Assembly: GCA_031763025.1 (NCBI GenBank)
Contig: JASSKH010000016.1
Span: 62,001-126,000, forward strand
DNA from: Macrocystis pyrifera
Lineage: Eukaryota; Sar; Phaeophyceae; Laminariales; Laminariaceae
Length of the DNA stretch: 64,000 bases
Reading direction: 5' to 3'
Numbering within the stretch: the first letter of the stretch is position 1; each line of letters begins with the position of its first letter. The notes beneath the pieces were generated by a model. That model worked only from the letters and a program-made list of their open reading frames with translations, ran no database searches and had not been told where the DNA came from. Made by a program: the position numbers and the translations under genes. This document shows positions 1 to 64,000 of this stretch, piece by piece.

Positions 1-690
1 ACAAGCGTGAAGACGGAGGATTCGCTAGGACGCCCCCGATCGTAGTCCATATTGCAGAAGTGTATTCTCAGTGAGAACAAATGATACAAAACACCCTATT
101 TGGTGTTATACCCAAACAGCACGTCATCTGCGCCGGACCACCACAAAATCCATATGAGTCATGATTTCGAAAGAACGCAAGCACGATATGTATATTCGTC
201 CAAAAAGAAAAATACGTCCTGAGCACGTGCTAAACCGAATACTTATGCACGTCCTTGATTTAGTGGGGCGTCCTTGAAGAAAGGCGCATCTAAAGGAGAA
301 AACTGGGGATGTCAAAGCGGTTGGAAGCCACCTTGTTCGCAGCCAAGCTCTTACTGTACCCGACAAAATCAGTTTATGACCACGTGCACATCAGCGTTCA
401 CTCAGAATATACCCAATTTTCCTGCAGCCATAACTCGGCATACTGCGAAAGATGGCATTTCCGCGATACCATGTATACTACCAGTCAAGTAAATCGGCAG
501 CGTGGTTCATGAATGACTTTGAAATGAAGAATTATCTACGTTGACAGAACAAAGGGAGGCTCACAACCTGTCACCTTGGTTCGAGGAAGGCAATATTCTT
601 TTTCCGGACGCCTTAATTTAGCATCAAGGTGTACAGCATTCGGAAGAAATGATTCGGAGCCGAAGGCGAAGCGATAGCGCACTCATGTGA
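1..690. other. Unassigned sequence before duplicon copy 1
   Basis: No recognisable gene, RNA or repeat. The homology to the 41-kb region begins only around the LRR exon at 699-770, so this stretch is the left flank of the duplication. The short open frames here overlap one another on both strands and have no supporting motif. Confidence 0.5.
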
Positions 691-698
691 AGAGTTAC

Positions 699-770
699 CT
701 TCAAGGTCATTACCACCCAGATGAACATCCTCCAACGTCTTCACCTCCCCCAGCTCGGGCGGTATGATGC
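699..770 (-). CDS. Single LRR exon, 72 nt (type a, copy 1)
   Basis: On the minus strand a pyrimidine-rich acceptor ending in TTAG precedes the exon, and a GTAACT donor follows it. The 72 nt encode one plant-type leucine-rich repeat: IIPPELG, then spaced leucines (TLEDVHL) and GNDLEG. This fits the consensus IPxxLGxLxxLxxLxLxxNxLxG. Both flanking introns are phase 1, so the exon is a symmetric 24-codon module that can be gained or lost without shifting the frame. LRRs of this type bind ligands or partner proteins. In brown algae such one-repeat exons occur in ROCO GTPase and NB-ARC-type genes thought to act in defence. The parent protein's other domains are not visible here. Its counterpart is at 41,167-41,238. 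It could be a live exon or a stranded relic. Confidence 0.8.
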
Positions 771-2357
771 CTAACAAAGCAGAGTGGGGGAGCGAGAAGC
801 AAGAAAGGGTATTGAGATCGTGGACACGAAGTATCAGCCATGCACAGAGATGCTAGAACCCCAACAGTGGCTGCACCAGTAGAGAGCGACGATAGCAGGG
901 GTTCTACAAGCCAAGCCTTGCGAATGGGAAGCGGGACGGCCGGCGAGTGAGAGCCACCTTATATGCAGCGTTAGGCTACAGAAGTTAGGGTGCACGGAAG
1001 TGGGGTGCACGGGAGGCGAAAGGCTAACAACGGAAGAATAATGGGGCAACAGAGAGGAAACGCATGGTAATTTAGAAACGGGGCATGCAGAAAACAGGTG
1101 ACTGGTAAGGGGGGCATGCTCAGCAGCTTGGCAGAAGCACACCAACAGGTACACGTTCGTGTTTGTCGGGGTGGGTAGCATAACGTTGTGTACCGAAAAT
1201 TCAACATCATCTATGTACCGCGACAATATTGTCGTTAGCATTGCCCGGTAGAGACAGAGCTACGACATCCTATTTACTACACACCGGCGGGACGATCACT
1301 CGGTGGGGAGTTGGGAGTTGAGGAACCAACAGATAGAAGCGCGGGGGGCTCGTACATGTACGGCAAGTAGTTTCGCCTGCCCACGCGAAGCTGAGATCTG
1401 ACATCAGAATATGCCGTGCGGGTGGGAAAGTATTCACTAGAGGGTTGTGCCCGTGGGGGGGGTCGGGGAGGGCATCTCAATCCTTACAAGATAATATATG
1501 GCGGGGAAGGGGCGGGGACGCCTCGGAGGGGAAATAGTATGACGATCGTTGGGAGCGTTACTGGAACCAGGGGGGCGGTGCGGAAGCGTTTTTCGGGACC
1601 AAATCGAGTTTTGGACCATCTACGACAGACAAAGGGGCCAAGGATGTGTGTATGGGACTTTCGGCAAATGAACTGATGGTGTCATACTTTCTGAAAACGC
1701 TCGTATACGTCCGGGTAATTCATCAAACGCAGTCCTAGCTAATGGTGTGCCAAGGCAGCAATACGTTCGGCTTGCCAACACAAGCTGGCAGTTGATTACC
1801 GAAAGCCGCCTCGAGGGGACGACTACGCAGTGGTCGGATCGTGGTGGTTACCTACCAATATGTTTAGCCCGTCAGAGACGATACTTTGCATACTGATGTG
1901 CATACGTCCCCTCGGTTTCAGTTGTAACTACAGCAGGAGCGCAACGTATCTTCTAGATAGAACCTCTGTGGTCTGATTTCACATCAGTTGCCTTGTATGA
2001 GGTGCACGATTTGGTTAAGCTACAACGCGTATTTTATCGTTTGCTTTCTCCCGAGGTATCTTTCCACTCCAGAGCCATTGAGTCTGTCCTATGACCACGG
2101 ACTCGTTCACTGGGGATGACTTCATGCAAGAAAAAACAACAATTTACGGAGAAACGTCAAGTAAACACAGCTTCCTTGACAGTTTCAAATATACCGACAA
2201 TATTCTGCTGATAAGACATTCTCACCCTTGGCGAAAGCTTAGGGACTACAATAGTCGATACGACTGTGGTAATGATAAGATGTCCTAGGTTGAGCATAGA
2301 GTAAAGAGATGTACTGGCTTCCTGGGGTGCCCCACCTTTCCACGACGCAACAGTTTG

Positions 2358-2402
2358 CTACTACTACTACTACAACTACCACTACTACTACGACTACTAC
2401 TG
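2358..2402. repeat. (CTA)n microsatellite
   Basis: An imperfect CTA/CAA/CCA trinucleotide run. The corresponding site in copy 2 (about 44,706-44,728) has a much shorter run, so the tract has changed length since the duplication. The short Val or Thr homopolymer frames over it are by-products of the repeat. Confidence 0.85.
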
Positions 2403-2621
2403 CGTCTGTCTTTGAAATATTTGTTGCCACAACTCCGGCTGTTTTCATCATGAAATCGGCAGAGAGCTCGGACTATTTGCGTTCCTTCATCAATACCTTT
2501 GCTCTTCTCTTATTCTCCCCCTTGGCTGTTTTTTCGTCACTTTCCTGTGTCGGCAGTAGTACTGGCAGTGTATAGTTGACCAGGCCACGTTATGCAGTGT
2601 ACCACTTTCACAAGCACGTAT

Positions 2622-2859
2622 TGTCAGGATATTTGTAGAGCAAGAACGACTAAATAGGATATTGGGTATTGTACTGTATGATATAGCGGTTTGCTTGGAT
2701 ATGAAACCTTTAGTACAGGCAGCTTCGACGCGCCTTTGCTGTGAGATAATAATTCACTCTGTCCGTACTCTACCCGAAACTCTGCGCAGCGCCAGCTACC
2801 GCATGCTCCTCTGCAGCAGCGCCGTCACGACTGCATGCTCCACTGCTGTAGTATCGACA
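2622..2859 (+). repeat. 5' LTR of the old copia
   Basis: 238 bp, starting TGTCAG and ending GACA. It pairs with 5,420-5,659 at roughly 80% identity by eye. Confidence 0.9.
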
Positions 2860-2870
2860 GGTCATGAGCC
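2860..2870 (+). promoter_or_regulatory. Primer-binding site (initiator-tRNA anticodon-loop type)
   Basis: GGTCATGAGCC lies directly after the 5' LTR. It is nearly complementary to an initiator-Met tRNA anticodon stem-loop, the half-tRNA priming type known from Drosophila copia. The younger copia in this window has the matching GGTTATGAGCC. Confidence 0.7.
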
Positions 2871-5419
2871 TACATGGTGGTGGTAATTCAGAGTCACAGC
2901 AATGTCCTTCCCGTTCCGCAAACAGTACTCCCTATTCGATGGGGAACCCAACCAATATCACGTTTGGAATACCTAACAGCGTTCGCTCATGTACGAGGAC
3001 GGCTCCGCAAAGTCATGCCTGGTGTCGAGATTGCACCTCAAGCCCTGGAGAAAGCAGCCACCAAGCTACAAAAGACACAACACGCAAAAGAGTGTCGCAG
3101 CTTCGACGAGAAGAATGGTAAGTTTTTACTCGAATGCTTCTCGCCACGGCGGATTGCCGAGACGGGTATGTTAGTGTTGCCGCTCAGGTTGTTCAAGCTT
3201 ACGCTCCGGTATGAACGGCCGAGGTTGGCGATGGTCGCGGTGAAGTGATGGCACTGGAGGCACAAAACCGTCTTGACGGTGAGCCGAGAATGCAGGAACT
3301 GCACGATCAGCTCGCTCGCTAATCTACAAGTGACCGAGGCTGAAAAATATGATCCTGCGCGAGTAGTGCAGGAATTGCGCCGCATTTGTGTCGAACTGGG
3401 AGTGCTCGGTGATGTTGTAGTCCCCGCTCGCAAGACGCACGCATTCTTCACGGCTCTCCCTGATGAGAAGTACGAATCGTAATCGTTCAAGACCGTACTG
3501 CTTTGTGACAGGCAGCGTGATGGCAGCGCCTCGAAATTCGAAGATATAGCGGGTCGTGCAACATCCTACCATGCCATGCAAATTCGTGTAAAGGTTACCG
3601 CTAAATAATAAAGTGCGGGCCGAGACGAAACTGATGCAGGCAGCAACGGAAGCGCGCTGAATACAACAGCGCGCGAGGAACCTCGAAACTCCCGCAGAAA
3701 CTACGGTCGACGGAAAGGAAGAGGACGTGGAAACGGTATCACCAATAGTTCCGCGACAGGTAACAACAACAAGGGCGGTTACACGTCTACGAACTCGAAT
3801 AGAGACATGTCTGACGACAGAGATCACACTTCTGGTCGAGGAGGACGTGATCGAGGCCGAAATGACTGCAAGAACCGCCACGGCCGATGTAGGTACTACC
3901 GTAACTCCACTGAGCACGGTTGGTACGATTGCCCCCTTCGTTTATCGCACCAGCAAAGCGACGAAACTCAGCACGCTACGGTAATGCTGCACAGGTCGCT
4001 GGTGCCGTAGGAGGAAACAATGTGTCCCTTGCTTGGTGCACCCAGGCCTCTGGCGGTGATGGAAATTGGATCCACGACGCCCCCCGGTGATACAGCATCA
4101 GTGTTCGTCGATACAGCAGCCGCGCACCATATGGTGCCAGGCGAATCTCGATTTTGCCAACATGCGACCGACAGGATCGACTGCGACGTATGTGTCAAAA
4201 GGATCATGCGGCCTCTCTACTGCAACATCGAAGGGTACTTTCGCATTTCGTGTACGGAATGACCGAGGTGAGATGGTACCGATCTACCTGGACGTGCTCA
4301 TTGTCCCCGATCTAGGAGCGAGTGTGTTTTCGGTCGGAGCGCTCCAAGAAAAAGAAGTGAAGTTCGATTAACTGACTAACCCTTCGGGTCTACGCCACGG
4401 TAACGCGGCGTTTCCCTTTTCAACGAAAGTTCCACGGATCTTCGTCCCACATATATTTCTGGAGGGGCAAGAGGAACCACAGCTCACATGCCTCACGACA
4501 GTGGACATGGACACGTGGCACCGAAGGATGAGTCCCCGCCGCCCTCGGGCTTTGAAACAGTCATCGAAGGAGGTAACAGTAGGGGACAATTAACATTGAC
4601 AGGTTCGGAGCCGGAACATCCAGTGAAATTGGAAATGAGCGAGACGACTCGCAAACGCACCAGACGGTGGATTTGGGAGGCGCCAATATCGTTATAAGTA
4701 CAAAAATAAAACCTAACGTTATCGCACGCACAATTATGTTGACACAGGAAATAACTACCGGGACGGTGCTGGAAACGTACGGGATCACTGATATATGCCC
4801 GACCAAAACGCCTGCTGAAGTGAGACCCGCGCGCATTGCGGAAGATCCAGTTGTGTCAATAGAGGACATCGCGTTGTTTACGTCTGACACATGATATATT
4901 TCTTCTCATAACAGGTACACGACGATGAAGCTCATTTACAACGAAGGCGCGCGAAAAGTAAACGACTTGACTGCGGATGTTGACGCAGATCTTGCTGGTG
5001 ATATGGAAAAGGAATACTCTACGACGGGAGTCGCTGCGCGCTTGGCAGGAGCGCCTGTAGACTGAGAGAATAGCTGAAATTGATTGTTACATCGTACGTA
5101 GTTGATGCAAAGCACAAACTATCAAAAAGCTGATGTTGTCACGAAGAGCTTGGGCGCGCTAGAGTTTATTTCATACCGCCTCATGCTATTCGGGGAACGA
5201 AAGCCCCCTCGTTCTTTAACAAAATCAGGCATCACGCCGAACGGGTTTAATGGAACTCTTCTCAAGAAGGTTAATGAAAATTACACCGCCAACATTTCAT
5301 GCGGTAAAAAAGGTTATTTATTTGTGTTTTGGAGATCGAAAGGGCATTCCTACTGTACTCATTGTGGAGAGTTGGACTACGTGAATACGAACTTGTACGA
5401 AGTAGTTCCTGAGAGGACA

Positions 5420-5659
5420 TGTCAGTATATTTCTAGTGCAAGCACGACTCAATAGAAGATTAGGTTTTGTACGATATGGTCTGGCGGGTGGTTTGGATAT
5501 GAAACCGTGAGTACAGGCAGCTTCGACATGCCTGTGCCGTGAGAGAAAACAATTCACTCTGTTTTTACTCTACCCGAACCTCTACCAAGCGCTAGCCACT
5601 GTATGCTCTTCTGCAGCAGCGCCGTCACTACTGCATGCTCTGCTGCGGTGTTATCGACA
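5420..5659 (+). repeat. 3' LTR of the old copia
   Basis: 240 bp, TG...CA, paired with 2,622-2,859 and followed by the CGTAT target duplication at 5,660-5,664. Confidence 0.9.
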
Positions 5660-5664
5660 CGTAT

Positions 5665-8299
5665 GTCGACAGGGGCAGGGGGGCTGGGGTTGCCGTCGGG
5701 AAAAAAACGCGGAAAATCTCCTGACTCGATTCGGAGACGGATTGGGATCTTACCCGGAGAATTGTGCGTACCTCGCCGACCGGTTGGGGCAACATTGAAA
5801 CTTGGGGTACGTGAATCGTGGATAACCGACAGGCTCGAAAATTTCTTGAGGGAGGTTCGGAACTCATGGGGGGTTTCTAGTGAAAAAATGGCAGGTATCT
5901 TCCTCGACTATTTGGCTGGAGCGGGGCCCCGACACAAAAAGGGGCGCCTCTTCAAGGTCTCTGGAAGTCGGTATTTCCGAGGAGTATGATGCAATAACCA
6001 CAAACCCCCGCCGGGCCAACCAAACACTATTCACAGATAATATAATTGACCGCCTTTGTCCGCCTCGCCCGCGAACGTCATTGCCCTGGATCAGCTGCCC
6101 GAACAGAAATCTAATCTGAACCGGACAACTTGTTATTAATAGGGGGACAGGGGACAAGCGAAGCCATGGTGAAAAACCCCTCATAAGAGCCTCGCGACAG
6201 CGGGAGCCGTCGCCTCGCCTTGAGCGTGACCATCGAGTTACTTTCGAGTGATCCCCGGGTCGACCGTTGGTGGCGGATGCTGTGTAGTGTTGGTTGTAGG
6301 GACGCCAGCCGGACTTGGTTTCCACCATCCCCTGAAAAAATTTGGGACTTGGTTATAAAATAGCGAAAAACTACACAAGCGAGGTCTTATCGACGGTCCC
6401 CTATGGGCTCGTCTGCTCATCACGGTATCACCGAATCCAAATCGCATGGTGTACATCGCCCGCAGTGCAATTCCTTGCGTTCACGTTGGGTTACTCCCCC
6501 CACGATACCCTACCCTAACGGTTGGGGTTGCCTTTTATGGCCACAAAGCTGAAATCGTCCCCGTTCTCGCGTATTTGTTCCAGATGAACTCCAATCAAGT
6601 TAAACGGGGACAGGTTAAACGTGTGCGTCAAGGTTCATCGAGGTTGAGTACGGACTATCAACGTGTACGCAACGTACGAAAAATTTAGAACACTTGTTGA
6701 GTTGGAGCTGTGTGGCTTGAGGTCGGGTGTTTGTCAAGACGACAAACCTAGAATCTGAAAAACGCGACACACACTGCGTGTTTGAAAACATTCTAGGGCT
6801 AGGGCCGAGGACAGTTTTGCCACAACAGTGACCAAACTTCGCGAAACCGAGCACAGTCCAGTATGTGGTGCGTGAGCGGAGTGCTGTGCTGGAAACCTTC
6901 GTGTTCGGTAGGCAGAAAAGGACGAATCATTCTGTTGGTGTATAAAGTGTTTGGTTATACCTTGTCCAAAAGCTGGAAGCCGCACGAACAGCATTCAGTG
7001 GTACGGAAGCATCGTCACGATGGCTGAAGCATCTATCAAATAGTTAGAACGTTGACATTCAAGAACATTATCACCGGGTCAATAGGCATATATCTGGGAT
7101 TAATTAGGACTCACGATAAATATTTGTCCAGGTTGACCACGTAGTAACGGGTTGTTGTTCGATGGTGATGAATGAAGCTTTTCCGCTTGCACTGCAGGAT
7201 GTGTACGAATCATGATTGTGAAGTTTTCGTTATTTTTCCAACTTTTCTCTTCGTACGAGCAGTCTTCGGCGAAACACTGAATACCTCGACACGGGAAGCA
7301 AGGCCAGAGGCATGGGTCGAGGTGTCGGCGCGATCCGAGTCTCTGCGGCGCGTGTCGGGCGCTCAAAGCTTTCTTTCAGGCGGGAGCGGAAAAGACGACT
7401 TCCCTGGTTTCAATACGATAGGCCTTATTTTGTACGCACGTGCCGTTAAAATGTCGTCAGCTTCTTGCCCTTTCACGAGCCCACAGCCCAGATATGTACC
7501 AGGTAGACAACAGGCAACAGGCAGAGAGCACAACGTTACAACGCTGCACCGCACAAGCACCAGCATGTAACATGGTGCGTGTGTGGCACACCCACTTGCG
7601 CTGCACTGCTGTGGCTAGTTGTGCTCATCAGAGCCTACGGTCCGTAATCCACTGTCTACCTATCTTTGATCCTGCTGTGTGTGATACAACCACGCACGCA
7701 CTACTGTGGACGGAAATGTAGGGACCGGGTCAATTGAATATGAGTACCTCAACTGTCTTCGTGTTTACGACGTTTTGTGTTTATTGGCCGAGGTAAACTC
7801 GAGAAATCTAGACACCTTAGACAGCATGCAAATAACACAAACTCCGTTACAATCCCGACTACTGAAGCAGCACATGCAGGACCGGGCCACACCACGCGCG
7901 TGTCTCAGGTCAGTGGTGTACTGCTATGGCTAGTTGCTTTTTCGGAGGCTGCGGTCCGTCATCTGTCACCACAAGCTCAGTATCTTCTGCTGTGCTGCTT
8001 CGCATGTATGTGTCGTGAGAAATAATACCAGGTACCTGGTAATATGGATCTTTGTTAACCCATTTAGCACTGCAGCCCCGTTTCCGTGACAACCTACTTC
8101 GAATTTGAGGGGTGTGTCCCCAACACAGGTCTGCTGTTCTACAAGTCGAACGGTCACGATACCCGACTTTGGACTTGGAAGCCGCGACGTTGATCCTCGC
8201 AGAAAACCTGTCTATTTTCTTCAACTTTTTTTGTATCACATAGTACGTGGCTCAGGCATCACAGACAGCACCAAGGCATAAAGTATCATCACGCGTGTG
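5665..8299. other. Duplicated non-coding stretch, copy 1
   Basis: Sequence shared with 45,265-49,692. Frames such as 5,603-5,989 (+), 5,864-6,328 (-), 6,446-6,688 (+) and 7,363-7,566 (-) have partial counterparts in copy 2. They differ by length changes and by changes spread over all codon positions, so I do not call them genes. About 70 bp near 7,330-7,400 is present here and absent from copy 2. Confidence 0.5.
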
Positions 8300-8873
8300 A
8301 GCCAGTTTTCTCTGCGTGCGCACCCACGCACGGCTAAAATCTACCAGTACGAAGCAAGTTTGGGTGAGACGACACAGCGCCCGGTAGGTGGCTAATCACG
8401 AACAAAGAAACAGAAGGAAGTTTGGGTAGGACCACCGACCGGGGCAGGAGACCTCATCCAATCCAATACTTACATTGAATGATCGTTCGGAGCGTGAAAG
8501 AATACTGTAGTAAAATCGTGACCCAATCCAAGCAACAAATCTTTGGTACAACGATATGAATCCAGGATTTGTTGGATTTACTCAGAGTTAGAACGCACGA
8601 AGCGATCAGTCTGTCGGAAGTCAGTCTACCCTGCGAGAACAGGGTGATAGGCACAGGAAAAATGCAGACTTTTCCACCCACCCTACAGGTTTAGAAGTTT
8701 TTTTTCAACATAATCATTTTAATCCGGGGATGGGCGCCGCGCTGAGAGCGCACTCACCGCGGGGTTTATCCCGGCGAGGCCCTCCTGCTCCAGAGCAGGA
8801 GGCCCCATCCAATCTAATACTTTGAATGATCGTTGGCAGCGTGCAAGAATACTGTAGTATAGTCACGCGTGTG
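8289..8873. mobile_element. Unclassified insertion with 11-bp target duplication
   Basis: The 563-bp insert (8,300-8,862) is flanked by the 11-bp direct repeat TCACGCGTGTG (8,289-8,299 and 8,863-8,873). Duplicon copy 2 has a single copy of that sequence and no insert (49,682-49,692), so the empty site is known. The insert carries a direct repeat of about 58 bp (about 8,454-8,513 and 8,802-8,858, sharing GAATGATCGTT) and a GC-rich stem near 8,727-8,805. No terminal inverted repeat and no coding capacity are visible. A SINE-like or Mutator-type non-autonomous element are both possible. Confidence 0.75.
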
Positions 8874-9354
8874 CGGCGGCCTGTCCGCGCTGTATTGCTG
8901 CGGCTTCATCCTAATATGGTACTACTGTACAAGGGTCCCCTTCGGGATGTGGGTATAACGTGAAATACCGGGGGGCGTCGCAAGTTGAGAAGGGATACGC
9001 AGGTAAAACCCTTGCACCTCTTTTTGATGAAAAAAAAATCTCGGAGTAAAATGAGTCATGGGCTACCGTGTTGCTAAAAACGAAGAGTAGTTGCCTAGTC
9101 TTCGATGCTCTCACATGTCTTGGTGTATAGGAGGCATGGACTTCTGTATTGCTCAAAGGAAAGCGTAGCCCTCAGAAGGAAATTGACGGGATTTTTGTAT
9201 CATCTTGGTATTGATCGCCTGGGTGGGATCCGTATCATCGATACATATATATGTGTGTGTTATCCTTCAAGATCTGAACACCCCTACCGGGTGGAGTCTA
9301 CACGATCTGCACGAACTACACATATTAATCGAGCATGCATGCACCGTGATAAAC

Positions 9355-10970
9355 TGATGAATAGCTTTGCGTCGGTGGGTCTGCATGATCTGAAGGATCT
9401 GTAAGATCTGCAGGATTTGTATAATGTACATGTATCACCCTTTTTTGGCGGTGAGATCTGCTTGGTCTTTATGATTGCACTTGCGTGCCGAGTGGGATGA
9501 TCTGAATGCCATGTGTGCATGACGTGGAGCATCTATCTGCATGATCTGAAGGATCATTTGTCTACACACTCCAACTAGTTTGCGTTCCATATCATTTGCA
9601 CTTGTGTGCCAGGTGGGATCTGGTTGATCTCAATGACATGCACGTGTTTAGCCTGAAGGGGATCTGTGTGGTTACAGTTTTCATAGATGTGCACCTGAGT
9701 AGAATCTGTGTCATCTGTACAATCAATACATTTCGACCGCGATGGGATCAGTCCGATCCGCCTGATCTGTACATCTTGAGGGAGATAGGTTCTGTACGAT
9801 CTGCATGATCTTCACATGCCTATCGGTAGGTGTCATTGCTCTGCAGAATGTGTATAATCTGCAGGATCCGTATGATCTACCTGAGTGGTCTGTGTGACCT
9901 GTATGATCTGTCCACCGGGATCGGGTATGTACGATCCGCATGATATGCACATTTTTATTCGTGGGTCTGCAGGATCAGTATGATCTGCGGCACTTCTGTA
10001 TGATCTGGAGGATCTGCAAAATTTGGATGCTTCAAACTTGGTTACAGCATGTTTAGCCGGGATGGGGTCTGTATGAGGTAGATATTTCACAGGTGTGTAT
10101 CTGAGTAGGATCTGTGTGATCTGTACATATTTACCCCGTGCGATCTGTATGATCTCCAGGATCTGAATGATCTGCCTGAGTGGAATCTGTGTGATCCGTA
10201 AGATCTGCACATCCTATCGGGATGCTGTCTGTGCCATTTGCAGGATCTGTATGATCTGGAGGATCTGTAAAATCTGGATACTGCACACTTGCTTTCAGCA
10301 TGTTTAGCCGGGATGGGGTCTGTATGAGGTAGATATTTTACACGTGTGTACTTGAGTGGGAACTTGATCTGTGTGCTCTTTACCTATGTGTAATCTGCAG
10401 GATCTGTATGATCTACCTGAGTGGAATCTGTGTGATCTGTATGATCTGTTCATCTTGACCGGGATGGGGTCTGTATGATCTGCATGATTTGCCCATGTTT
10501 ATCGGTGGGTTTGCATGACCTGCAGAAATTGTATGATCAGCAGGATCTGTAATATTTGGCAGGTGTGTGTACCTGAGGAGATGTTGATGTGTGCGATCTG
10601 TACGTATTTGCCGGGCGGTATCTGTATGATGAGGTAGAGATATCACACGTGTATATCTGAGTGAGAACTTGATCTGTGTGATCTGTACAATTGTGTGATC
10701 TGCAGGGTCTGTATAATTTACCTGAGTGGAATGTATGTTATCTCTATGATATGTTCATCTTGATCGGGATGGGGTCTGTACGATCAAAATTATCTGCACG
10801 TATTTATCGGTGGGTTTGCATGACCTGCAGGATCTGTATGATCCGCAGGATGTGTACTATTTGGCAGGTGTGCACTTGAGTGGGATCTTGGTCTGAGTGA
10901 TTTGTACATCTTTACTGGGTGGGATCCGCGTGATCTGCATGAACTGCACATGTTTCGTCGGGTAGATCAA
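9355..10970 (+). repeat. Degenerate nonamer satellite GATCTGYAN, copy 1
   Basis: A dense array in which GATCTG recurs every 9 bp over long runs, for example from 9,387. Larger motifs recur too: GCATGTTTAGCCGGGATGGG appears near 10,047 and 10,305, and TACCTGAGTGGAATCTGTG appears repeatedly. Because 9 bp is three codons, the array creates open frames rich in Asp-Leu-Tyr or Ile-Leu-Gln on both strands. I regard these as artefacts. Copy 2 (50,205-51,240) is shorter, so the array has expanded or contracted since the duplication. Confidence 0.88.
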
Positions 10971-11079
10971 AGAATCAATCAAGACAAATCAAGCTCGAAA
11001 ATGAGTTGATGGACAACCCTATCCACGCGCAGCGCAACAAACACCCGGTACATAATATTCTGGTACACGAAATAACCAG

Positions 11080-11560
11080 GGTGTGACAAAAGCATCAGCC
11101 GCACGGACACAAAAAAACGAAGAGTAGCAGCAAGGAAAGCAACCTGCGCCAGCAACAATAGCAGTAGCTATACCGTGACAGTGTGCAGCAGCAGCGTCAT
11201 CAGCATGAGCACCAAAACAAGCCACCGTGTGACACGTGCAAATACATACTTTGGGTAGCAGAAAGAAAAACCTCCACAGTAGTAGTAGTAGTAGCAGCAG
11301 CAGCTATACCGTGATTGTGCGCAGCAGTGTGCAGCAGCAGCGGCAGCAACAACAGGAGCAGCAAGATAAGCAACCGCGTGGCACGGGCAAAAATAGAATA
11401 AGGGTAGCAGCAAGAAAATCAACCTGTCCCAGAACTAGTAGCAGCTGTACCACCGTGATTGTGTGTAGCAGTAGCGGTAGCAACAACAGGAGTAGTGGCA
11501 GAATAACAACCAACCCGTGTGCCACGGGCACATTGTGCAAAGGGCAGTGAACACTCGACT
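11080..11560. repeat. Tandem repeat of about 160 bp, AGCAGC-rich
   Basis: Three to four degenerate units share a CACGG-AAAAATA-GGGTAGCAGCAAGAAAA core followed by AGCAGCAGC runs and a CCGTGATTGTG segment. The array continues in copy 2 at 51,360-51,598 and 56,835-57,000, where a hAT element has split it. The Gln/Ser-rich frames over it are repeat by-products. Confidence 0.75.
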
Positions 11561-11679
11561 AGTACACGCAACGCAATACGTGATACAAAGATCCGATCAA
11601 TGACGAATCGCACCGAGATATTATAAAAAAGCCACCAGGTATGTACATACGTGGCGGCTCAGCCTTTTTTCACGTCTTG

Positions 11680-12120
11680 TGGCCAAGCAGTCACGAGCAT
11701 ACGAGCACTCAGCGGCAGCAGCAGCAACACTCAGCAGCACTCGAGCAAGACTCGATTCGAGCAGCACTCGTTCGCCTGTTGTTGCTGTTCTTGTACTGCT
11801 GGGTACTGCTCGAGCAGCACTTGAGCGCACGAGCATGAGCGGGTTTCCAAGCCAATATTGCACCGATAAAAAAAACGGGACCACGATCACTCCATTGCTC
11901 AAGCGCAACGAACACGAGACGAACACGAGCACGACGTGGCCAAGCAGCCACGGGTACATGAGCACTCAGCAGCAGAGAAGCAGCACCCAGCGACACTCGA
12001 GAAACATTCGACCCAGCAGCACTCGTACGACTATTTGTGCTGTTTTTTCACTGTTGCAGCTCGAGCAGCACGAGCTCGAGCAGCACTGCTGCGTGCTGTT
12101 GCAGTTGCAGCAAGAAGAGA
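11680..12120. repeat. Tandem pair of about 257 bp, GAGCAGCAC-rich
   Basis: Two degenerate units begin with a GTGGCCAAGCAG-CACGAGC segment (about 11,679 and 11,936). Each runs through GAGCAGCACTCG motifs and a palindromic GCTCGAGCAGCACGAGCTCGAGC stretch. The same pair is present at 57,000-57,400 in copy 2. Confidence 0.7.
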
Positions 12121-12185
12121 GAAGAACAAAATCTTTGCAGCTAAAAATACCAAGGCTTACCACGGTAATTTCGGCGAGACGGTAA

Positions 12186-12420
12186 CGGCGGTAACGGCGG
12201 GACGGGACGGGACGGTAAAACCGCCGTCAAAATGGTCCCGCCGTCCTGTTCCGCCCACAAAATCCCTGACCGTCGTCACTTACCGTCCCGTCCCGCCTAT
12301 AAACCCCCGTTGGAAATTACCGTCCCGTCCCGCCGTGACACCGAAAAATTACCGTCCCGCGTCCCGCCGATAAAATCTCTCCCGTAGGAAATTCTCGATC
12401 CGTCCCGTCGTGGCACCGCC
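12186..12420. repeat. Left subterminal CGGGACGG/CCGTCCCG array
   Basis: Many short copies of ACGGGACGG and its complement lie just inside the left end of the CAAGG hAT element. They mirror the array at 37,180-37,545. Clustered subterminal motifs are typical hAT transposase-binding sites; that role is inferred here. Confidence 0.8.
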
Positions 12421-13092
12421 TCCGGCGGACATAACTTGCCTCTTCCCCTACAAGAAACTTTCGTGGTCGTCTGTTCCCATCCACTTCCACCACAAATTAC
12501 GACATTAATCAACAATTTCCGAGTTGTACCAAACTTCAATAGTAATTCCTATATAAATACATGTGTTATCATAAATTGTGCACAAATCTCATCAACAAAT
12601 GAAATACGTACAGAATAGTAGTTGGCGTACCCAGCTTGCAAAATTGGGTATCAACAATTCAACTATTAATCAGTCGAACTCACAGGTGACGTGTTTTCAT
12701 CGTCTTGCGTATATAATACCTTGTCAGTGGTATGAAATTGCTGGGCACCACATTTACTTCTGCTAGAAAAAGCTGTGCTGGTGGTGTTGATCAACAGCAC
12801 GGTTGACGATTAGTTTCTATATACTTTCAAATAAAGGTAGGTACAAATATTACCATCTACGAAAAAGAATGAAAATTACTACCAACTAGTAAGTGTATGC
12901 CTGGTGGTGTTTTTTCTTTTCATTTTTTTTAAAGAATCTTCGTACGTCATATTTCCACTCGCAACTGAAAGCAGAGTATCATCACACAACCCCTGCCACA
13001 GGCTCGCCACCACACACAAACAGCACAGAGACCACTCAACTCACGATCACACCAGTACTGGTGTGACCCAAAACGATTTCAGGTGACATGCC
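12421..13092. other. Left interior of the CAAGG hAT shell
   Basis: AT-rich sequence with no recognised gene. It ends at the 5-bp target site of the nested copia (ATGCC, 13,088-13,092; TTGCC at the other end). It may be remnant cargo or decayed transposase sequence. Confidence 0.5.
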
Positions 13093-13605
13093 TATTGAAA
13101 TATGGACGTTGAGATCCATATCTATGTTGATGTGCAGTCACTTCACACGAGCATACAATGTATCTTATGATAGATGCGGAGAAATACGAAATGCGGCGAG
13201 ACTTGAGTTTGTTCCTTCTTGCCGACGCACTGTATTCAACTTACCTCTATCATACTGATCGTAATGCAGGGTAGTTAGCTTATACCACCATAAGTATCAG
13301 GTAACGTTGCATAGAACGTTATGAGTTTGCTATGCAGAACGTTGCAGGGACATTGCTAGGAACGGTTCAGGGAACCTTGACGGGCTGCTGTAGAATACAC
13401 CTGCCCGTAGCATGGGCATTGTCTCGTGATCAGGTGATGGCATGCCCCACCTTGCTCACTCTTCTTTCTTTCCACATTTGGCCACATAAGCGCCTTTTCC
13501 AAACATTCTCTTTTCTTCATCGCAAGTGATCTTCACAGACACTTCGGTGCCGCCTCTGCATCTCTTCTCATAGAAGACAGAGCCTCGACACGCATCATTT
13601 TTTCA
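13093..13605 (+). repeat. 5' LTR of the young copia
   Basis: 513 bp, starting TATTGAAATATGG and ending TTTTCA. It is about 98-99% identical by eye to 36,145-36,658. Confidence 0.9.
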
Positions 13606-13620
13606 GGTTATGAGCCTCGA
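13606..13620 (+). promoter_or_regulatory. Primer-binding site (initiator-tRNA anticodon-loop type)
   Basis: GGTTATGAGCCTCGA starts at the base after the 5' LTR. Its complement, GGCTCATAACC, is the anticodon stem-loop of initiator-Met tRNA, where CAT is the anticodon. This is the internal half-tRNA priming mode of Drosophila copia, not priming by the tRNA 3' end. Confidence 0.8.
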
Positions 13621-13793
13621 CTTCTAGTCTACCTGCAACGCATCGACTGGCACCACGCTTCGACGTCCCGTTGAGTTCGTCAAGTTCTTCCAAGAAGCTC
13701 AAGAAAAGATCTCACTTTCTCCATTGCGGAGGAATTGTTTCCAAAAACAAATAACAATCAAGCCCCGACTACAGCATCAGCATCAACATCATC

Positions 13794-14927
13794 ATGGGAG
13801 AGTCAACGAAAGCAGCTGATGCGGTGGACAAGCTCGTTCGAGCGGTCGGCGGCAAATTCACGGGACTCAAGTACGACGTATGGAAGCGCACGGCCCAGTC
13901 CGTCATAAGCATGCGTCATTCGGGCATCTCGGACATCCTGGAAGGACGTCCGTGCCCCGAACCCGATTATATTCATCCTCATCCATCATCTACGACGAGA
14001 AGACCTTCACGTGCTGTAACACGCAGCCAGGCCGTTGATGAATCTACTCAGCACACCACGGGGGAAACATCTCCCGTCGGTACACCATCTGGAACGGGAG
14101 CCACACCTCATGCAGATACAGGAGCATCATCTCCACATATACCAACTGTACAAGGAGCCGACATACAGCCTGCGGCACCATCATCGTATTCAGTTTCCTC
14201 GATTCCAGCCTCGACATCAGTTCTGTGGTCTACGCATGACAACATCTCCAATATCGAAGATATCCAAACCTGGCACCGTGACAATCGACTTCTTTACGAC
14301 TTCCTGTTTCTGAGCACTTCGGGAGCAGCGGCGAGCTTTCTTCTTCAATTTAAGCCAAAACAAGGTGAACTCGCGAATGGAAAGGCCGCTTGGGATGGTT
14401 TGGTAAATAAGTACCAAAATTCTACTCGCCAACGCAAGCGCATACTAAAATCTCAACTCTCAAAAATGGTTATGTCAGAGGGGCAAGACCCGGACATATT
14501 CATTAATGAAGTAAACCATTTAAGAGATGAGCTGGTATACATGGGCGAGGTGATAAATGATGACTGCATACTGGATATAGTATTAGAGGGACTCACGGAT
14601 GATTTTGCACAAATCAAGTACAGCGCTGAAGCAGACAATGACTTCTCTCTTGATCAAGCAGTGATTACCATGCGTAACATGTACGCTAATCAAGTTATGC
14701 GCCACGGGCCTTCGCGCAAAGCGAAGGGGCGTGAATCAGCAATGATAACTACAACGACGTCGTCAGCAGTAGTGACCTGTTCACACTGCAAAAAGGCAGG
14801 CCATCGGTTTCAAAATTGTTTTGCACGCAAAAAATCGATGAATGGGAAAAAACCTGCCCATACAACACGAAAACATTCTTGGTGTAGCCTGCATCACACG
14901 GATCGCCATGATAATAGCGACTGTTGA
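13794..14927 (+). CDS. gag-like open frame of the young copia
   Basis: A 377-codon frame starting at the first ATG after the primer site. The N-terminal half is Ser/Thr/Pro-rich. The central part carries the copia gag signature, with spaced Trp residues and a WDGLVNKYQNST-type segment like UBN2/retrotran_gag domains (about residues 185-300). A CX2CX3GHX4C zinc knuckle (CSHCKKAGHRFQNC) lies near residues 326-340. The product would be the nucleocapsid/capsid polyprotein of virus-like particles. This part of the fossil still reads open; the element as a whole is broken. Confidence 0.85.
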   Translation: MGESTKAADAVDKLVRAVGGKFTGLKYDVWKRTAQSVISMRHSGISDILEGRPCPEPDYIHPHPSSTTRRPSRAVTRSQAVDESTQHTTGETSPVGTPSGTGATPHADTGASSPHIPTVQGADIQPAAPSSYSVSSIPASTSVLWSTHDNISNIEDIQTWHRDNRLLYDFLFLSTSGAAASFLLQFKPKQGELANGKAAWDGLVNKYQNSTRQRKRILKSQLSKMVMSEGQDPDIFINEVNHLRDELVYMGEVINDDCILDIVLEGLTDDFAQIKYSAEADNDFSLDQAVITMRNMYANQVMRHGPSRKAKGRESAMITTTTSSAVVTCSHCKKAGHRFQNCFARKKSMNGKKPAHTTRKHSWCSLHHTDRHDNSDC

Positions 14928-15963
14928 GTGCAAAAGCGGGAGCGTGAAAGCGGCAACAGAAGCCGTAGCTTCCGCCCTAGTCAACAAAACGGCCAACGCA
15001 ACAACAGTGGCGCTCACGCCAACACCGCCATCACTCCAAGTTCAACAACGCAAGTGGCAGCTTACAGCCCCGCTACATATGCTCCATCTGCTACTACTAC
15101 TGCTGCAACAACTACAGCTACTTCTACGTCTACCACGACTCCTTCCTCTTCATCTACGCCATCAACACCTCCTGACGGCATCGGCTACTCTTTCATAGCA
15201 GCACCTTCAACCGACATCACTACCAAGTCCATCGACTTCTCCATGACTGCTGACAGCGGCGCCTCCAGCCACTTCATCGATAACCAGCTTTTAGAAGGCA
15301 TCGAAAGTAAAATGGTAGAGTACGTACACCTTGACCCTCCTGTGACAATTAATGTCGCGGGAAACCACCGCCTTTTCGGTATTGGCAAAGGGGTTCTGGT
15401 AGTCAACGTATTGGACCATCTAGGCTCCAATCACTCCGTGCAGCTTCCTGTCACGATCGTACCCGGGCTGGGCCGGCACCTATTTTCGGGGGGAACAGCA
15501 GCGGCGAAGGGAGTCAAGATGGTCATCGCCAAGCATTCTTATCTAGACCTGGGCGACTTCACCGTGCCACTACGCAAGGACAGCCACTGCTCTACTCTGG
15601 ATCATCTTGATCTTACCACAGCAGCGGTAAGCCAAGCAACTGAGACGGCTTTTCCGACCGTGTCGGGCAACAACTTCAAGCCGGAAACTGTTATGGCTGC
15701 TCAAGTAGCTCCTACTGCTCTCTCTGCAACAGTTGGAACTAACATCTGGCATAAGAGGCTAGGACATCCTAACGGGCAAGTTATGGCTAAGGTGAAAAAA
15801 ACATCGCGGAGAGTGGGGTTAACTTTACCGACTCTCTCTCGGCGTGTGATACGTGTAAAATCAACAAAAGCACTCAACAAAATCACCCTACAGCGCGCCC
15901 TGACCCAACCAGTGAACGTCTGAAATTATTCAGTACAGATCTGCTAGGGCCAGTCACACCCAA
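14928..15963 (+). pseudogene. pol N-terminal region: protease, GAG-pre-integrase and integrase start
   Basis: It follows gag directly. A Ser/Thr/Pro linker leads to the copia aspartic protease motif TADSGASSHF near 15,250, with the LPVTIVPGLGRHLFS segment downstream. The GAG-pre-integrase signature WHKRLGHPN comes near 15,749, followed by a short integrase start (LFSTDLLGPVTP). This is part of a broken fossil. Confidence 0.85.
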
Positions 15964-16209
15964 AGCTATTGTGGGGGGCACAGCTACATGGCAAAGTACA
16001 CGGATCAGCCTGAGCCGCCTGCCGTTTTCCCAACGACAGACGCCTCGGGGGGAATAGAAACAGAGATTTCCAACTTCGAGTCGGACAAGGACACCGATTT
16101 CGTGGATGACTACCACAACATCGACAACGGCATCACATCTCTGGAAGCGAACGACTTCACGAACACCACTGGCGGTAAGGTCAACAACACATCACGCTTC
16201 AAGCCGATT

Positions 16210-16540
16210 TCAATGCGGCTAAGGTCATCTACTTCAGCTGATCAAGAAGCATCTTCAGGATCTTTAAGATTTTATCGGACAACAGAGGCGCTCTCCACCT
16301 TGCTGCTAATGGAAACTACTCAAATCGCAGCAAGCATATCGCCATCCGCTATGCGGCACTCAGAGACTGGATCAAAGAAAAAAGGATCATCATCGACTTT
16401 ATTTCTTCGAAAGATCAAATAAGTGATGTCTTGACCAAATTCTGCGAAAAGCTCACCTTCAGCAACATCTGCACCAAAGTTCGCGAACAAGGCTCGCAGC
16501 CATCCAGTCAGGCCCCAACTCCTCGAAGTCTCAGCTGAAG
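16210..16540 (+). pseudogene. RNase H C-terminal remnant of the young copia
   Basis: A frame here carries the conserved end of copia RNase H: SKHIAIRYAALRDWI, an IIIDFISSKDQISDVLTK segment, then a Cys/Ser-rich tail. This is the usual C-terminus of copia pol. It belongs to the fossil at 13,093-36,658. Confidence 0.8.
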
Positions 16541-17017
16541 CTCCGGTCCGCAACATGGTTTTCAGGGATGACTACTACATGGACAATCTGAGCTTGAGCC
16601 ACAATCTTTGCCCAATCTTGGCAAGTCTAAAATAACACGGGGCAGTTGACGCCAGCTATCTTCCAATCAAATGGCTGAAATAACGCGAACGACGGGAGCC
16701 ATCTTCCAATAAAATCGCTGTATTAACGGGAACCACGGGAACCACGTGAAATCACGCCGCACACAAACTAGAAGAAGAAAGACACAGCTCGCAGCTCGCA
16801 CACCCGCAGTCACGCGACGATTGACCTTCGATCTCGACATATACTCCACCCATGGTCAACGAACTTGGTACCGAGCAAGGCCAATGAGTGTTAATTATGG
16901 CCTGGGAGGTATAATTGGAATCCGTCGTCTAGGGGGCGAGAGGTTGGCCGCGGCGTCCTATGCTCTTCGTCAGAGCTTTCAAAAGTTCTGTTTCGTGCCA
17001 ACGGAGAGGAATCGAGA

Positions 17018-17431
17018 GTTTTTGTCGTCTGTTTTCTACATACCAGCTGCCAATTATGTCTTTAGTAGACGCCTGGCCCACCCACGCCACATATCACCGA
17101 CCGAGGTGCGAGAACTGTGATACTAGTGTGGGTCGGAGCCTATAACCAGCGCACTTCATTCAGAGTTCGTGACGTAATCGTTGGGTTTGTCGATCGATGT
17201 CAAACCTGAGAAATTGCCTATTTTTTGCCATCGGTGAGGGGTAGAGATTTTTTGTCGTCTGTCTTCTACAGACCAGTGCCAAAATGTTTTTTTATCAGAC
17301 GCCTGGTCAGCCCGCGCCACATATCACCGACCGAGGTGTGAGCACTGTGACACTAGGCTGGGTCGGAGACCTTAACCAGCGCATTCCGTTCAGATTTCAT
17401 GACGGTGTCGTTGGTTTTGTCGATCGATGTC
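17018..17431. repeat. Tandem duplication, period 230 bp, in the copia 3' region
   Basis: Copy 1 (17,018-17,201) and copy 2 (17,248-17,431) share GTCGTCTGT at one end, CGCCACATATCACCGACCGA in the middle and GTCGATCGATGTC at the other end. They lie in the non-coding part of the young copia, downstream of its RNase H remnant. Confidence 0.85.
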
Positions 17432-17611
17432 TGCCGAGGATTCTCATAAAAGTTGGCTCTAGTCACTGGGAATGACAATACATGGCTCCAGTCAATGAGA
17501 ATGACTATCATTGGGGACTCACTCAAGATTTTTGGTAAGGAATGCTTGACCCCACGTACGTGTAAAAAAATTGTAGAAATTACCGCCTCTGGTATTTTAC
17601 GAAACCCCAGA

Positions 17612-17735
17612 TTCCGGCACACAGATTGTGCCGGACACAGCGCAGCAGGACACCGCAGAGCCCACAAAGGGTCAGGAACTATCCAGCACCACGGAGGCGA
17701 CGTCGTGCACGAAGATTTTTTGGAAATCGTTCAAG
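17612..17735 (+). CDS. Candidate exon near the left end of element L
   Basis: A Thr/Ser/Gln-rich frame (DTAQQDTAEPTKGQ, then SSTTEATS) ends at KSFK with a GTGAGC splice donor at 17,736. Copy R keeps both the frame and the donor (34,317 and leftward on the minus strand, APTKSQEPSSTTSATSSTK). The upstream limit is uncertain and I recognise no family. A shared frame and donor in two diverged copies suggest a once-functional exon of the element. Confidence 0.4.
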
Positions 17736-19570
17736 GTGAGCGGAGAAAATAGAAAAAAACTACGTCGGCCTCGAAAGCGGTGATGCAGCATGGCTTGGAC
17801 GTCAGGCCACCGCCCTCGTCCCTTTGAGGTTCCCGTTCGCCGTTTCTTCTTGGGTGTGACAGCCAGCTTACTGCTGAATGTGCTCCAACCATTTTTTCGG
17901 CGAATGACTGCAACCAAGACGTGGATGTTGTCCGAGATGTAGCAAGATTGTTCAAAATCGTAACTTTCCGCATGTTTAACTACAACAGCAGTACAATCTC
18001 AGCATCGAGTACTCGTAACTCGTGCGAGTTCAGTGTGGACGACTGCTGTAGTACGACCAGGTATATGTATGTACTGATGAGATGTAGGCCGTCATCCTCA
18101 TGTCTCTACGGAAGAAATCCAACCGCAGCAGCAGCTGAAGGGCACTTCGAGGTTGTGGTTGGCGTGTTAATGTACATCGCGACGTTGCAGCAGTGTCAGT
18201 GTTAACCGTCAGTGTGTCGAACCACGACTCGACCGGCAAATTGCTCGTGATTATCACATATCAGATATCCTACATACCGGGCTGGAGATAACTTGGGCGC
18301 GAGACGATGGAGTCACCATCGAAGGTTGGGATGGGATGAGACGAACCATGGAGAGACCTGAGCTCGATGCGGCCACACTGGGGGAAGGCAAAGAAGGGGG
18401 GTCGGCACTCCGTTCTGGTGACGTGCGTTTAGAGACAGTGAGTGTCGTGTGTATCGATAGGTCGACTGCAACTTTTCACACCTCGGACAGATCGTGATCT
18501 ATGTACAGCAGTAGATCATCTATCTACCGTTAGTAGTTCCTCATCTTCCGTCGTGATAGGTTTTGCAGGATCTGTATTGCACAGACCCAGCCCAGGAAAC
18601 ATGTGCTACTTCGTTCATATGTTATGGTTCGGGCCCAGCTACATGAGGTAGATATTACAGGATCGGTAATAGATCTGCCTTGAAAGAACTAGAGTATATC
18701 ATCAACTGGGAATCGATGATCTGTCCGAGGCGCGCAAGGTTTGGTTTATGGTGGAGTCAAGACCCACTGATCCGCGCCTGCACATAACGTTGCAAGACGT
18801 TTTGTCAAATTAAGATAAACTCCTTCAATATCGCTCACGCTATGATCACAGTACGCTGCAGAAACCGACGAAGTGAAGTGCATGGTTCAACAGGACGGCG
18901 GGGACGACGGGGTCAGCGAGGACGACGGGGTCAGCGAGGACAGCGGGGTCAGAGGTTAGTCGTGATACACAATCTGTGATCCGGGAAGAGATTTGACCAT
19001 CGAAGGACTGCGCGCAACGTCGTAGATTGCGAAGTCTTAATCTCACGGGGGCATGCTAACCGTAACCTCCACGATTGACAAACGTACGTCGAAATGCCTC
19101 TATATTCTCATTGGCGGAGATGCAACCCCTTCGTTACTTCTTGATGTTTTTCCATGCAGATACTTACTATCGACGACGATGAATAAATAGAAGAGGGAGA
19201 AGAGTACGTGCAGCCCCTGCCGAACTGCAGGGCGCCCCTTGGGATGGTTGGGAACCGGAGACGGGGACGGAAGCGTCGGAAGGCAGTCCGGATGATCGAG
19301 AGGGGAAGGCGCACACGAAGGTACCGTAGTACGCTAGTGGACGCCTCAGGGGGCGTGATTTTCTTTCGAGCTTGTGATATTCCGAGCCTGAAAAGGCGAC
19401 CCGGGGCGTTTACCATGCGGTCGGGGCGTAGTTTGGAAGCAATACGCGTAGTGGTATGCTGCATTATGCCAGCGGGTGCGGTATAGTGGCAGCACATCCA
19501 GCGGACGAAACACAGCTACAAAAAGAAAAAAAAGGCCGCCACCCATATCCCCGAAGCCACTCACCCCTCT

Positions 19571-19845
19571 ACGAACCCAGTCACCCAGTCACCCACCCAC
19601 CAACTCATCGACCCATCCACCCATCAACTTATCAACCCACCCGCCATGTCCTACAGCAGTACAGCAGTAGGTGCAGCAGTAGATGAGTGCCCAGTTCGTA
19701 CGTAGCAGCACCATGGTCCAGTGGTGGAAGCACAAGCGGAGTAAACAAAACAGTAAAAACACGGCAACTACCCACAACCACGAATCCACTCGCCCACATA
19801 CTTACCTACCCACACACCCACGCACGCACCAACTCACCCACCATG
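19571..19845. repeat. CCCACC-rich minisatellite in element L
   Basis: Degenerate CCCACYCAYC runs at about 19,571-19,646 and 19,788-19,845. Copy R has the complementary GGTGGGTGAGT runs near 31,520-31,560 and 31,720-31,820. Confidence 0.65.
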
Positions 19846-20137
19846 CACTACATCATTAGGTACAGCGTTAGACATGTTGGTTCATATCGCGCTTGTTCCT
19901 GTATTGTACTGTGAGTTCCGTTTATTTTTCCATACTCCGCCATGCTGGGGAGAGCGGCCCGCCCCCGGGAGGGTGCCTTTTCACGCACCCCGTTCGCCAA
20001 CTCCTTCAGCGGGGACTGCCAAGTGGAGTGGACGCAGCACGGTCGCGATGCCGCGAGCGGCCAGGAGACGCACGATAGAGCCGCTGCACCGCGTTCAAGA
20101 CTGAAGCCGGCGTAGCTGTGACGATCGGAAACGATGT

Positions 20138-20170
<33 letters not shown>

Positions 20171-20913
20171 CGAGCAGTAGTGATGACCACTCAAACTCAT
20201 ATGTTGCCATTATTTTGGTGATGCGTGAAACACATATAGACATTGACATGTATCAGGACACGTCAACATTTGTATGCATCCCACCTTGTTTGCATCGGAA
20301 ACAGCTCCATTCCCCTTCCTGCCACGACATCCGAACCTGACCCCAGGGCGTTTACCCCAATAATTTGAAAGGGCGAGGGGGGGGTGGGAGGCGTCTGCTG
20401 TGTCACCGGGGCTTTTTCAAGAAGAGTAAGTTTTTTTTCTCTATATTGGTGTCGTTTTCCCTGAAAAGACGCCCCATTGGTTTGCTCCTGGCGTGGTGTT
20501 TACAATCATTATTACGGTAGACGACGTGATTACGTCTTTTTTGTGAATACTTGGACTATGGCTTGTGACGGCTGCACAGAAATATGCTTGCTTACTGACG
20601 CTTTGCGCTCCGGTTAACATAGCTTTGCACAGCCACGACAACTTGTTCACAGAAAGTCGGCGTGATCAACTGTGTTGTTGCTGTCGTCTTTTTTTTTCTG
20701 TGCCAGGTATATATATATATATATTGTCCCATTGTGAGACAGAGCCATGCCCAAATGGAGGAAGGAATATCGACAGGCTCCCTACGGAAAGGGAGGTCAT
20801 TACACGAGTGACCGAAGGAGTTAAGGCAAACTGTCAAGGGCGCAAGAGATTTCTGGTGCCCTTAGCTACGAACCTCGGCCTGGCCATGGTACAGAGGTTC
20901 GTCATTTCAAAGT

Positions 20914-21129
20914 TTGACTGTTGCTCACATTCGGGAGTATATTTTGAAGTGTGGCGTCAAACCGCCACCCTCTATTAAGAAGTCTGGTCTGCAATCGCTG
21001 TTGCGCCAGATGGCACCGGGTATTGGCCGGGATACCGATTCGGAGGCTGAGGAAGGCACAACCAATGCCGCGGGGGTGGAAATTACGGCCGGCACTAGCG
21101 AAGCCGGTGTCGACGAGAAAACGGACTAG
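20914..21129 (+). CDS. SAP-like short frame in element L
   Basis: 71 codons with an AHIREYILKCGVKPP segment, then KKSGLQSLLRQM and an acidic Thr/Glu-rich tail. The spacing of HIREYILKCG and GLQSLL resembles a SAP DNA-binding motif, which is a weak match by eye. Copy R encodes the same peptide on the minus strand (within 30,233-30,493), with conservative changes and a similar stop position. A second frame just upstream (about 20,770-20,910, REVITRVTEGVKANCQGRK) is also shared. It may be an exon of a multi-exon element gene. Function is unknown. Confidence 0.4.
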   Translation: MTVAHIREYILKCGVKPPPSIKKSGLQSLLRQMAPGIGRDTDSEAEEGTTNAAGVEITAGTSEAGVDEKTD

Positions 21130-21718
21130 CTGTCTTCGATCTGGTTAATATTTGTCGTCGTGTACAGCAGTAGGTGGTGATGGGCACGAATATTTTTGTC
21201 GACACCCAAAACTATCGCATAACGCAGAGGTAGTTGTGATGGTCGTTGCAGTCGTGTTTTCAACCCCCCTCATTATGTTGCTGTTGCCTTGCTTGGTAAG
21301 TTTTCGGCTGCCCCTCCCCCTGCGCCGAACCCTCGCAGTAATATGTGAAGCTTGTTATTTGAGGGGCATTCTTACTGTTTTTTTTATTCCAAGGCTAAAT
21401 TGTGGTGCAGAAATTTCATTTCGTCGTGCATAATAGATAGCGGGCCTTGCCTCGAAATCGGATCGAACGCCGTGGTCGCCAATACATTAGCCGGAGGAGG
21501 ATCAAGGGAAGAGTGTGGAGATTTGGCGGGGCACTGATAAAGATACGACATTCAACTGGCCTCTCCTTCAATGACACTGCCCCTCTCCCCCCCTCACCCC
21601 CTCGTAAGCTTCTGTATGTCCATCTGGTACTCACGAGGTAGAGCGGATTGATGTTATTATATAGTGATTGATATATGTTATTTTGTTGCTCCGTTCGTTT
21701 CCGTTTGTATTTACTGTA

Positions 21719-21796
21719 CGAGTCGATATCACATTGTATGAGATGACCGACCTGGCATTCTGTGACGTGGCTCGACTTCCGTACAATTGCCGAGAG
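21719..21796 (+). CDS. Short codon-conserved block in element L
   Basis: 26 codons including MTDLAFCDVARLPYNCRE. Copy R has the same block on the minus strand at 29,622-29,699. Of nine nucleotide differences, six are third-position silent changes, the pattern expected of a past coding constraint. The family is unrecognised, and the frame is not conserved beyond this block. Confidence 0.4.
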
Positions 21797-22118
21797 ACTG
21801 CCGTGCGAAAATTGTTGCGCTTAGTGAGGACTCATTGTGGTGCAGAAATCGTAATTTACGAAAGTACGTGCTCCTTAATTTGATACTATTAATACAAGAC
21901 TTGCAAGCCAGAACACATCGACCAAGCCAAGCAGTGTACCTGTATCATTGCAAGCAATGACGCAACATCAACCGAGCATTCATGATAGTACGTAGTGATC
22001 ATTCTTTCATGTAAGCCACTCCCTACTCCCCCCCCCCTCCCCTCCAACGCCAACCCAGTACCCCCCCCCCCCCCACACAGTAAATCTCAACACAACTGCA
22101 AGACATTGAAAGCCGAGA

Positions 22119-22466
22119 TTGCGTCAACCGAGTCAATCAGTCCATGTTGAACACTTGCTTAAATTGTTTTCGCTTGCATCATATTCGAAACAATGCAAAA
22201 CCGCGTGCGTGCAAGCTAATAAAATAGATGAATCATGCCAAGGTCAAAACATAAGCCATGAGGTCTTGCTCGTCTTGGTAGACGGGTTGTCCGTCTTTGA
22301 CTTAGAAACACTCTCGATGTCGCCAGAGGGCTTCTTGCGCGGCAGGGTTCCGTTGACCCACAGCGCCTCCATGACCGTCTGGAAAAGTTACAGCGAACCC
22401 AAAAGGGGAGGCAAGGAAAGGGGAAGGGAAGGGCGTGCAAACAAGGGGGAGGGAGGGGTGGGGTAG
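22119..22466 (+). CDS. 115-codon frame shared by elements L and R
   Basis: It starts with MRQPSQ and ends in a Gly/Arg/Glu-rich low-complexity tail. Copy R has a frame of the same length on the minus strand (27,936-28,283), including SYSKQCKT, CQGQN and LFDLETLS. No family is recognised. The opposite strand is also partly open, so the coding strand is uncertain. Confidence 0.35.
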   Translation: MRQPSQSVHVEHLLKLFSLASYSKQCKTACVQANKIDESCQGQNISHEVLLVLVDGLSVFDLETLSMSPEGFLRGRVPLTHSASMTVWKSYSEPKRGGKERGREGRANKGEGGVG

Positions 22467-23663
22467 GTGGGCATCAGGGACTGTCGCAGAGGTAGTTTGG
22501 TCCCAGTACGGGAGCGTGTTAACTGTATCTATTTCCCCCCCGGATGACTGAGATGGCAATACTAATGCAGCGATACTACAGTAGTTTACCAAATTTACTG
22601 GACGCGGGACATCGGGCTACAGTAAACCACGGCCGTGTTGCTAGCATAATAATACGTGATGCATTTAAGGAAAATAATACATTACGCATTGGCCCATAAA
22701 AAATACTTCATCCAGTGAGGTGTATCCCTTTGACCGATTGCCGGGTACTCGCGAGTAATACCCGTCTCCCAAATAATTTTCGCGGATAAAAGTAGCACTT
22801 GGCGTTTGTTTTTTTTTTTTAATCCTCTGGCGGATTGGTAAACATAAGCTCAAGCTCACCATACTTTCACGTTCAAATCGTGTCTTGTCAATTTAACCCA
22901 TAGCTCCCGTTGCGAAGCGCGTTTCATTTGCCCCCCCGGGTACTCGTTCGTGTACTCGCTGTTGGAGATGCTGTCGTCCGTCTTTTATGACGAGAAGACG
23001 TAAACGAGCTGTGACACGCAGCGTGGTCGTTGATTGTTCGGCTACTCAGACTTGCTCGGGGGGAAACAAATACGTCAGCTGCGAATTCGACTGAAGCAGT
23101 GATTGATATTCAACTTTGAAAAGTGCGCGACACCTCAGATGCGCACAATTGACGTTCGATAACCCTTTCGGCTTTTGGGGCCCCATGGTATCGACACCTC
23201 CTCCCCTCGCAAAGAGCACCACAAGAAATTTAGCCGTAGAAAAAACGAGAAGTAAGAAACTCGATACCGACGTTTGTATAGGGAACACGCTTCTCAAACG
23301 AATAATCTATCAATAACTTTGAACCAATTGATCTGCTTCTGATCAGAGGGCCGGTACCGTATGCTACTGTAGTCATAACCAAAATAACGACTTTTTATTG
23401 AAACCTTACCAAGCATCCAAGCAAGTGTGCAAACCTGGCAAGATACAATCTGTGTCCCACCCTGTTATCCTCGCAGTATCACGAGTCCGAACAGGTGTCG
23501 CGCACCTACTCCAGCGACCCGGGCTGGTTGACGTTGTTGATATACCTGGTATCACTTTATACAATAGTCATTTTTTTGCGACATGTTGACCCTCTCACTC
23601 ACGTCTTTTTTCATGCCATACTGCTGTAGTACTCGCGCAAATTATTTGTGCGCACATCATGTA

Positions 23664-23949
23664 ACTCCAAGTAAGGGAATGCTCAGGCTGGAAAAAAGTG
23701 TGCGTTCTACTCGTATAAAGGCTCCCGATTCACTTGTTTTTCTTTAAATCTCGGGCTGGTTTCTTTTTACTGCTTGTGGCAAGTCCTATTATAAATCGGA
23801 CAGATCACTCCAAGTAAGGGAATGCTCAGGCTGGAAAAAAGGGTGCGTTCTACTCGTATAAAGGCTCCCGATTCACTTGTTTTTCTTTAAATCTCGGACT
23901 GGTTTCTTTTTACTGCTTGTGGCAAGTCCTATTATAAATCGGACAGATC
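23664..23949 (+). repeat. 143-bp perfect-like tandem duplication in element L
   Basis: ACTCCAAGTAAGGGAATGCT starts one unit at 23,664 and the next at 23,807. The units are almost identical. Copy R has a single diverged version (about 26,690-26,835), so this duplication is recent and private to L. Confidence 0.9.
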
Positions 23950-24843
23950 ACGACCTCCAGTAGTAATAGATTATCTACAGTAGGTCCGCTATGGTATGTT
24001 TGGGAATATCTGTACAGTATATATCCCAAACAGGAAAAAAATCGTACTCGTAGAGATCAAACAGGTTACACGGCTCCCACCCGCCAATATGAGCTGGCTA
24101 CACTACAGATCAGGCTTTTGGCTGCTCTCTGAAAAGTCTACCCTCGGGTGGATCATTCGTGTGGAAATCGATGACCGGTCCGATATGCTTTTTCCAAGTC
24201 TGTCCCCCAAAACGCAGCGGGTTCAGTTTTTACGGGGATAATAATAGAAACAAGACGAAGTCCTCGTATCTCTCGTGCTCGTAAATCTTGCTACCTCGTA
24301 CCTCTGGACAAAAATATGTGGACTACTGTTGTTGTCACCTGCGGCGTCCATGCCTGCTGTAGTACTGGTCCAAGAGGACCCGCCCTCTACCGGCCACTCT
24401 GTCACAGCCGTCGCCCTCTGAGCGGAAGCTTTCACTGAATCAATGATGATGCTGCTCTCCAGCGCCGTCCCCAAAAACACTGGCCAAGGCGTCAGGTGAC
24501 ATCTCCAACTGGCCGCCTTCAGGTACCGGTTCGCTCCTGTCGCGCACGAGAATTCGGTCAAGCCGCTGCTGTTGTATATGGATCCTGTAGGAAGTATTCC
24601 TGGTATACGAACACGTACTGTTGTACCGTATGTACAGGCAGTATACGTGCAATAACAGACACAGGCGTCAATCAGTGATGAAATACGAATTTTGAATTTT
24701 GAATATTATGTATGGGTTGTGGGCCGCACTTCGTCGAGATATCGTAATTTAGAACAAAACGTTCAAGCAGATATCAAGTTTGCATCGTGTGGAGTATCGT
24801 TTCTCAAACGGAAACTTGCGCCAATTAACAAGCCGTCCTGACT

Positions 24844-25206
24844 ATGAGCACGCGAAGCAAGCGGCGAACGGGATGGGATGCAGCACTCGCGGTTAGGACA
24901 GCAGCAGCAACGACTCCGAAAGATCGGCCATTCTTATCCCCGGAAAATGGTATGCAAAAGGCTCTCGATATTTCGCGGACAAACCTTGCAGGGCCTGATT
25001 TGCTGGGCACAGCAGAAGGAGGCAGCAGAGCACCCATAAACCAACCATTGGCGCCTGTAGCTATAAGGCTTCGTCTCCAGTCCTCAAGTGAAGTGCACAC
25101 CCTGGGTGCTCAATTCTGGTCTCCCCGGTCAGTAACGCCTACACACAATGAACGCCATTTTTACACGTACGTGGGGACAGGGGATGGGCTTAAACGTCCC
25201 CTGTGA
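24844..25206 (+). CDS. 108-residue conserved frame near the right end of element L
   Basis: The frame starts MSTRSKRRTG and includes GPDLLGTAEGGSRAPINQPL and SVTPTHNERHFYT. Copy R has the matching 108-codon frame on the minus strand (25,383-25,709). The first 108 residues align without a gap, and the frame then runs into the terminal repeat. No known domain is recognised. The complementary strand is open too. Confidence 0.4.
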   Translation: MSTRSKRRTGWDAALAVRTAAATTPKDRPFLSPENGMQKALDISRTNLAGPDLLGTAEGGSRAPINQPLAPVAIRLRLQSSSEVHTLGAQFWSPRSVTPTHNERHFYTYVGTGDGLKRPL

Positions 25207-25232
25207 GTCCCCAATGATAGTCATTCTCATTG

Positions 25233-25319
25233 GCTCCAGTATCTGCCAAAACAGGGGTTTTACATATATTGCGCGGCGCGCAATTAAAGTCCGCGTAAGC
25301 TGTCCCGTGACGTATAAAA
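25233..25319. other. Copia-derived spacer between elements L and R
   Basis: It holds the right target copy of L (GCTCCAGT), 71 bp of spacer, and the left target copy of R (GTATAAAA, 25,312-25,319). The two large elements therefore landed only about 80 bp apart in the copia 3' region. Confidence 0.85.
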
Positions 25320-25382
25320 CAATGGGAATGACTAGGATTGGGGACTCACAGGGGACGTTTAAGCCCATCCCCCTGTAGCGAA

Positions 25383-25709
25383 CTACGTGTAAAAATGGCG
25401 TTCATTGTGTGTAGGCGTTACTGACCGGGGATAGCATAACTGAGCACCCAGAGTGCACACTTCGTTCGCCGACTGGAGACGAAGCCGGACAGCTACAGGA
25501 GCCAATGGTTGGTTTATGGGTGCTCTGCTGCCTCCTTCTGCTGTGCCCAGCAAATCAGGCCCTGAAAGGTTTGGACGCGAAAAATCGAGAGCATTTTGCG
25601 TAGGATTTTCCGGGGCTAACAATGGTCGATCTATCGGAGTCGTTGCTGTTACTATCCTATCCACGAGTGCTGTACCCGATCCCGTTCGCCGTTTGCTTCG
25701 CGTGCTCAT
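25383..25709 (-). CDS. 108-residue conserved frame in element R
   Basis: The counterpart of L's frame at 24,844-25,206. It begins MSTRSKRRTG, contains GPDLLGTAEGGSRAP and ends HNERHFYT at a stop. It has the same number of codons up to that point and many substitutions. No family is recognised. Confidence 0.4.
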   Translation of the reverse strand: MSTRSKRRTGSGTALVDRIVTATTPIDRPLLAPENPTQNALDFSRPNLSGPDLLGTAEGGSRAPINQPLAPVAVRLRLQSANEVCTLGAQLCYPRSVTPTHNERHFYT

Positions 25710-28700
25710 AGCCAGGACGTCTTGTTAATTGGCGCAAGTTTCCGTTTGAGAAACGATCCTCCACACGATGCAAACTTGATATCTGCTTGAACGTTTTGTT
25801 CCAAATTGCGATATCCCGACGAGATGCGGCCCACAACCCACAACCCACAACATTCAAAATTCAAAATTCGCATTTCATCACTGATCGACACCTGTGTCTG
25901 TTATTGCCACGTATACTGCCTGTATGTCCCCGTACCGTACAGCAGTACGTATTCGTGTACCAGGTATACTTCATAGATCACAGGGTCTATTGCTATACGT
26001 ACCAGGGGTATGTAGCAGCAGCTGCTTGACGGCTGAACCGAATTCTCGTGGACGACAAGATCGAACCGGTACCTGAAGGCGGCCAGTTTTTGGAGATGTC
26101 ACAGGACGCCCTGGCCAGGGTTTTTGGGACGACGCTGCAGAGACAGAGAGGGGAGCAGCTTCATCAGTGCACGCTTCCGCTCTGAGGGCGACGGCTACGA
26201 CAGAGGGGCCCGTAGAAGGTGGGTCCCGTTGGAATAGTATTACAGCAGCAGTAGTGCTGTTCGACTGGCGTGGACGCCGCAGGTGACAACAACAGCAGCA
26301 GTAGTCCGCATATTTTATTTCTGAGGTAGCAAGATGTAGTACGAGTACGAGAGATAGAGGACTTCGTTTGTCTCTACAGAGTTTGTCCCTGTAAAAGCTG
26401 AACCCGCCGCGTTTTTGACGACAGACTTGGAAAAAACAACGGGCCGGTCATCCGGTCATCGATTTACACACCAAGGATCTACCAGAGGGTAAATCTTTCA
26501 GGGCAGATATAAGCCTGATCTGTAGTACCCAGCTCATGTTGGCGGGTGAGAGCCGTGTAACCTGCCTGCTTGATCTACGAGTACGAAACGTTTCCTGTTT
26601 GGGATCTGTACTGTACAGATCTTCCCCAACATATCATAGCGGTACGACCTAAATCATCTACTACTACAGGAGGTCGTGATCTATCCGACTTATATTTTTT
26701 TAAAAGCACATGACGGCCACAAGCAGTAATAAGAAACCAAGCCGAGATCTATAACGTACTGAATTTATCGTAGGACGCGCCCTCTTTTCCAGGCTGAGCA
26801 GATTCCCTGTTTGTTAAAAGGTGGTTATTACCTCACTTGGAGTTACATGATGTGCACACAGATAATTTGCGCGAGTACAGTATGACATGAAAGGGACTTG
26901 TGAGGGTAAAGATATCGACAGAAAAAAATCACGATTATATAAAGTGATACCAGGTATATCGACAACGTCAACCAGCCCGGGTCGCTGGGGTAGGTGTGCG
27001 ACACCTGTTTAGACTGGTGATGCTGTGAGGATAACAGGGTGGGAGACAGATTGTATCTTGGCAGGTTTGCAAACTCTAGCTTAGACGCTTGGAAAGGTCT
27101 CAATGAAAACTCGTAATTTTGATTTGTACTATTAATACAGCCGTAGTATACGGCAGTACCGGCCCTCTGATATGAAACGGATAAATTGGTTCAAAGCCAT
27201 TGATATATTATTCATTTGAGAAGCGTGTGCCTTGCACAAACAAACTTCGGTATATAGCATACCAGGTATCGAGTTTCTTACTTCTCGCTTTTTTTAGGTC
27301 AAGTTTCTTGTGGTGCTGTTTGCGAGGGGGGCGGTAGTGTCGATGCCACGGGGCCCCAAAAGACCAAAGGGTTGTCGAACATCAATTAATTGTGCGCGTC
27401 TGACGTATCGCGCATTTTTCAAAGTTGAGTATCAATCACTATTTCAGTCGTACTCACAGCTAGCTGACGTATTCGTTTCCCCCCGAGCAAGTCTGAGTAG
27501 CCGAATAACCAACGACCACGCTGCGTGTCACAGCTCGTTTACGTATTCTCGTTATAGAAGACGGACGACAGCATCTCCAACAGCGAGTACACGAGTACCC
27601 GGGGAGGAAAATGAAACGCGCTTCGTGCCAAATGCTACTCGTATCCGTGAAAATTGTTTGGGAGACGGGTATTAGTCGCGAGTACCCGGGTAACCGGTCA
27701 AAGAGATACACCTCTACTGCATGAAGTTTTTTTTCATGGACCACTACATATTGTATTAATAGTATGCTAGCAACACGGCCGTGGTTTTCTGTAACCCGAT
27801 ATCCCGCATCGGTAAATTGATAAACTATCGCTGCTTTAGTAGTGCCATCTCAGTCATCCGGGGGGGGAAATAGATACAGTTGACACGCTCCCGTACATGG
27901 ACCAAACTACTTCTGCGACGGTCCCTGATGCCCACCTACCCCACCCCTCCCTCTCCCTTGCCTGCACACCCTTCCCTTCCCCTTTCCCTCCCTCCCCTTT
28001 TGGTTTCGCTGTAACGTTTCCAGAGGGTCATGGAGGCACCCGAGTTCAATGGAACTCTAACGCGCAAGAAGCCCTCTGGCGACGCCGAGAGTGTTTCCAA
28101 GTCAAATAGGGACAGCCCATCTACCAAGAAAAGCAAGACCTCATGGCTTTTGTTTTGACCTTGGCATGATTCATGTGTTTTATTGGCTTGCACGCACGTG
28201 GTTTTGCATTGTTTCGAATATGATGCAAGCAAAAACAATCTAAGTAAGTATTCAACACGAACTACTTGACTCGGTTGGCGCAATCTCAGCTTCCATTGTG
28301 TTTGCTGTTCTGAGGTTTACTATGTGGATGGGGGGGGGGGGGGGGGGCGACGGAGCACCGTTCCTACTCCTAATAGAGACACCTCCAACAATTGGGCGCT
28401 CATTACGTTGTTTCCATATATTACATATAAACTTTTTGGTAATCTTATCCCCTTCCTGTTTGGCCGCCTGTGGACGGGGGGGAGGGTTACTGGGTTAGCG
28501 TTGGAGGGGGGGGGTTAGGCGTGGCGTACATAAAAGAATGACCTCTACGTATTACCCTGAATGCTCGGTTGACGTTGCGTCATTGCTTGCAATGATGAAG
28601 GTACACTGCTTGGCTCGGTGGATGTGTATTGGCTTGCAAGTCTTGTTAGTTTTTGTCCTGAGTGTTCTATCGGTGAGAGGAGGGGTGTAACTGATTTTGT

Positions 28701-30232
28701 CTTACGCGCACGAGGTTTGCATCAATTTGCGTACGGTACAAAACCAATGAAACCAACTATTTTCACATGAAATGGTTGTCTCGGTTGATGCGCTTTCGGC
28801 TTCCGATACCTTGTAGTTGTGTTTGTTGGTATGGGATTTCATGGCGGGGTCGCGGGTTACTGAGGGGAAGCAGGTGAAATTATACATAATACACGAACAG
28901 CAGTGTTGGTTTGTATGCTTGTCTGATGTATCAGCATTGTATCAAATTATGCAGTTGAACTGCTTGGATCAGTTGGTGTGTTTTCGTTTTGCAGGGTGGT
29001 GTATTTTCGCGGGCTTTTTTTTTTTTTCATCAGTGAGGAAGTGGGTGGGGGGAGAAAAAAAAAAAAACTACGAGGGACTATTTGTACGCTTGGCTGAACG
29101 CAGCGTCATAGTTTTCCATGCTTCGGTTGTAGTAGATACTTAAAGCATCACGGCGAGTCGCAAGGTTTATTAGTTATGAACGCGGTCTCACTATACATGT
29201 GTGGGGGTTGCGGTTGTGACCACACTGTTGCACTTGGCTGGATTGATACACGTAGTTCCTTGGTGGGTTCCTCGTGCGATATTTTGTCGCGGAAGTAACA
29301 GTCGTTCTGTTTTACATATACATTATCCTGTCATGTGATGCCGAAAAAACGCAGTGTCTGGCAGTCTCGAGAAAAAACACAAGTATTGATGCACGTTCGT
29401 TTTTTCCCCCCAACCTTACGTGTGAGAAAAGTAACATCAAGAGCGGTACATCAGGTTAATGTGGTGCCGAATCGTTTGTTTCCTGCCTACTACGCTAAAC
29501 ACCGTCCTGACTACGGTCGAAAATACAAATACAGAATCAAATTAAGGAGCGCGTACTTTCGTAAATTATTATTTCTGTATTACAATGAGTCCACACAAAG
29601 CGTCACAATTTTCGCACGGTACTCTCGGCAATTGTATGGAAGCCGAGCCATATCACAGAAAGCCAGATCAGTCATCCCATACAATGTGCTATCGACTCGT
29701 GCAGTACACACAAACGGAGCAACAGAGTAACATATATCAATCACTAATATGAATCCACTCTACCTCATGCCCACCAGATGGGCATACAGAAGCTTACGAG
29801 GGGGGGGGGGGGGGGGGGGGGGGCGGCAGTGGAATTGAAGGAGAGGCCTGTTGAATGTCGTATCTTTGGCACTGCCTCGCCAAATTTCTCCACTCTTTCC
29901 CTCGATCCTCCTCCAGCCAATTGTATTGGCGACCACGGCGTTCGATCTGATTTCGAGGCAAGACCCGCTATCTATTATGCACGACGAAACGAAAATTCAG
30001 CACCACAATTTAACCTTCGAATAAACAACACGGTCAAAATTACCCTCAAATAACAAGCGCCACATATTACTGCGAGGGTTCGGGGCAGGGGGAGGGGCAC
30101 CCGAAAATTTACAAGCAAGGCAACAGCGACAAAATCAGGGGGGTTCAAAACACGACTGCACCGACCATCACAAACCACCTCGCCGTTATGAGCGATAGTG
30201 GCGTCAACAAAAATATTCGTGCCCATCACCAC

Positions 30233-30493
30233 CTACTGCTCATCTGTTTTCTCGTCGACAACGACTTCTCCAGTGCCGGCCGCAATTTCCACTGCCGCGG
30301 CATTGGTCGTGCCTTCATCAGCCTCCGAATCGGTAACCCGGCCAATACCCGGTGCCATTTGGCGCAACAACAATTGCAGACCCGACTTCTTAAGAGAGGG
30401 TGGCGGTTTGACGCCACACTTCAAAATGTACTCCCGAATGTGAGCAGCAGTCAAAATTTGACAGGACGAACCTCTGTACCATGGCCAGACCAA
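30233..30493 (-). CDS. SAP-like frame in element R
   Basis: The counterpart of 20,914-21,129. It includes AAHIREYILKCGVKPP, KKSGLQLLLRQM and an acidic tail ending near DEKTDEQ. The upstream neighbour frame VTEGVKAKCQGRK is also kept, within 30,390-30,686. Function is unknown. Confidence 0.4.
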   Translation of the reverse strand: MVWPWYRGSSCQILTAAHIREYILKCGVKPPPSLKKSGLQLLLRQMAPGIGRVTDSEADEGTTNAAAVEIAAGTGEVVVDEKTDEQ

Positions 30494-33329
30494 GGTTCGT
30501 AGCTACCGGCGCCAGAAAGCTCTTGCGCCCCTGACATTTTGCCTTAACTCCTTCGGTCACTCGTGCAATGACCTGCCTTTCCGCGGGGAGCCTGTCGACA
30601 ATTGCTTCCACCAGTTGGGCATGGCTCTGTATCACAATAGGACAATATATACCTGGTACAAAAAATAGAAAAGACGACATTAACATTGCAGTTGAATACC
30701 CCGACTTTCTGTGAACGAGTTGTCGTGGCTGTAAAAAGCTATGTCAACCGGAGCGCAAAGTGTCAGCAAACAAACATATTTCTGTGCAGTCGTCACAAGC
30801 CGTAGTCTAAGTATTCACTAAAAAGACGTAATCACGTCGTCTACCGTAATAATGATAGTCAACGCCACGCCAGGAGTAAAACAATGGGGCGCCTTTGCAG
30901 CGAAAACCACACTAATATAGAGAAAAAACAACGGACTCTTCTTGACGAAAAAAGCCCCGGCGACACAGCAGACGCCCCCTACCCACCCCTTGCCCTTGCC
31001 CCTTCAAATTATTGGGGTAAACGTCACGGGGTCAAGTGGGGATGTCGTAGCAGGAAGGGAAATGGAGCCGTTTCCGATGAAAGAAAAGAGGGGTGATACG
31101 CATAGAAATGTTGACATGCCCTGATACATGTTGATACATGCTTCACGCATCACCAAAACTATGGTAACGGACGAGTTTGAGTGGTCATCACTACTGCTCG
31201 GTAGTAGTAGTAGTAACGTCGTTTCGGATCGTCACAGCTATGCCGGTTTCAGTCTTGAACGCGGGACAACGGCTCTATCGTGCGTCCCCCGGCCGCTCGC
31301 GGCACCGCGGCCGTTCCACGGTCACTCCATTCGGCAGCCCTCCGTGTCCCCGCCGAAGGAATTGGCGAACGGGGGGCGTAGGAAGGCGCCATCCCGGGGG
31401 GCGGGTCGCTCTCCCCGGCATGGTGGAGTATGGAAAAATAAACGGAACTCACAGTACAATACAGGAACAAGCGCGATAAGAACCAGCATGTCTATTGTCG
31501 TACGTACTGATGTAGTACATGGTGGGTGAGTTGGTGCGTGGGTTGGTTAGTATATGGGCGAGTGGGTTCGTGGCTTTGGGTATTAATAGTTGCCGTATTT
31601 TTACTGTTTCGTTTACTCCACTTGTGCTTCCACCACTGGACCATGGTGCTGCTACGTATGAACTGGGCACTCATCTACTGCTGCACCCACTGCTGTACTG
31701 CTGTAGTACATGGCGGTTGGGTGGATGAGTTGGTGGGCGGATGAGTTGGTGGATGAATGGGTCGATGGGTTAATCGGTGGGTGGGTGGGTGAGTGGATTG
31801 GTGAAGGGGTGAGTGGCTTCGTGAATATGTGTGGCGGCCGTGCTATTTTTTTTGTATTTGTGTTTTGTCCGCTGGATATGCTGCCACTATACCCGACCCG
31901 CTGGCATACTGCAGCATACCACTACAGTACGCGTAGTGCTTCCAAACTACGCCCCGACCGCATGGTAAATGCCCCGGGCCGCCTTTTCACGCTCGGAATA
32001 TCACAAGCTCGAAAGAAAATCACGCCCCCTGAGGCGTCCACTATCGTATTACGATACCTTCGTATGCGCCTTCCCCTCTCGATCATCCGGACCGGCTTCC
32101 AACGCTTTGGTCTCCGTCTCCGGTTCCCAACCATCCGAAGGGGCGCCCTGCAGTTCGGCAAGAGCTGCACGCACTCTTCTCCCTCTCATCCTTACTCATC
32201 GTCATGGATAATTATAGTATCTGCAAGGAAAAACATCAAGAGTTAGCGAAGGGGTTGCTTCTCCGCTGATGAGAATATAGAGGCATTTCGACGTACGTTA
32301 GCCAATCGTAGAGGTTGCGGTTGGCATGCCCCCCGTAAGGATAAGACGTTGTAACCTACGACGTCGCGCGCAGTCCTTCGATGGTCAAACGAGTACCGGA
32401 TCACAGACTGCGTATCACGACTAACCTCTGACCCCGTCGTCCTCGCTGACCCCGTCGTCCCCGCCGTCCTGTTGAACCATGCACTTCGCTTCGTCGGTTT
32501 CTGCAGCGTCCTGTGATCACAGTGGGAACGACATTGAAGGAGTTTATCTTAATTTGACAAAACGGCTTGCAACGTTATCTGCAGGCGCGGATCAATGGGT
32601 CTTGACTCCACCATAAACCAACCTTGCGCACTCTGGACAGACCATCCATTCCCAGTTCATGATCTACTGTAGTTCTTTCAAGGCAGCTCTATTCCCAATC
32701 TTGTAATATCTACCTCATATAGCTGGGCCCGTGCTATAACATCTGTACGAGGGGAGTAGCACATGTTTCCTGGGTTGGATCTGTGCAATGCGGATCCTGC
32801 TAAACCTATCACGACGGCAGATGAGGAACTAGATGAACTACTGCTGTAGATAGATCATGATCAGTCCGAGGTGTGAAAAGTTGCACTCGACCTATCGATA
32901 CACGACACTCACCGTCTCCAAACGCACGTCACTAGAACGATGAGCCGACCTCCTTTTTTTGCCTTCCCCCCGTGTGGACTCATTCCATCCACACACAGTC
33001 ATTGGTCACTCCGTCGTCTCGCGCCCAAGGTTATCTCCAGCCCGGTATGTAGGATATCTGTGATATCCACGTACAATTAGTCGGTCGAGTCGTGGTTCCA
33101 CATACGGTTAACGACACGCAGTTGCGACATCGCGCGAAAAAGTATGTACATTAACGCGCCACCACAACCTCGAAGTGCCCTTCAGCTGCTGCTGTGGTTT
33201 GATTTGTTCCGCAGAGACAGAAGGATGACATCTCATCAGTACGTACATATCTGGTACTCGTCCGAACTCGCACGAGTTTTGCTCGGTGCTGGTGAGTTTG
33301 TACTGCTGTTGTAGTTGAACATGCGGTAA

Positions 33330-34084
33330 GGGCCGTTCCTAACGAACCGAAAAAAAAATCACGATTTCGTGATTTTTAGGCATGCCAAAAGATCACGATC
33401 CGTGACATTTCAGTTCTAACGAAAAAAGCCGAAAAACGTCGCGTTTCGTGATATTTTCAAATAGTTAAAGTTCTGATATTTCAAACCCAACGTTTTTTGG
33501 GGGTGTGGAGCAAACTCTCGAGAGTGGGGCACGGCCAGGCCGGGCTGGGCCGTCCGCACCTGGCCCAGCCCGTGACATATTCGAATTGCGGGCCGAAGCC
33601 TGACCCAGCCTGCGAGATTCCAACTTCACCGGCCGTCGGCCAAGCTCGTTTCGCGAGATTCCATCTCGCAGGCCGTCGGCCCGGCCTGGCCTGTGACATC
33701 CCCAGGTCATTTTCGCGTTTGTCTTCCAGCAGTGGCTCCTCCTCCTGGAAATTTCGAGGCCACAACCTCCTCGTTAGCCCGCGCCCAGCGGTGTCTTTGG
33801 GTAGCCGCCCGTTGCCCACAAGCGGCGTACGAAGCAAAGTCTGACATGCCCCTATGCCGACTATCGGATACCGTTGGTGCACGTGGGTTGCGTAGTGCCT
33901 TGATCAGGCGTATTTTGAGACACGACAAATGTCACGAATCGTGATTTTGTTTTTTTTAGGGAAAAGCTAAAAAAATTGGCGTCATGAATCGTGATTTTTT
34001 TTGTCGTGATTCACGACAAAAAAATCACGATTCACGACAAAAATCTCACGAATCGTGATTTTTTTTGTTCGTTAGGAGTGGCCC
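33330..34084. mobile_element. PIF/Harbinger-type MITE inside element R
   Basis: 755 bp with inverted ends GGGCCGTTCCTAACGAAC (left) and GGGCCACTCCTAACGAAC (right, complemented). The 3-bp TAA duplication is at 33,327-33,329 and 34,085-34,087. Element L has the uninterrupted sequence at the matching position (about 17,955-17,975). A TAA target and GGGCC ends fit PIF/Harbinger. Both subterminal regions are full of the palindrome TCACGAWTCGTGA next to A or T runs. The GC-rich centre (33,530-33,850) has imperfect internal repeats around GCGAGATTCCA and no recognisable transposase. Confidence 0.88.
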
Positions 34085-34096
34085 TAAGTTACGATT

Positions 34097-34321
34097 TTGA
34101 ACATCATGCCTAATTTTGAGGACAACGTCTACGTCTTGGTTAGAGTCGTTTGCCGAAAAAATGGCTGGAGAACATCCAGCAATAGGCTAGCTGTCATAAC
34201 CAAGAAGAAACGGCGAACGGGAACGTCAATTGGCGAAGTGCGGTGGCCTGGCGTCCAAACGAAGTTGCTTCATGACCTTGCGGCCGACGTAGCATTTTTC
34301 GATTTTCTTCGCTCACCTTGA
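34097..34321 (+). CDS. Lys/Arg-rich frame shared by elements R and L
   Basis: It contains CRKNGWRTSSNRLAV, KKKRRTGTS and RWPGVQ. L has the related frame on its minus strand (17,672-17,917: RRKNGWSTFSSKLAV, KKKRRTGTS, RWPDVQ). The basic run could be a nuclear localisation signal. No domain is recognised. Confidence 0.35.
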   Translation: MNIMPNFEDNVYVLVRVVCRKNGWRTSSNRLAVITKKKRRTGTSIGEVRWPGVQTKLLHDLAADVAFFDFLRSP

Positions 34322-34888
34322 ACGATATCCACGAATTCTTCGTGGATGACGTCGCCGACGTGGTGCTGGATGGTTCCTGACTCTTTGTGGGCGCTGCGGT
34401 GGCCTGCTTCGCTGTCGCCGGTGCGATATGTGTGCAGCCCTAAGGGATTTCATAAAATCCCAGAGGCGTGTTTTTTTTACACGTAGTTGGCTGAAAGCAT
34501 TCCTTACCAAAAATCTTGAGTGAGTCCCCAATCCTAGTCATTCCCATTGGTATAAAATTTGCCTTGCTCTGATTTTGGGAGTTCCATCGAATTTTGTGGC
34601 GTTGCATTTAAGGGAGAAATCGAGCTCCTATTCCGCCGCGTTACATAAAATTCCAGGAAAATAACTACCAACGACGCGAGAACCATAGCTCACGCCGGAA
34701 ACAAGGACCTCGACAAGAAACAGTACGAGGATCGGGCATCGGGAATTCCAACACCTGGGCTTCTGGGCCGATTGCTTGAGAGGACAGGTCAACACACCCA
34801 CCACCATCACAACCATCTTCGACCCATCATCCTCTTCTAAGCTTCTTCGTCACATCAAACTACTACCATCATCACTACCATCATCATC

Positions 34889-35470
34889 ATGAACAACAAC
34901 AACAACAACAACAACACAATGAAGAGCAACAGCAACTCCAGCAACAACTTCTATCCCAACAGAAGCATCCCCATCAACAATCGGGGACAGGCACTGGAAG
35001 CGAGACGTCTGCGCGACGTGCCGCAACCAAGGAACAGCAACAGCAGAAGGTACATCGGCTTCCCGAGGCCTGCTGTGCGTCAAGGTTTCGATGAGCAGGA
35101 CGTGTTTTGGGGGTCTCGCATCAACATCTTCAAAGAGCTGAAGATTGCAGGACAGTCCAGGAGGGAGCGGAAGGAAATGGCCTTCAAACTCAGATCACAC
35201 GGACTCTTCGACAGGAGCGAGTACGCTTCCGTGAAGATGTTCATCAAGTCGCTGAAACATCTACACAATCGCGACGACCTACTGTTCTACATGGACAGCA
35301 GGGTGTTTGGGTTCTTGGTGCGCGCATGGATTCTAGATCACATTTCAGACGGGTATGATTTCCTGCTGGCAAATCGTTTCTACAACGATATTACCGAAAA
35401 ATTAGCAAGCATATCATACATGTGCGTTCCCCATCGAGCGAGCAAATATGGACGTGACTTACTACAGTAG
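34889..35470 (+). CDS. Extra open frame between pol and 3' LTR of the young copia
   Basis: 193 codons on the element's sense strand, well downstream of the RNase H remnant and about 0.7 kb before the 3' LTR. It starts with an Asn-rich stretch, then a basic region (RRLRDVPQPRN). A Lys/Arg/aromatic-rich core follows, with SRRERKEMAFKLRSHGLFDR and DDLLFYMDSRVFGFLVRAW. There is no signal peptide, no clear membrane segment, no zinc finger and no family I recognise. Most copia elements have nothing coding here, so it is an accessory frame of this family or captured sequence. It belongs to the fossil described above. Confidence 0.55.
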   Translation: MNNNNNNNNTMKSNSNSSNNFYPNRSIPINNRGQALEARRLRDVPQPRNSNSRRYIGFPRPAVRQGFDEQDVFWGSRINIFKELKIAGQSRRERKEMAFKLRSHGLFDRSEYASVKMFIKSLKHLHNRDDLLFYMDSRVFGFLVRAWILDHISDGYDFLLANRFYNDITEKLASISYMCVPHRASKYGRDLLQ

Positions 35471-36135
35471 GTTAAAGTTGTCTCGGGTTATGTTGTGTCT
35501 TTTGTATTGGGGGGAAGTCAGGAATGTTCTTAGAAGTATCCTGAACTAAATATTCGGTTGATTATTTAATTCCTGGATACGAACTGCTTACACATGCGTA
35601 TTAGTAGTACAACTTTGTGTCCTGTGGACTTAATCCACTGCTTTGACGTGCAGCAGTAAAGTAGCTGCTGTGTTGTACGAACATCCATGCAAGCAAGTAT
35701 TAGTTCGTAATAGTACGAGCACAAGCTTACAAACTGTCATAGTATACACATTCACGTGTGGTCTACGATTGTAGTAGTACCGGACAGTTTAATTAAAAAA
35801 AATTAATATTCTTTGATTTCTTAGATATCCTAAGATTCCATTGAGGGGGGCGGGTACTCGTACATCAGATACTTTCTTACGCTTTCTTTTCTAGGATATA
35901 CCTCGATTTCATGTAGCTCTAAGTACAAATTAATGGGGGCGTGTTAAAACCCACAGCGGTTTGCGTTTTCTTTTCTAGAGCATTTTTTGCTGGTAATTAC
36001 ACCACGAGTATTGTGTGCCATATCACCGTGGTTCATACACCGGACTGAATATGTTGTTCTATATTTTTGCATTTTGATTTTTTCTGAATCAGGTTTCAAT
36101 ATTGTAGGCGTTCCTCTAAGCTACTGACTTTCATC

Positions 36136-36144
36136 ATGGGGGCG
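36136..36144 (+). promoter_or_regulatory. Polypurine-type tract before the 3' LTR
   Basis: ATGGGGGCG directly precedes the 3' LTR. It is the expected place for the plus-strand primer of an LTR element, though short and not purely purine. Confidence 0.55.
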
Positions 36145-36658
36145 TATTGAAATATGGACGATGAGATCCATATCTATGTTGATGTGCAGTCACTTCACAC
36201 GAGCATACAATGTATCTTATGATAGATGCGGAGAAATACGATATGCGGCGAGACTTGAGTTTGTTCCTTCTTGCCGACGCACTGTATTCAACTTACCTCT
36301 ATCATACTGATCGTAATGCAGGGTAGCCTAGCTTATACCACCATAAGTATCAGGTAACGTTGCATAGAACGTTATGAGTTTGCTATGCAGAACGTTGCAG
36401 GGACATTGCTAGGAACGGTTCAGGGAACCTTGACGGGCTGCTGTAGAATACACCTGCCCGTAGCATGGGCATTGTCTCGTGATCAGGTGATGGCATGCCC
36501 CACCTTGCTCACTCTTCTTTCTTTCCACATTTGGCCACATAAGCGCCTTTTCCAAACATTCTCTTTTCTTCATCACAAGTGATCTTCACAGACACTTCGG
36601 TGCCGCCTCTGCATCTCTTCTCATAGAAGACAGAGCCTCGACACGCATCATTCCTTCA
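36145..36658 (+). repeat. 3' LTR of the young copia
   Basis: 514 bp, paired with 13,093-13,605. It starts TATTGAAATATGG and ends CTTCA, followed by TTGCC. Confidence 0.9.
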
Positions 36659-36663
36659 TTGCC

Positions 36664-37180
36664 ATCGAGCGGGACGAAAAACGCGCGCTGTCAAGGATGT
36701 AGGGCCGAGTGTTACACATTAAAACCTAGTAGTTTGGGGTCAGTCAAAGCATGTCAATGTCAATGCAAAGTTGCTGTCTGTCAAGGGGTGAAAGTGATGT
36801 CTCCTAACATGATTGGTGTGACCGGCACGGACGCCATGGATGCCTATCTTACGGGCGGGGTCGATCGACCAGCAGCGGCGCTAGAATCATCACAGCCGCC
36901 GCCACCACCTCCACCTCCACTACCACCAGTAACACAGCGTAAGCACAACCATCACAACAGTCACCATGAGCTGACAACGCAACCACAGTGCTTGGGGCAA
37001 GGGTGGAAGAAATCAAAAGACGTCGCCCGTGTAGTGACAGCACTTCTCGGGGCTTGGGCTGCGCGGGACGAGAAGAAAACGTCTGCGTCGGGACGGCTCC
37101 CTTCGCGGAACCAGCAGTGTAAAGGAGAATTTTCACGTACAACCGCGCCGACCTCGCGGCGGGAAAGAAGAAAAATGTAT
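36664..37180. other. Right interior of the CAAGG hAT shell
   Basis: Sequence between the nested copia and the right subterminal array. It lies in an open frame (36,659-37,594) that includes a Pro run of nine and a His/Asn-rich patch. There is no recognised domain and no counterpart elsewhere in the window, so a gene call is not justified. Confidence 0.4.
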
Positions 37181-37545
37181 TTACCGTCCCGTCCCGCCGA
37201 AAAAAAAAAAATTACTGTCCCGTCCCGCCGTGAGAAAAACTATTTACCGTCCTGTACCGCCGAGGAAAAAAATATTTACCGTCCCGTCCCGCCAAGGAAA
37301 AAAAATATTTACCGTACCGCCCCGCCGAGGGGAAAAAAATATTTACCGTCCCGTCCCGTCGTGAAAATCAGCCCAGTTGACTTATACCGGCCTGTCCCGT
37401 CGAGAAATTTGGCACCCGCTGTCCCGTCCCGTCCAGTCCCGCCAACTTTGTTTGTCCTCATTTTACCGTCCCGATTTCATTTTTTTTCCACGCCAAACGA
37501 GTCAAATCTGTCCCGTCCCGTCCCGTCACGATTCTCAGTCACCGT
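37180..37545. repeat. Right subterminal CCGTCCCG array
   Basis: Tandem units of about 35-40 bp, each with TTTACCGTCCCGTCCCGCC followed by an A-rich spacer. They run up to the right end of the CAAGG hAT element and match the left array at 12,186-12,420. Confidence 0.85.
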
Positions 37546-37556
37546 GATAAGCCTTG

Positions 37557-40185
37557 AAAAATACAAAGACCCGGGTAGGTTTCCCAGCCCCTAGGGGACT
37601 TTTCGGAAGTGGGACCCCATCCCCTGAGTTGCTTGCTGGGTGACATGACTTTGACCACCTAGAGCATTTGCCACGGAGCCCGGCCGGAGCCAACGCTTGC
37701 ACCGTACTGTTCACGCCGCCCCCCTGCGGGCCCCGCGGCAAGAAGCAAGAGAAAAGACCCGCGGCCCAAAGAGAAAAATGGACTTTTGCGGAAAAATAGG
37801 ATATTTGGTACGAAGTAATATCAGTTGCCTTCTTATCGAATCTTGTCATCTGTAGAGCTGGGAGTCTCTGTCGTTGTTCCATACGTTCATGCTGCCACAG
37901 CTACAAAGCTTCAGCTGCAGTGCGATTCAAGGGGCTGCTGCGTTTGGTCGAGAGTCCCACCCTCTTCCTGTGTGCACCCCTTTCTACTTCAGAAAATATT
38001 ATCTGACTACTGTGCCGCTGTGTTCTGCGTGTCGCGCGTGTGTGTGCCGTGTGTCGAGCGTGGAATTTCAAACCTTTTCTGACGGCAGCTCTTGGTTTTG
38101 TGCGCGAGAGGCCATCTTCGCCGAGAGTGCCACAACAAAAAAAATGCATCCATACATACGGACAAATATGATACACTGTTTGGTGAAATATTTAAACTAA
38201 TCCATAGACGCGATTCAGTCTATAGTAGCAGTTTCACACTACTTCTAAGTTATGTTCCGTCCACAAAAACGCAGGTGCAGTTCGAAAGGGGTCGTGGGCG
38301 GTACATGTGATATGATACATACAACTCATATTTCATAACATTGTACTATTGTATCATGTGTATCGTAAATAGTTATTGCACTACTTCCCGAGGCACGTCC
38401 CGCAAGGGAACCTTGCATGATCATACAGGGTTTTCATCACCACGAACTTGCTAGAGCAGCATCAGCTGCACCATCAGCGACACGTCCAACACGGCGAAAA
38501 GCGAGGGCAAAGACCAAATCGTGCCCCCTGGTTACCTAGGGCTCGCCCTCTCGGCCAGATATGAACATAGTGACGAAACTAAACTACCCTCTCGAACGAG
38601 AAAGCTCGGTAGAAATAGACGAGTTGTTGTAGTTCCGGAAGCAGCTCCTCAAACGCAAAAGGCGTCAACATGTGGCAGAATGTGTCTTCGTGCACCAGGT
38701 ACATAATGCGGGTGGCATTCAAAACTATGCGGCCGAGACAACTAAACACGAATTACGCGTGGTGTCGTGGCATGTACAGCCACACAAGTCAGTTTTACAC
38801 CCGCTCGAACAAACCGACTACCTCCGGGCGCGTTTGTCATATCGTTCCGCGAGGGGATACTGCTACCGGTGCACAGCAGTATGTATGCTGGTCTAGTCTG
38901 TGTCTATGGCGTGCCGCAACTATGGAAGCATACACAACAGCAAACTTCGCTCGAAGCGCTGTAGGCTAATGGGAATACACATCGAGTACTTCTTCAAGTG
39001 GCATATTCTGAGGAAACGTACACCAATGTTTGCTATTTTCTACATGGCCTTCAGATAACTGGTGGGCCCTCAAAAATATATTGGGGATGGCGCATCCTGA
39101 GGTACTGGGGTGGTGTACACTGAAGTACTGCCTCGGCAAGAGCCTACAGTAGGAACTACCTGATCCTGTGATGATCTTCGTTGTTGCCTTGCGTGATATA
39201 AAGTGATGAAGATGTATTTACCTGCGCACTATTCACGGCTTGATGGGCCGCGACTAACGTTAAGGCAGTACAGGGTGTGGTCCAGTGCACAAAACAAATG
39301 CAACAAAATTTTCCACTCTTTACGTCAGTACGGTGTGTGTTTCGAGTGAATTGTCACCTCTTCTTACGTTACAGTCAAATAATAAACCACGATCGACGGA
39401 CGTGAAAACGGCAAAACACTCACCTCCCAGTGAGTAGTTGAACGCCAGGTGAAGGATCCTCTGTGCCGGAAGCTTCGCCAGCTCCGCGGGGATGCCACCT
39501 GCAAGTAGTTTGCGATTCCAGAACAACAAGTGAAACGATGGGCACCATCAGACTGGGTAAGCGCACGCCACCATCTTCAACGGTGTTTTGCCTCTTCACC
39601 CCTCCACAGATTTCCCTCTATAATTGGTCACTCCCATGCAAAGTCGGATTGCCCCAGCGGCAACACGCTGCGCTAAATGGTACGAACGCTCATCTATCAC
39701 CACGGCCAACATCATCTGAATCACCGTCGCCTTCCACGTGAAAACTAATAATCTACTCACAAATTCAATTTTAGAATTAATAATATGTGGGGCACATTTC
39801 CAGTCCAACAAAGCATAGACCAATACACTGCTGTTGCCTTCCGAACGTTCTTCGACGACCATTAATATTGTAATCCGGAACATGACAACACCAACACTCA
39901 TCCTGCAGCGTTGGAACCTACACACATTTCTAGACCACAACTACTATAGCAAGGCAAATCACGAACGCATGTTTGCAGAGTCAGTATTGCAGATCACTCA
40001 AAAATTGACATTAAAACCATTATTAAATTGACTACCGGAATGCTTTACTATTGAAGCTGGGTCTCGGGGCAGGTGAAACGATCGGAAAAACCTAAAACCA
40101 TGTAGTCGCAGCCGAACAGTCTATCGCTTGGAACACGCGAAAGTTTTCTGGAGAGAGCAGCCAGCCTCAACCTGTCAGTCCGTCC
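37557..40185 (+). repeat. Duplicon copy 1, segment B
   Basis: Aligns with 57,428-60,064. The first part (to about 38,380) is about 90% identical by eye. From about 38,410 on the two copies are nearly identical, with very few differences. In copy 2, segment B follows segment A without a break; in copy 1 the 25.4-kb hAT nest separates them. Frames in 38,521-38,969 recur in copy 2, but the high identity makes that uninformative about coding. Confidence 0.9.
39424..39498 (-). CDS. Single LRR exon, 75 nt (type b, copy 1)
   Basis: On the minus strand an acceptor TTGCAG precedes the exon and GTGAGT follows it. The 25 codons give GGIPAELAKLP, then RILHLAFNYSLG, one LRR of the same plant-like type as the 72-nt exons. 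Introns are phase 1 on both sides. It lies in the tandemly repeated unit that also contains 59,317-59,391 and 60,407-60,481. The role is ligand or partner recognition within a larger LRR protein, by family knowledge. The rest of that protein is not identified here. Confidence 0.8.
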
Positions 40186-40497
40186 CCGGTTAATGAAACA
40201 GTGCCGCTGGGGGCGCGCCCAGAGGACCAGCATGTGGACCGTTTGGCAATGTTTCCCTTCAAGCCGCACCTGAACCTCATGCATGCTAGTTGCGAGAGGT
40301 TGGAGTTTCTGCTTATACAACATCTCTGGTAATGACGTCCCCGATGAATATGCGACAGTACTTGGTACACCGTTTTGCAGGCTGAACGCTACACCACCAA
40401 ACATTTCGCACTTGAAAGTGACAAGTCGGATCGGTGTGGCACCCCCTAGGAACTCGAGACTAATAGCCGGTATGAGACGCCATGAAATCATCGTCAA
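40048..40497 (-). CDS. Unrecognised frame between LRR exons
   Basis: 149 codons from ATG, with the open frame extending upstream to about 40,565. It includes LEFLGGATPIRLVTFKCEMF, VQVRLEGKHCQTVHMLVLW and a short Cys-containing C-terminus. It lies on the same strand as, and between, the LRR exons at 41,167-41,238 and 39,424-39,498, so it could be an exon of the same gene. Composition looks protein-like, but I recognise no domain. Only the last part (40,125-40,185) recurs in copy 2 (60,003-60,064), where the tandem unit boundary cuts it. Confidence 0.4.
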   Translation of the reverse strand: MTMISWRLIPAISLEFLGGATPIRLVTFKCEMFGGVAFSLQNGVPSTVAYSSGTSLPEMLYKQKLQPLATSMHEVQVRLEGKHCQTVHMLVLWARPQRHCFINRGRTDRLRLAALSRKLSRVPSDRLFGCDYMVLGFSDRFTCPETQLQ

Positions 40498-41160
40498 GAC
40501 AACCCGTTCGATCGTCAGATGACAATGGCGACCGTACCGAGCATATTTCGGCGTATATGACTAGTACTTGAGAGTCCGAACCCGCTCCCTACCTCTTTGT
40601 GGAATGTTTTTCACCAAGTAGGTAAAGGAAGACGACGCTATCCTCTTCTTTTAACGTCGAACGCATCAACGCAAATACGGCGTCAAGATACATACCTTGA
40701 ACGAGAGCTTCTCCATTACACCGCGCTCACCCTCGATCAGGTATCGTTGTGGAAATGAAGTGGTTCACCAAGATACGTACATATATTTCTGTATTCGTGC
40801 CAGCTTGCACGCTCTTTAAGACATGCCATGCCGATGACAGTCATTGGTACACCAAACAGAAATATGGCTTGGATGCAAGATACAGGCAGGATATTACTTG
40901 CGCAGCGATACTACAGTAATGCTCTGTTGGAACAAGAGACACCTACATATTCCTAGCACAAGAGGGTGATAACTTTCCGTCTGTTCCACGCAAGATAAAC
41001 CAAAAGGATATACCTTGGTAGTAGGATCACATAGAAAAAGGGGTGCCACTAAGACTCGGCGTTAACAGTGCAAACGTAGAAAGCACGATGGACCAAACGC
41101 ACAGCCGCGGGGCATTGTGTATTTCTTACCTAATGCCAGAACGCAATCAAGGACGAGAAA
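40186..41160. other. Unique spacer between duplicon copies
   Basis: Apart from the frame at 40,048-40,497 and its upstream extension, no gene, RNA or repeat is recognised here. It separates the end of segment B (copy 1) from the start of segment A (copy 2). Confidence 0.5.
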
Positions 41161-41166
41161 GCTCAC

Positions 41167-41238
41167 CTTTAAGGCCAAGATTTTCCAGACGAATCTCCTC
41201 CAACGCCTTCATCTCCCCCAGCTCGGGCGGTATGATGC
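41167..41238 (-). CDS. Single LRR exon, 72 nt (type a, copy 2)
   Basis: Minus-strand acceptor TTAG and donor GTGAGC bound exactly 72 nt. The peptide has IIPPELGEM, ALEEIRL and NLGLKG, one plant-type LRR. Both introns are phase 1. It differs from the copy at 699-770 mostly in the variable solvent-exposed positions after IIPPELGE, while the scaffold leucines stay. That pattern would fit a recognition module, but two copies are too few to prove selection. Confidence 0.8.
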
Positions 41239-42387
41239 CTAACAAAGCAGAGCGGGGGGGCGAGAAACAACATAAGGTATTGAGATCATGCACACGAAAA
41301 ATCAGCCATGCAAAAGAGATGCTACAATCCTAACAGCGGTTGCACCAGTAGAGAGCGACGATAGCAGGGGTTCTACAAGCCAAGCCTTGCCAATGGGGAG
41401 CGCGACGGCCGGCAAGTGAGAGCCACCTCATATGCAGCCTTTGGCTACCGTAGGAGGGGTGCACGGATGTGGGGTGCACGGGAGGCGAAAGGCTAACAAC
41501 GCAACAATAATGGGGCAACGGATAGGAAACTCATGATAATTTAGAAATGGGGCATGGAGAAAACAGGTGAAGGTAAGGGGGGCATGCTTAGCAGATTGGC
41601 AGAAGCACAACAATAGGTGCACGTCCGTGGTCACCTGGGTGGATAGCGTAACGTTGTGTACCGCAATTTCAACACCATACGCACCGCGACCATATTGCCG
41701 TCAGCATATTGCCCAGTAGAGACAGAGCTACGACATCCCATTTACCACACACCGGGGCGGAACGATCACCCGGTGGGGGGTTGGGAGCTGAGGGACCAAC
41801 AGAAAGAAGGGCAGGGGGTTCGTACGCGTACCAAAGTAGTTTATCCTGCCCACACGAAGTTTAGATCTGACAGCGTGATGTGCTGTGTGGGTGGGAAGGT
41901 ATTCACTGGAGGGTTGTGCCCGTGAGGGGGGGTGAGGGTCGGGGAGGGCGTCTCAATCCTTGCAGCATAATCAAGGGGCGGGGGCGCATCGGAGGGGAAA
42001 TGGTATGACGATCGTTGGGAACGTCATTAGCACCACGTGGCATGCAGGGGGGCGGTGTGGAAGCGATTTTTTTTCGGGGCCAAAACGAGCTTTGGACCGT
42101 CTATGATGGACAAAGGGGCAAAGGATGCGTGTATGGGACGTTCGGCAAATAAACCATTGACGTAACCCTTCCTGAAACCGCTCGTATACGGCAGGTTGAT
42201 TCATCAAACGCAGTCCTAGCTAATGGTGTGCCAAGGTGGCAATACGTTCGGGTTGCCAACACGAGCTGATAGTTGATTACCGAACGCCACCTCGAGGGCA
42301 CGACTACGCAGTGGTCGGATCGTGGTGGTTACCTGCCAATATGTGTAGCCCGTAAGCGACGATCCGGTGTATATTCATGTGCATACA

Positions 42388-44265
42388 TCTACACCACGAA
42401 TGCTCACGCAATGTAAGATGAGCACACGCGCGTCACACGTGGCGCATCTCCCTCTACATCTCCGCGCGGTTTAGTTTTCACGGGTGGTTGACCGCTTGTG
42501 AACGCATCTGCCCCATATAACCTAGCTATTATTTTCAACCCCAACACCCGCACCAACTCCAAATGAAACATGGACACACACAAAGAAAATGACACTGGTG
42601 TGGCGAACATATTGGGTATTTGTTGCCCGCTGTACACATAATCCCCGCTTCGCCAACAACTGGTATTAATAGAACGCAATTTTGTACAGGTAACATAGAA
42701 TGTACCGTTGAAGAAGGACGTATACCTGAAACGTGGATGTTATCGTGGCGTTTACGGGTACACGACGTAGGTAGGCACTTAGGTCAATACTGCACAATTC
42801 GAGTATTGTGTTGCATAATTGGTATCGTCCACCAACGTATTGTCGTCATGTACTGTTTTTTGTCATATTTCCAGGGGCGTCTGTGTCATGTGACGAATAT
42901 TAAAGTACAACACACATTATCACGGGGGACCATAGTAAGTAGGACCTACGGTACACACAAAAAAACTATATATTTACACATTTTTACCAGCAATATTTGG
43001 TCCTATTTCCTATGGCCCCCCGCTATAGTAATTTTCGCTACTGCTGACGAGCTGAGAGGTGGTGGGCATGCGCCACGTTATTTTGTTACGGCGGTTTCGG
43101 AGGTGCTGGGGTGATTTTTCCGTTTGGTTCTGGCACTGCCGAGGTGGTTGTGCGCGTTTGAACAATATCTACATGTAGATGCTGTGCCTACCTGTGCAAC
43201 TTCTCCCTCTAAACGCGTCAACCAAAAATACGCTTCACCAGCGCACGTCCATCGGCGTCTTGAGAGCGGCCAAATGCATGACAAAACAGGGGCGTGGTTC
43301 GGCTGCGTACACAAAGGCACTACTTCACTAGCTCCACGTTTAGCATGCGACCTCAAGGTCGTGTGAGCTGTCAAAAGTTCCACGAAGCTCCTTATTGTTC
43401 CGGGTAGACGACGTGTTGTGGCCTGCGGCGGCTCAGCACGGTGGCAAGTGATACCGGGGAGGTCGTCGAAAATGATGGACTGTTTTACGGCGGGGCGGCC
43501 TATATATGGAAGCAGACGCCGTCTAAATCGGTGAAAACGGGATAGGGAACGGGCGTTGTGGTTGGGAGCGCGTCCGTGCTGGTACCGCTGTCAAGGGAAG
43601 CAAAATGGAATAGGTTTCAAAGTTACTTTTGAGGTAGTTAGCGGAATCTACGCTACCACTGCCCCGATCGGCAATGTTTCGGTTGGTTTCTTGTTGCTTT
43701 GCTTTGTGAGTTTGTTCCTCCTCGCGGGGGCACGTCAGCAATATTGAAACCTCATTCATCCGTCGGCGAAACGAGTGGGAACGACATATCACAGCAGGTC
43801 GTGTGGCTAGTTTCCTATGACTCCACCATCAGATTGAAAAACGATCAAACACGTCTCTAGTTCTAATATTTTTTCAAGATTCAAACGGCCTTGTTCATGT
43901 CGATTGGTTTTTCCTATTTTTTCAACGCTCTTCTTCCCTCCGGGGTTCTGTCTCTGGATGCTGGCATGTTCGACACGAAACTCCTTTCACGTGTTCTTCT
44001 CGTGCTCGTTTCGGGATATATTCCGTCCAAGTTCGTGATGAACTTGGTTACAAATGCTGTTGACAGTAAATGTTATTACTTCTGTTTTTGGTGCGCTTCT
44101 TTGCGTATCGATGTAACGAGATTTCACTTGCTTACCCGCGTTCAAGTATTTATTTACCACCCCTCATCTGCGACATTTGTGTATAGTTGTTTCTCTTGGC
44201 TATTTTCTTTTCCCACTCTCCTTCGCTTCATTCGGTATTTTTATTACGGGTATACGGTCTCCTCG
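42388..44265. other. Block present only in duplicon copy 2 (1.9 kb)
   Basis: Copy 1 goes directly from about 1,903 to 1,911 at this place, so about 1.88 kb is an insertion here or a deletion there. The edges share only CATAC/TATAC-like bases, and I see no terminal inverted repeats. Frames at 42,620-43,114 (+) and 43,891-44,331 (+, hydrophobic, T-rich) are open but show no family signature. A 20-bp motif near 42,455-42,475 (CTCCGCGCGGTTTAGT) recurs at 47,443-47,458. Confidence 0.5.
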
Positions 44266-44789
44266 TTTTCGGTTGCAACTACAACAGTAAACGTATGTGT
44301 CTTGTACGTATGTCTAAACGTTGTAGACTGATTTCAGATGAGGTTTCTTGTGTAAGGTGCACGACTTGGTTAAGCTACAACACGTATCTCATCGTTTGGT
44401 TTCTCCCCAGGTATCTTTCCACTCCAGAGTTATTGAGCCTGTCCCGTGACCACGGATTCGATGAAGAGGATGAGCTCATGCGAGAAAAACAACAACAATT
44501 TACGGAAAACCGTCAAGCTAAAACAGCTTGCGCAACCGCTTCAAATCTACCGACGGCGTTCTGCTGATAGACCTTCTCACCTTCACGACCGCGTAGGGAC
44601 AGTAGTCGACCGGACTGGCAACTATAACATGTCCCAGGTTGAGCATAGAGTAAAGGGATGCACTGGCTTTCTGGGGTGCCCCACGATTACATGACGGAAC
44701 AGTTTGCTACCACCACTACTACTGCGTCTGTATTTTCAAGTACTTGTTGCCACAACTACGAATTTTTTCATCACGAAACCAACAAAGAG

Positions 44790-45100
44790 CAATCATGCTA
44801 AGGCTGGGACCTGGAGGCTCCATCCAGTACGATTCACGTATAGGCTACTTCCGCACCCAGTCCATCTGGTTCTGAACCCCTCCTGCAGATGGGCGGGTCT
44901 CGCGGGAGGTTGCCCTGATGAAGACAAGACTGCTTGTACGTACGCGATCAGGGCTCTAAACAATGAGTACGCTTCAGGTAATGTTTCAGGGGCAGTCAGT
45001 TGCTGGGTGTCAGGCGTATACAATGATGAGCGCGGAATAAATATTGAATTTGGTTTCGGCGTACCTTCGTTTCCTTCTTGCGTATCAAGTTTGCCTCATG
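44790..45100. other. Block of about 300 bp present only in copy 2
   Basis: Copy 1 has contiguous sequence at about 2,465-2,470. Inside, the frame WAGLAGGCPDEDKTACTYAI (about 44,893-44,976) lies between a TGCAG acceptor-like site and a CAG/GTAATG donor-like site, so it might be an exon. No family is recognised. Confidence 0.35.
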
Positions 45101-46774
45101 CTCGGACTATTCGCTTTCAACAATCTATATCTTTGCTCTTTTCTCACTCTCCCCATTCGTTCTTTATTTCTCCCTCTGTGTCGGCAGTAGTACTTACTGG
45201 CAGTGCATAGTTGACCAGGCCACATTCCTAAATTATGCATTGTTTCACTTTCACAACCGCGTATCTCGACAGGGGTAGGGGGGCTGGGGTTGCTGTCGGA
45301 AACAACGCGGAAATCGCCCGATTCCATTCAGAGACGGATTCGGATCATATCCGGACAACTATGCGGACCTCGGCGACATGTTGGGGCGAGATTGAACAAC
45401 GGGGTACGTGAATTGGGGATCTTCAACAGGCTCGAAAACATCCTGAAGGGGATTCGACACTCATGGGTTATCTCTAGATAAAAGGTGGTAGGTGTCTTCC
45501 AAGACTATTGGCTCGAGCGGGGCCTCGACACACAAGAGGGTGCCTCTCCAAGGTCTCCGGGTGTCGGCGTTTCCAAGGCGCATCACGCAACGACCACAAA
45601 CCACCGCAGGGCCGACCAAACACTCTTTACAGAAAAATATAGTTGACCGCCTTTGTGCACCACGCCCGCAAACGTCACTCACTGCTCTGGACCAGCTGCC
45701 CGAACAGAAATCTAGTATCAACCCGACCGACTTGATCGGGGGGCAGGGGACAAGCGAAACCATGGTGAAAAGCCCCTCATAAGAGCCTTTCGGTAGGAGG
45801 AGCCGTCGCCTGCCCTTGAGCATGACCATCGAACTACCTCTGAGTCATCCCCGGGTCGACCGTTGGTGGCGGATGCTGTGTAGTGTTGATTTCAGGGACG
45901 CCAGCCGGACTTGGTTTCCACCATCCCCTTAATTCTTCAGACGGTTTACGTTTATGGAGTGCGATTATTTCCCTTCGATCCCTTCAATTTTCTGACAACG
46001 TTTTTGAAACGTTCTCATTTTTCGGGTCTGGCAAGGAAAAGGTGCTTCGGTGTTTTCTTACCACCTTTGGGGCTTGGTGATAATATAGCGACAAACAGTA
46101 CAGGCGAGGTTTTATCGACGGTCCTCTCTTATTTGGTCTCATCACGTCAACAACTAACGCAAAATGCATGGGTGTACATCGCCCGCAGTGCAACTCCTTG
46201 CGTTCAAGTTGGGGCACTCCTCCCACAATACCCTACCCTAGCGGCTAGGGTTGGTTCGTATGGCCACATAGCTGAAATCGCCCCTGTTTTCACGCATCTG
46301 TTCCATATTTACTCCAATCAAGTTAAACAGGGAAAGAATAAACCATGTGCGTCAAGGCTCAACGAGGTTCAGTACGGACTACAGACGTTTATGCAACGTA
46401 CGGAAGTTTCCGAACACCTGTTGTTGAACTGGAGCAGCGTGGCCTGAGGTCGGGTGTTTGTCAAAACGACAAACCTAGAATCTGATACACACGACACACA
46501 CAGCGTGTTTGAAAACACTTTAGGGCTAGGGCCAAGGACAGGTTTGCCACAACAGTGACCAAACGTCGCGAAACCGAGCACAGTCCGTTATGTGGTGCGT
46601 GGGCGGAGTGCTGTGCTGGAAACGTCTGTGTTTCACAGTAGCCAGAAAAGGTTGGATCGCTCTGTTGGTGCGTGAAGCGTTTGGTTATACCTTGTCCACA
46701 AGCCCAAAGCAGCACGCACAGCTTTAAGTGGTGCCGAAGAATCGTTCACGATGCCTACAGCTACTATCAAATAG

Positions 46775-47666
46775 ATATGTCGTAGAACAGCGAATAAAGC
46801 ACATCCCGGTCATGAATGTTGACATGAAAAAATATTATGTCCTGGTGTGTTGTTGTGGGGGGAGGGGGATGCTATCTAACTCATCCCCGGTGACAAAACA
46901 CCATGCACGAGAGCCCCGCAGCTAGGGGGTGAGACAGCGAGGGGGTGTGCTAACGGCAGTATTGGATGATGAGGAGAGTTAACAGACCCCGGCCAGATGC
47001 AGGGTGTCCGGCGATTCGGCTGCTGCCGACGGGGCCTCAGGCCCATTGGCTGACGCATTGGGCGTTGCTGCAAAAGCTGCGGGTGCTTCGCCGGTACCGG
47101 TACCCGTACCGGTATCAGTAGTCCGGGCTTCGGACACGGCGGACGTAGCAGACGTGATAACGTTAGTGCCAGTACCGGTAAGCGCGCTAGCCCCAGCCAA
47201 AGACCACGTGATCGTCGCCCGAGGTGCGGTCGCAGCAGCTACAGGTGGGGTCGAAGCCGCAGACTCGTTCGGCCCGGCGCAGCAGTTGCCTCCATGCTGG
47301 GCTCCATACCGGTGCGAGGTGATTGTCAATTGTGAATGGTATCCATCCACCAGTTGGTGTCAAAAATTGAGGAGTTTGACACTGTCTTCGGGTGTACATA
47401 CGTAGGGGTGGGGGGGTGTCATCTATCACAGACCCATCTACCTCTCCGCGCGGTTTAGTGGTCATAAAGAGAACGAGAAGTTGCAAATGTCTCTGCCCTA
47501 TGACTGACGATATATCATGGAAACAGTGAAACACCAACAGTGCCCGAAAATAGAACTGTGCATTCTGAATGCCGGAAATGTCAGCCACATAGCACGGTGT
47601 TAGGCAAAACGCACCAATTGCATGATACAACGCCGTTTGCGTCCATTTAAGAATCAACACAAACTA
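46775..47666. other. Block of about 0.9 kb present only in copy 2
   Basis: Copy 1 has only about 50 bp of partly similar sequence here (7,020-7,070). The block includes the exon candidate at 47,003-47,177 and a CCGGTACCGGTACC-rich patch similar in style to the GTACCG minisatellites at 60.7 and 61.8 kb. Confidence 0.5.
47003..47177 (+). CDS. Candidate Ala/Val/Pro-rich exon
   Basis: Bounded by GATGCAG (acceptor) and GTAAGC (donor). The frame gives an Ala-rich peptide with a PVPVPVPVS run. The reverse strand is also open, as often happens in GC-rich simple sequence. A spliced exon is possible but weakly supported. Confidence 0.25.
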
Positions 47667-47695
47667 CAGGAGGATCAATAGGCAAATATCTGGGA

Positions 47696-48082
47696 TTAAT
47701 GGGGACTCATGATAAACATTTGTCGAGGTTGACCACGTAACCGGTTGTTGTTCGATGTTGATGAATGAAGCTTTTCCGCTTGCACTGTATGTGTTCCAAT
47801 GCTTGTGAAGTTTTCGTTATTTTTCCAACTTTTCTCTTCGTACGAGCAGTCTTCGTTCGGTGAAACGCTGAATACCTCGACACGGGAACCAAGGCCAGAG
47901 GCATTGGTCGAGGTGTTCCCTGGTTTCAGTACGATAGACCTTATTTTGTACGCACGTGCCGGTAAAATGTCGTCAGCTTCCTGCCCTTTCACGAGCCCAC
48001 AGCCCAGACATGTACCAGGTAGACAACAGGCAACAGGCACAGAGCACAACGTTACAACGCTGCACCGCACAAGCACCAGCAT
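47696..48082 (-). CDS. Frame with signal-peptide-like start
   Basis: 128 codons starting MLVLVRCSVVTLCSVPVACC, a basic residue followed by a hydrophobic run and Cys residues, then GLVKGQEADDIL. The copy-1 version (minus strand, from 7,566) keeps the start but diverges at about residue 55, where copy 1 has extra sequence. DNA identity here is high on all positions, so conservation is not evidence of coding. I rate it as a weak candidate for a small secreted protein. Confidence 0.2.
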   Translation of the reverse strand: MLVLVRCSVVTLCSVPVACCLPGTCLGCGLVKGQEADDILPARAYKIRSIVLKPGNTSTNASGLGSRVEVFSVSPNEDCSYEEKSWKNNENFTSIGTHTVQAEKLHSSTSNNNRLRGQPRQMFIMSPH

Positions 48083-48247
48083 GTAACATGGTGCGTGTGT
48101 GGCACACCCATCTGCGCTGCACTGCTGTGGTTAGTTGTGTTCATCAGAGCCTACGGTCCGAAATCCACTGTCTACCTATTTTTGATTCTGCTGTGTGTGA
48201 TACAATCACGCAAGCACTACTGTGGACGGAAATGTAGGGACCGGGTC

Positions 48248-49142
48248 AATTGAATACGAGTACCTCAATTGATATTGCCCTCGATGAAATGCATTCGAGT
48301 GCTGTTCTCAGTTTGCTTGTCTCTTTTTTGGTGAAGTCACAGGTGGAGTTGTTGAGAGTGACGGGAGAGGCCAGTCGGGACCAGCACAGAGGGAACCCCA
48401 GAGTGCTGTGTTTGGCTCAGGCAGAGCGTCTATTTGTTGACTATCGGTACCATTTCTTATAGTACTCGGCGGGGACATATATCCAGCAGCAGCACACGAA
48501 GACGGAACGAGCACCCGCATCAGTACCACAGCAATGGGATCGATATCATTGAGGTGTAATTGGGGTTGCAGGGCTAAATACAAGACTGTTGGCCAATGAA
48601 AAACGAAACATGAACGGGGAGAGATCTCCAACAATCAGTAAGAAAGCTGACGACGCTCTCATGGCCAAAGCAAAACATGTCGGTTGTTTATTACAACAAG
48701 TAAACGACAGATTGATAAGAGATCTCTGTACCGCGAAATAGTTGTTGGCGAAATGAGAACTGAGGTGGATGCATGCTCTAGGGGGAAGAGCTTGCCGCCG
48801 GCGTCCTACGGTATCCTCCAAAACACGAAAAAAGCCCATTTTTTTGTTGTGTGTTGTTACACATTCGACAGATTTTGACGTATTTTCAACTGCCGGGTTA
48901 GAGTACCGAAACATACGATGAGGATCGCAAAATACAAAAAGAGGCGAAAAGTAGAAAGTAATAAACTAACTGCTTTAAAAGACCTACGATAGTAGTATGC
49001 AACTTTGGGTCATCCTTTTTGCGAGTACCGAAACATACGACGAGGATCGCAAAATACAAATAAAGGCGAAAAATAGAATTATTTCAGCTGGTGCGACGAT
49101 ACGCGATAGACGCTCGATCTGAATTGAATATGAGAACCTCAA
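48248..49142. mobile_element. 853-bp insertion with 21-bp target-like duplication
   Basis: The direct repeat AATTGAATAYGAGWACCTCAA at 48,248-48,268 and 49,122-49,142 (two mismatches) flanks an insert absent from copy 1 (single site about 7,732-7,752). Long target duplications fit target-primed retroposition, but there is no poly-A tail or recognisable LINE/SINE body. A 56-bp direct repeat beginning GAGTACCGAAACATACGA lies inside at 48,901-48,956 and 49,023-49,078. Confidence 0.6.
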
Positions 49143-50204
49143 CTGTCTTTGTATTTACGACGTTTTGTGTTTATTGGCCGAGGTAAACTCGAGAAATCTA
49201 GACACCGTAGACAGCTTGCAAATAACACAAACTCCGTTACAACACCGCCTACTGAAGCAGCACATGCAGGACCGGGCCACACCACGCGCGTGTCTCAGGC
49301 CAGTGGTGTACTGCTATGGCTAGTTGCTTTTTCGGAGGCTGCGGTCCGTCATCTGTCATCACAAGTTCAGTACCTTCTGCTGTGCTACTTTGCATGTATG
49401 TGTCGTGGGAAATAATACCAGGTACCTGGTAATATGGATCTTTGTTAACACATTTAGGACTGCAGTCCCGTTTCTGTGACAACCACTTCGAATTTGAGTG
49501 GTTTGTCCCCAACACAGGTCTGCTGTTCTACAAGTCGAACGGTCACGATACCCGACTTTGGACTTGAAGCCGCGACGTCGATCCTCGCGGAGATCATGCC
49601 TATTTTCTTCAACGTTTTTTGTATTACATACAGTAGAGCATAGCCCAGACATCACAGACCACATCAAGGCACAAAATATCATCACGCGTGTGCGGCGGTT
49701 TGTCCGCGCTTTATTGCTGCGGCTTCATACCAACATCGTACTTCTGTACAAGGGTCCCCTTCGGGATGTGGGTACAACGTGAAATCCCGGGGGTGTCGCA
49801 AGTTGAAAAGGGAGACGCAGGTAACACCCTTGCACCTCTTTCTGATGCAAAAATGGTGTTGGAGAAAAATGAGTCCTGGGCTATTGTGTTGCTAAAAACG
49901 AAGAGTAGTAGCCTAGTCTTCGATGCTCTCACATGTCTTGGCGTATAGGAGGCATGGACTACTGTATTGCTCAAAGGAAAGCGTAGCCCTCAGAAGGAAA
50001 TTGACGGGATTTTTGTATCATCTTGGTATTCATCGCCTGGGTGGGATCTGTATCATCGATATATATATATATATATGTGTGTGTGATCCTTGATGATCTG
50101 AACACCCCTACCGGGTGGAGCCTACACGATCTGCACGAACCACACATATTAATCGAGCATACATGCACCGTGATAAACTGATGAATAGCTTTGCGTCGGT
50201 TGGT

Positions 50205-51240
50205 CTGCATGATCTGAAGGATCTGTAAGATCTGCAGGATTTGTATAATGTACATGTATCACCTTTTCTTTCGCGGTGAGATCTGCTTGGTCTTTATGAT
50301 TGCACTTGCGTGCCGAGTGGGATGATCTGAATGCCATTTGTGCATGATGTGGAGGATCTATCTGCATGACCTGAAGGATCATTTGTCTACACACTCCAAC
50401 TAGTTTGCGTTCCGTATCATTTGCACTTGTGTGTCAGGTGGGATCTGGTTGATCTCAATGACATGCACATGTTTAGCCTGAAGGAGATCTGTGTGGTTAC
50501 AATTTTCATAGAAGTGTACCTGAGTAGAATCTGTGTCATCTGTACAATCAATACATTTCGACCGGGATGGGATCTGTCCGATCTGCCTGATCTGTACATC
50601 TTGAGGGAGATACGAAGGGTCTGTACGATCTGCATGATCTTAACATGTTTATCGATACGTGTCATTGATCTGCAGAATGTGTATAATCTGCAGGATCCGT
50701 ATGATCTACCTGAGTGGAATCTGCATGATCTGTATGATCTGTCCACCGGGATAGGGTATGTACGATCTGCATGATATGCACATTCGTTTTCGTGGGTCTG
50801 CATGATCCGTATCATCTGCAGGATCAGTATGATCTGCGGCATTTCTCTATATATCTGGAGGATCATCAGTAAAATCTGGATACTTCAATCTTGTTTACAG
50901 CATGTTTAGCCGGGATGGGGTCTGTATGAGGTAGATATTTCACACGTGTGTACCTGAGTGGGCACTTGATCTGTGTGGCCTGTACCTATGTGTAATCTGC
51001 AGGATCTGTATGATCTACCTGAGTGGAATCTGTGTGATCTGTATGATCTGTTCATCTTGATCGGGATAGGGTCTGTACGATCAAAATGATCTGCACATAT
51101 TTAACTCGCCGAGTTTGCATGACCTGCAGGATCTGCACTATTTAGCAGGTGTGTACCTGAGTGGGATCTTGGTCTGTGTGACCTGTACATCTTCACCGGG
51201 TGGGATCTGCATCATCTGCATGAACTGCACATATTTCGTC
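50205..51240 (+). repeat. Degenerate nonamer satellite GATCTGYAN, copy 2
   Basis: The counterpart of 9,355-10,970, shorter by several hundred base pairs. It has the same 9-bp spacing and the same larger motifs (GCATGTTTAGCCGGGATGGG near 50,900). The 117-codon frame at 50,421-50,774 is produced by the repeat. Confidence 0.88.
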
Positions 51241-51639
51241 GGGAAGATCCAAAAAATCAATCAAGACGAATAAAGGTCGAAAAGGAGTTGATGGACAACC
51301 CTATACACGCGCAACGCAATAAACACCCGGTACAAAATATACTGCTACACGAAGTAGGAAGTAGCCAGGGTGTGATAAAAACATCAGCCGCACGGACACA
51401 AACAAGCGAAGAGTAGCAGCAAAAGGAAAGCAACCTGCGCCAGCTACAACAGCGGTAGCTATACTCAGCAGCAGCGTCATCAGCACGAGCACCAAGATAA
51501 GCCACCGTGTGACACGGCTAAAAATATTCTTTCGGTAGCAGAGAGAAAAGCCTCAATAGTACTAGCAGCAGTAGCAGCTACACCGTGATTGTGCGCAGTA
51601 GAGCCTGGTATCAGTATAGGGCTACCCTATATATACCCC

Positions 51640-51905
51640 CTATACGATATGATATTTCCATAGTGCTTAGTCATGTTTTTTTTCGCCGGAACGTGCGATA
51701 TATATATCATATCGTATTACATCGCTATATATAGGGGTTTTCACCACGATGTGACTAAAAGGTGATATGATATTTGGTATATGATATATGCGTCCGCTAT
51801 GAAGGGATATATCGGCCAATATAAGGTGATATAAGATGATATATCGGCCTATATGAGGTGAAATACGTGATATAGCTATCCGATATGTGACATAATATGA
51901 CCACT
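51640..51905. repeat. AT-rich palindromic subterminal region of the TAGAG element
   Basis: Many copies of GATATATCGGCC-, GATATGATATAT- and TATATATA-like motifs on both strands. A similar region is at the other end (56,595-56,720). Confidence 0.7.
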
Positions 51906-52089
51906 TGCTGTCTTGACGATATATCTTGCATATTTCGGGCGTACATTTTGGGCGGAACATACGTGCAGTATACAGTATATACCTGGTACGTATGTTCGAG
52001 TACGAGTACGAAGCGTGACGCACACACAAGGGGACGTACCAGGGGTCTGTGCCCGCCGCTGTCTTGTTTTCGTGCGGGTTTGATCCGCG

Positions 52090-52368
52090 ATGAGCGAGTT
52101 GATCGCGCCATCGCCTGCGGCCACAAACGAGCCACAGCTACAGCAGTCGCCTTCGACATCGTCAAGCGCCACCACACAACATCTAAATGCAATATATCCT
52201 CGCGGAGAAGGTGTTGTTGTATCATCATTCATGCATTTGGTGAACCGGGTTGTACGTAGCGGCACAGATCGCCAAGTACCGAGCCAGTGCTTTACCATCA
52301 GTGTGGCACAGGCCCCAACCACGAGCAAGTACCTATGTGACACGGTGGTGATGTACATATATAGATAG
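52090..52368 (+). CDS. Ser/Thr/Gln-rich frame in the TAGAG element
   Basis: 92 codons starting MSELIAPSPAATNEPQLQQS. It contains NAIYPRGEGVVVSSFMHLV and ends in repeat sequence. The start resembles a real N-terminal exon, and a GT donor occurs near its end (CAA/GTACCT, about 52,330). No domain is recognised. Confidence 0.3.
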   Translation: MSELIAPSPAATNEPQLQQSPSTSSSATTQHLNAIYPRGEGVVVSSFMHLVNRVVRSGTDRQVPSQCFTISVAQAPTTSKYLCDTVVMYIYR

Positions 52369-53399
52369 ATACCTGGTAGGTGATAATAGCACACGAAAGC
52401 ACGATACATCGGGCAGATATGAAGTGACATATCACAATATACAAGGTACATGATATATAGATACAACTATAATTACGATTTGTGAGGTCGTTGTCACTTG
52501 CTAGCTCTTGGCAGACAGACCGACTGATAGACAGCTCTTCGCAAACAGCCCTTCTTCTTTGAAACAGCCGAACAGCCAAACAGCCAAACAACCTTTCTTC
52601 TTTCTTCGCAAACTGCAACCAATACACAGCTCTTCGCACAACGCCTAGAAGAGGCGTCTCGCCTTCGACGAACGGCATCTAGATGCAGCTGTAGGCGGCC
52701 AAGCTGCTTGCTGCTGTCGGTGGCGAACCTGCTGGTGCTGCAACCCCCGCCTCTCCCTTCTCCACGCCCCCTAAGCTCACCTCCCCCTCGTCGAGAGGCG
52801 CGTGCTCCTCGCCCTCTGGCAAGTGAGCGGCAACGACAAAGACCGACCTGGTGCCGACTGTTGTTTGCGACCGGTGCACGGACCAGCACTTACTTACTTG
52901 CCCAAGAACTCCGCGCCTAGTGGCAAAAACGTGGCCTTCGCCACCTGCGAGGATCTCATGTGCGATGGTGGCAGGATCATCCTGTATTGGGCAACCAACT
53001 GCGAGTAATGTGCTCGCCCGATCAAGGAAGGGACTGTCTCGTACGCCCTCGAGCCTGCTGACAGTGGTGAGTGTCTTGGGTCTATTGTTGAATGCTGTCT
53101 GTTGCCAGTACGTTTTTTTGGGGTTTTCAATTGCCTTTTTGCATACAAACCTACCTCAAAGCGTTTATTATTATTATTTGGACTCATCCATGCTCGTTCT
53201 TTCCCCTTCGTGCGTTGCGTCGGCTCCTCTTACACAGTGCACGCGAACGCGCATATGCACAACTGTTTGCGGGACGTGACCGAAGGATTCAGCTGTCGCC
53301 GTCACCGCTGCACCGAACGATGTGAGTGCTGCTGCTACTGTGGTGCATTTTCGGTGCGCACGATTTCTGTGTGTACATGTTTTGGTGACCCTACGTACC

Positions 53400-53428
53400 C
53401 CCTTTGCTCGTTTTCGGCTGCTGCTGCA

Positions 53429-53460
<32 letters not shown>

Positions 53461-54432
53461 CAGCGCCACGCCATGAGTGCTGCTACTGTGCACCTGCTGC
53501 TCCTGTGCACTTGCTGCTGCTGTGCACTTGCTGCTGCTGTAGTGCTGCTGCGTTGTTGCCGTGCGTCATGCTGGAAGTGTACATATTTTCGGATCGTCAA
53601 TAAAAGTGTACTATTAATAGGGTACATCATGCTTTTTCTCTTCCATATTTTCATATCGTTGCTATGCTGCTGCTGCTGCTGCTGCTGCCAACGCTGCTGC
53701 TGCCAACGCTGCGGCGATTCACTGCAGCTGCTGCTGCTGCTAATGCTGTAGCTGCTTCTGCTGCTAATGCTGCCGCAATATCCACTGAATGTATGTACTC
53801 GGGTTATTGTATTTATTGGTCGTTTTTGTACCCAAATGGTTCTTTTGATACGTGAAAAATATTTTTGTCGTTTTGCTCCTGCATTTTGCGTACGTACTCC
53901 CTTTTCTCGTTTTTGGCTTGATTTTTTTTCCTATCGTTGCTATGCTGCTGCTTGCTGCTGCTGTGGTGCTGCTGCGTTGTTGCTGTACATCATGCTGCAC
54001 TTGTGTGTGTACATATTTCTGTATCGTCACTGAATTTCCGTAGGTTTTGCGATCGCGGCATACATAGTTTTCTTCTTCCTTATTTTCATATCGTTGTTAT
54101 GTTGCTGCTGCCAACGCGGATTATTGTTTTTGTTGGCCGTTTTTGTACCCAAATGTTTTATTTTATACGTAAAAAAAATATTTTGGTCGTTTTGCTCCTG
54201 CATTTTGCGAACTACTTTTTCTCGTATTTTAGCTTGGTTCTTTTCGTATTGTTGCTATGCTGCTGCTGCGTTGTTGCCGTACAGCATGCGGGGGTGGGTC
54301 TATCTATAGTGAGGTACCAAAAATACTTTTCGGACGGACTCGGGGTACATACTTTTTTTCTTCCTTTCTTCCTTCTATTCATATCGTTGCTATGCTGCTG
54401 CTGCTGCTGCCAACGCTGTGGCGATCCGTTGC

Positions 54433-54484
<52 letters not shown>

Positions 54485-55540
54485 AGTGGTGCCGCAATAT
54501 TCACTGAATGTTCGTATGTACTCGGATAATTGTGTTTCTTGGTGGTTTTGTCGTTTTGTGGCGCTGCTGCGTTGTTCCCGTACACATCATGCTGGACATG
54601 ATTTGTGTGCCTGTTACACTTGTGCGTGTGTACATATTTCTGTATCGTCAACGATTTGTTTTGTGGTGTTGCTGCGTTGTTGCCGTACATCATGCTGGAC
54701 GTGATTCGTGTGTGTATTACTACACTCGTGTGTGTGTACATATTTCTGTATCGTCAATAATTACCGTACGTTTTGCGATTGCGGCCGACCAGGGTACGTA
54801 GTTTTTTTCTTCCTCCTTTTCATATCGTTGCTATGCTGCTGCTGCTGCAGCCAACGTTGCGGCGATCCGTTGCTGCTGCTGCTGCTGCTGCTGCTAATGC
54901 TAATGCTAATAATAATGCTGCCGCAATATTCACTGGATGTTCGCATGTACTCGGATTATTGTTTTTCTTGATCGTTTTTGTACCTAAATGGTCGTTTGGG
55001 TACCTGGAAAAATATATTTTGGTCATTTTGCTGCTGCATTTTGCGTACGTACTGCCTTTTTCTCGTTTTGGGCTTCGTTCTTTCCATATAGGTGCTACGC
55101 TGCTGTGGTGCTGCTGCTGCGTTGTACATGATGCTGGTCATTTGTGTGTACATATTTTTGTTTCGCCAATGAAATTCCGTAGTTTTTGCGGTCGCGGCAT
55201 ACCAGGGTACATACTTTGTTCCTTCTTTTTTATCATATCTTTGCTATGCCGCTACTGCTGCCAACGCTGCGGCGATCCATTGTTGCTTCTGCTGCTGCTA
55301 ATGTTGCTAATGCTGCCGCAACCACTGCTCGAAGCCGTTGCGGCTGCTGCTGCTGCTGCTGCTGATACTGCTAATGCTGGCTCAATATCCACTGATTGTT
55401 CTTATGTATTCGGATTACTGTTTTTCTTGGTCGTTTTTTGCACCCCAATGGTCGTTTTGGTACGTTCAAAAAATATTTTGGCCGTTTTCCTGCTGCGTTT
55501 TACGCATGTACTTGCTGCTTCTGCTGCTGCTGCTGCCGTC
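53400..55540. repeat. CTG-rich higher-order tandem repeat
   Basis: About five units of 0.3-0.45 kb. Each holds a CTGCTGCTG run, a GCCAACGCTGCGGCGATC core, a TTCACTGAATGT-CTCGGATTATTG segment, TTTTTGTACC-AATGGTCG and a GTGTGTACATATTTCTGTATCGTC segment. The core occurs near 53,705, 54,107, 54,406, 54,850 and 55,262. The frames of up to 257 codons over it are poly-Leu/Ala/Cys translations of CTG repeats. Confidence 0.85.
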
Positions 55541-55649
55541 GTATAGCAAGCGGTTACGTACTGATGTTGTGCCGCTGTAGAGCAGTACAAATAATTAACT
55601 CCTGCCCCCCCCCCCCCCCCCCCCCCCCGTCCCCCCCCCTCCCCCGCCA

Positions 55650-56099
55650 TTTGCTGCACGCCACTCCCGCCCCGCGCACCCTGTTTACTTCGACCAGGTC
55701 GGTGGCAAGTGCTACAACTGCCGCCTGACGGACTCCACCATCAAAGACGGAGACATCATCATCAAGCGCAAGAAGACTCCCTTCCATTTCGCCTGCTCCA
55801 GGGCTTCGCGGAATTCCGAAGCAGTACGCCAAAAAGGATTGTCTCCATCCAGGACGAATGAGAGGCAACAAATTGTTCCCACATTTCCCAAAATCACGAC
55901 TATTTCTCCCTACACATACCCAACGGGTTCAACAGCGGACAGATCCACATTCTGGGCCCCCCGCCTCGTTACTACAGCAGCCTGGAAGACTACTCTACAG
56001 GCAGCCGGAAGACCTATTTACATACCATGTCTCATCCAAACTCCTATGCTGGCTAAATCGAAATCGCGGCCGCCCAGCAACTATACAACATTTCCATAA
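55650..56099 (+). CDS. Possible zinc-finger exon (PARP-like spacing) in the TAGAG element
   Basis: The frame begins in a C-rich tract and reads to a TAA at 56,097. It contains GGKCYNCRLTDSTIKDGDII, then KRKKTPFHFACSRA. The ligand pattern is CX2C-X21-HX2C (Cys codons at 55,710 and 55,719, His at 55,785, Cys at 55,794), and the IKDGD turn resembles PARP-type zinc fingers, which use CX2C...HX2C. PARP-type fingers bind nicked DNA; here the match is by eye only. The C-terminal two thirds is Ser/Thr/Pro-rich with no domain. The start is unknown, as an upstream exon or the C-rich tract could be an intron end. Confidence 0.45.
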   Translation, partial: FAARHSRPAHPVYFDQVGGKCYNCRLTDSTIKDGDIIIKRKKTPFHFACSRASRNSEAVRQKGLSPSRTNERQQIVPTFPKITTISPYTYPTGSTADRSTFWAPRLVTTAAWKTTLQAAGRPIYIPCLIQTPMLAKSKSRPPSNYTTFP

Positions 56100-56330
56100 C
56101 CGTTGTCGTTGCCGGCACTGCTGCTGCTTTCCCCTCTGTCCCGAACCTTCCTTGAAACAACAGCCTGTATGTTGTATATCATCCACATGCCATGCACTAC
56201 TCCACTCTCTCCCCGCACTGATGAAATATGTTATCCTTATTATTAGACGAATGTCATTCTTACTCTTGCGTCACCCGATCTTACGTTTCACATTACATTC
56301 ACAAATAAACGCGATTATTGCATCCTTCAC

Positions 56331-56561
56331 CGTTTCTTACACAAATACATTTAGTTTGGTTGGCTTTGGGTATTGCCCCAATTGCAATATAACTGGCAAT
56401 ATAACTGCAATTGGCGTCATAACATTTAGTTTGGTTGGCTTTGGGCTATTACCCCAATTGCAATATAACTGCAATTGGCGTCAAAGCCCAAAGCCAACCA
56501 AAACTGCAATTGGCGTCAATACCCAAAGCCAACCAAACTAGATGTATTTGTACAAGAAACG
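56331..56561. repeat. Palindromic MITE-like element inside the TAGAG hAT
   Basis: The left arm from 56,331 (CGTTTCTT, ACAAATACAT, TAGTTTGGTTGGCTTTGGGT) is matched as an inverted complement by the right arm ending at 56,561. The arms are about 45 bp with few mismatches. The centre has repeats of CAATTGCAATATAACTG and of GCAATTGGCGTCA. No target duplication could be fixed. Confidence 0.75.
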
Positions 56562-56589
56562 ACGGAATACCCACTCCGAAGGAAAGCCT

Positions 56590-56820
56590 TGTAACATTAT
56601 ATATATATGATATTGCACAACATATATGATATATCACACGATATATGACATGGTATCATCATATAACCCTGCATATATCACATCGCATAGCGATATATCG
56701 AAAAATGCCCGTGATATGGACATGCATGACTAAGAAATATCAACTTTTATGACTTAAGTAATCTTCTTTGGGGGGGGTAAATATATAGGTATCATATACC
56801 CCCCCCCCCGATTTTTACGT
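56590..56820. repeat. Right AT-rich region and C/G tracts of the TAGAG element
   Basis: TATATATGATAT-type palindromes (56,595-56,720) followed by a G8 run and a C13 run just inside the right end. This mirrors the left subterminal region. Confidence 0.65.
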
Positions 56821-57427
56821 GATACCAGGCTCTAGCGCGCAGCAGTGTGCAGCAGCAGCGGCAGCAACAACAGGAGCAGCAAGATAAGCAACCGCGTGGC
56901 ACGGGCAAAAATAGAATAAGGGTAGCAGCAGGAAAATCAACCTGTCCCAACAATAGTAGCAGCTATACCGCCGTGATTGTGTGTAGCAGTAGCGGCAGCA
57001 ACACTCAGCAGCACTCGAGCAACACTCGATTCGAGCAGCACTTGTGCGTGCGCCTGTTGTTGCTGTTCTTGTACTGCTGGGTACTGCTCGATCGAGCAGC
57101 ACTCGAGCGCGCGAGCATGAGTGGGTTTCCAAGCCTATATTGCACCGCTAAAAAAAAACACAGGACCACGACCACTCCATTGCTCAATCGCAACGAGCAC
57201 GAGACGAACACGAGCACGACGTGGCCAACCAGCCACGGGCACATGAGCACTCAGCAGCAGAGCAGCAGCACCCAGCGACACTCGAGCAACATTCGACTCC
57301 AGTAGCACTCGTACGACTTCTTTTGCTGTTGTTATACTGCTGCAGCTCGAGCAGCACGAGCTCGAGCAGCACTGCTGCGTGCTGTTGCAGTTGCAGCGAG
57401 AAGAGAGAAGAACAAAATCTTTGCAGC

Positions 57428-60064
57428 TAAAAAATACGAAGATCCGGGTAGGTTTCCACGTCTCTAGATGGCTTTTCGGAAGTGGGACCCCGTCCCCTCA
57501 GTTGCTTGCTGGGTCACGTGACTTTGACCACCTAGAGCATGTGCCACGGAGCCCGGCCGGAGCCAACGCTTGCACCGTACTGTCCACGCCGCCCCCCTGC
57601 GGGCCTCGCAGCAGGAAGCACGAGAAAAGACCCGCGGCCAAACGAGAAATGTAAAGTATTCCGGAAAAAAAGGTCCATTTGGTATAAAGTAATATCAGTT
57701 ACCTTCTTGTCGAACCTTGCCATCTGTAGAGCTGGGAGTCTCTGTCGTTATTTCATACGTTCATGCTGCCACAGCTACAAAGCTTCAGCTGCAGTGCCAT
57801 TCAACGGGCTGCTGCGTTTGGTCGTGCGTCCCACCCTCTTCTTGTGTGCACCCCTTTCTACTTCAGTAAATATTATCCCACTACTGTACCGCTGTGTTCT
57901 GCGTGTCGCGCGTGTGTGTGCCGTGTGTCGAGCGTGGAGTTTCAAACCGTTTTTGTCGGCAGGTCTTGGTTTTGTGCGCGAGAGGCCATCTTCGCCGAGA
58001 GTGCCACAACAAAAAGAATGCATCAACATACATACGGACAAATATGACACACTGTTTGGTGAAATATTTAAACAAACCCATAGACGCGATTCAGTCTAAG
58101 GTAGCAGTCTCACCCTATTTCCAAGCATGTTTTGTCCACAAAAGCGCAGGTGCAGTTCGAAAGGGCTCGTGGGCGATACATGTGATATGATACATACAGC
58201 ACATATTTCATAACATTGTACTATTGTATCATGTGTACCGTTTTTTAAATAGTTACCAGGTATTGCACCACTTCCCGCGGCACGTCCCGCAGGGGAACCT
58301 TGCATGATCATACAGGGTTTTCATCACCACGAACTTGCTAGAGCAGCATCAGCTGCACCATCAGCGACACGTCCAACACGGCGAAAAGCGAGGGCAAAGA
58401 CCAAATCGTGCCCCCTGGTTACCTAGGGCTCGCCCTCTCGGCCAGATATGAACATAGTGACGAAACTAAACTACCCTCTCGAACGAGAAAGCTCGGTAGA
58501 AATAGACGAGTTGTTGTACTGTAGTTCCGGAACCAGCTCCTCAAACGCAAAAGGCGTCAACATGTGGCAGAATGTGTCTTCGTGCACCAGGTACATAATG
58601 CGGGTGGCATTCAAAACTATGCGGCCGAGACAACTAAACACGAATTACGCGTGGTGTCGTGGCATGTACAGTCACACAAGTCAGTTTTTTACACCCGCTC
58701 GAACAAACCGACTACCTCCGGGCGCGTTTGTCATATCGTTCCGCGAGGGGATACTGCTACCGGTGCACAGCAGTATGTATGCTGGTCTGGTCTGTGTCTA
58801 TGGCGTGCCGCAACTATGGAAGCATACACAACAGCAAACTTCGCTCGAAGCGCTGTAGGCAAATGGGAATACACATCGAGTACTTCTTCAAGTGGCATAT
58901 TCTGAGGAAACGTACACCAATGTTTGCTATTTTCTACATGGCCTTCAGATAACTGGTGGGCCCTCAAAAATATATTGGGGATGGCGCATCCTGAGGTACT
59001 GGGGTGGTGTACACTGAAGTACTGCCTCGGCAAGAGCCTACAGTAGGAACTACCTGATCTTGTGATGATCTTCGTTGTTGCCTTGCTTGATATAAAGTGA
59101 TGAAGATGTATTTACCTGCGCACTATTCACGGCTTGATGGGCCGCGACTAACGTAAGGCAGTACAGGGTGTGGTCCAGTGCACAAAACAAATGCAACAAA
59201 ATTTCCCACTCTTTACGTCAGTACGGTGTGTGTTTCGAGTGAATTGTCACCTCTTCTTACGTTACAGTCAAATAATAAACCACGATCGACGGACGTGAAA
59301 ACGGCAAAACACTCACCTCCCAGTGAGTAGTTGAACGCCAGGTGAAGGACCCTCAGTGCCGGAAGCTTCGCCAGCTCCGCGGGGATGCCACCTGCAAGTA
59401 GTTTGCGACTCCAGAACAACAAGTGAAACGACGGGCAGCATCAGACTGGGTAAGCGCACGCTACCATCTTGAACAGTGTTGCCTCTTCACCCCCTCCACA
59501 GATTCCCCTCTATAATTGGTCACTCCCATGCAAAGTCGGATTGCCTCAGCGGCAACACACTGCGCTAAATGGTACGAACGCTCATCTATCACCACGGCCA
59601 ACATCATCTGAATCACCGTCGCCTTCCACGTGAAAACTTATAATCTACTCACAAATTCAATTTTAGAATTAATAATATGTGGGGCACATTTCCAGTCCAA
59701 CAAAGCATAGACCAATACACCGCTGTTGCCTTCCGAACGTTCTTCGACGACCATTAATATTGTAATCCGGAACATGACAACACCAACACTCATCCTGCAG
59801 CGTTGGAACCTACACACATTTCTAGACCACAACTACTATAGCAAGGCAAATCACGAACGCATGTTTGCAGAGTCAGTATTGCAGATCACTCAAAAATTGA
59901 CATTAAAACCATTATTAAATTGACTACCGGAATGCTTTACTATTGAAGCTGGGTCTCGGGGCAGGGGAAACGATCGGAAAAACCTAAAACCATGTAGTCG
60001 CAGCCGAACAGTCTATCGCTTGGAACACGCGAAAGTTTTCTGCAGAGAGCAGCCAGCCTCAACC
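57428..60064 (+). repeat. Duplicon copy 2, segment B
   Basis: The counterpart of 37,557-40,185. It joins segment A directly at about 57,428, giving the empty site of the 25.4-kb nest. From about 58,300 onward it is almost identical to copy 1. Confidence 0.9.
59317..59391 (-). CDS. Single LRR exon, 75 nt (type b, copy 2, unit 1)
   Basis: Same splice sites as 39,424-39,498 (TTGCAG acceptor, GTGAGT donor, minus strand, phase 1-1). The peptide is GGIPAELAKLP, then LRVLHLAFNYSLG. It lies in unit 1 of a tandem pair whose unit length is about 1.09 kb. Confidence 0.8.
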
Positions 60065-60654
60065 TTGGGGATGGCGCATCCTGAGGTACTGGGGTGGTGT
60101 ACACTGAAGTACTGCCTCGTCAAACGCCTACAGTAGGAACTACCTGACCCTGTGATGATCTTCGTTGTTGCCTTGCTTGATATAAAGTGATGAAGATGTA
60201 TTTACCTGCGCACTATTCACGGCTTGATGGGCCGCGACTAACGTAAGGCAGTACAGGGTGTGGTCCAGTGCACAAAACAAATACAACAAAATTTCCCACT
60301 CTTTCCGTCAGTACGATGTGTGTTTCGAGTGAATTGTCACCTCTTCTTACGTTACAGACAAATAATAAACCACGATCGACGGACGTGAAAACGGCAAAAC
60401 ACTCACCTCCCAGTGAGTTGTTGTTCTCCAGGTGAAGGATCCTCAGTGCCGGAAGCTTCGCCAGCTCCGCGGGGATGCCACCTGCAAGTAGTTTGCGATT
60501 CCAGAACAAGTGAAACGATGGGCACCATCAGACTGGGTAAGCGCACGCCACCATCTTCAACGGTGTTTTGCCTCTTCACCCCTCCACAGATTTCCCTCTA
60601 TAATTGGTTACTCCCATGCAAAGTCGGATTGCCTCAGCGGCAACACGCTGCGCG
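60065..60654 (+). repeat. Second, partial tandem unit carrying an LRR exon
   Basis: Repeats 58,975-59,570 from GGGGATGGCGCATCCTGAGG onward. It is cut at 60,654/60,655, where GTACCG-type minisatellite sequence begins. The unit carries exactly one LRR exon. Confidence 0.88.
60407..60481 (-). CDS. Single LRR exon, 75 nt (type b, copy 2, unit 2)
   Basis: Minus strand, TTGCAG acceptor and GTGAGT donor, phase 1-1. The peptide is GGIPAELAKLP, then LRILHLENNNSLG. Against unit 1, the differences fall in the HLxxNxSL segment (LAFNYS against LENNNS), which lies on the variable side of an LRR. Confidence 0.8.
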
Positions 60655-60915
60655 TTCGGTATGATGTTCGTACCCGTACCGAGGACTTCGGTACGTTCGG
60701 TACGATGTCCGTACCGGTACCGAGATTTTCGGTACGTTCGGTACGATGTCCATACCGGTACCGGTGGTACCGGTACGATAATCCGTACCGGTACCGAGAA
60801 GTTCGGTACGTTCGGTACGATGTCCATACCGGTACCGAGAAGTTCGGTACAGTCGGTATGATGTTCTTACCGGTACCGAGCGTATACCAGTACCGAGCAT
60901 ACCGGTACCGGGCTG
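60655..60915. repeat. GTACCG minisatellite, left block
   Basis: Units of about 41 bp with GGTACGATGTCCGTACCGG, TACCGAGAAGTTC and GGTACGTTC. The same units recur at 61,793-62,036, on the far side of the transposase fragment. Confidence 0.9.
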
Positions 60916-61323
60916 ATCGGGAAGGTAGGCAAGAACCACTTCCCCACCCTGGCGCCTGTCGCCTTGCAGGTGTTCGGGAACCAGGCCTCTGCTGCGCAAA
61001 TCGAGCGCGATTTCAGTGGTTGCGGTAACCTCCTGACCGCGAATCGGAGCCGCATGGACACGTACTGGGTGGAGATAGTGAAGTTCCTCGAAGCAAACTT
61101 CGATAGCATCCCCGCGTACGGTGCCATCCCCATGATCGCTCTGAAGAATATCCGCTCGTGTCTTCCCGGGCGTTTTTCGGGGGAAGACAAGGACGTGTTG
61201 GAGGCTGAAAGCACCTTCGACTTCCTCAACAGCACGGAGGCGCCGACAGCCGATGGCATGTCCGCTGGCATGGGGAGGAATAGGATTCTTAGGCGGAATG
61301 ATATCGAGAGACATCTGTTCTGA
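60916..61323 (+). pseudogene. hAT transposase C-terminal (dimerisation) fragment
   Basis: The frame reads GKNHFPTLAPVALQVF, then SAAQIERDFSGCGNLLT, then NRSRMD, VEIVKFLEANFDSIP and a polar tail to a stop at 61,323. This matches the hAT dimerisation region: FPxLAxVA, then ERxFSxxG, RxxM/L and VExxxFLxxN. hAT transposases cut and paste DNA flanked by short inverted ends and make 8-bp target duplications. The upstream catalytic part is missing: the frame runs back into the minisatellite. It might be the last exon of a larger element or a truncated relic. It could represent the family that mobilised the non-autonomous hAT elements here, but that link is untested. Confidence 0.85.
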
Positions 61324-61792
61324 CACGATATATCTGGGCATTTTCCTGGTTACTGGTCGCGTGGGTGCACAAGTTCCAAGTGGTCCGTTCGGTACTTGCA
61401 CCTGTACTTCTGTTGGACTTAGGAGTAGTTTTAAGTTTTAGGATTTGTTGGCCGTTCCTGTTTTGATTTTGCAACAGGACAATTCGTAGCTTGGATTGAA
61501 ATTCAAAAATTCGTGTCTTGAATTTTCGAACACAACCTTGGAAATTGAAATCGGTTGTCGTTTTTGTTTGAATTTGAATTTGCTGGTCTCTCCTGTGTTC
61601 GACTTCCAATGGGGAGAGTCTCGGATTTACTCCGTATAATATTATTATTAATATTAATATATATTTTTTTGTTTGGTTTCATTCAATGGTTTCATTGTTG
61701 CACGCACACATACAAACATTTTCGTTTTTCCACGTGCATTTTGAAATTGACATTTTGGACGGGCAATATGAGAGACGCTCCGCACACACAAC
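61324..61792. other. AT-rich spacer after the transposase fragment
   Basis: No gene is recognised. It holds an ATTATTATTAATATTAATAT tract (about 61,639-61,665) and several AATTCAAA/GAATTTGAATTT motifs. It is probably the 3' non-coding part of the hAT relic. Confidence 0.5.
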
Positions 61793-62036
61793 GCCGATAT
61801 CGCCGGTATCACCGGTACCGGTACCGGTATGGGCTTCCGTACCATACCGAGAAGCTCGGTACGTTCGGTACGGTGTCTATACCGGTACCGAGAAGTTCGG
61901 TACGATCGGTACGATGTCCGTACCGGTACCGAGAAGTTCGGTACCTTCGGTACGATGTCCATACCGGTACCGAGAAGTTCGGTACGTTCGGTACGATGTC
62001 CGTACTGGTACCGAGCATACCCGTACCTTACCGAAC
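61793..62036. repeat. GTACCG minisatellite, right block
   Basis: Same 41-bp-type unit as 60,655-60,915 and the same orientation. The two blocks bracket the hAT transposase fragment and may be its subterminal repeats. Clear terminal inverted repeats and a target duplication could not be fixed. Confidence 0.9.
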
Positions 62037-64000
62037 ACAACCTTGAAGTGTAGTTGCTCTAATTTCAGCTGCTGTGAAATGTGGTGACGCTCTGATGCTG
62101 TGGAGCTATCCCCTACTTCTTGATCCGTCGTCTCTATGACCACTCTGTGGAAAGTCTTGTATTACACATACATCCAATGTTTCGTTCTCTTCCGGGTGTC
62201 GAGGTTACAACGTCCCCTTCAGGGTGTACCAGCTACAGCCGTCAACGTCAACGGTCTTCGGGGTTTAGTGGTTGCAACACCGCCAATGGTAGTCATTACG
62301 CCTTTCCAACCTTTTATACTAACGTTTGCTGGGGTGCTGACTTTCGGTGAGGTAGCGATATCTCAACACTGACGGCAGCCCATTGTTGATTTACGCTCTG
62401 GAGCGCGCAACCTCTCCCAAGGTCGGAAATAGCCTAATGGTCGCATGTGTATCATCTCTGTTTGTCCTTGCCTTACTGCAGTGTAGCTGTAGAGCTCAAA
62501 ATGTCGGGAAAATAGTTGACGTTTGTATTCGCGGCTACATGTTTGCTCGTTTGAGCACAACCCTACACGCAACACCCTGTCAAACTCTTGCCAGCACTCC
62601 ACTGGAGTTCAAACTGGGTTGGTCCTGGACTCATCTGCTTTGGTCGAGTAAGAGGAATTCGAACTGAGCGACATTTTTTAGCGGCGCATGTCCAACTCGA
62701 TTGTGAATTGACAGTACTGCGAATAAAACCTCTGTCGCGATGGCATCACCCAACTGCCCATCCCCATCTGCACGAGGCGAGCCAAGGAAGCGGGCAGACT
62801 ATTTGCGTACGCATCCCTTTTTCTCTTACCCATTAATTACGTGGTCTGCGGTTTTATCTGCATCCCTGGCCCCTGACTGCTACGGAGGACTAACTAATCA
62901 TAGGATACTATATCTGGGGACGCGTCGCCCAGAACAATACTCCGTCGTCCTGCGAGGCCAACTTCAAGTCTTCGTGGTCCACGATCGACCATCAAGTAAA
63001 CAAGTACAACCAAACACAGATATACGTATGCACTGTAGTTATCGCACAGATAGGCGTCACAACTAACCATTCAGCTGGCCATGGCGTTGAACACGTTGAC
63101 CTACCGCCTCCAGAGGAGGGGACATGACCCTAACATGCCTGGGTATGGGTTAACGTTCACCGTTTAGAAAATAGAGTACTGATATACGTACACGTTGATA
63201 CTACGCAATATATCACGGCCCCGAACTAGACTATATGCGTAGGTCTGACATGTTTTGGCACCCGCGATACCCATTCAATCCACATTGGCGTTCACTCTGG
63301 ACGTCTCGCCCAGGACACGGAGGGTGTCCCGAGCAACTTACCTGGCGGGCGTCTCATATCGGAAATGTCCATGCACTCACCACGGTCGAATGTATAGACT
63401 GGTGCTACGGTAAAGCGCAAGAGATACTATGTAGACGTTTTTAGCTCCTCACTCAAAGAACTCTGTATCTGCCCCCTGCTAACCCCCCCCCAACTGACGT
63501 TGTGAAAAGTTGCAATCCAAGTTCGATACATAATTTCATGGGCCACTGTATACACCGAACACGAATAATTTACTGTACAATACACATGGCGTCCTAATAT
63601 AGTATATGTTATGTACGGTATGTGCCAGATGTTTGGGTAGCTCCTCAGTTGAGACAACACATCGGTTGTGAATGTTCGGGTTCAATGTGTTATGGCTCAA
63701 TACAGTGCATCCAACACCTAGGCGAAGCGAGCCAAGGGCATGCGGCTTGATGCATTGAATGTTATTGCGATGCGCCATACTATGCCTGAAGCTTGACGGC
63801 ATCGTACAATCGTCCGAAGCGTCCCCCCCCCGAGAATCGATACTCCGTGCGTCTTCAAAAGCGCTCTGCAATGATTACTAGTATAGATCCGCTAACCAAG
63901 AAAGCTGTGTTTGACATCTAGTGCCTCCAGAGATAAAACAAGGTGTTTAGCAGTCTGAAGGTAGGCATCGGAATATAGCTCTCTTTGGCAAGCTGTCGTA
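62037..64000. other. Unique right flank
   Basis: No homology to the rest of the window. Several short plus-strand frames (62,136-62,372; 62,735-63,066; 63,235-63,444) have no recognised domain. The candidate at 62,437-62,667 is listed separately. Confidence 0.5.
62437..62667 (+). CDS. Small frame with signal-peptide-like N-terminus
   Basis: From the internal ATG at 62,437 the peptide is 76 residues. MVACVSSLFVLALLQCSCRA is hydrophobic with a small-residue end, as in a signal peptide, and the following chain has spaced Cys residues. It might be a first exon of a secreted protein. There is no homologue in the window and no domain, so support is weak. Confidence 0.25.
   Translation: MVACVSSLFVLALLQCSCRAQNVGKIVDVCIRGYMFARLSTTLHATPCQTLASTPLEFKLGWSWTHLLWSSKRNSN

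Follow-up and report, generated by a model that had tools for sequence, protein, structure and literature searches.

Lamprey VLR genes owe their binding diversity to a large number of LRR cassettes, which are copied into an incomplete gene. The LRR copies of the giant kelp are, unlike these cassettes, ordinary exons with splice sites. In brown-algal ROCO genes, each 72-nt exon encodes one LRR, its codons occupying nucleotides 3-71 in a frame termed phase 2, and sites 18 and 19 (numbered as here) are among the positively selected LRR positions, according to the available text of PMC11378527, which also regards sets of LRR-only exons as a reservoir for shuffling and covers four species other than Macrocystis. 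The kelp exons resemble those described in that text in their exon frame (phase 2 there being phase 1 here), in the order of LRRs followed by ROC and in the variable concave-face residues, sites 18 and 19 among them, but differ in that ~11.7-kb units are present about a hundredfold, with an extra 75-nt exon type, near-identical introns, diversity packed into 12 nt and islands of variable length. LRR exons of Tetrahymena are likewise arranged in tandem with one exact length and one intron phase, their expansion being attributed to unequal crossing-over, but are 90 bp long and in phase 2, with no 12-nt island described in the accessible part of PMC6564038, whereas the kelp exons are 72 or 75 nt long and in phase 1. 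The het-d/het-e repeats of Podospora, as far as the excerpted PMC12222747 goes, share near identity, concerted evolution and a few hypervariable interaction-surface codons, but are WD40 repeats of an NLR, whereas kelp LRR exons lie kilobases of intron apart. The kelp exons have the high internal conservation of such repeats, being near-identical with few hypervariable surface codons, and are LRRs by Pfam, not WD40-type repeats of an NLR.

Here, we describe giant-kelp arrays with more than 100 near-identical receptor exons that vary almost only in 12 nt of the predicted binding face, a restriction suggestive of a system that generates new receptor specificities. ROCO genes with one-LRR exons have already been described in the available text of PMC11378527; the array scale and the DNA-level hypervariability of the kelp exons were not found in the published literature.

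The window, a stretch of 64,000 nt from Macrocystis pyrifera, carries five one-LRR exons, all on the minus strand. These are a 72-nt exon of the GEVK variant (699-770), a 75-nt exon in which Gln replaces a conserved Leu (39,424-39,498), a 72-nt exon of the array type GEMKALE (41,167-41,238) and two further 75-nt exons (59,317-59,391 and 60,407-60,481), the last lying further 5' than any other LRR exon found in C196:1-306,000. The initial annotation had predicted these exons together with consensus splice sites and symmetric phase 1, and this description holds in full: coordinates and lengths are correct in all five, each has AG upstream and GT downstream, and each consists of 2 nt, full codons and 1 nt. 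Joined in silico along the minus strand, the five exons encode an uninterrupted 123-residue peptide, in which Pfam recognises LRR_1 (E 1.1e-9), LRR_4 and LRR_8, all above the curated cut-offs. Homologues of a joined LRR query are generic LRR proteins at 32-51% (among the matches listed, 120 of 344), PDB searches returned plant-type LRRs, and an Rfam scan of the window gave nothing at the gathering threshold. The exon copies were also said to differ at the variable face of the repeat, which is borne out. All differing codons are nonsynonymous: 4/4 between the exons at 59,317 and 60,407, 2/2 between those at 39,424 and 59,317, and 10/10 between those at 699 and 41,167. On the minus strand, the variable place of the 72-nt family (codons 18-23) reads GGNDLE at 700-717 and ENLGLK at 41,168-41,185, and the 12-nt hypervariable island of the 75-nt exons reads A-F-N-Y at 39,434-39,445 and 59,327-59,338 and E-N-N-N at 60,417-60,428.

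The repeat of about 1.09 kb at 58,975-60,654, originally read as a tandem unit, is real (58,975-59,565 and 60,065-60,653 are 95% identical) but is not a fresh local tandem duplication. The flanks of the exon at 60,407 differ from those of units on other contigs at 6-7 of 498 columns and from those of the neighbouring copy at 17, which rules out a simple local origin of the pair. Further minus-strand segments are repeated as well. The 75-nt exon segment at 37,557-40,173 is 95% identical to a second copy at 57,430-60,065, and its part 37,557-39,796 has 93% identity to an array unit on C187; the stretch 38,901-46,263, containing a pair of 72-nt and 75-nt exons, is 97% identical to a C187 array unit. 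The 590-nt exon segment at 60,065-60,654, at whose 5' edge array homology stops, has 132 candidate genomic places, the best 40 of 132 being scored, its own copy included. The stretch 671-12,154, which includes a 72-nt exon, and 41,135-57,441 stem from an old duplication, their pieces being about 75-92% identical. The earlier proposal that the window may display the step that makes new exons is supported in that symmetric single-LRR exons lie in repeated units, but the units that are copied are mostly ~11.7-kb array units elsewhere in the genome. Mobile elements surround the locus, and any reverse transcriptase encountered in the ten frames scanned was of the LTR-retrotransposon type.

The suggested search for further copies, allowing up to 3 mismatches, placed the 75-nt exon pattern at 113 genomic sites, a related third exon type included, and the 72-nt pattern at 117, while backward-read control patterns of both types gave 0 genome-wide. 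Most of these places sit in ~11.7-kb array units, and the five window exons are outlying members of this large array system. For the 75-nt pattern, 100 of the 113 places were listed, comprising 92 with no more than 1 mismatch, of which 81 were read, and 8 of the third type; for the 72-nt pattern, 100 of 117 were listed and 23 copies read. The contig pairs C113/C1 and C103/C153 are redundant, and the C113 and C103 copies were dropped, leaving 78 non-redundant copies of the 75-nt exon. Flank comparisons retained 22 of 23 copies, the C113 copy alone being dropped, and omit the length-variable stretch at alignment columns 350-370. The codon table of the 72-nt exon is based on 16 of 23 copies, with 5 length-broken and 2 redundant ones omitted. 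The arrays lie mostly on small contigs.

Downstream of the LRR exons, 12 of the 23 exon-bearing contigs carry one-LRR exons of a fourth type, followed by an exon combining an LRR cap with the start of ROC (NPWAEPP..NSIKVVLVGQEGA), which includes what we take to be a P-loop motif; of ROC, only this start was found. The fourth family, located 3' of the other LRR exons and 5' of the ROC exon, has 47 places on these 12 contigs, and a match to the GEVK variant lies ~1.45-1.49 kb 5' of it on C1, C8 and C58, as does the exon at 699-770. The cap/P-loop frame is open at no fewer than 10 of the 12 loci, whose common 3' flank is alike at 93-97% (over 4 kb at 10 loci, in two pieces at C214 and over 2.7 kb at C153). 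Its peptide is matched at 63% by a Laminaria digitata homologue with the reading GQEGAGKTSL, and the Ectocarpus LRR protein P0045 has a similar cap. From this arrangement, present at the window locus and eleven others, it follows that the kelp exons belong to brown-algal ROCO genes, which upholds one of the two gene families first suggested; NB-ARC and TPR domains, which mark the other, were not met in the sequences searched. Pfam did not call ROC on the short cap/P-loop exon, and the COR model PF16095 has 0 matches genome-wide, the available text of PMC11378527 reporting COR in just 18 of 111 brown-algal ROCOs. On 11 of the 23 contigs the ROC exon was not found; on 9 of these the exons reach within ~15 kb of the 3'-side contig end, which may account for its absence, whereas C52 and C200 lack this excuse. 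At the window locus the P-loop Gly is replaced by Arg and one fourth-family exon is frameshifted; judged by its sequence the locus looks decayed, and this copy may therefore be dead.

The apparent decay of this locus, the mobile elements around it and the concentration of arrays on small contigs would fit a macrosatellite or segmental duplication in which the exons are functionless passengers and island variation a mutational accident. We consider this improbable, since nearly all 81 copies of the 75-nt exon that were read retain their splice sites and, outside the island, an intact frame, and since the ROC exon lies 3' at 12 loci with its largely open frame.

The island of the 75-nt exon comprises 12 nt, codons 18-21, on the concave face of the LRR. 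Among the 78 non-redundant copies there are 60 distinct islands, while the scaffold varies little, with an exactly shared 53-nt 5' part in 51/78 and an exactly shared 10-nt 3' part in 72/78. Island diversity is ~0.32-0.37 against ~0.02 in the flanking intron, and of 100,000 random sets of 12 columns none reached it (22 copies). The possibility that exon copies decay like the surrounding intron is thus contradicted by the island, which is roughly 15 times as variable, but not clearly by the scaffold, which is nearly intron-like: in the 22 copies the exon outside the island varies just a little less (0.0110) than the intron does (0.0184), a point in favour of passenger exons, and scaffold variability is 0.020-0.021 in 51 full-length copies, mostly read without flanks. 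Against passenger exons, codon 20 keeps the LRR Asn (46/51 copies), and the 72-nt exon varies at the same structural place in different flanking sequence. Of the published sites 14, 16, 18 and 19, the last two vary strongly and the first two weakly, with site 21 varying in addition.

A Ka/Ks-type comparison, as originally proposed, agrees with selection at codons 18 (pN/pS 0.412/0.077, with 0 silent changes in 383 same-residue pairs) and 19 (0.380/0.102), but not over the whole island, where pN is 0.372 and pS 0.401 (codons 1-17: 0.025 and 0.015), the high silent diversity coming from codons 20 and 21. With silent diversity this high over the whole island, point mutations under amino-acid selection are not a sufficient explanation.

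We consider it likely that the arrays belong to a kelp ROCO family in which symmetric one-LRR exons lie in homogenised arrays and concave-face codons are kept diverse by diversifying selection. Each LRR of the receptor would be one symmetric exon, spliced to its neighbours and followed by the ROC GTPase domain, and the ~11.7-kb units, which pair a 72-nt exon with one of 75 nt, would expand, contract and be homogenised, introns included, via unequal crossing-over or gene conversion. Despite this homogenisation, 3-4 concave-face codons per LRR would remain very different, presumably through selection for new binding specificities in a putative immune role, with variants arising via recombination between units and block exchange inside the island. 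Owing to the symmetric phase, any exon copy could be added, lost or skipped without a frame shift.

The raised silent diversity of the island would also fit a DNA-level process, either local hypermutation or break-and-repair with small indels, that is directed at the island, whether in the germ line or the soma, with selection only filtering its products. Four different islands among five units with identical 498-column flanks, and neighbouring C187 units that match over 886 nt apart from a 2-nt repeat and the island, where they differ by 2 substitutions and 1 deletion, speak for such targeting, which we nevertheless hold to be unlikely; the lack of silent change at codon 18 speaks against it. 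In the 75-nt exon, most variable codons resemble NNG, NNC or NNY, which would suggest an adenine-directed (DGR-like) form, but this is ruled out, since the third-position A of codon 23 in the 72-nt exon is kept in 16/16 copies used.

Targeting would further explain the many island lengths. Copies of the 75-nt family are 72, 74, 75, 76, 77 or 78 nt long, nearly all length changes fall within the island (judged by eye), and 19 of 78 islands are out of frame, with a length of 74 nt in 12 of the 19. These frame-broken islands reflect targeted mutation or consensus error; they would not be favoured under selection and count against our preferred reading. We see about an even chance of an assembly artefact, in which long-read consensus mixes near-identical units into chimeric islands with indels and falsely homogenised flanks. 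In this regard, broken islands are absent from 13 copies on the four large contigs C129, C196, C200 and C214 and make up 19/68 elsewhere, and where flanks were read they occur only in units with a near-identical sister (4/4 broken against 6/18 intact, Fisher p 0.029, 22 copies), as expected from consensus mixing and contrary to targeting. The predominance of 74-nt copies among the broken ones, the shortening of all five length-broken 72-nt exons and the redundant contigs agree with such an error, as does a 1-nt deletion in a Podospora repeat traced to homopolymer misassembly in the excerpted PMC12222747. Consensus mixing could not, however, have produced the island diversity, since the large contigs also carry differing in-frame islands and codon 20 keeps its Asn. 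It would account for the frameshifts and perhaps the identical flanks, but not for the whole pattern.

The diversifying-selection reading remains the one we favour, and a bolder reading, to which we give little credence, is that a process is aimed at the 12-nt stretch of ROCO LRR exons, where point changes, codon-block swaps and small indels would accumulate. With similarly little confidence, it would yield tens of binding-face variants, perhaps also somatically, while scaffold and introns are kept alike. If true, a eukaryote that is not an animal would possess a mechanism for diversifying its receptors. Since the description of ROCO exon shuffling it has been proposed that brown algae may generate receptor diversity by more than ordinary gene evolution. 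With the variable stretch known to the nucleotide, the kelp arrays make this proposal directly testable and could tell apart islands that change during one lifetime, from generation to generation or on evolutionary timescales only.

The five minus-strand one-LRR exons lie exactly where the initial annotation placed them (window 699-770 and 41,167-41,238, 72 nt; 39,424-39,498, 59,317-59,391 and 60,407-60,481, 75 nt), each preceded by AG and followed by GT, and their symmetric phase holds, each starting with two nucleotides of a split codon and ending with one. Joined in minus-strand order, they give an open frame over 123 residues whose product is recognised as LRRs by Pfam and has plant LRR receptor kinases as best matches in a search of solved structures. 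On C196, the contig holding the window (at 62,001-126,000), no extra exon of the 72-nt or 75-nt type was found within positions 1-306,000 by profile scan (motif scan over 1-256,000 with a 2-kb gap). Just beyond the window, at C196 ~59.3-61.3 kb, the profile scan found another one-LRR exon type in three copies ~1 kb apart.

The genome searched comprises 537,376,219 bases in 223 contigs, C196 accounting for 13,669,674 bases. Further exon copies, for which the initial annotation had proposed a search, are plentiful: a 35-nt pattern of the 75-nt exon (<=3 mismatches) occurs at 113 places and its 36-nt counterpart for the 72-nt exon at 117, while backward-read control patterns of both types occur at none. 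The 590 nt surrounding the 60,407 exon have 132 candidate places, the best 40 of which, when scored, were 95-98% identical, self excepted. The contig distribution, drawn from 100 listed of each of the 113 and 117 places, covers 23 contigs, namely the large C129, C196, C200 and C214 and the smaller C1, C7, C8, C11, C24, C52, C58, C73, C79, C82, C101, C103, C113, C149, C153, C160, C161, C169 and C187. Two contigs are redundant, C113 with C1 and C103 with the end of C153, at near-constant offsets and with the same islands of variable sequence (described below). On array contigs the spacing between successive same-type exons is often about 11.7 kb; the single unit read, on C187, carries one exon per type, separated by 1.7 kb. 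Among the matches listed, a third exon type (CAGGCGGCATACCC...) accounts for eight places (C1, C7, C11, C52, C73, C82, C103); a 72-nt exon follows on its 3' side at about 6.8-6.9 kb in six of them and at about 0.5 kb in two.

The 75-nt exon differs between copies almost exclusively in a 12-nt island (codons 18-21), predicted to lie on the concave, binding face of the LRR. Among 23 copies with flanks, mean pairwise diversity is 0.367 in the island, 0.0125 and 0.000 in the exon 5' and 3' of it, and 0.021 and 0.023 in the introns on either side. Without a redundant copy (22 copies) the island value is 0.323, the top 12-column window elsewhere reaches 0.149, and none of 100,000 random 12-column sets attained the island value. 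The 81 copies read are mostly 75 nt long (54), the others being 74 (12), 72 (7), 76 (4), 77 (3) or 78 nt (1). The 78 non-redundant copies hold 60 distinct islands, with one exact 53-nt 5' part common to 51 of the copies and one exact 10-nt 3' part to 72. Of the non-redundant copies, 51 are 75 nt long; in these the remainder of the exon has diversities of 0.021 and 0.020, 46 have Asn at codon 20, codons 18, 19 and 21 show 9, 8 and 9 residues, and the left and right island halves combine widely (34 amino-acid combinations). In the 72-nt exon, which sits in unlike flanks, the variable place corresponds structurally, taking in codons 18, 19, 20, 21 and 23 (based on 16 of the 23 copies read).

The substitution patterns of codons 18 and 19 suggest selection (pN/pS 0.412/0.077 and 0.380/0.102); codon 20 is constrained in residue and free at silent sites (0.086/0.928), and codon 21 is even (0.651/0.645). 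Over the whole island pN is 0.372 and pS 0.401 (codons 1-17: 0.025 and 0.015), and since pS is as high as pN, amino-acid selection acting on simple point substitutions cannot be the sole explanation. Something further must contribute: exchange of blocks, ancient alleles preserved within a very small linked stretch, or a locally higher mutation rate. Five units, four on C187 and one on C24, have flanks identical over 498 columns and four different islands, and two adjacent C187 units differ across 886 nt only in the island and at a 2-nt repeat. The reading frame is broken in the islands of 19 of the 78 non-redundant copies. Targeted mutation could have produced these, but none of the 13 copies on C129, C196, C200 and C214 is broken, and a sister unit with <=1 flank difference exists for all four broken and only 6 of 18 intact copies (22 with flanks; p 0.029). 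Consensus mixing of reads from near-identical units would give the same pattern; either process may lie behind the broken islands.

The exon-bearing loci are conserved in order. A fourth one-LRR exon type has 47 places spread over 12 contigs, 11 of which carry it as tandems of about 1.03 kb; it sits 3' of the other LRR exon types, and on C153 a second LRR exon set follows farther on, at positions 2-16 kb close to the contig end. The GEVK variant of the 72-nt exon, as at window 699, precedes a fourth-type exon by 1.45-1.49 kb on C1, C8, C58 and C196. Beyond the fourth-type exons a 4-kb stretch is shared at 93-97% by these 12 contigs, with 2.7 kb present on C153 and two pieces on C214; within this conserved flank, at C196:58,446-59,159 outside the window, lies a dispersed element of roughly 700 nt, relatives of which (80-84%) occur across many contigs. 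Downstream of the final fourth-type exon located, at a distance of about 2 to 4 kb, stands an exon that closes the LRR and opens a ROC domain (NPWAEPP...NSIKVVLVGQEGA). All 12 contigs carry it, C8 and C214 as two fragments, and C199 has a distant relative (41%). Its only homologue found in the protein collection, among just five candidate proteins with shared words, is a Laminaria digitata partial protein, 63% identical, with the P-loop GQEGAGKTSL; generic LRR matches included an Ectocarpus protein of like plan (LRRs, then NPWKEPP..NRLKVVL). On this basis, we assign the kelp loci to the ROCO family. The ROC part of this short exon gave no Pfam score and no COR domain was found in the kelp genome; COR is also undetected in most brown-algal ROCOs, according to PMC11378527. 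No ROC exon was found on 11 of the 23 exon-bearing contigs; on nine of these the LRR exons reach within about 15 kb of the 3'-side contig end, so it could not be seen there, yet on C52 and C200 they are not near that end.

The window's own locus has probably decayed; its P-loop Gly is replaced by Arg and the fourth-type exon at C196 59.4 kb is frameshifted. The 1.09-kb tandem at window 58,975-60,654, with one 75-nt exon per copy, is genuine as sequence, but does not show a fresh local duplication, as the outer copy resembles units on other contigs more closely than it does the adjacent copy. Two clusters of GGTAC-rich repeats of 41-nt spacing (60,612-60,891 and 61,821-62,067) start where the outermost exon unit has its 5' edge and array homology stops. 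The window also contains Copia-type retrotransposon reading frames (13,755-16,422; Pfam PF14223 gag match in 13,755-14,927), a 517-nt stretch repeated 23 kb apart at 98% identity (13,090-13,605 and 36,142-36,658), and CTG-rich tandem repeats (53,400-55,550) embedded among longer repeats spaced some 400 nt from one another. A large imperfect inverted repeat (17,493-34,549; arms some 8 kb, pieces about 78-83% alike, centre near 25.3 kb) separates the LRR exon at 699 from the one at 39,424.

One-LRR exons, selection at sites 18 and 19 and LRR-only reservoirs have already been published for brown-algal ROCOs (PMC11378527). Tetrahymena has LRR exon arrays (PMC6564038) and Podospora near-identical repeats with hypervariable codons (PMC12222747). 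In the portions available, the open literature searched gave no account of such array scale or of a 12-nt island in kelp, and the main text of the giant kelp genome paper mentions neither LRR nor leucine-rich (PMC10498591). The most likely mechanism unites recombining arrays, selected face diversity and symmetric exons: exon-bearing array units would be copied and homogenised by recombination, exchange between units would supply face diversity, selection for new specificities would keep it, and phase-symmetric exons would permit units to be gained, lost or skipped. Purely by analogy with the ROCO literature, these kelp loci may have an immune function.
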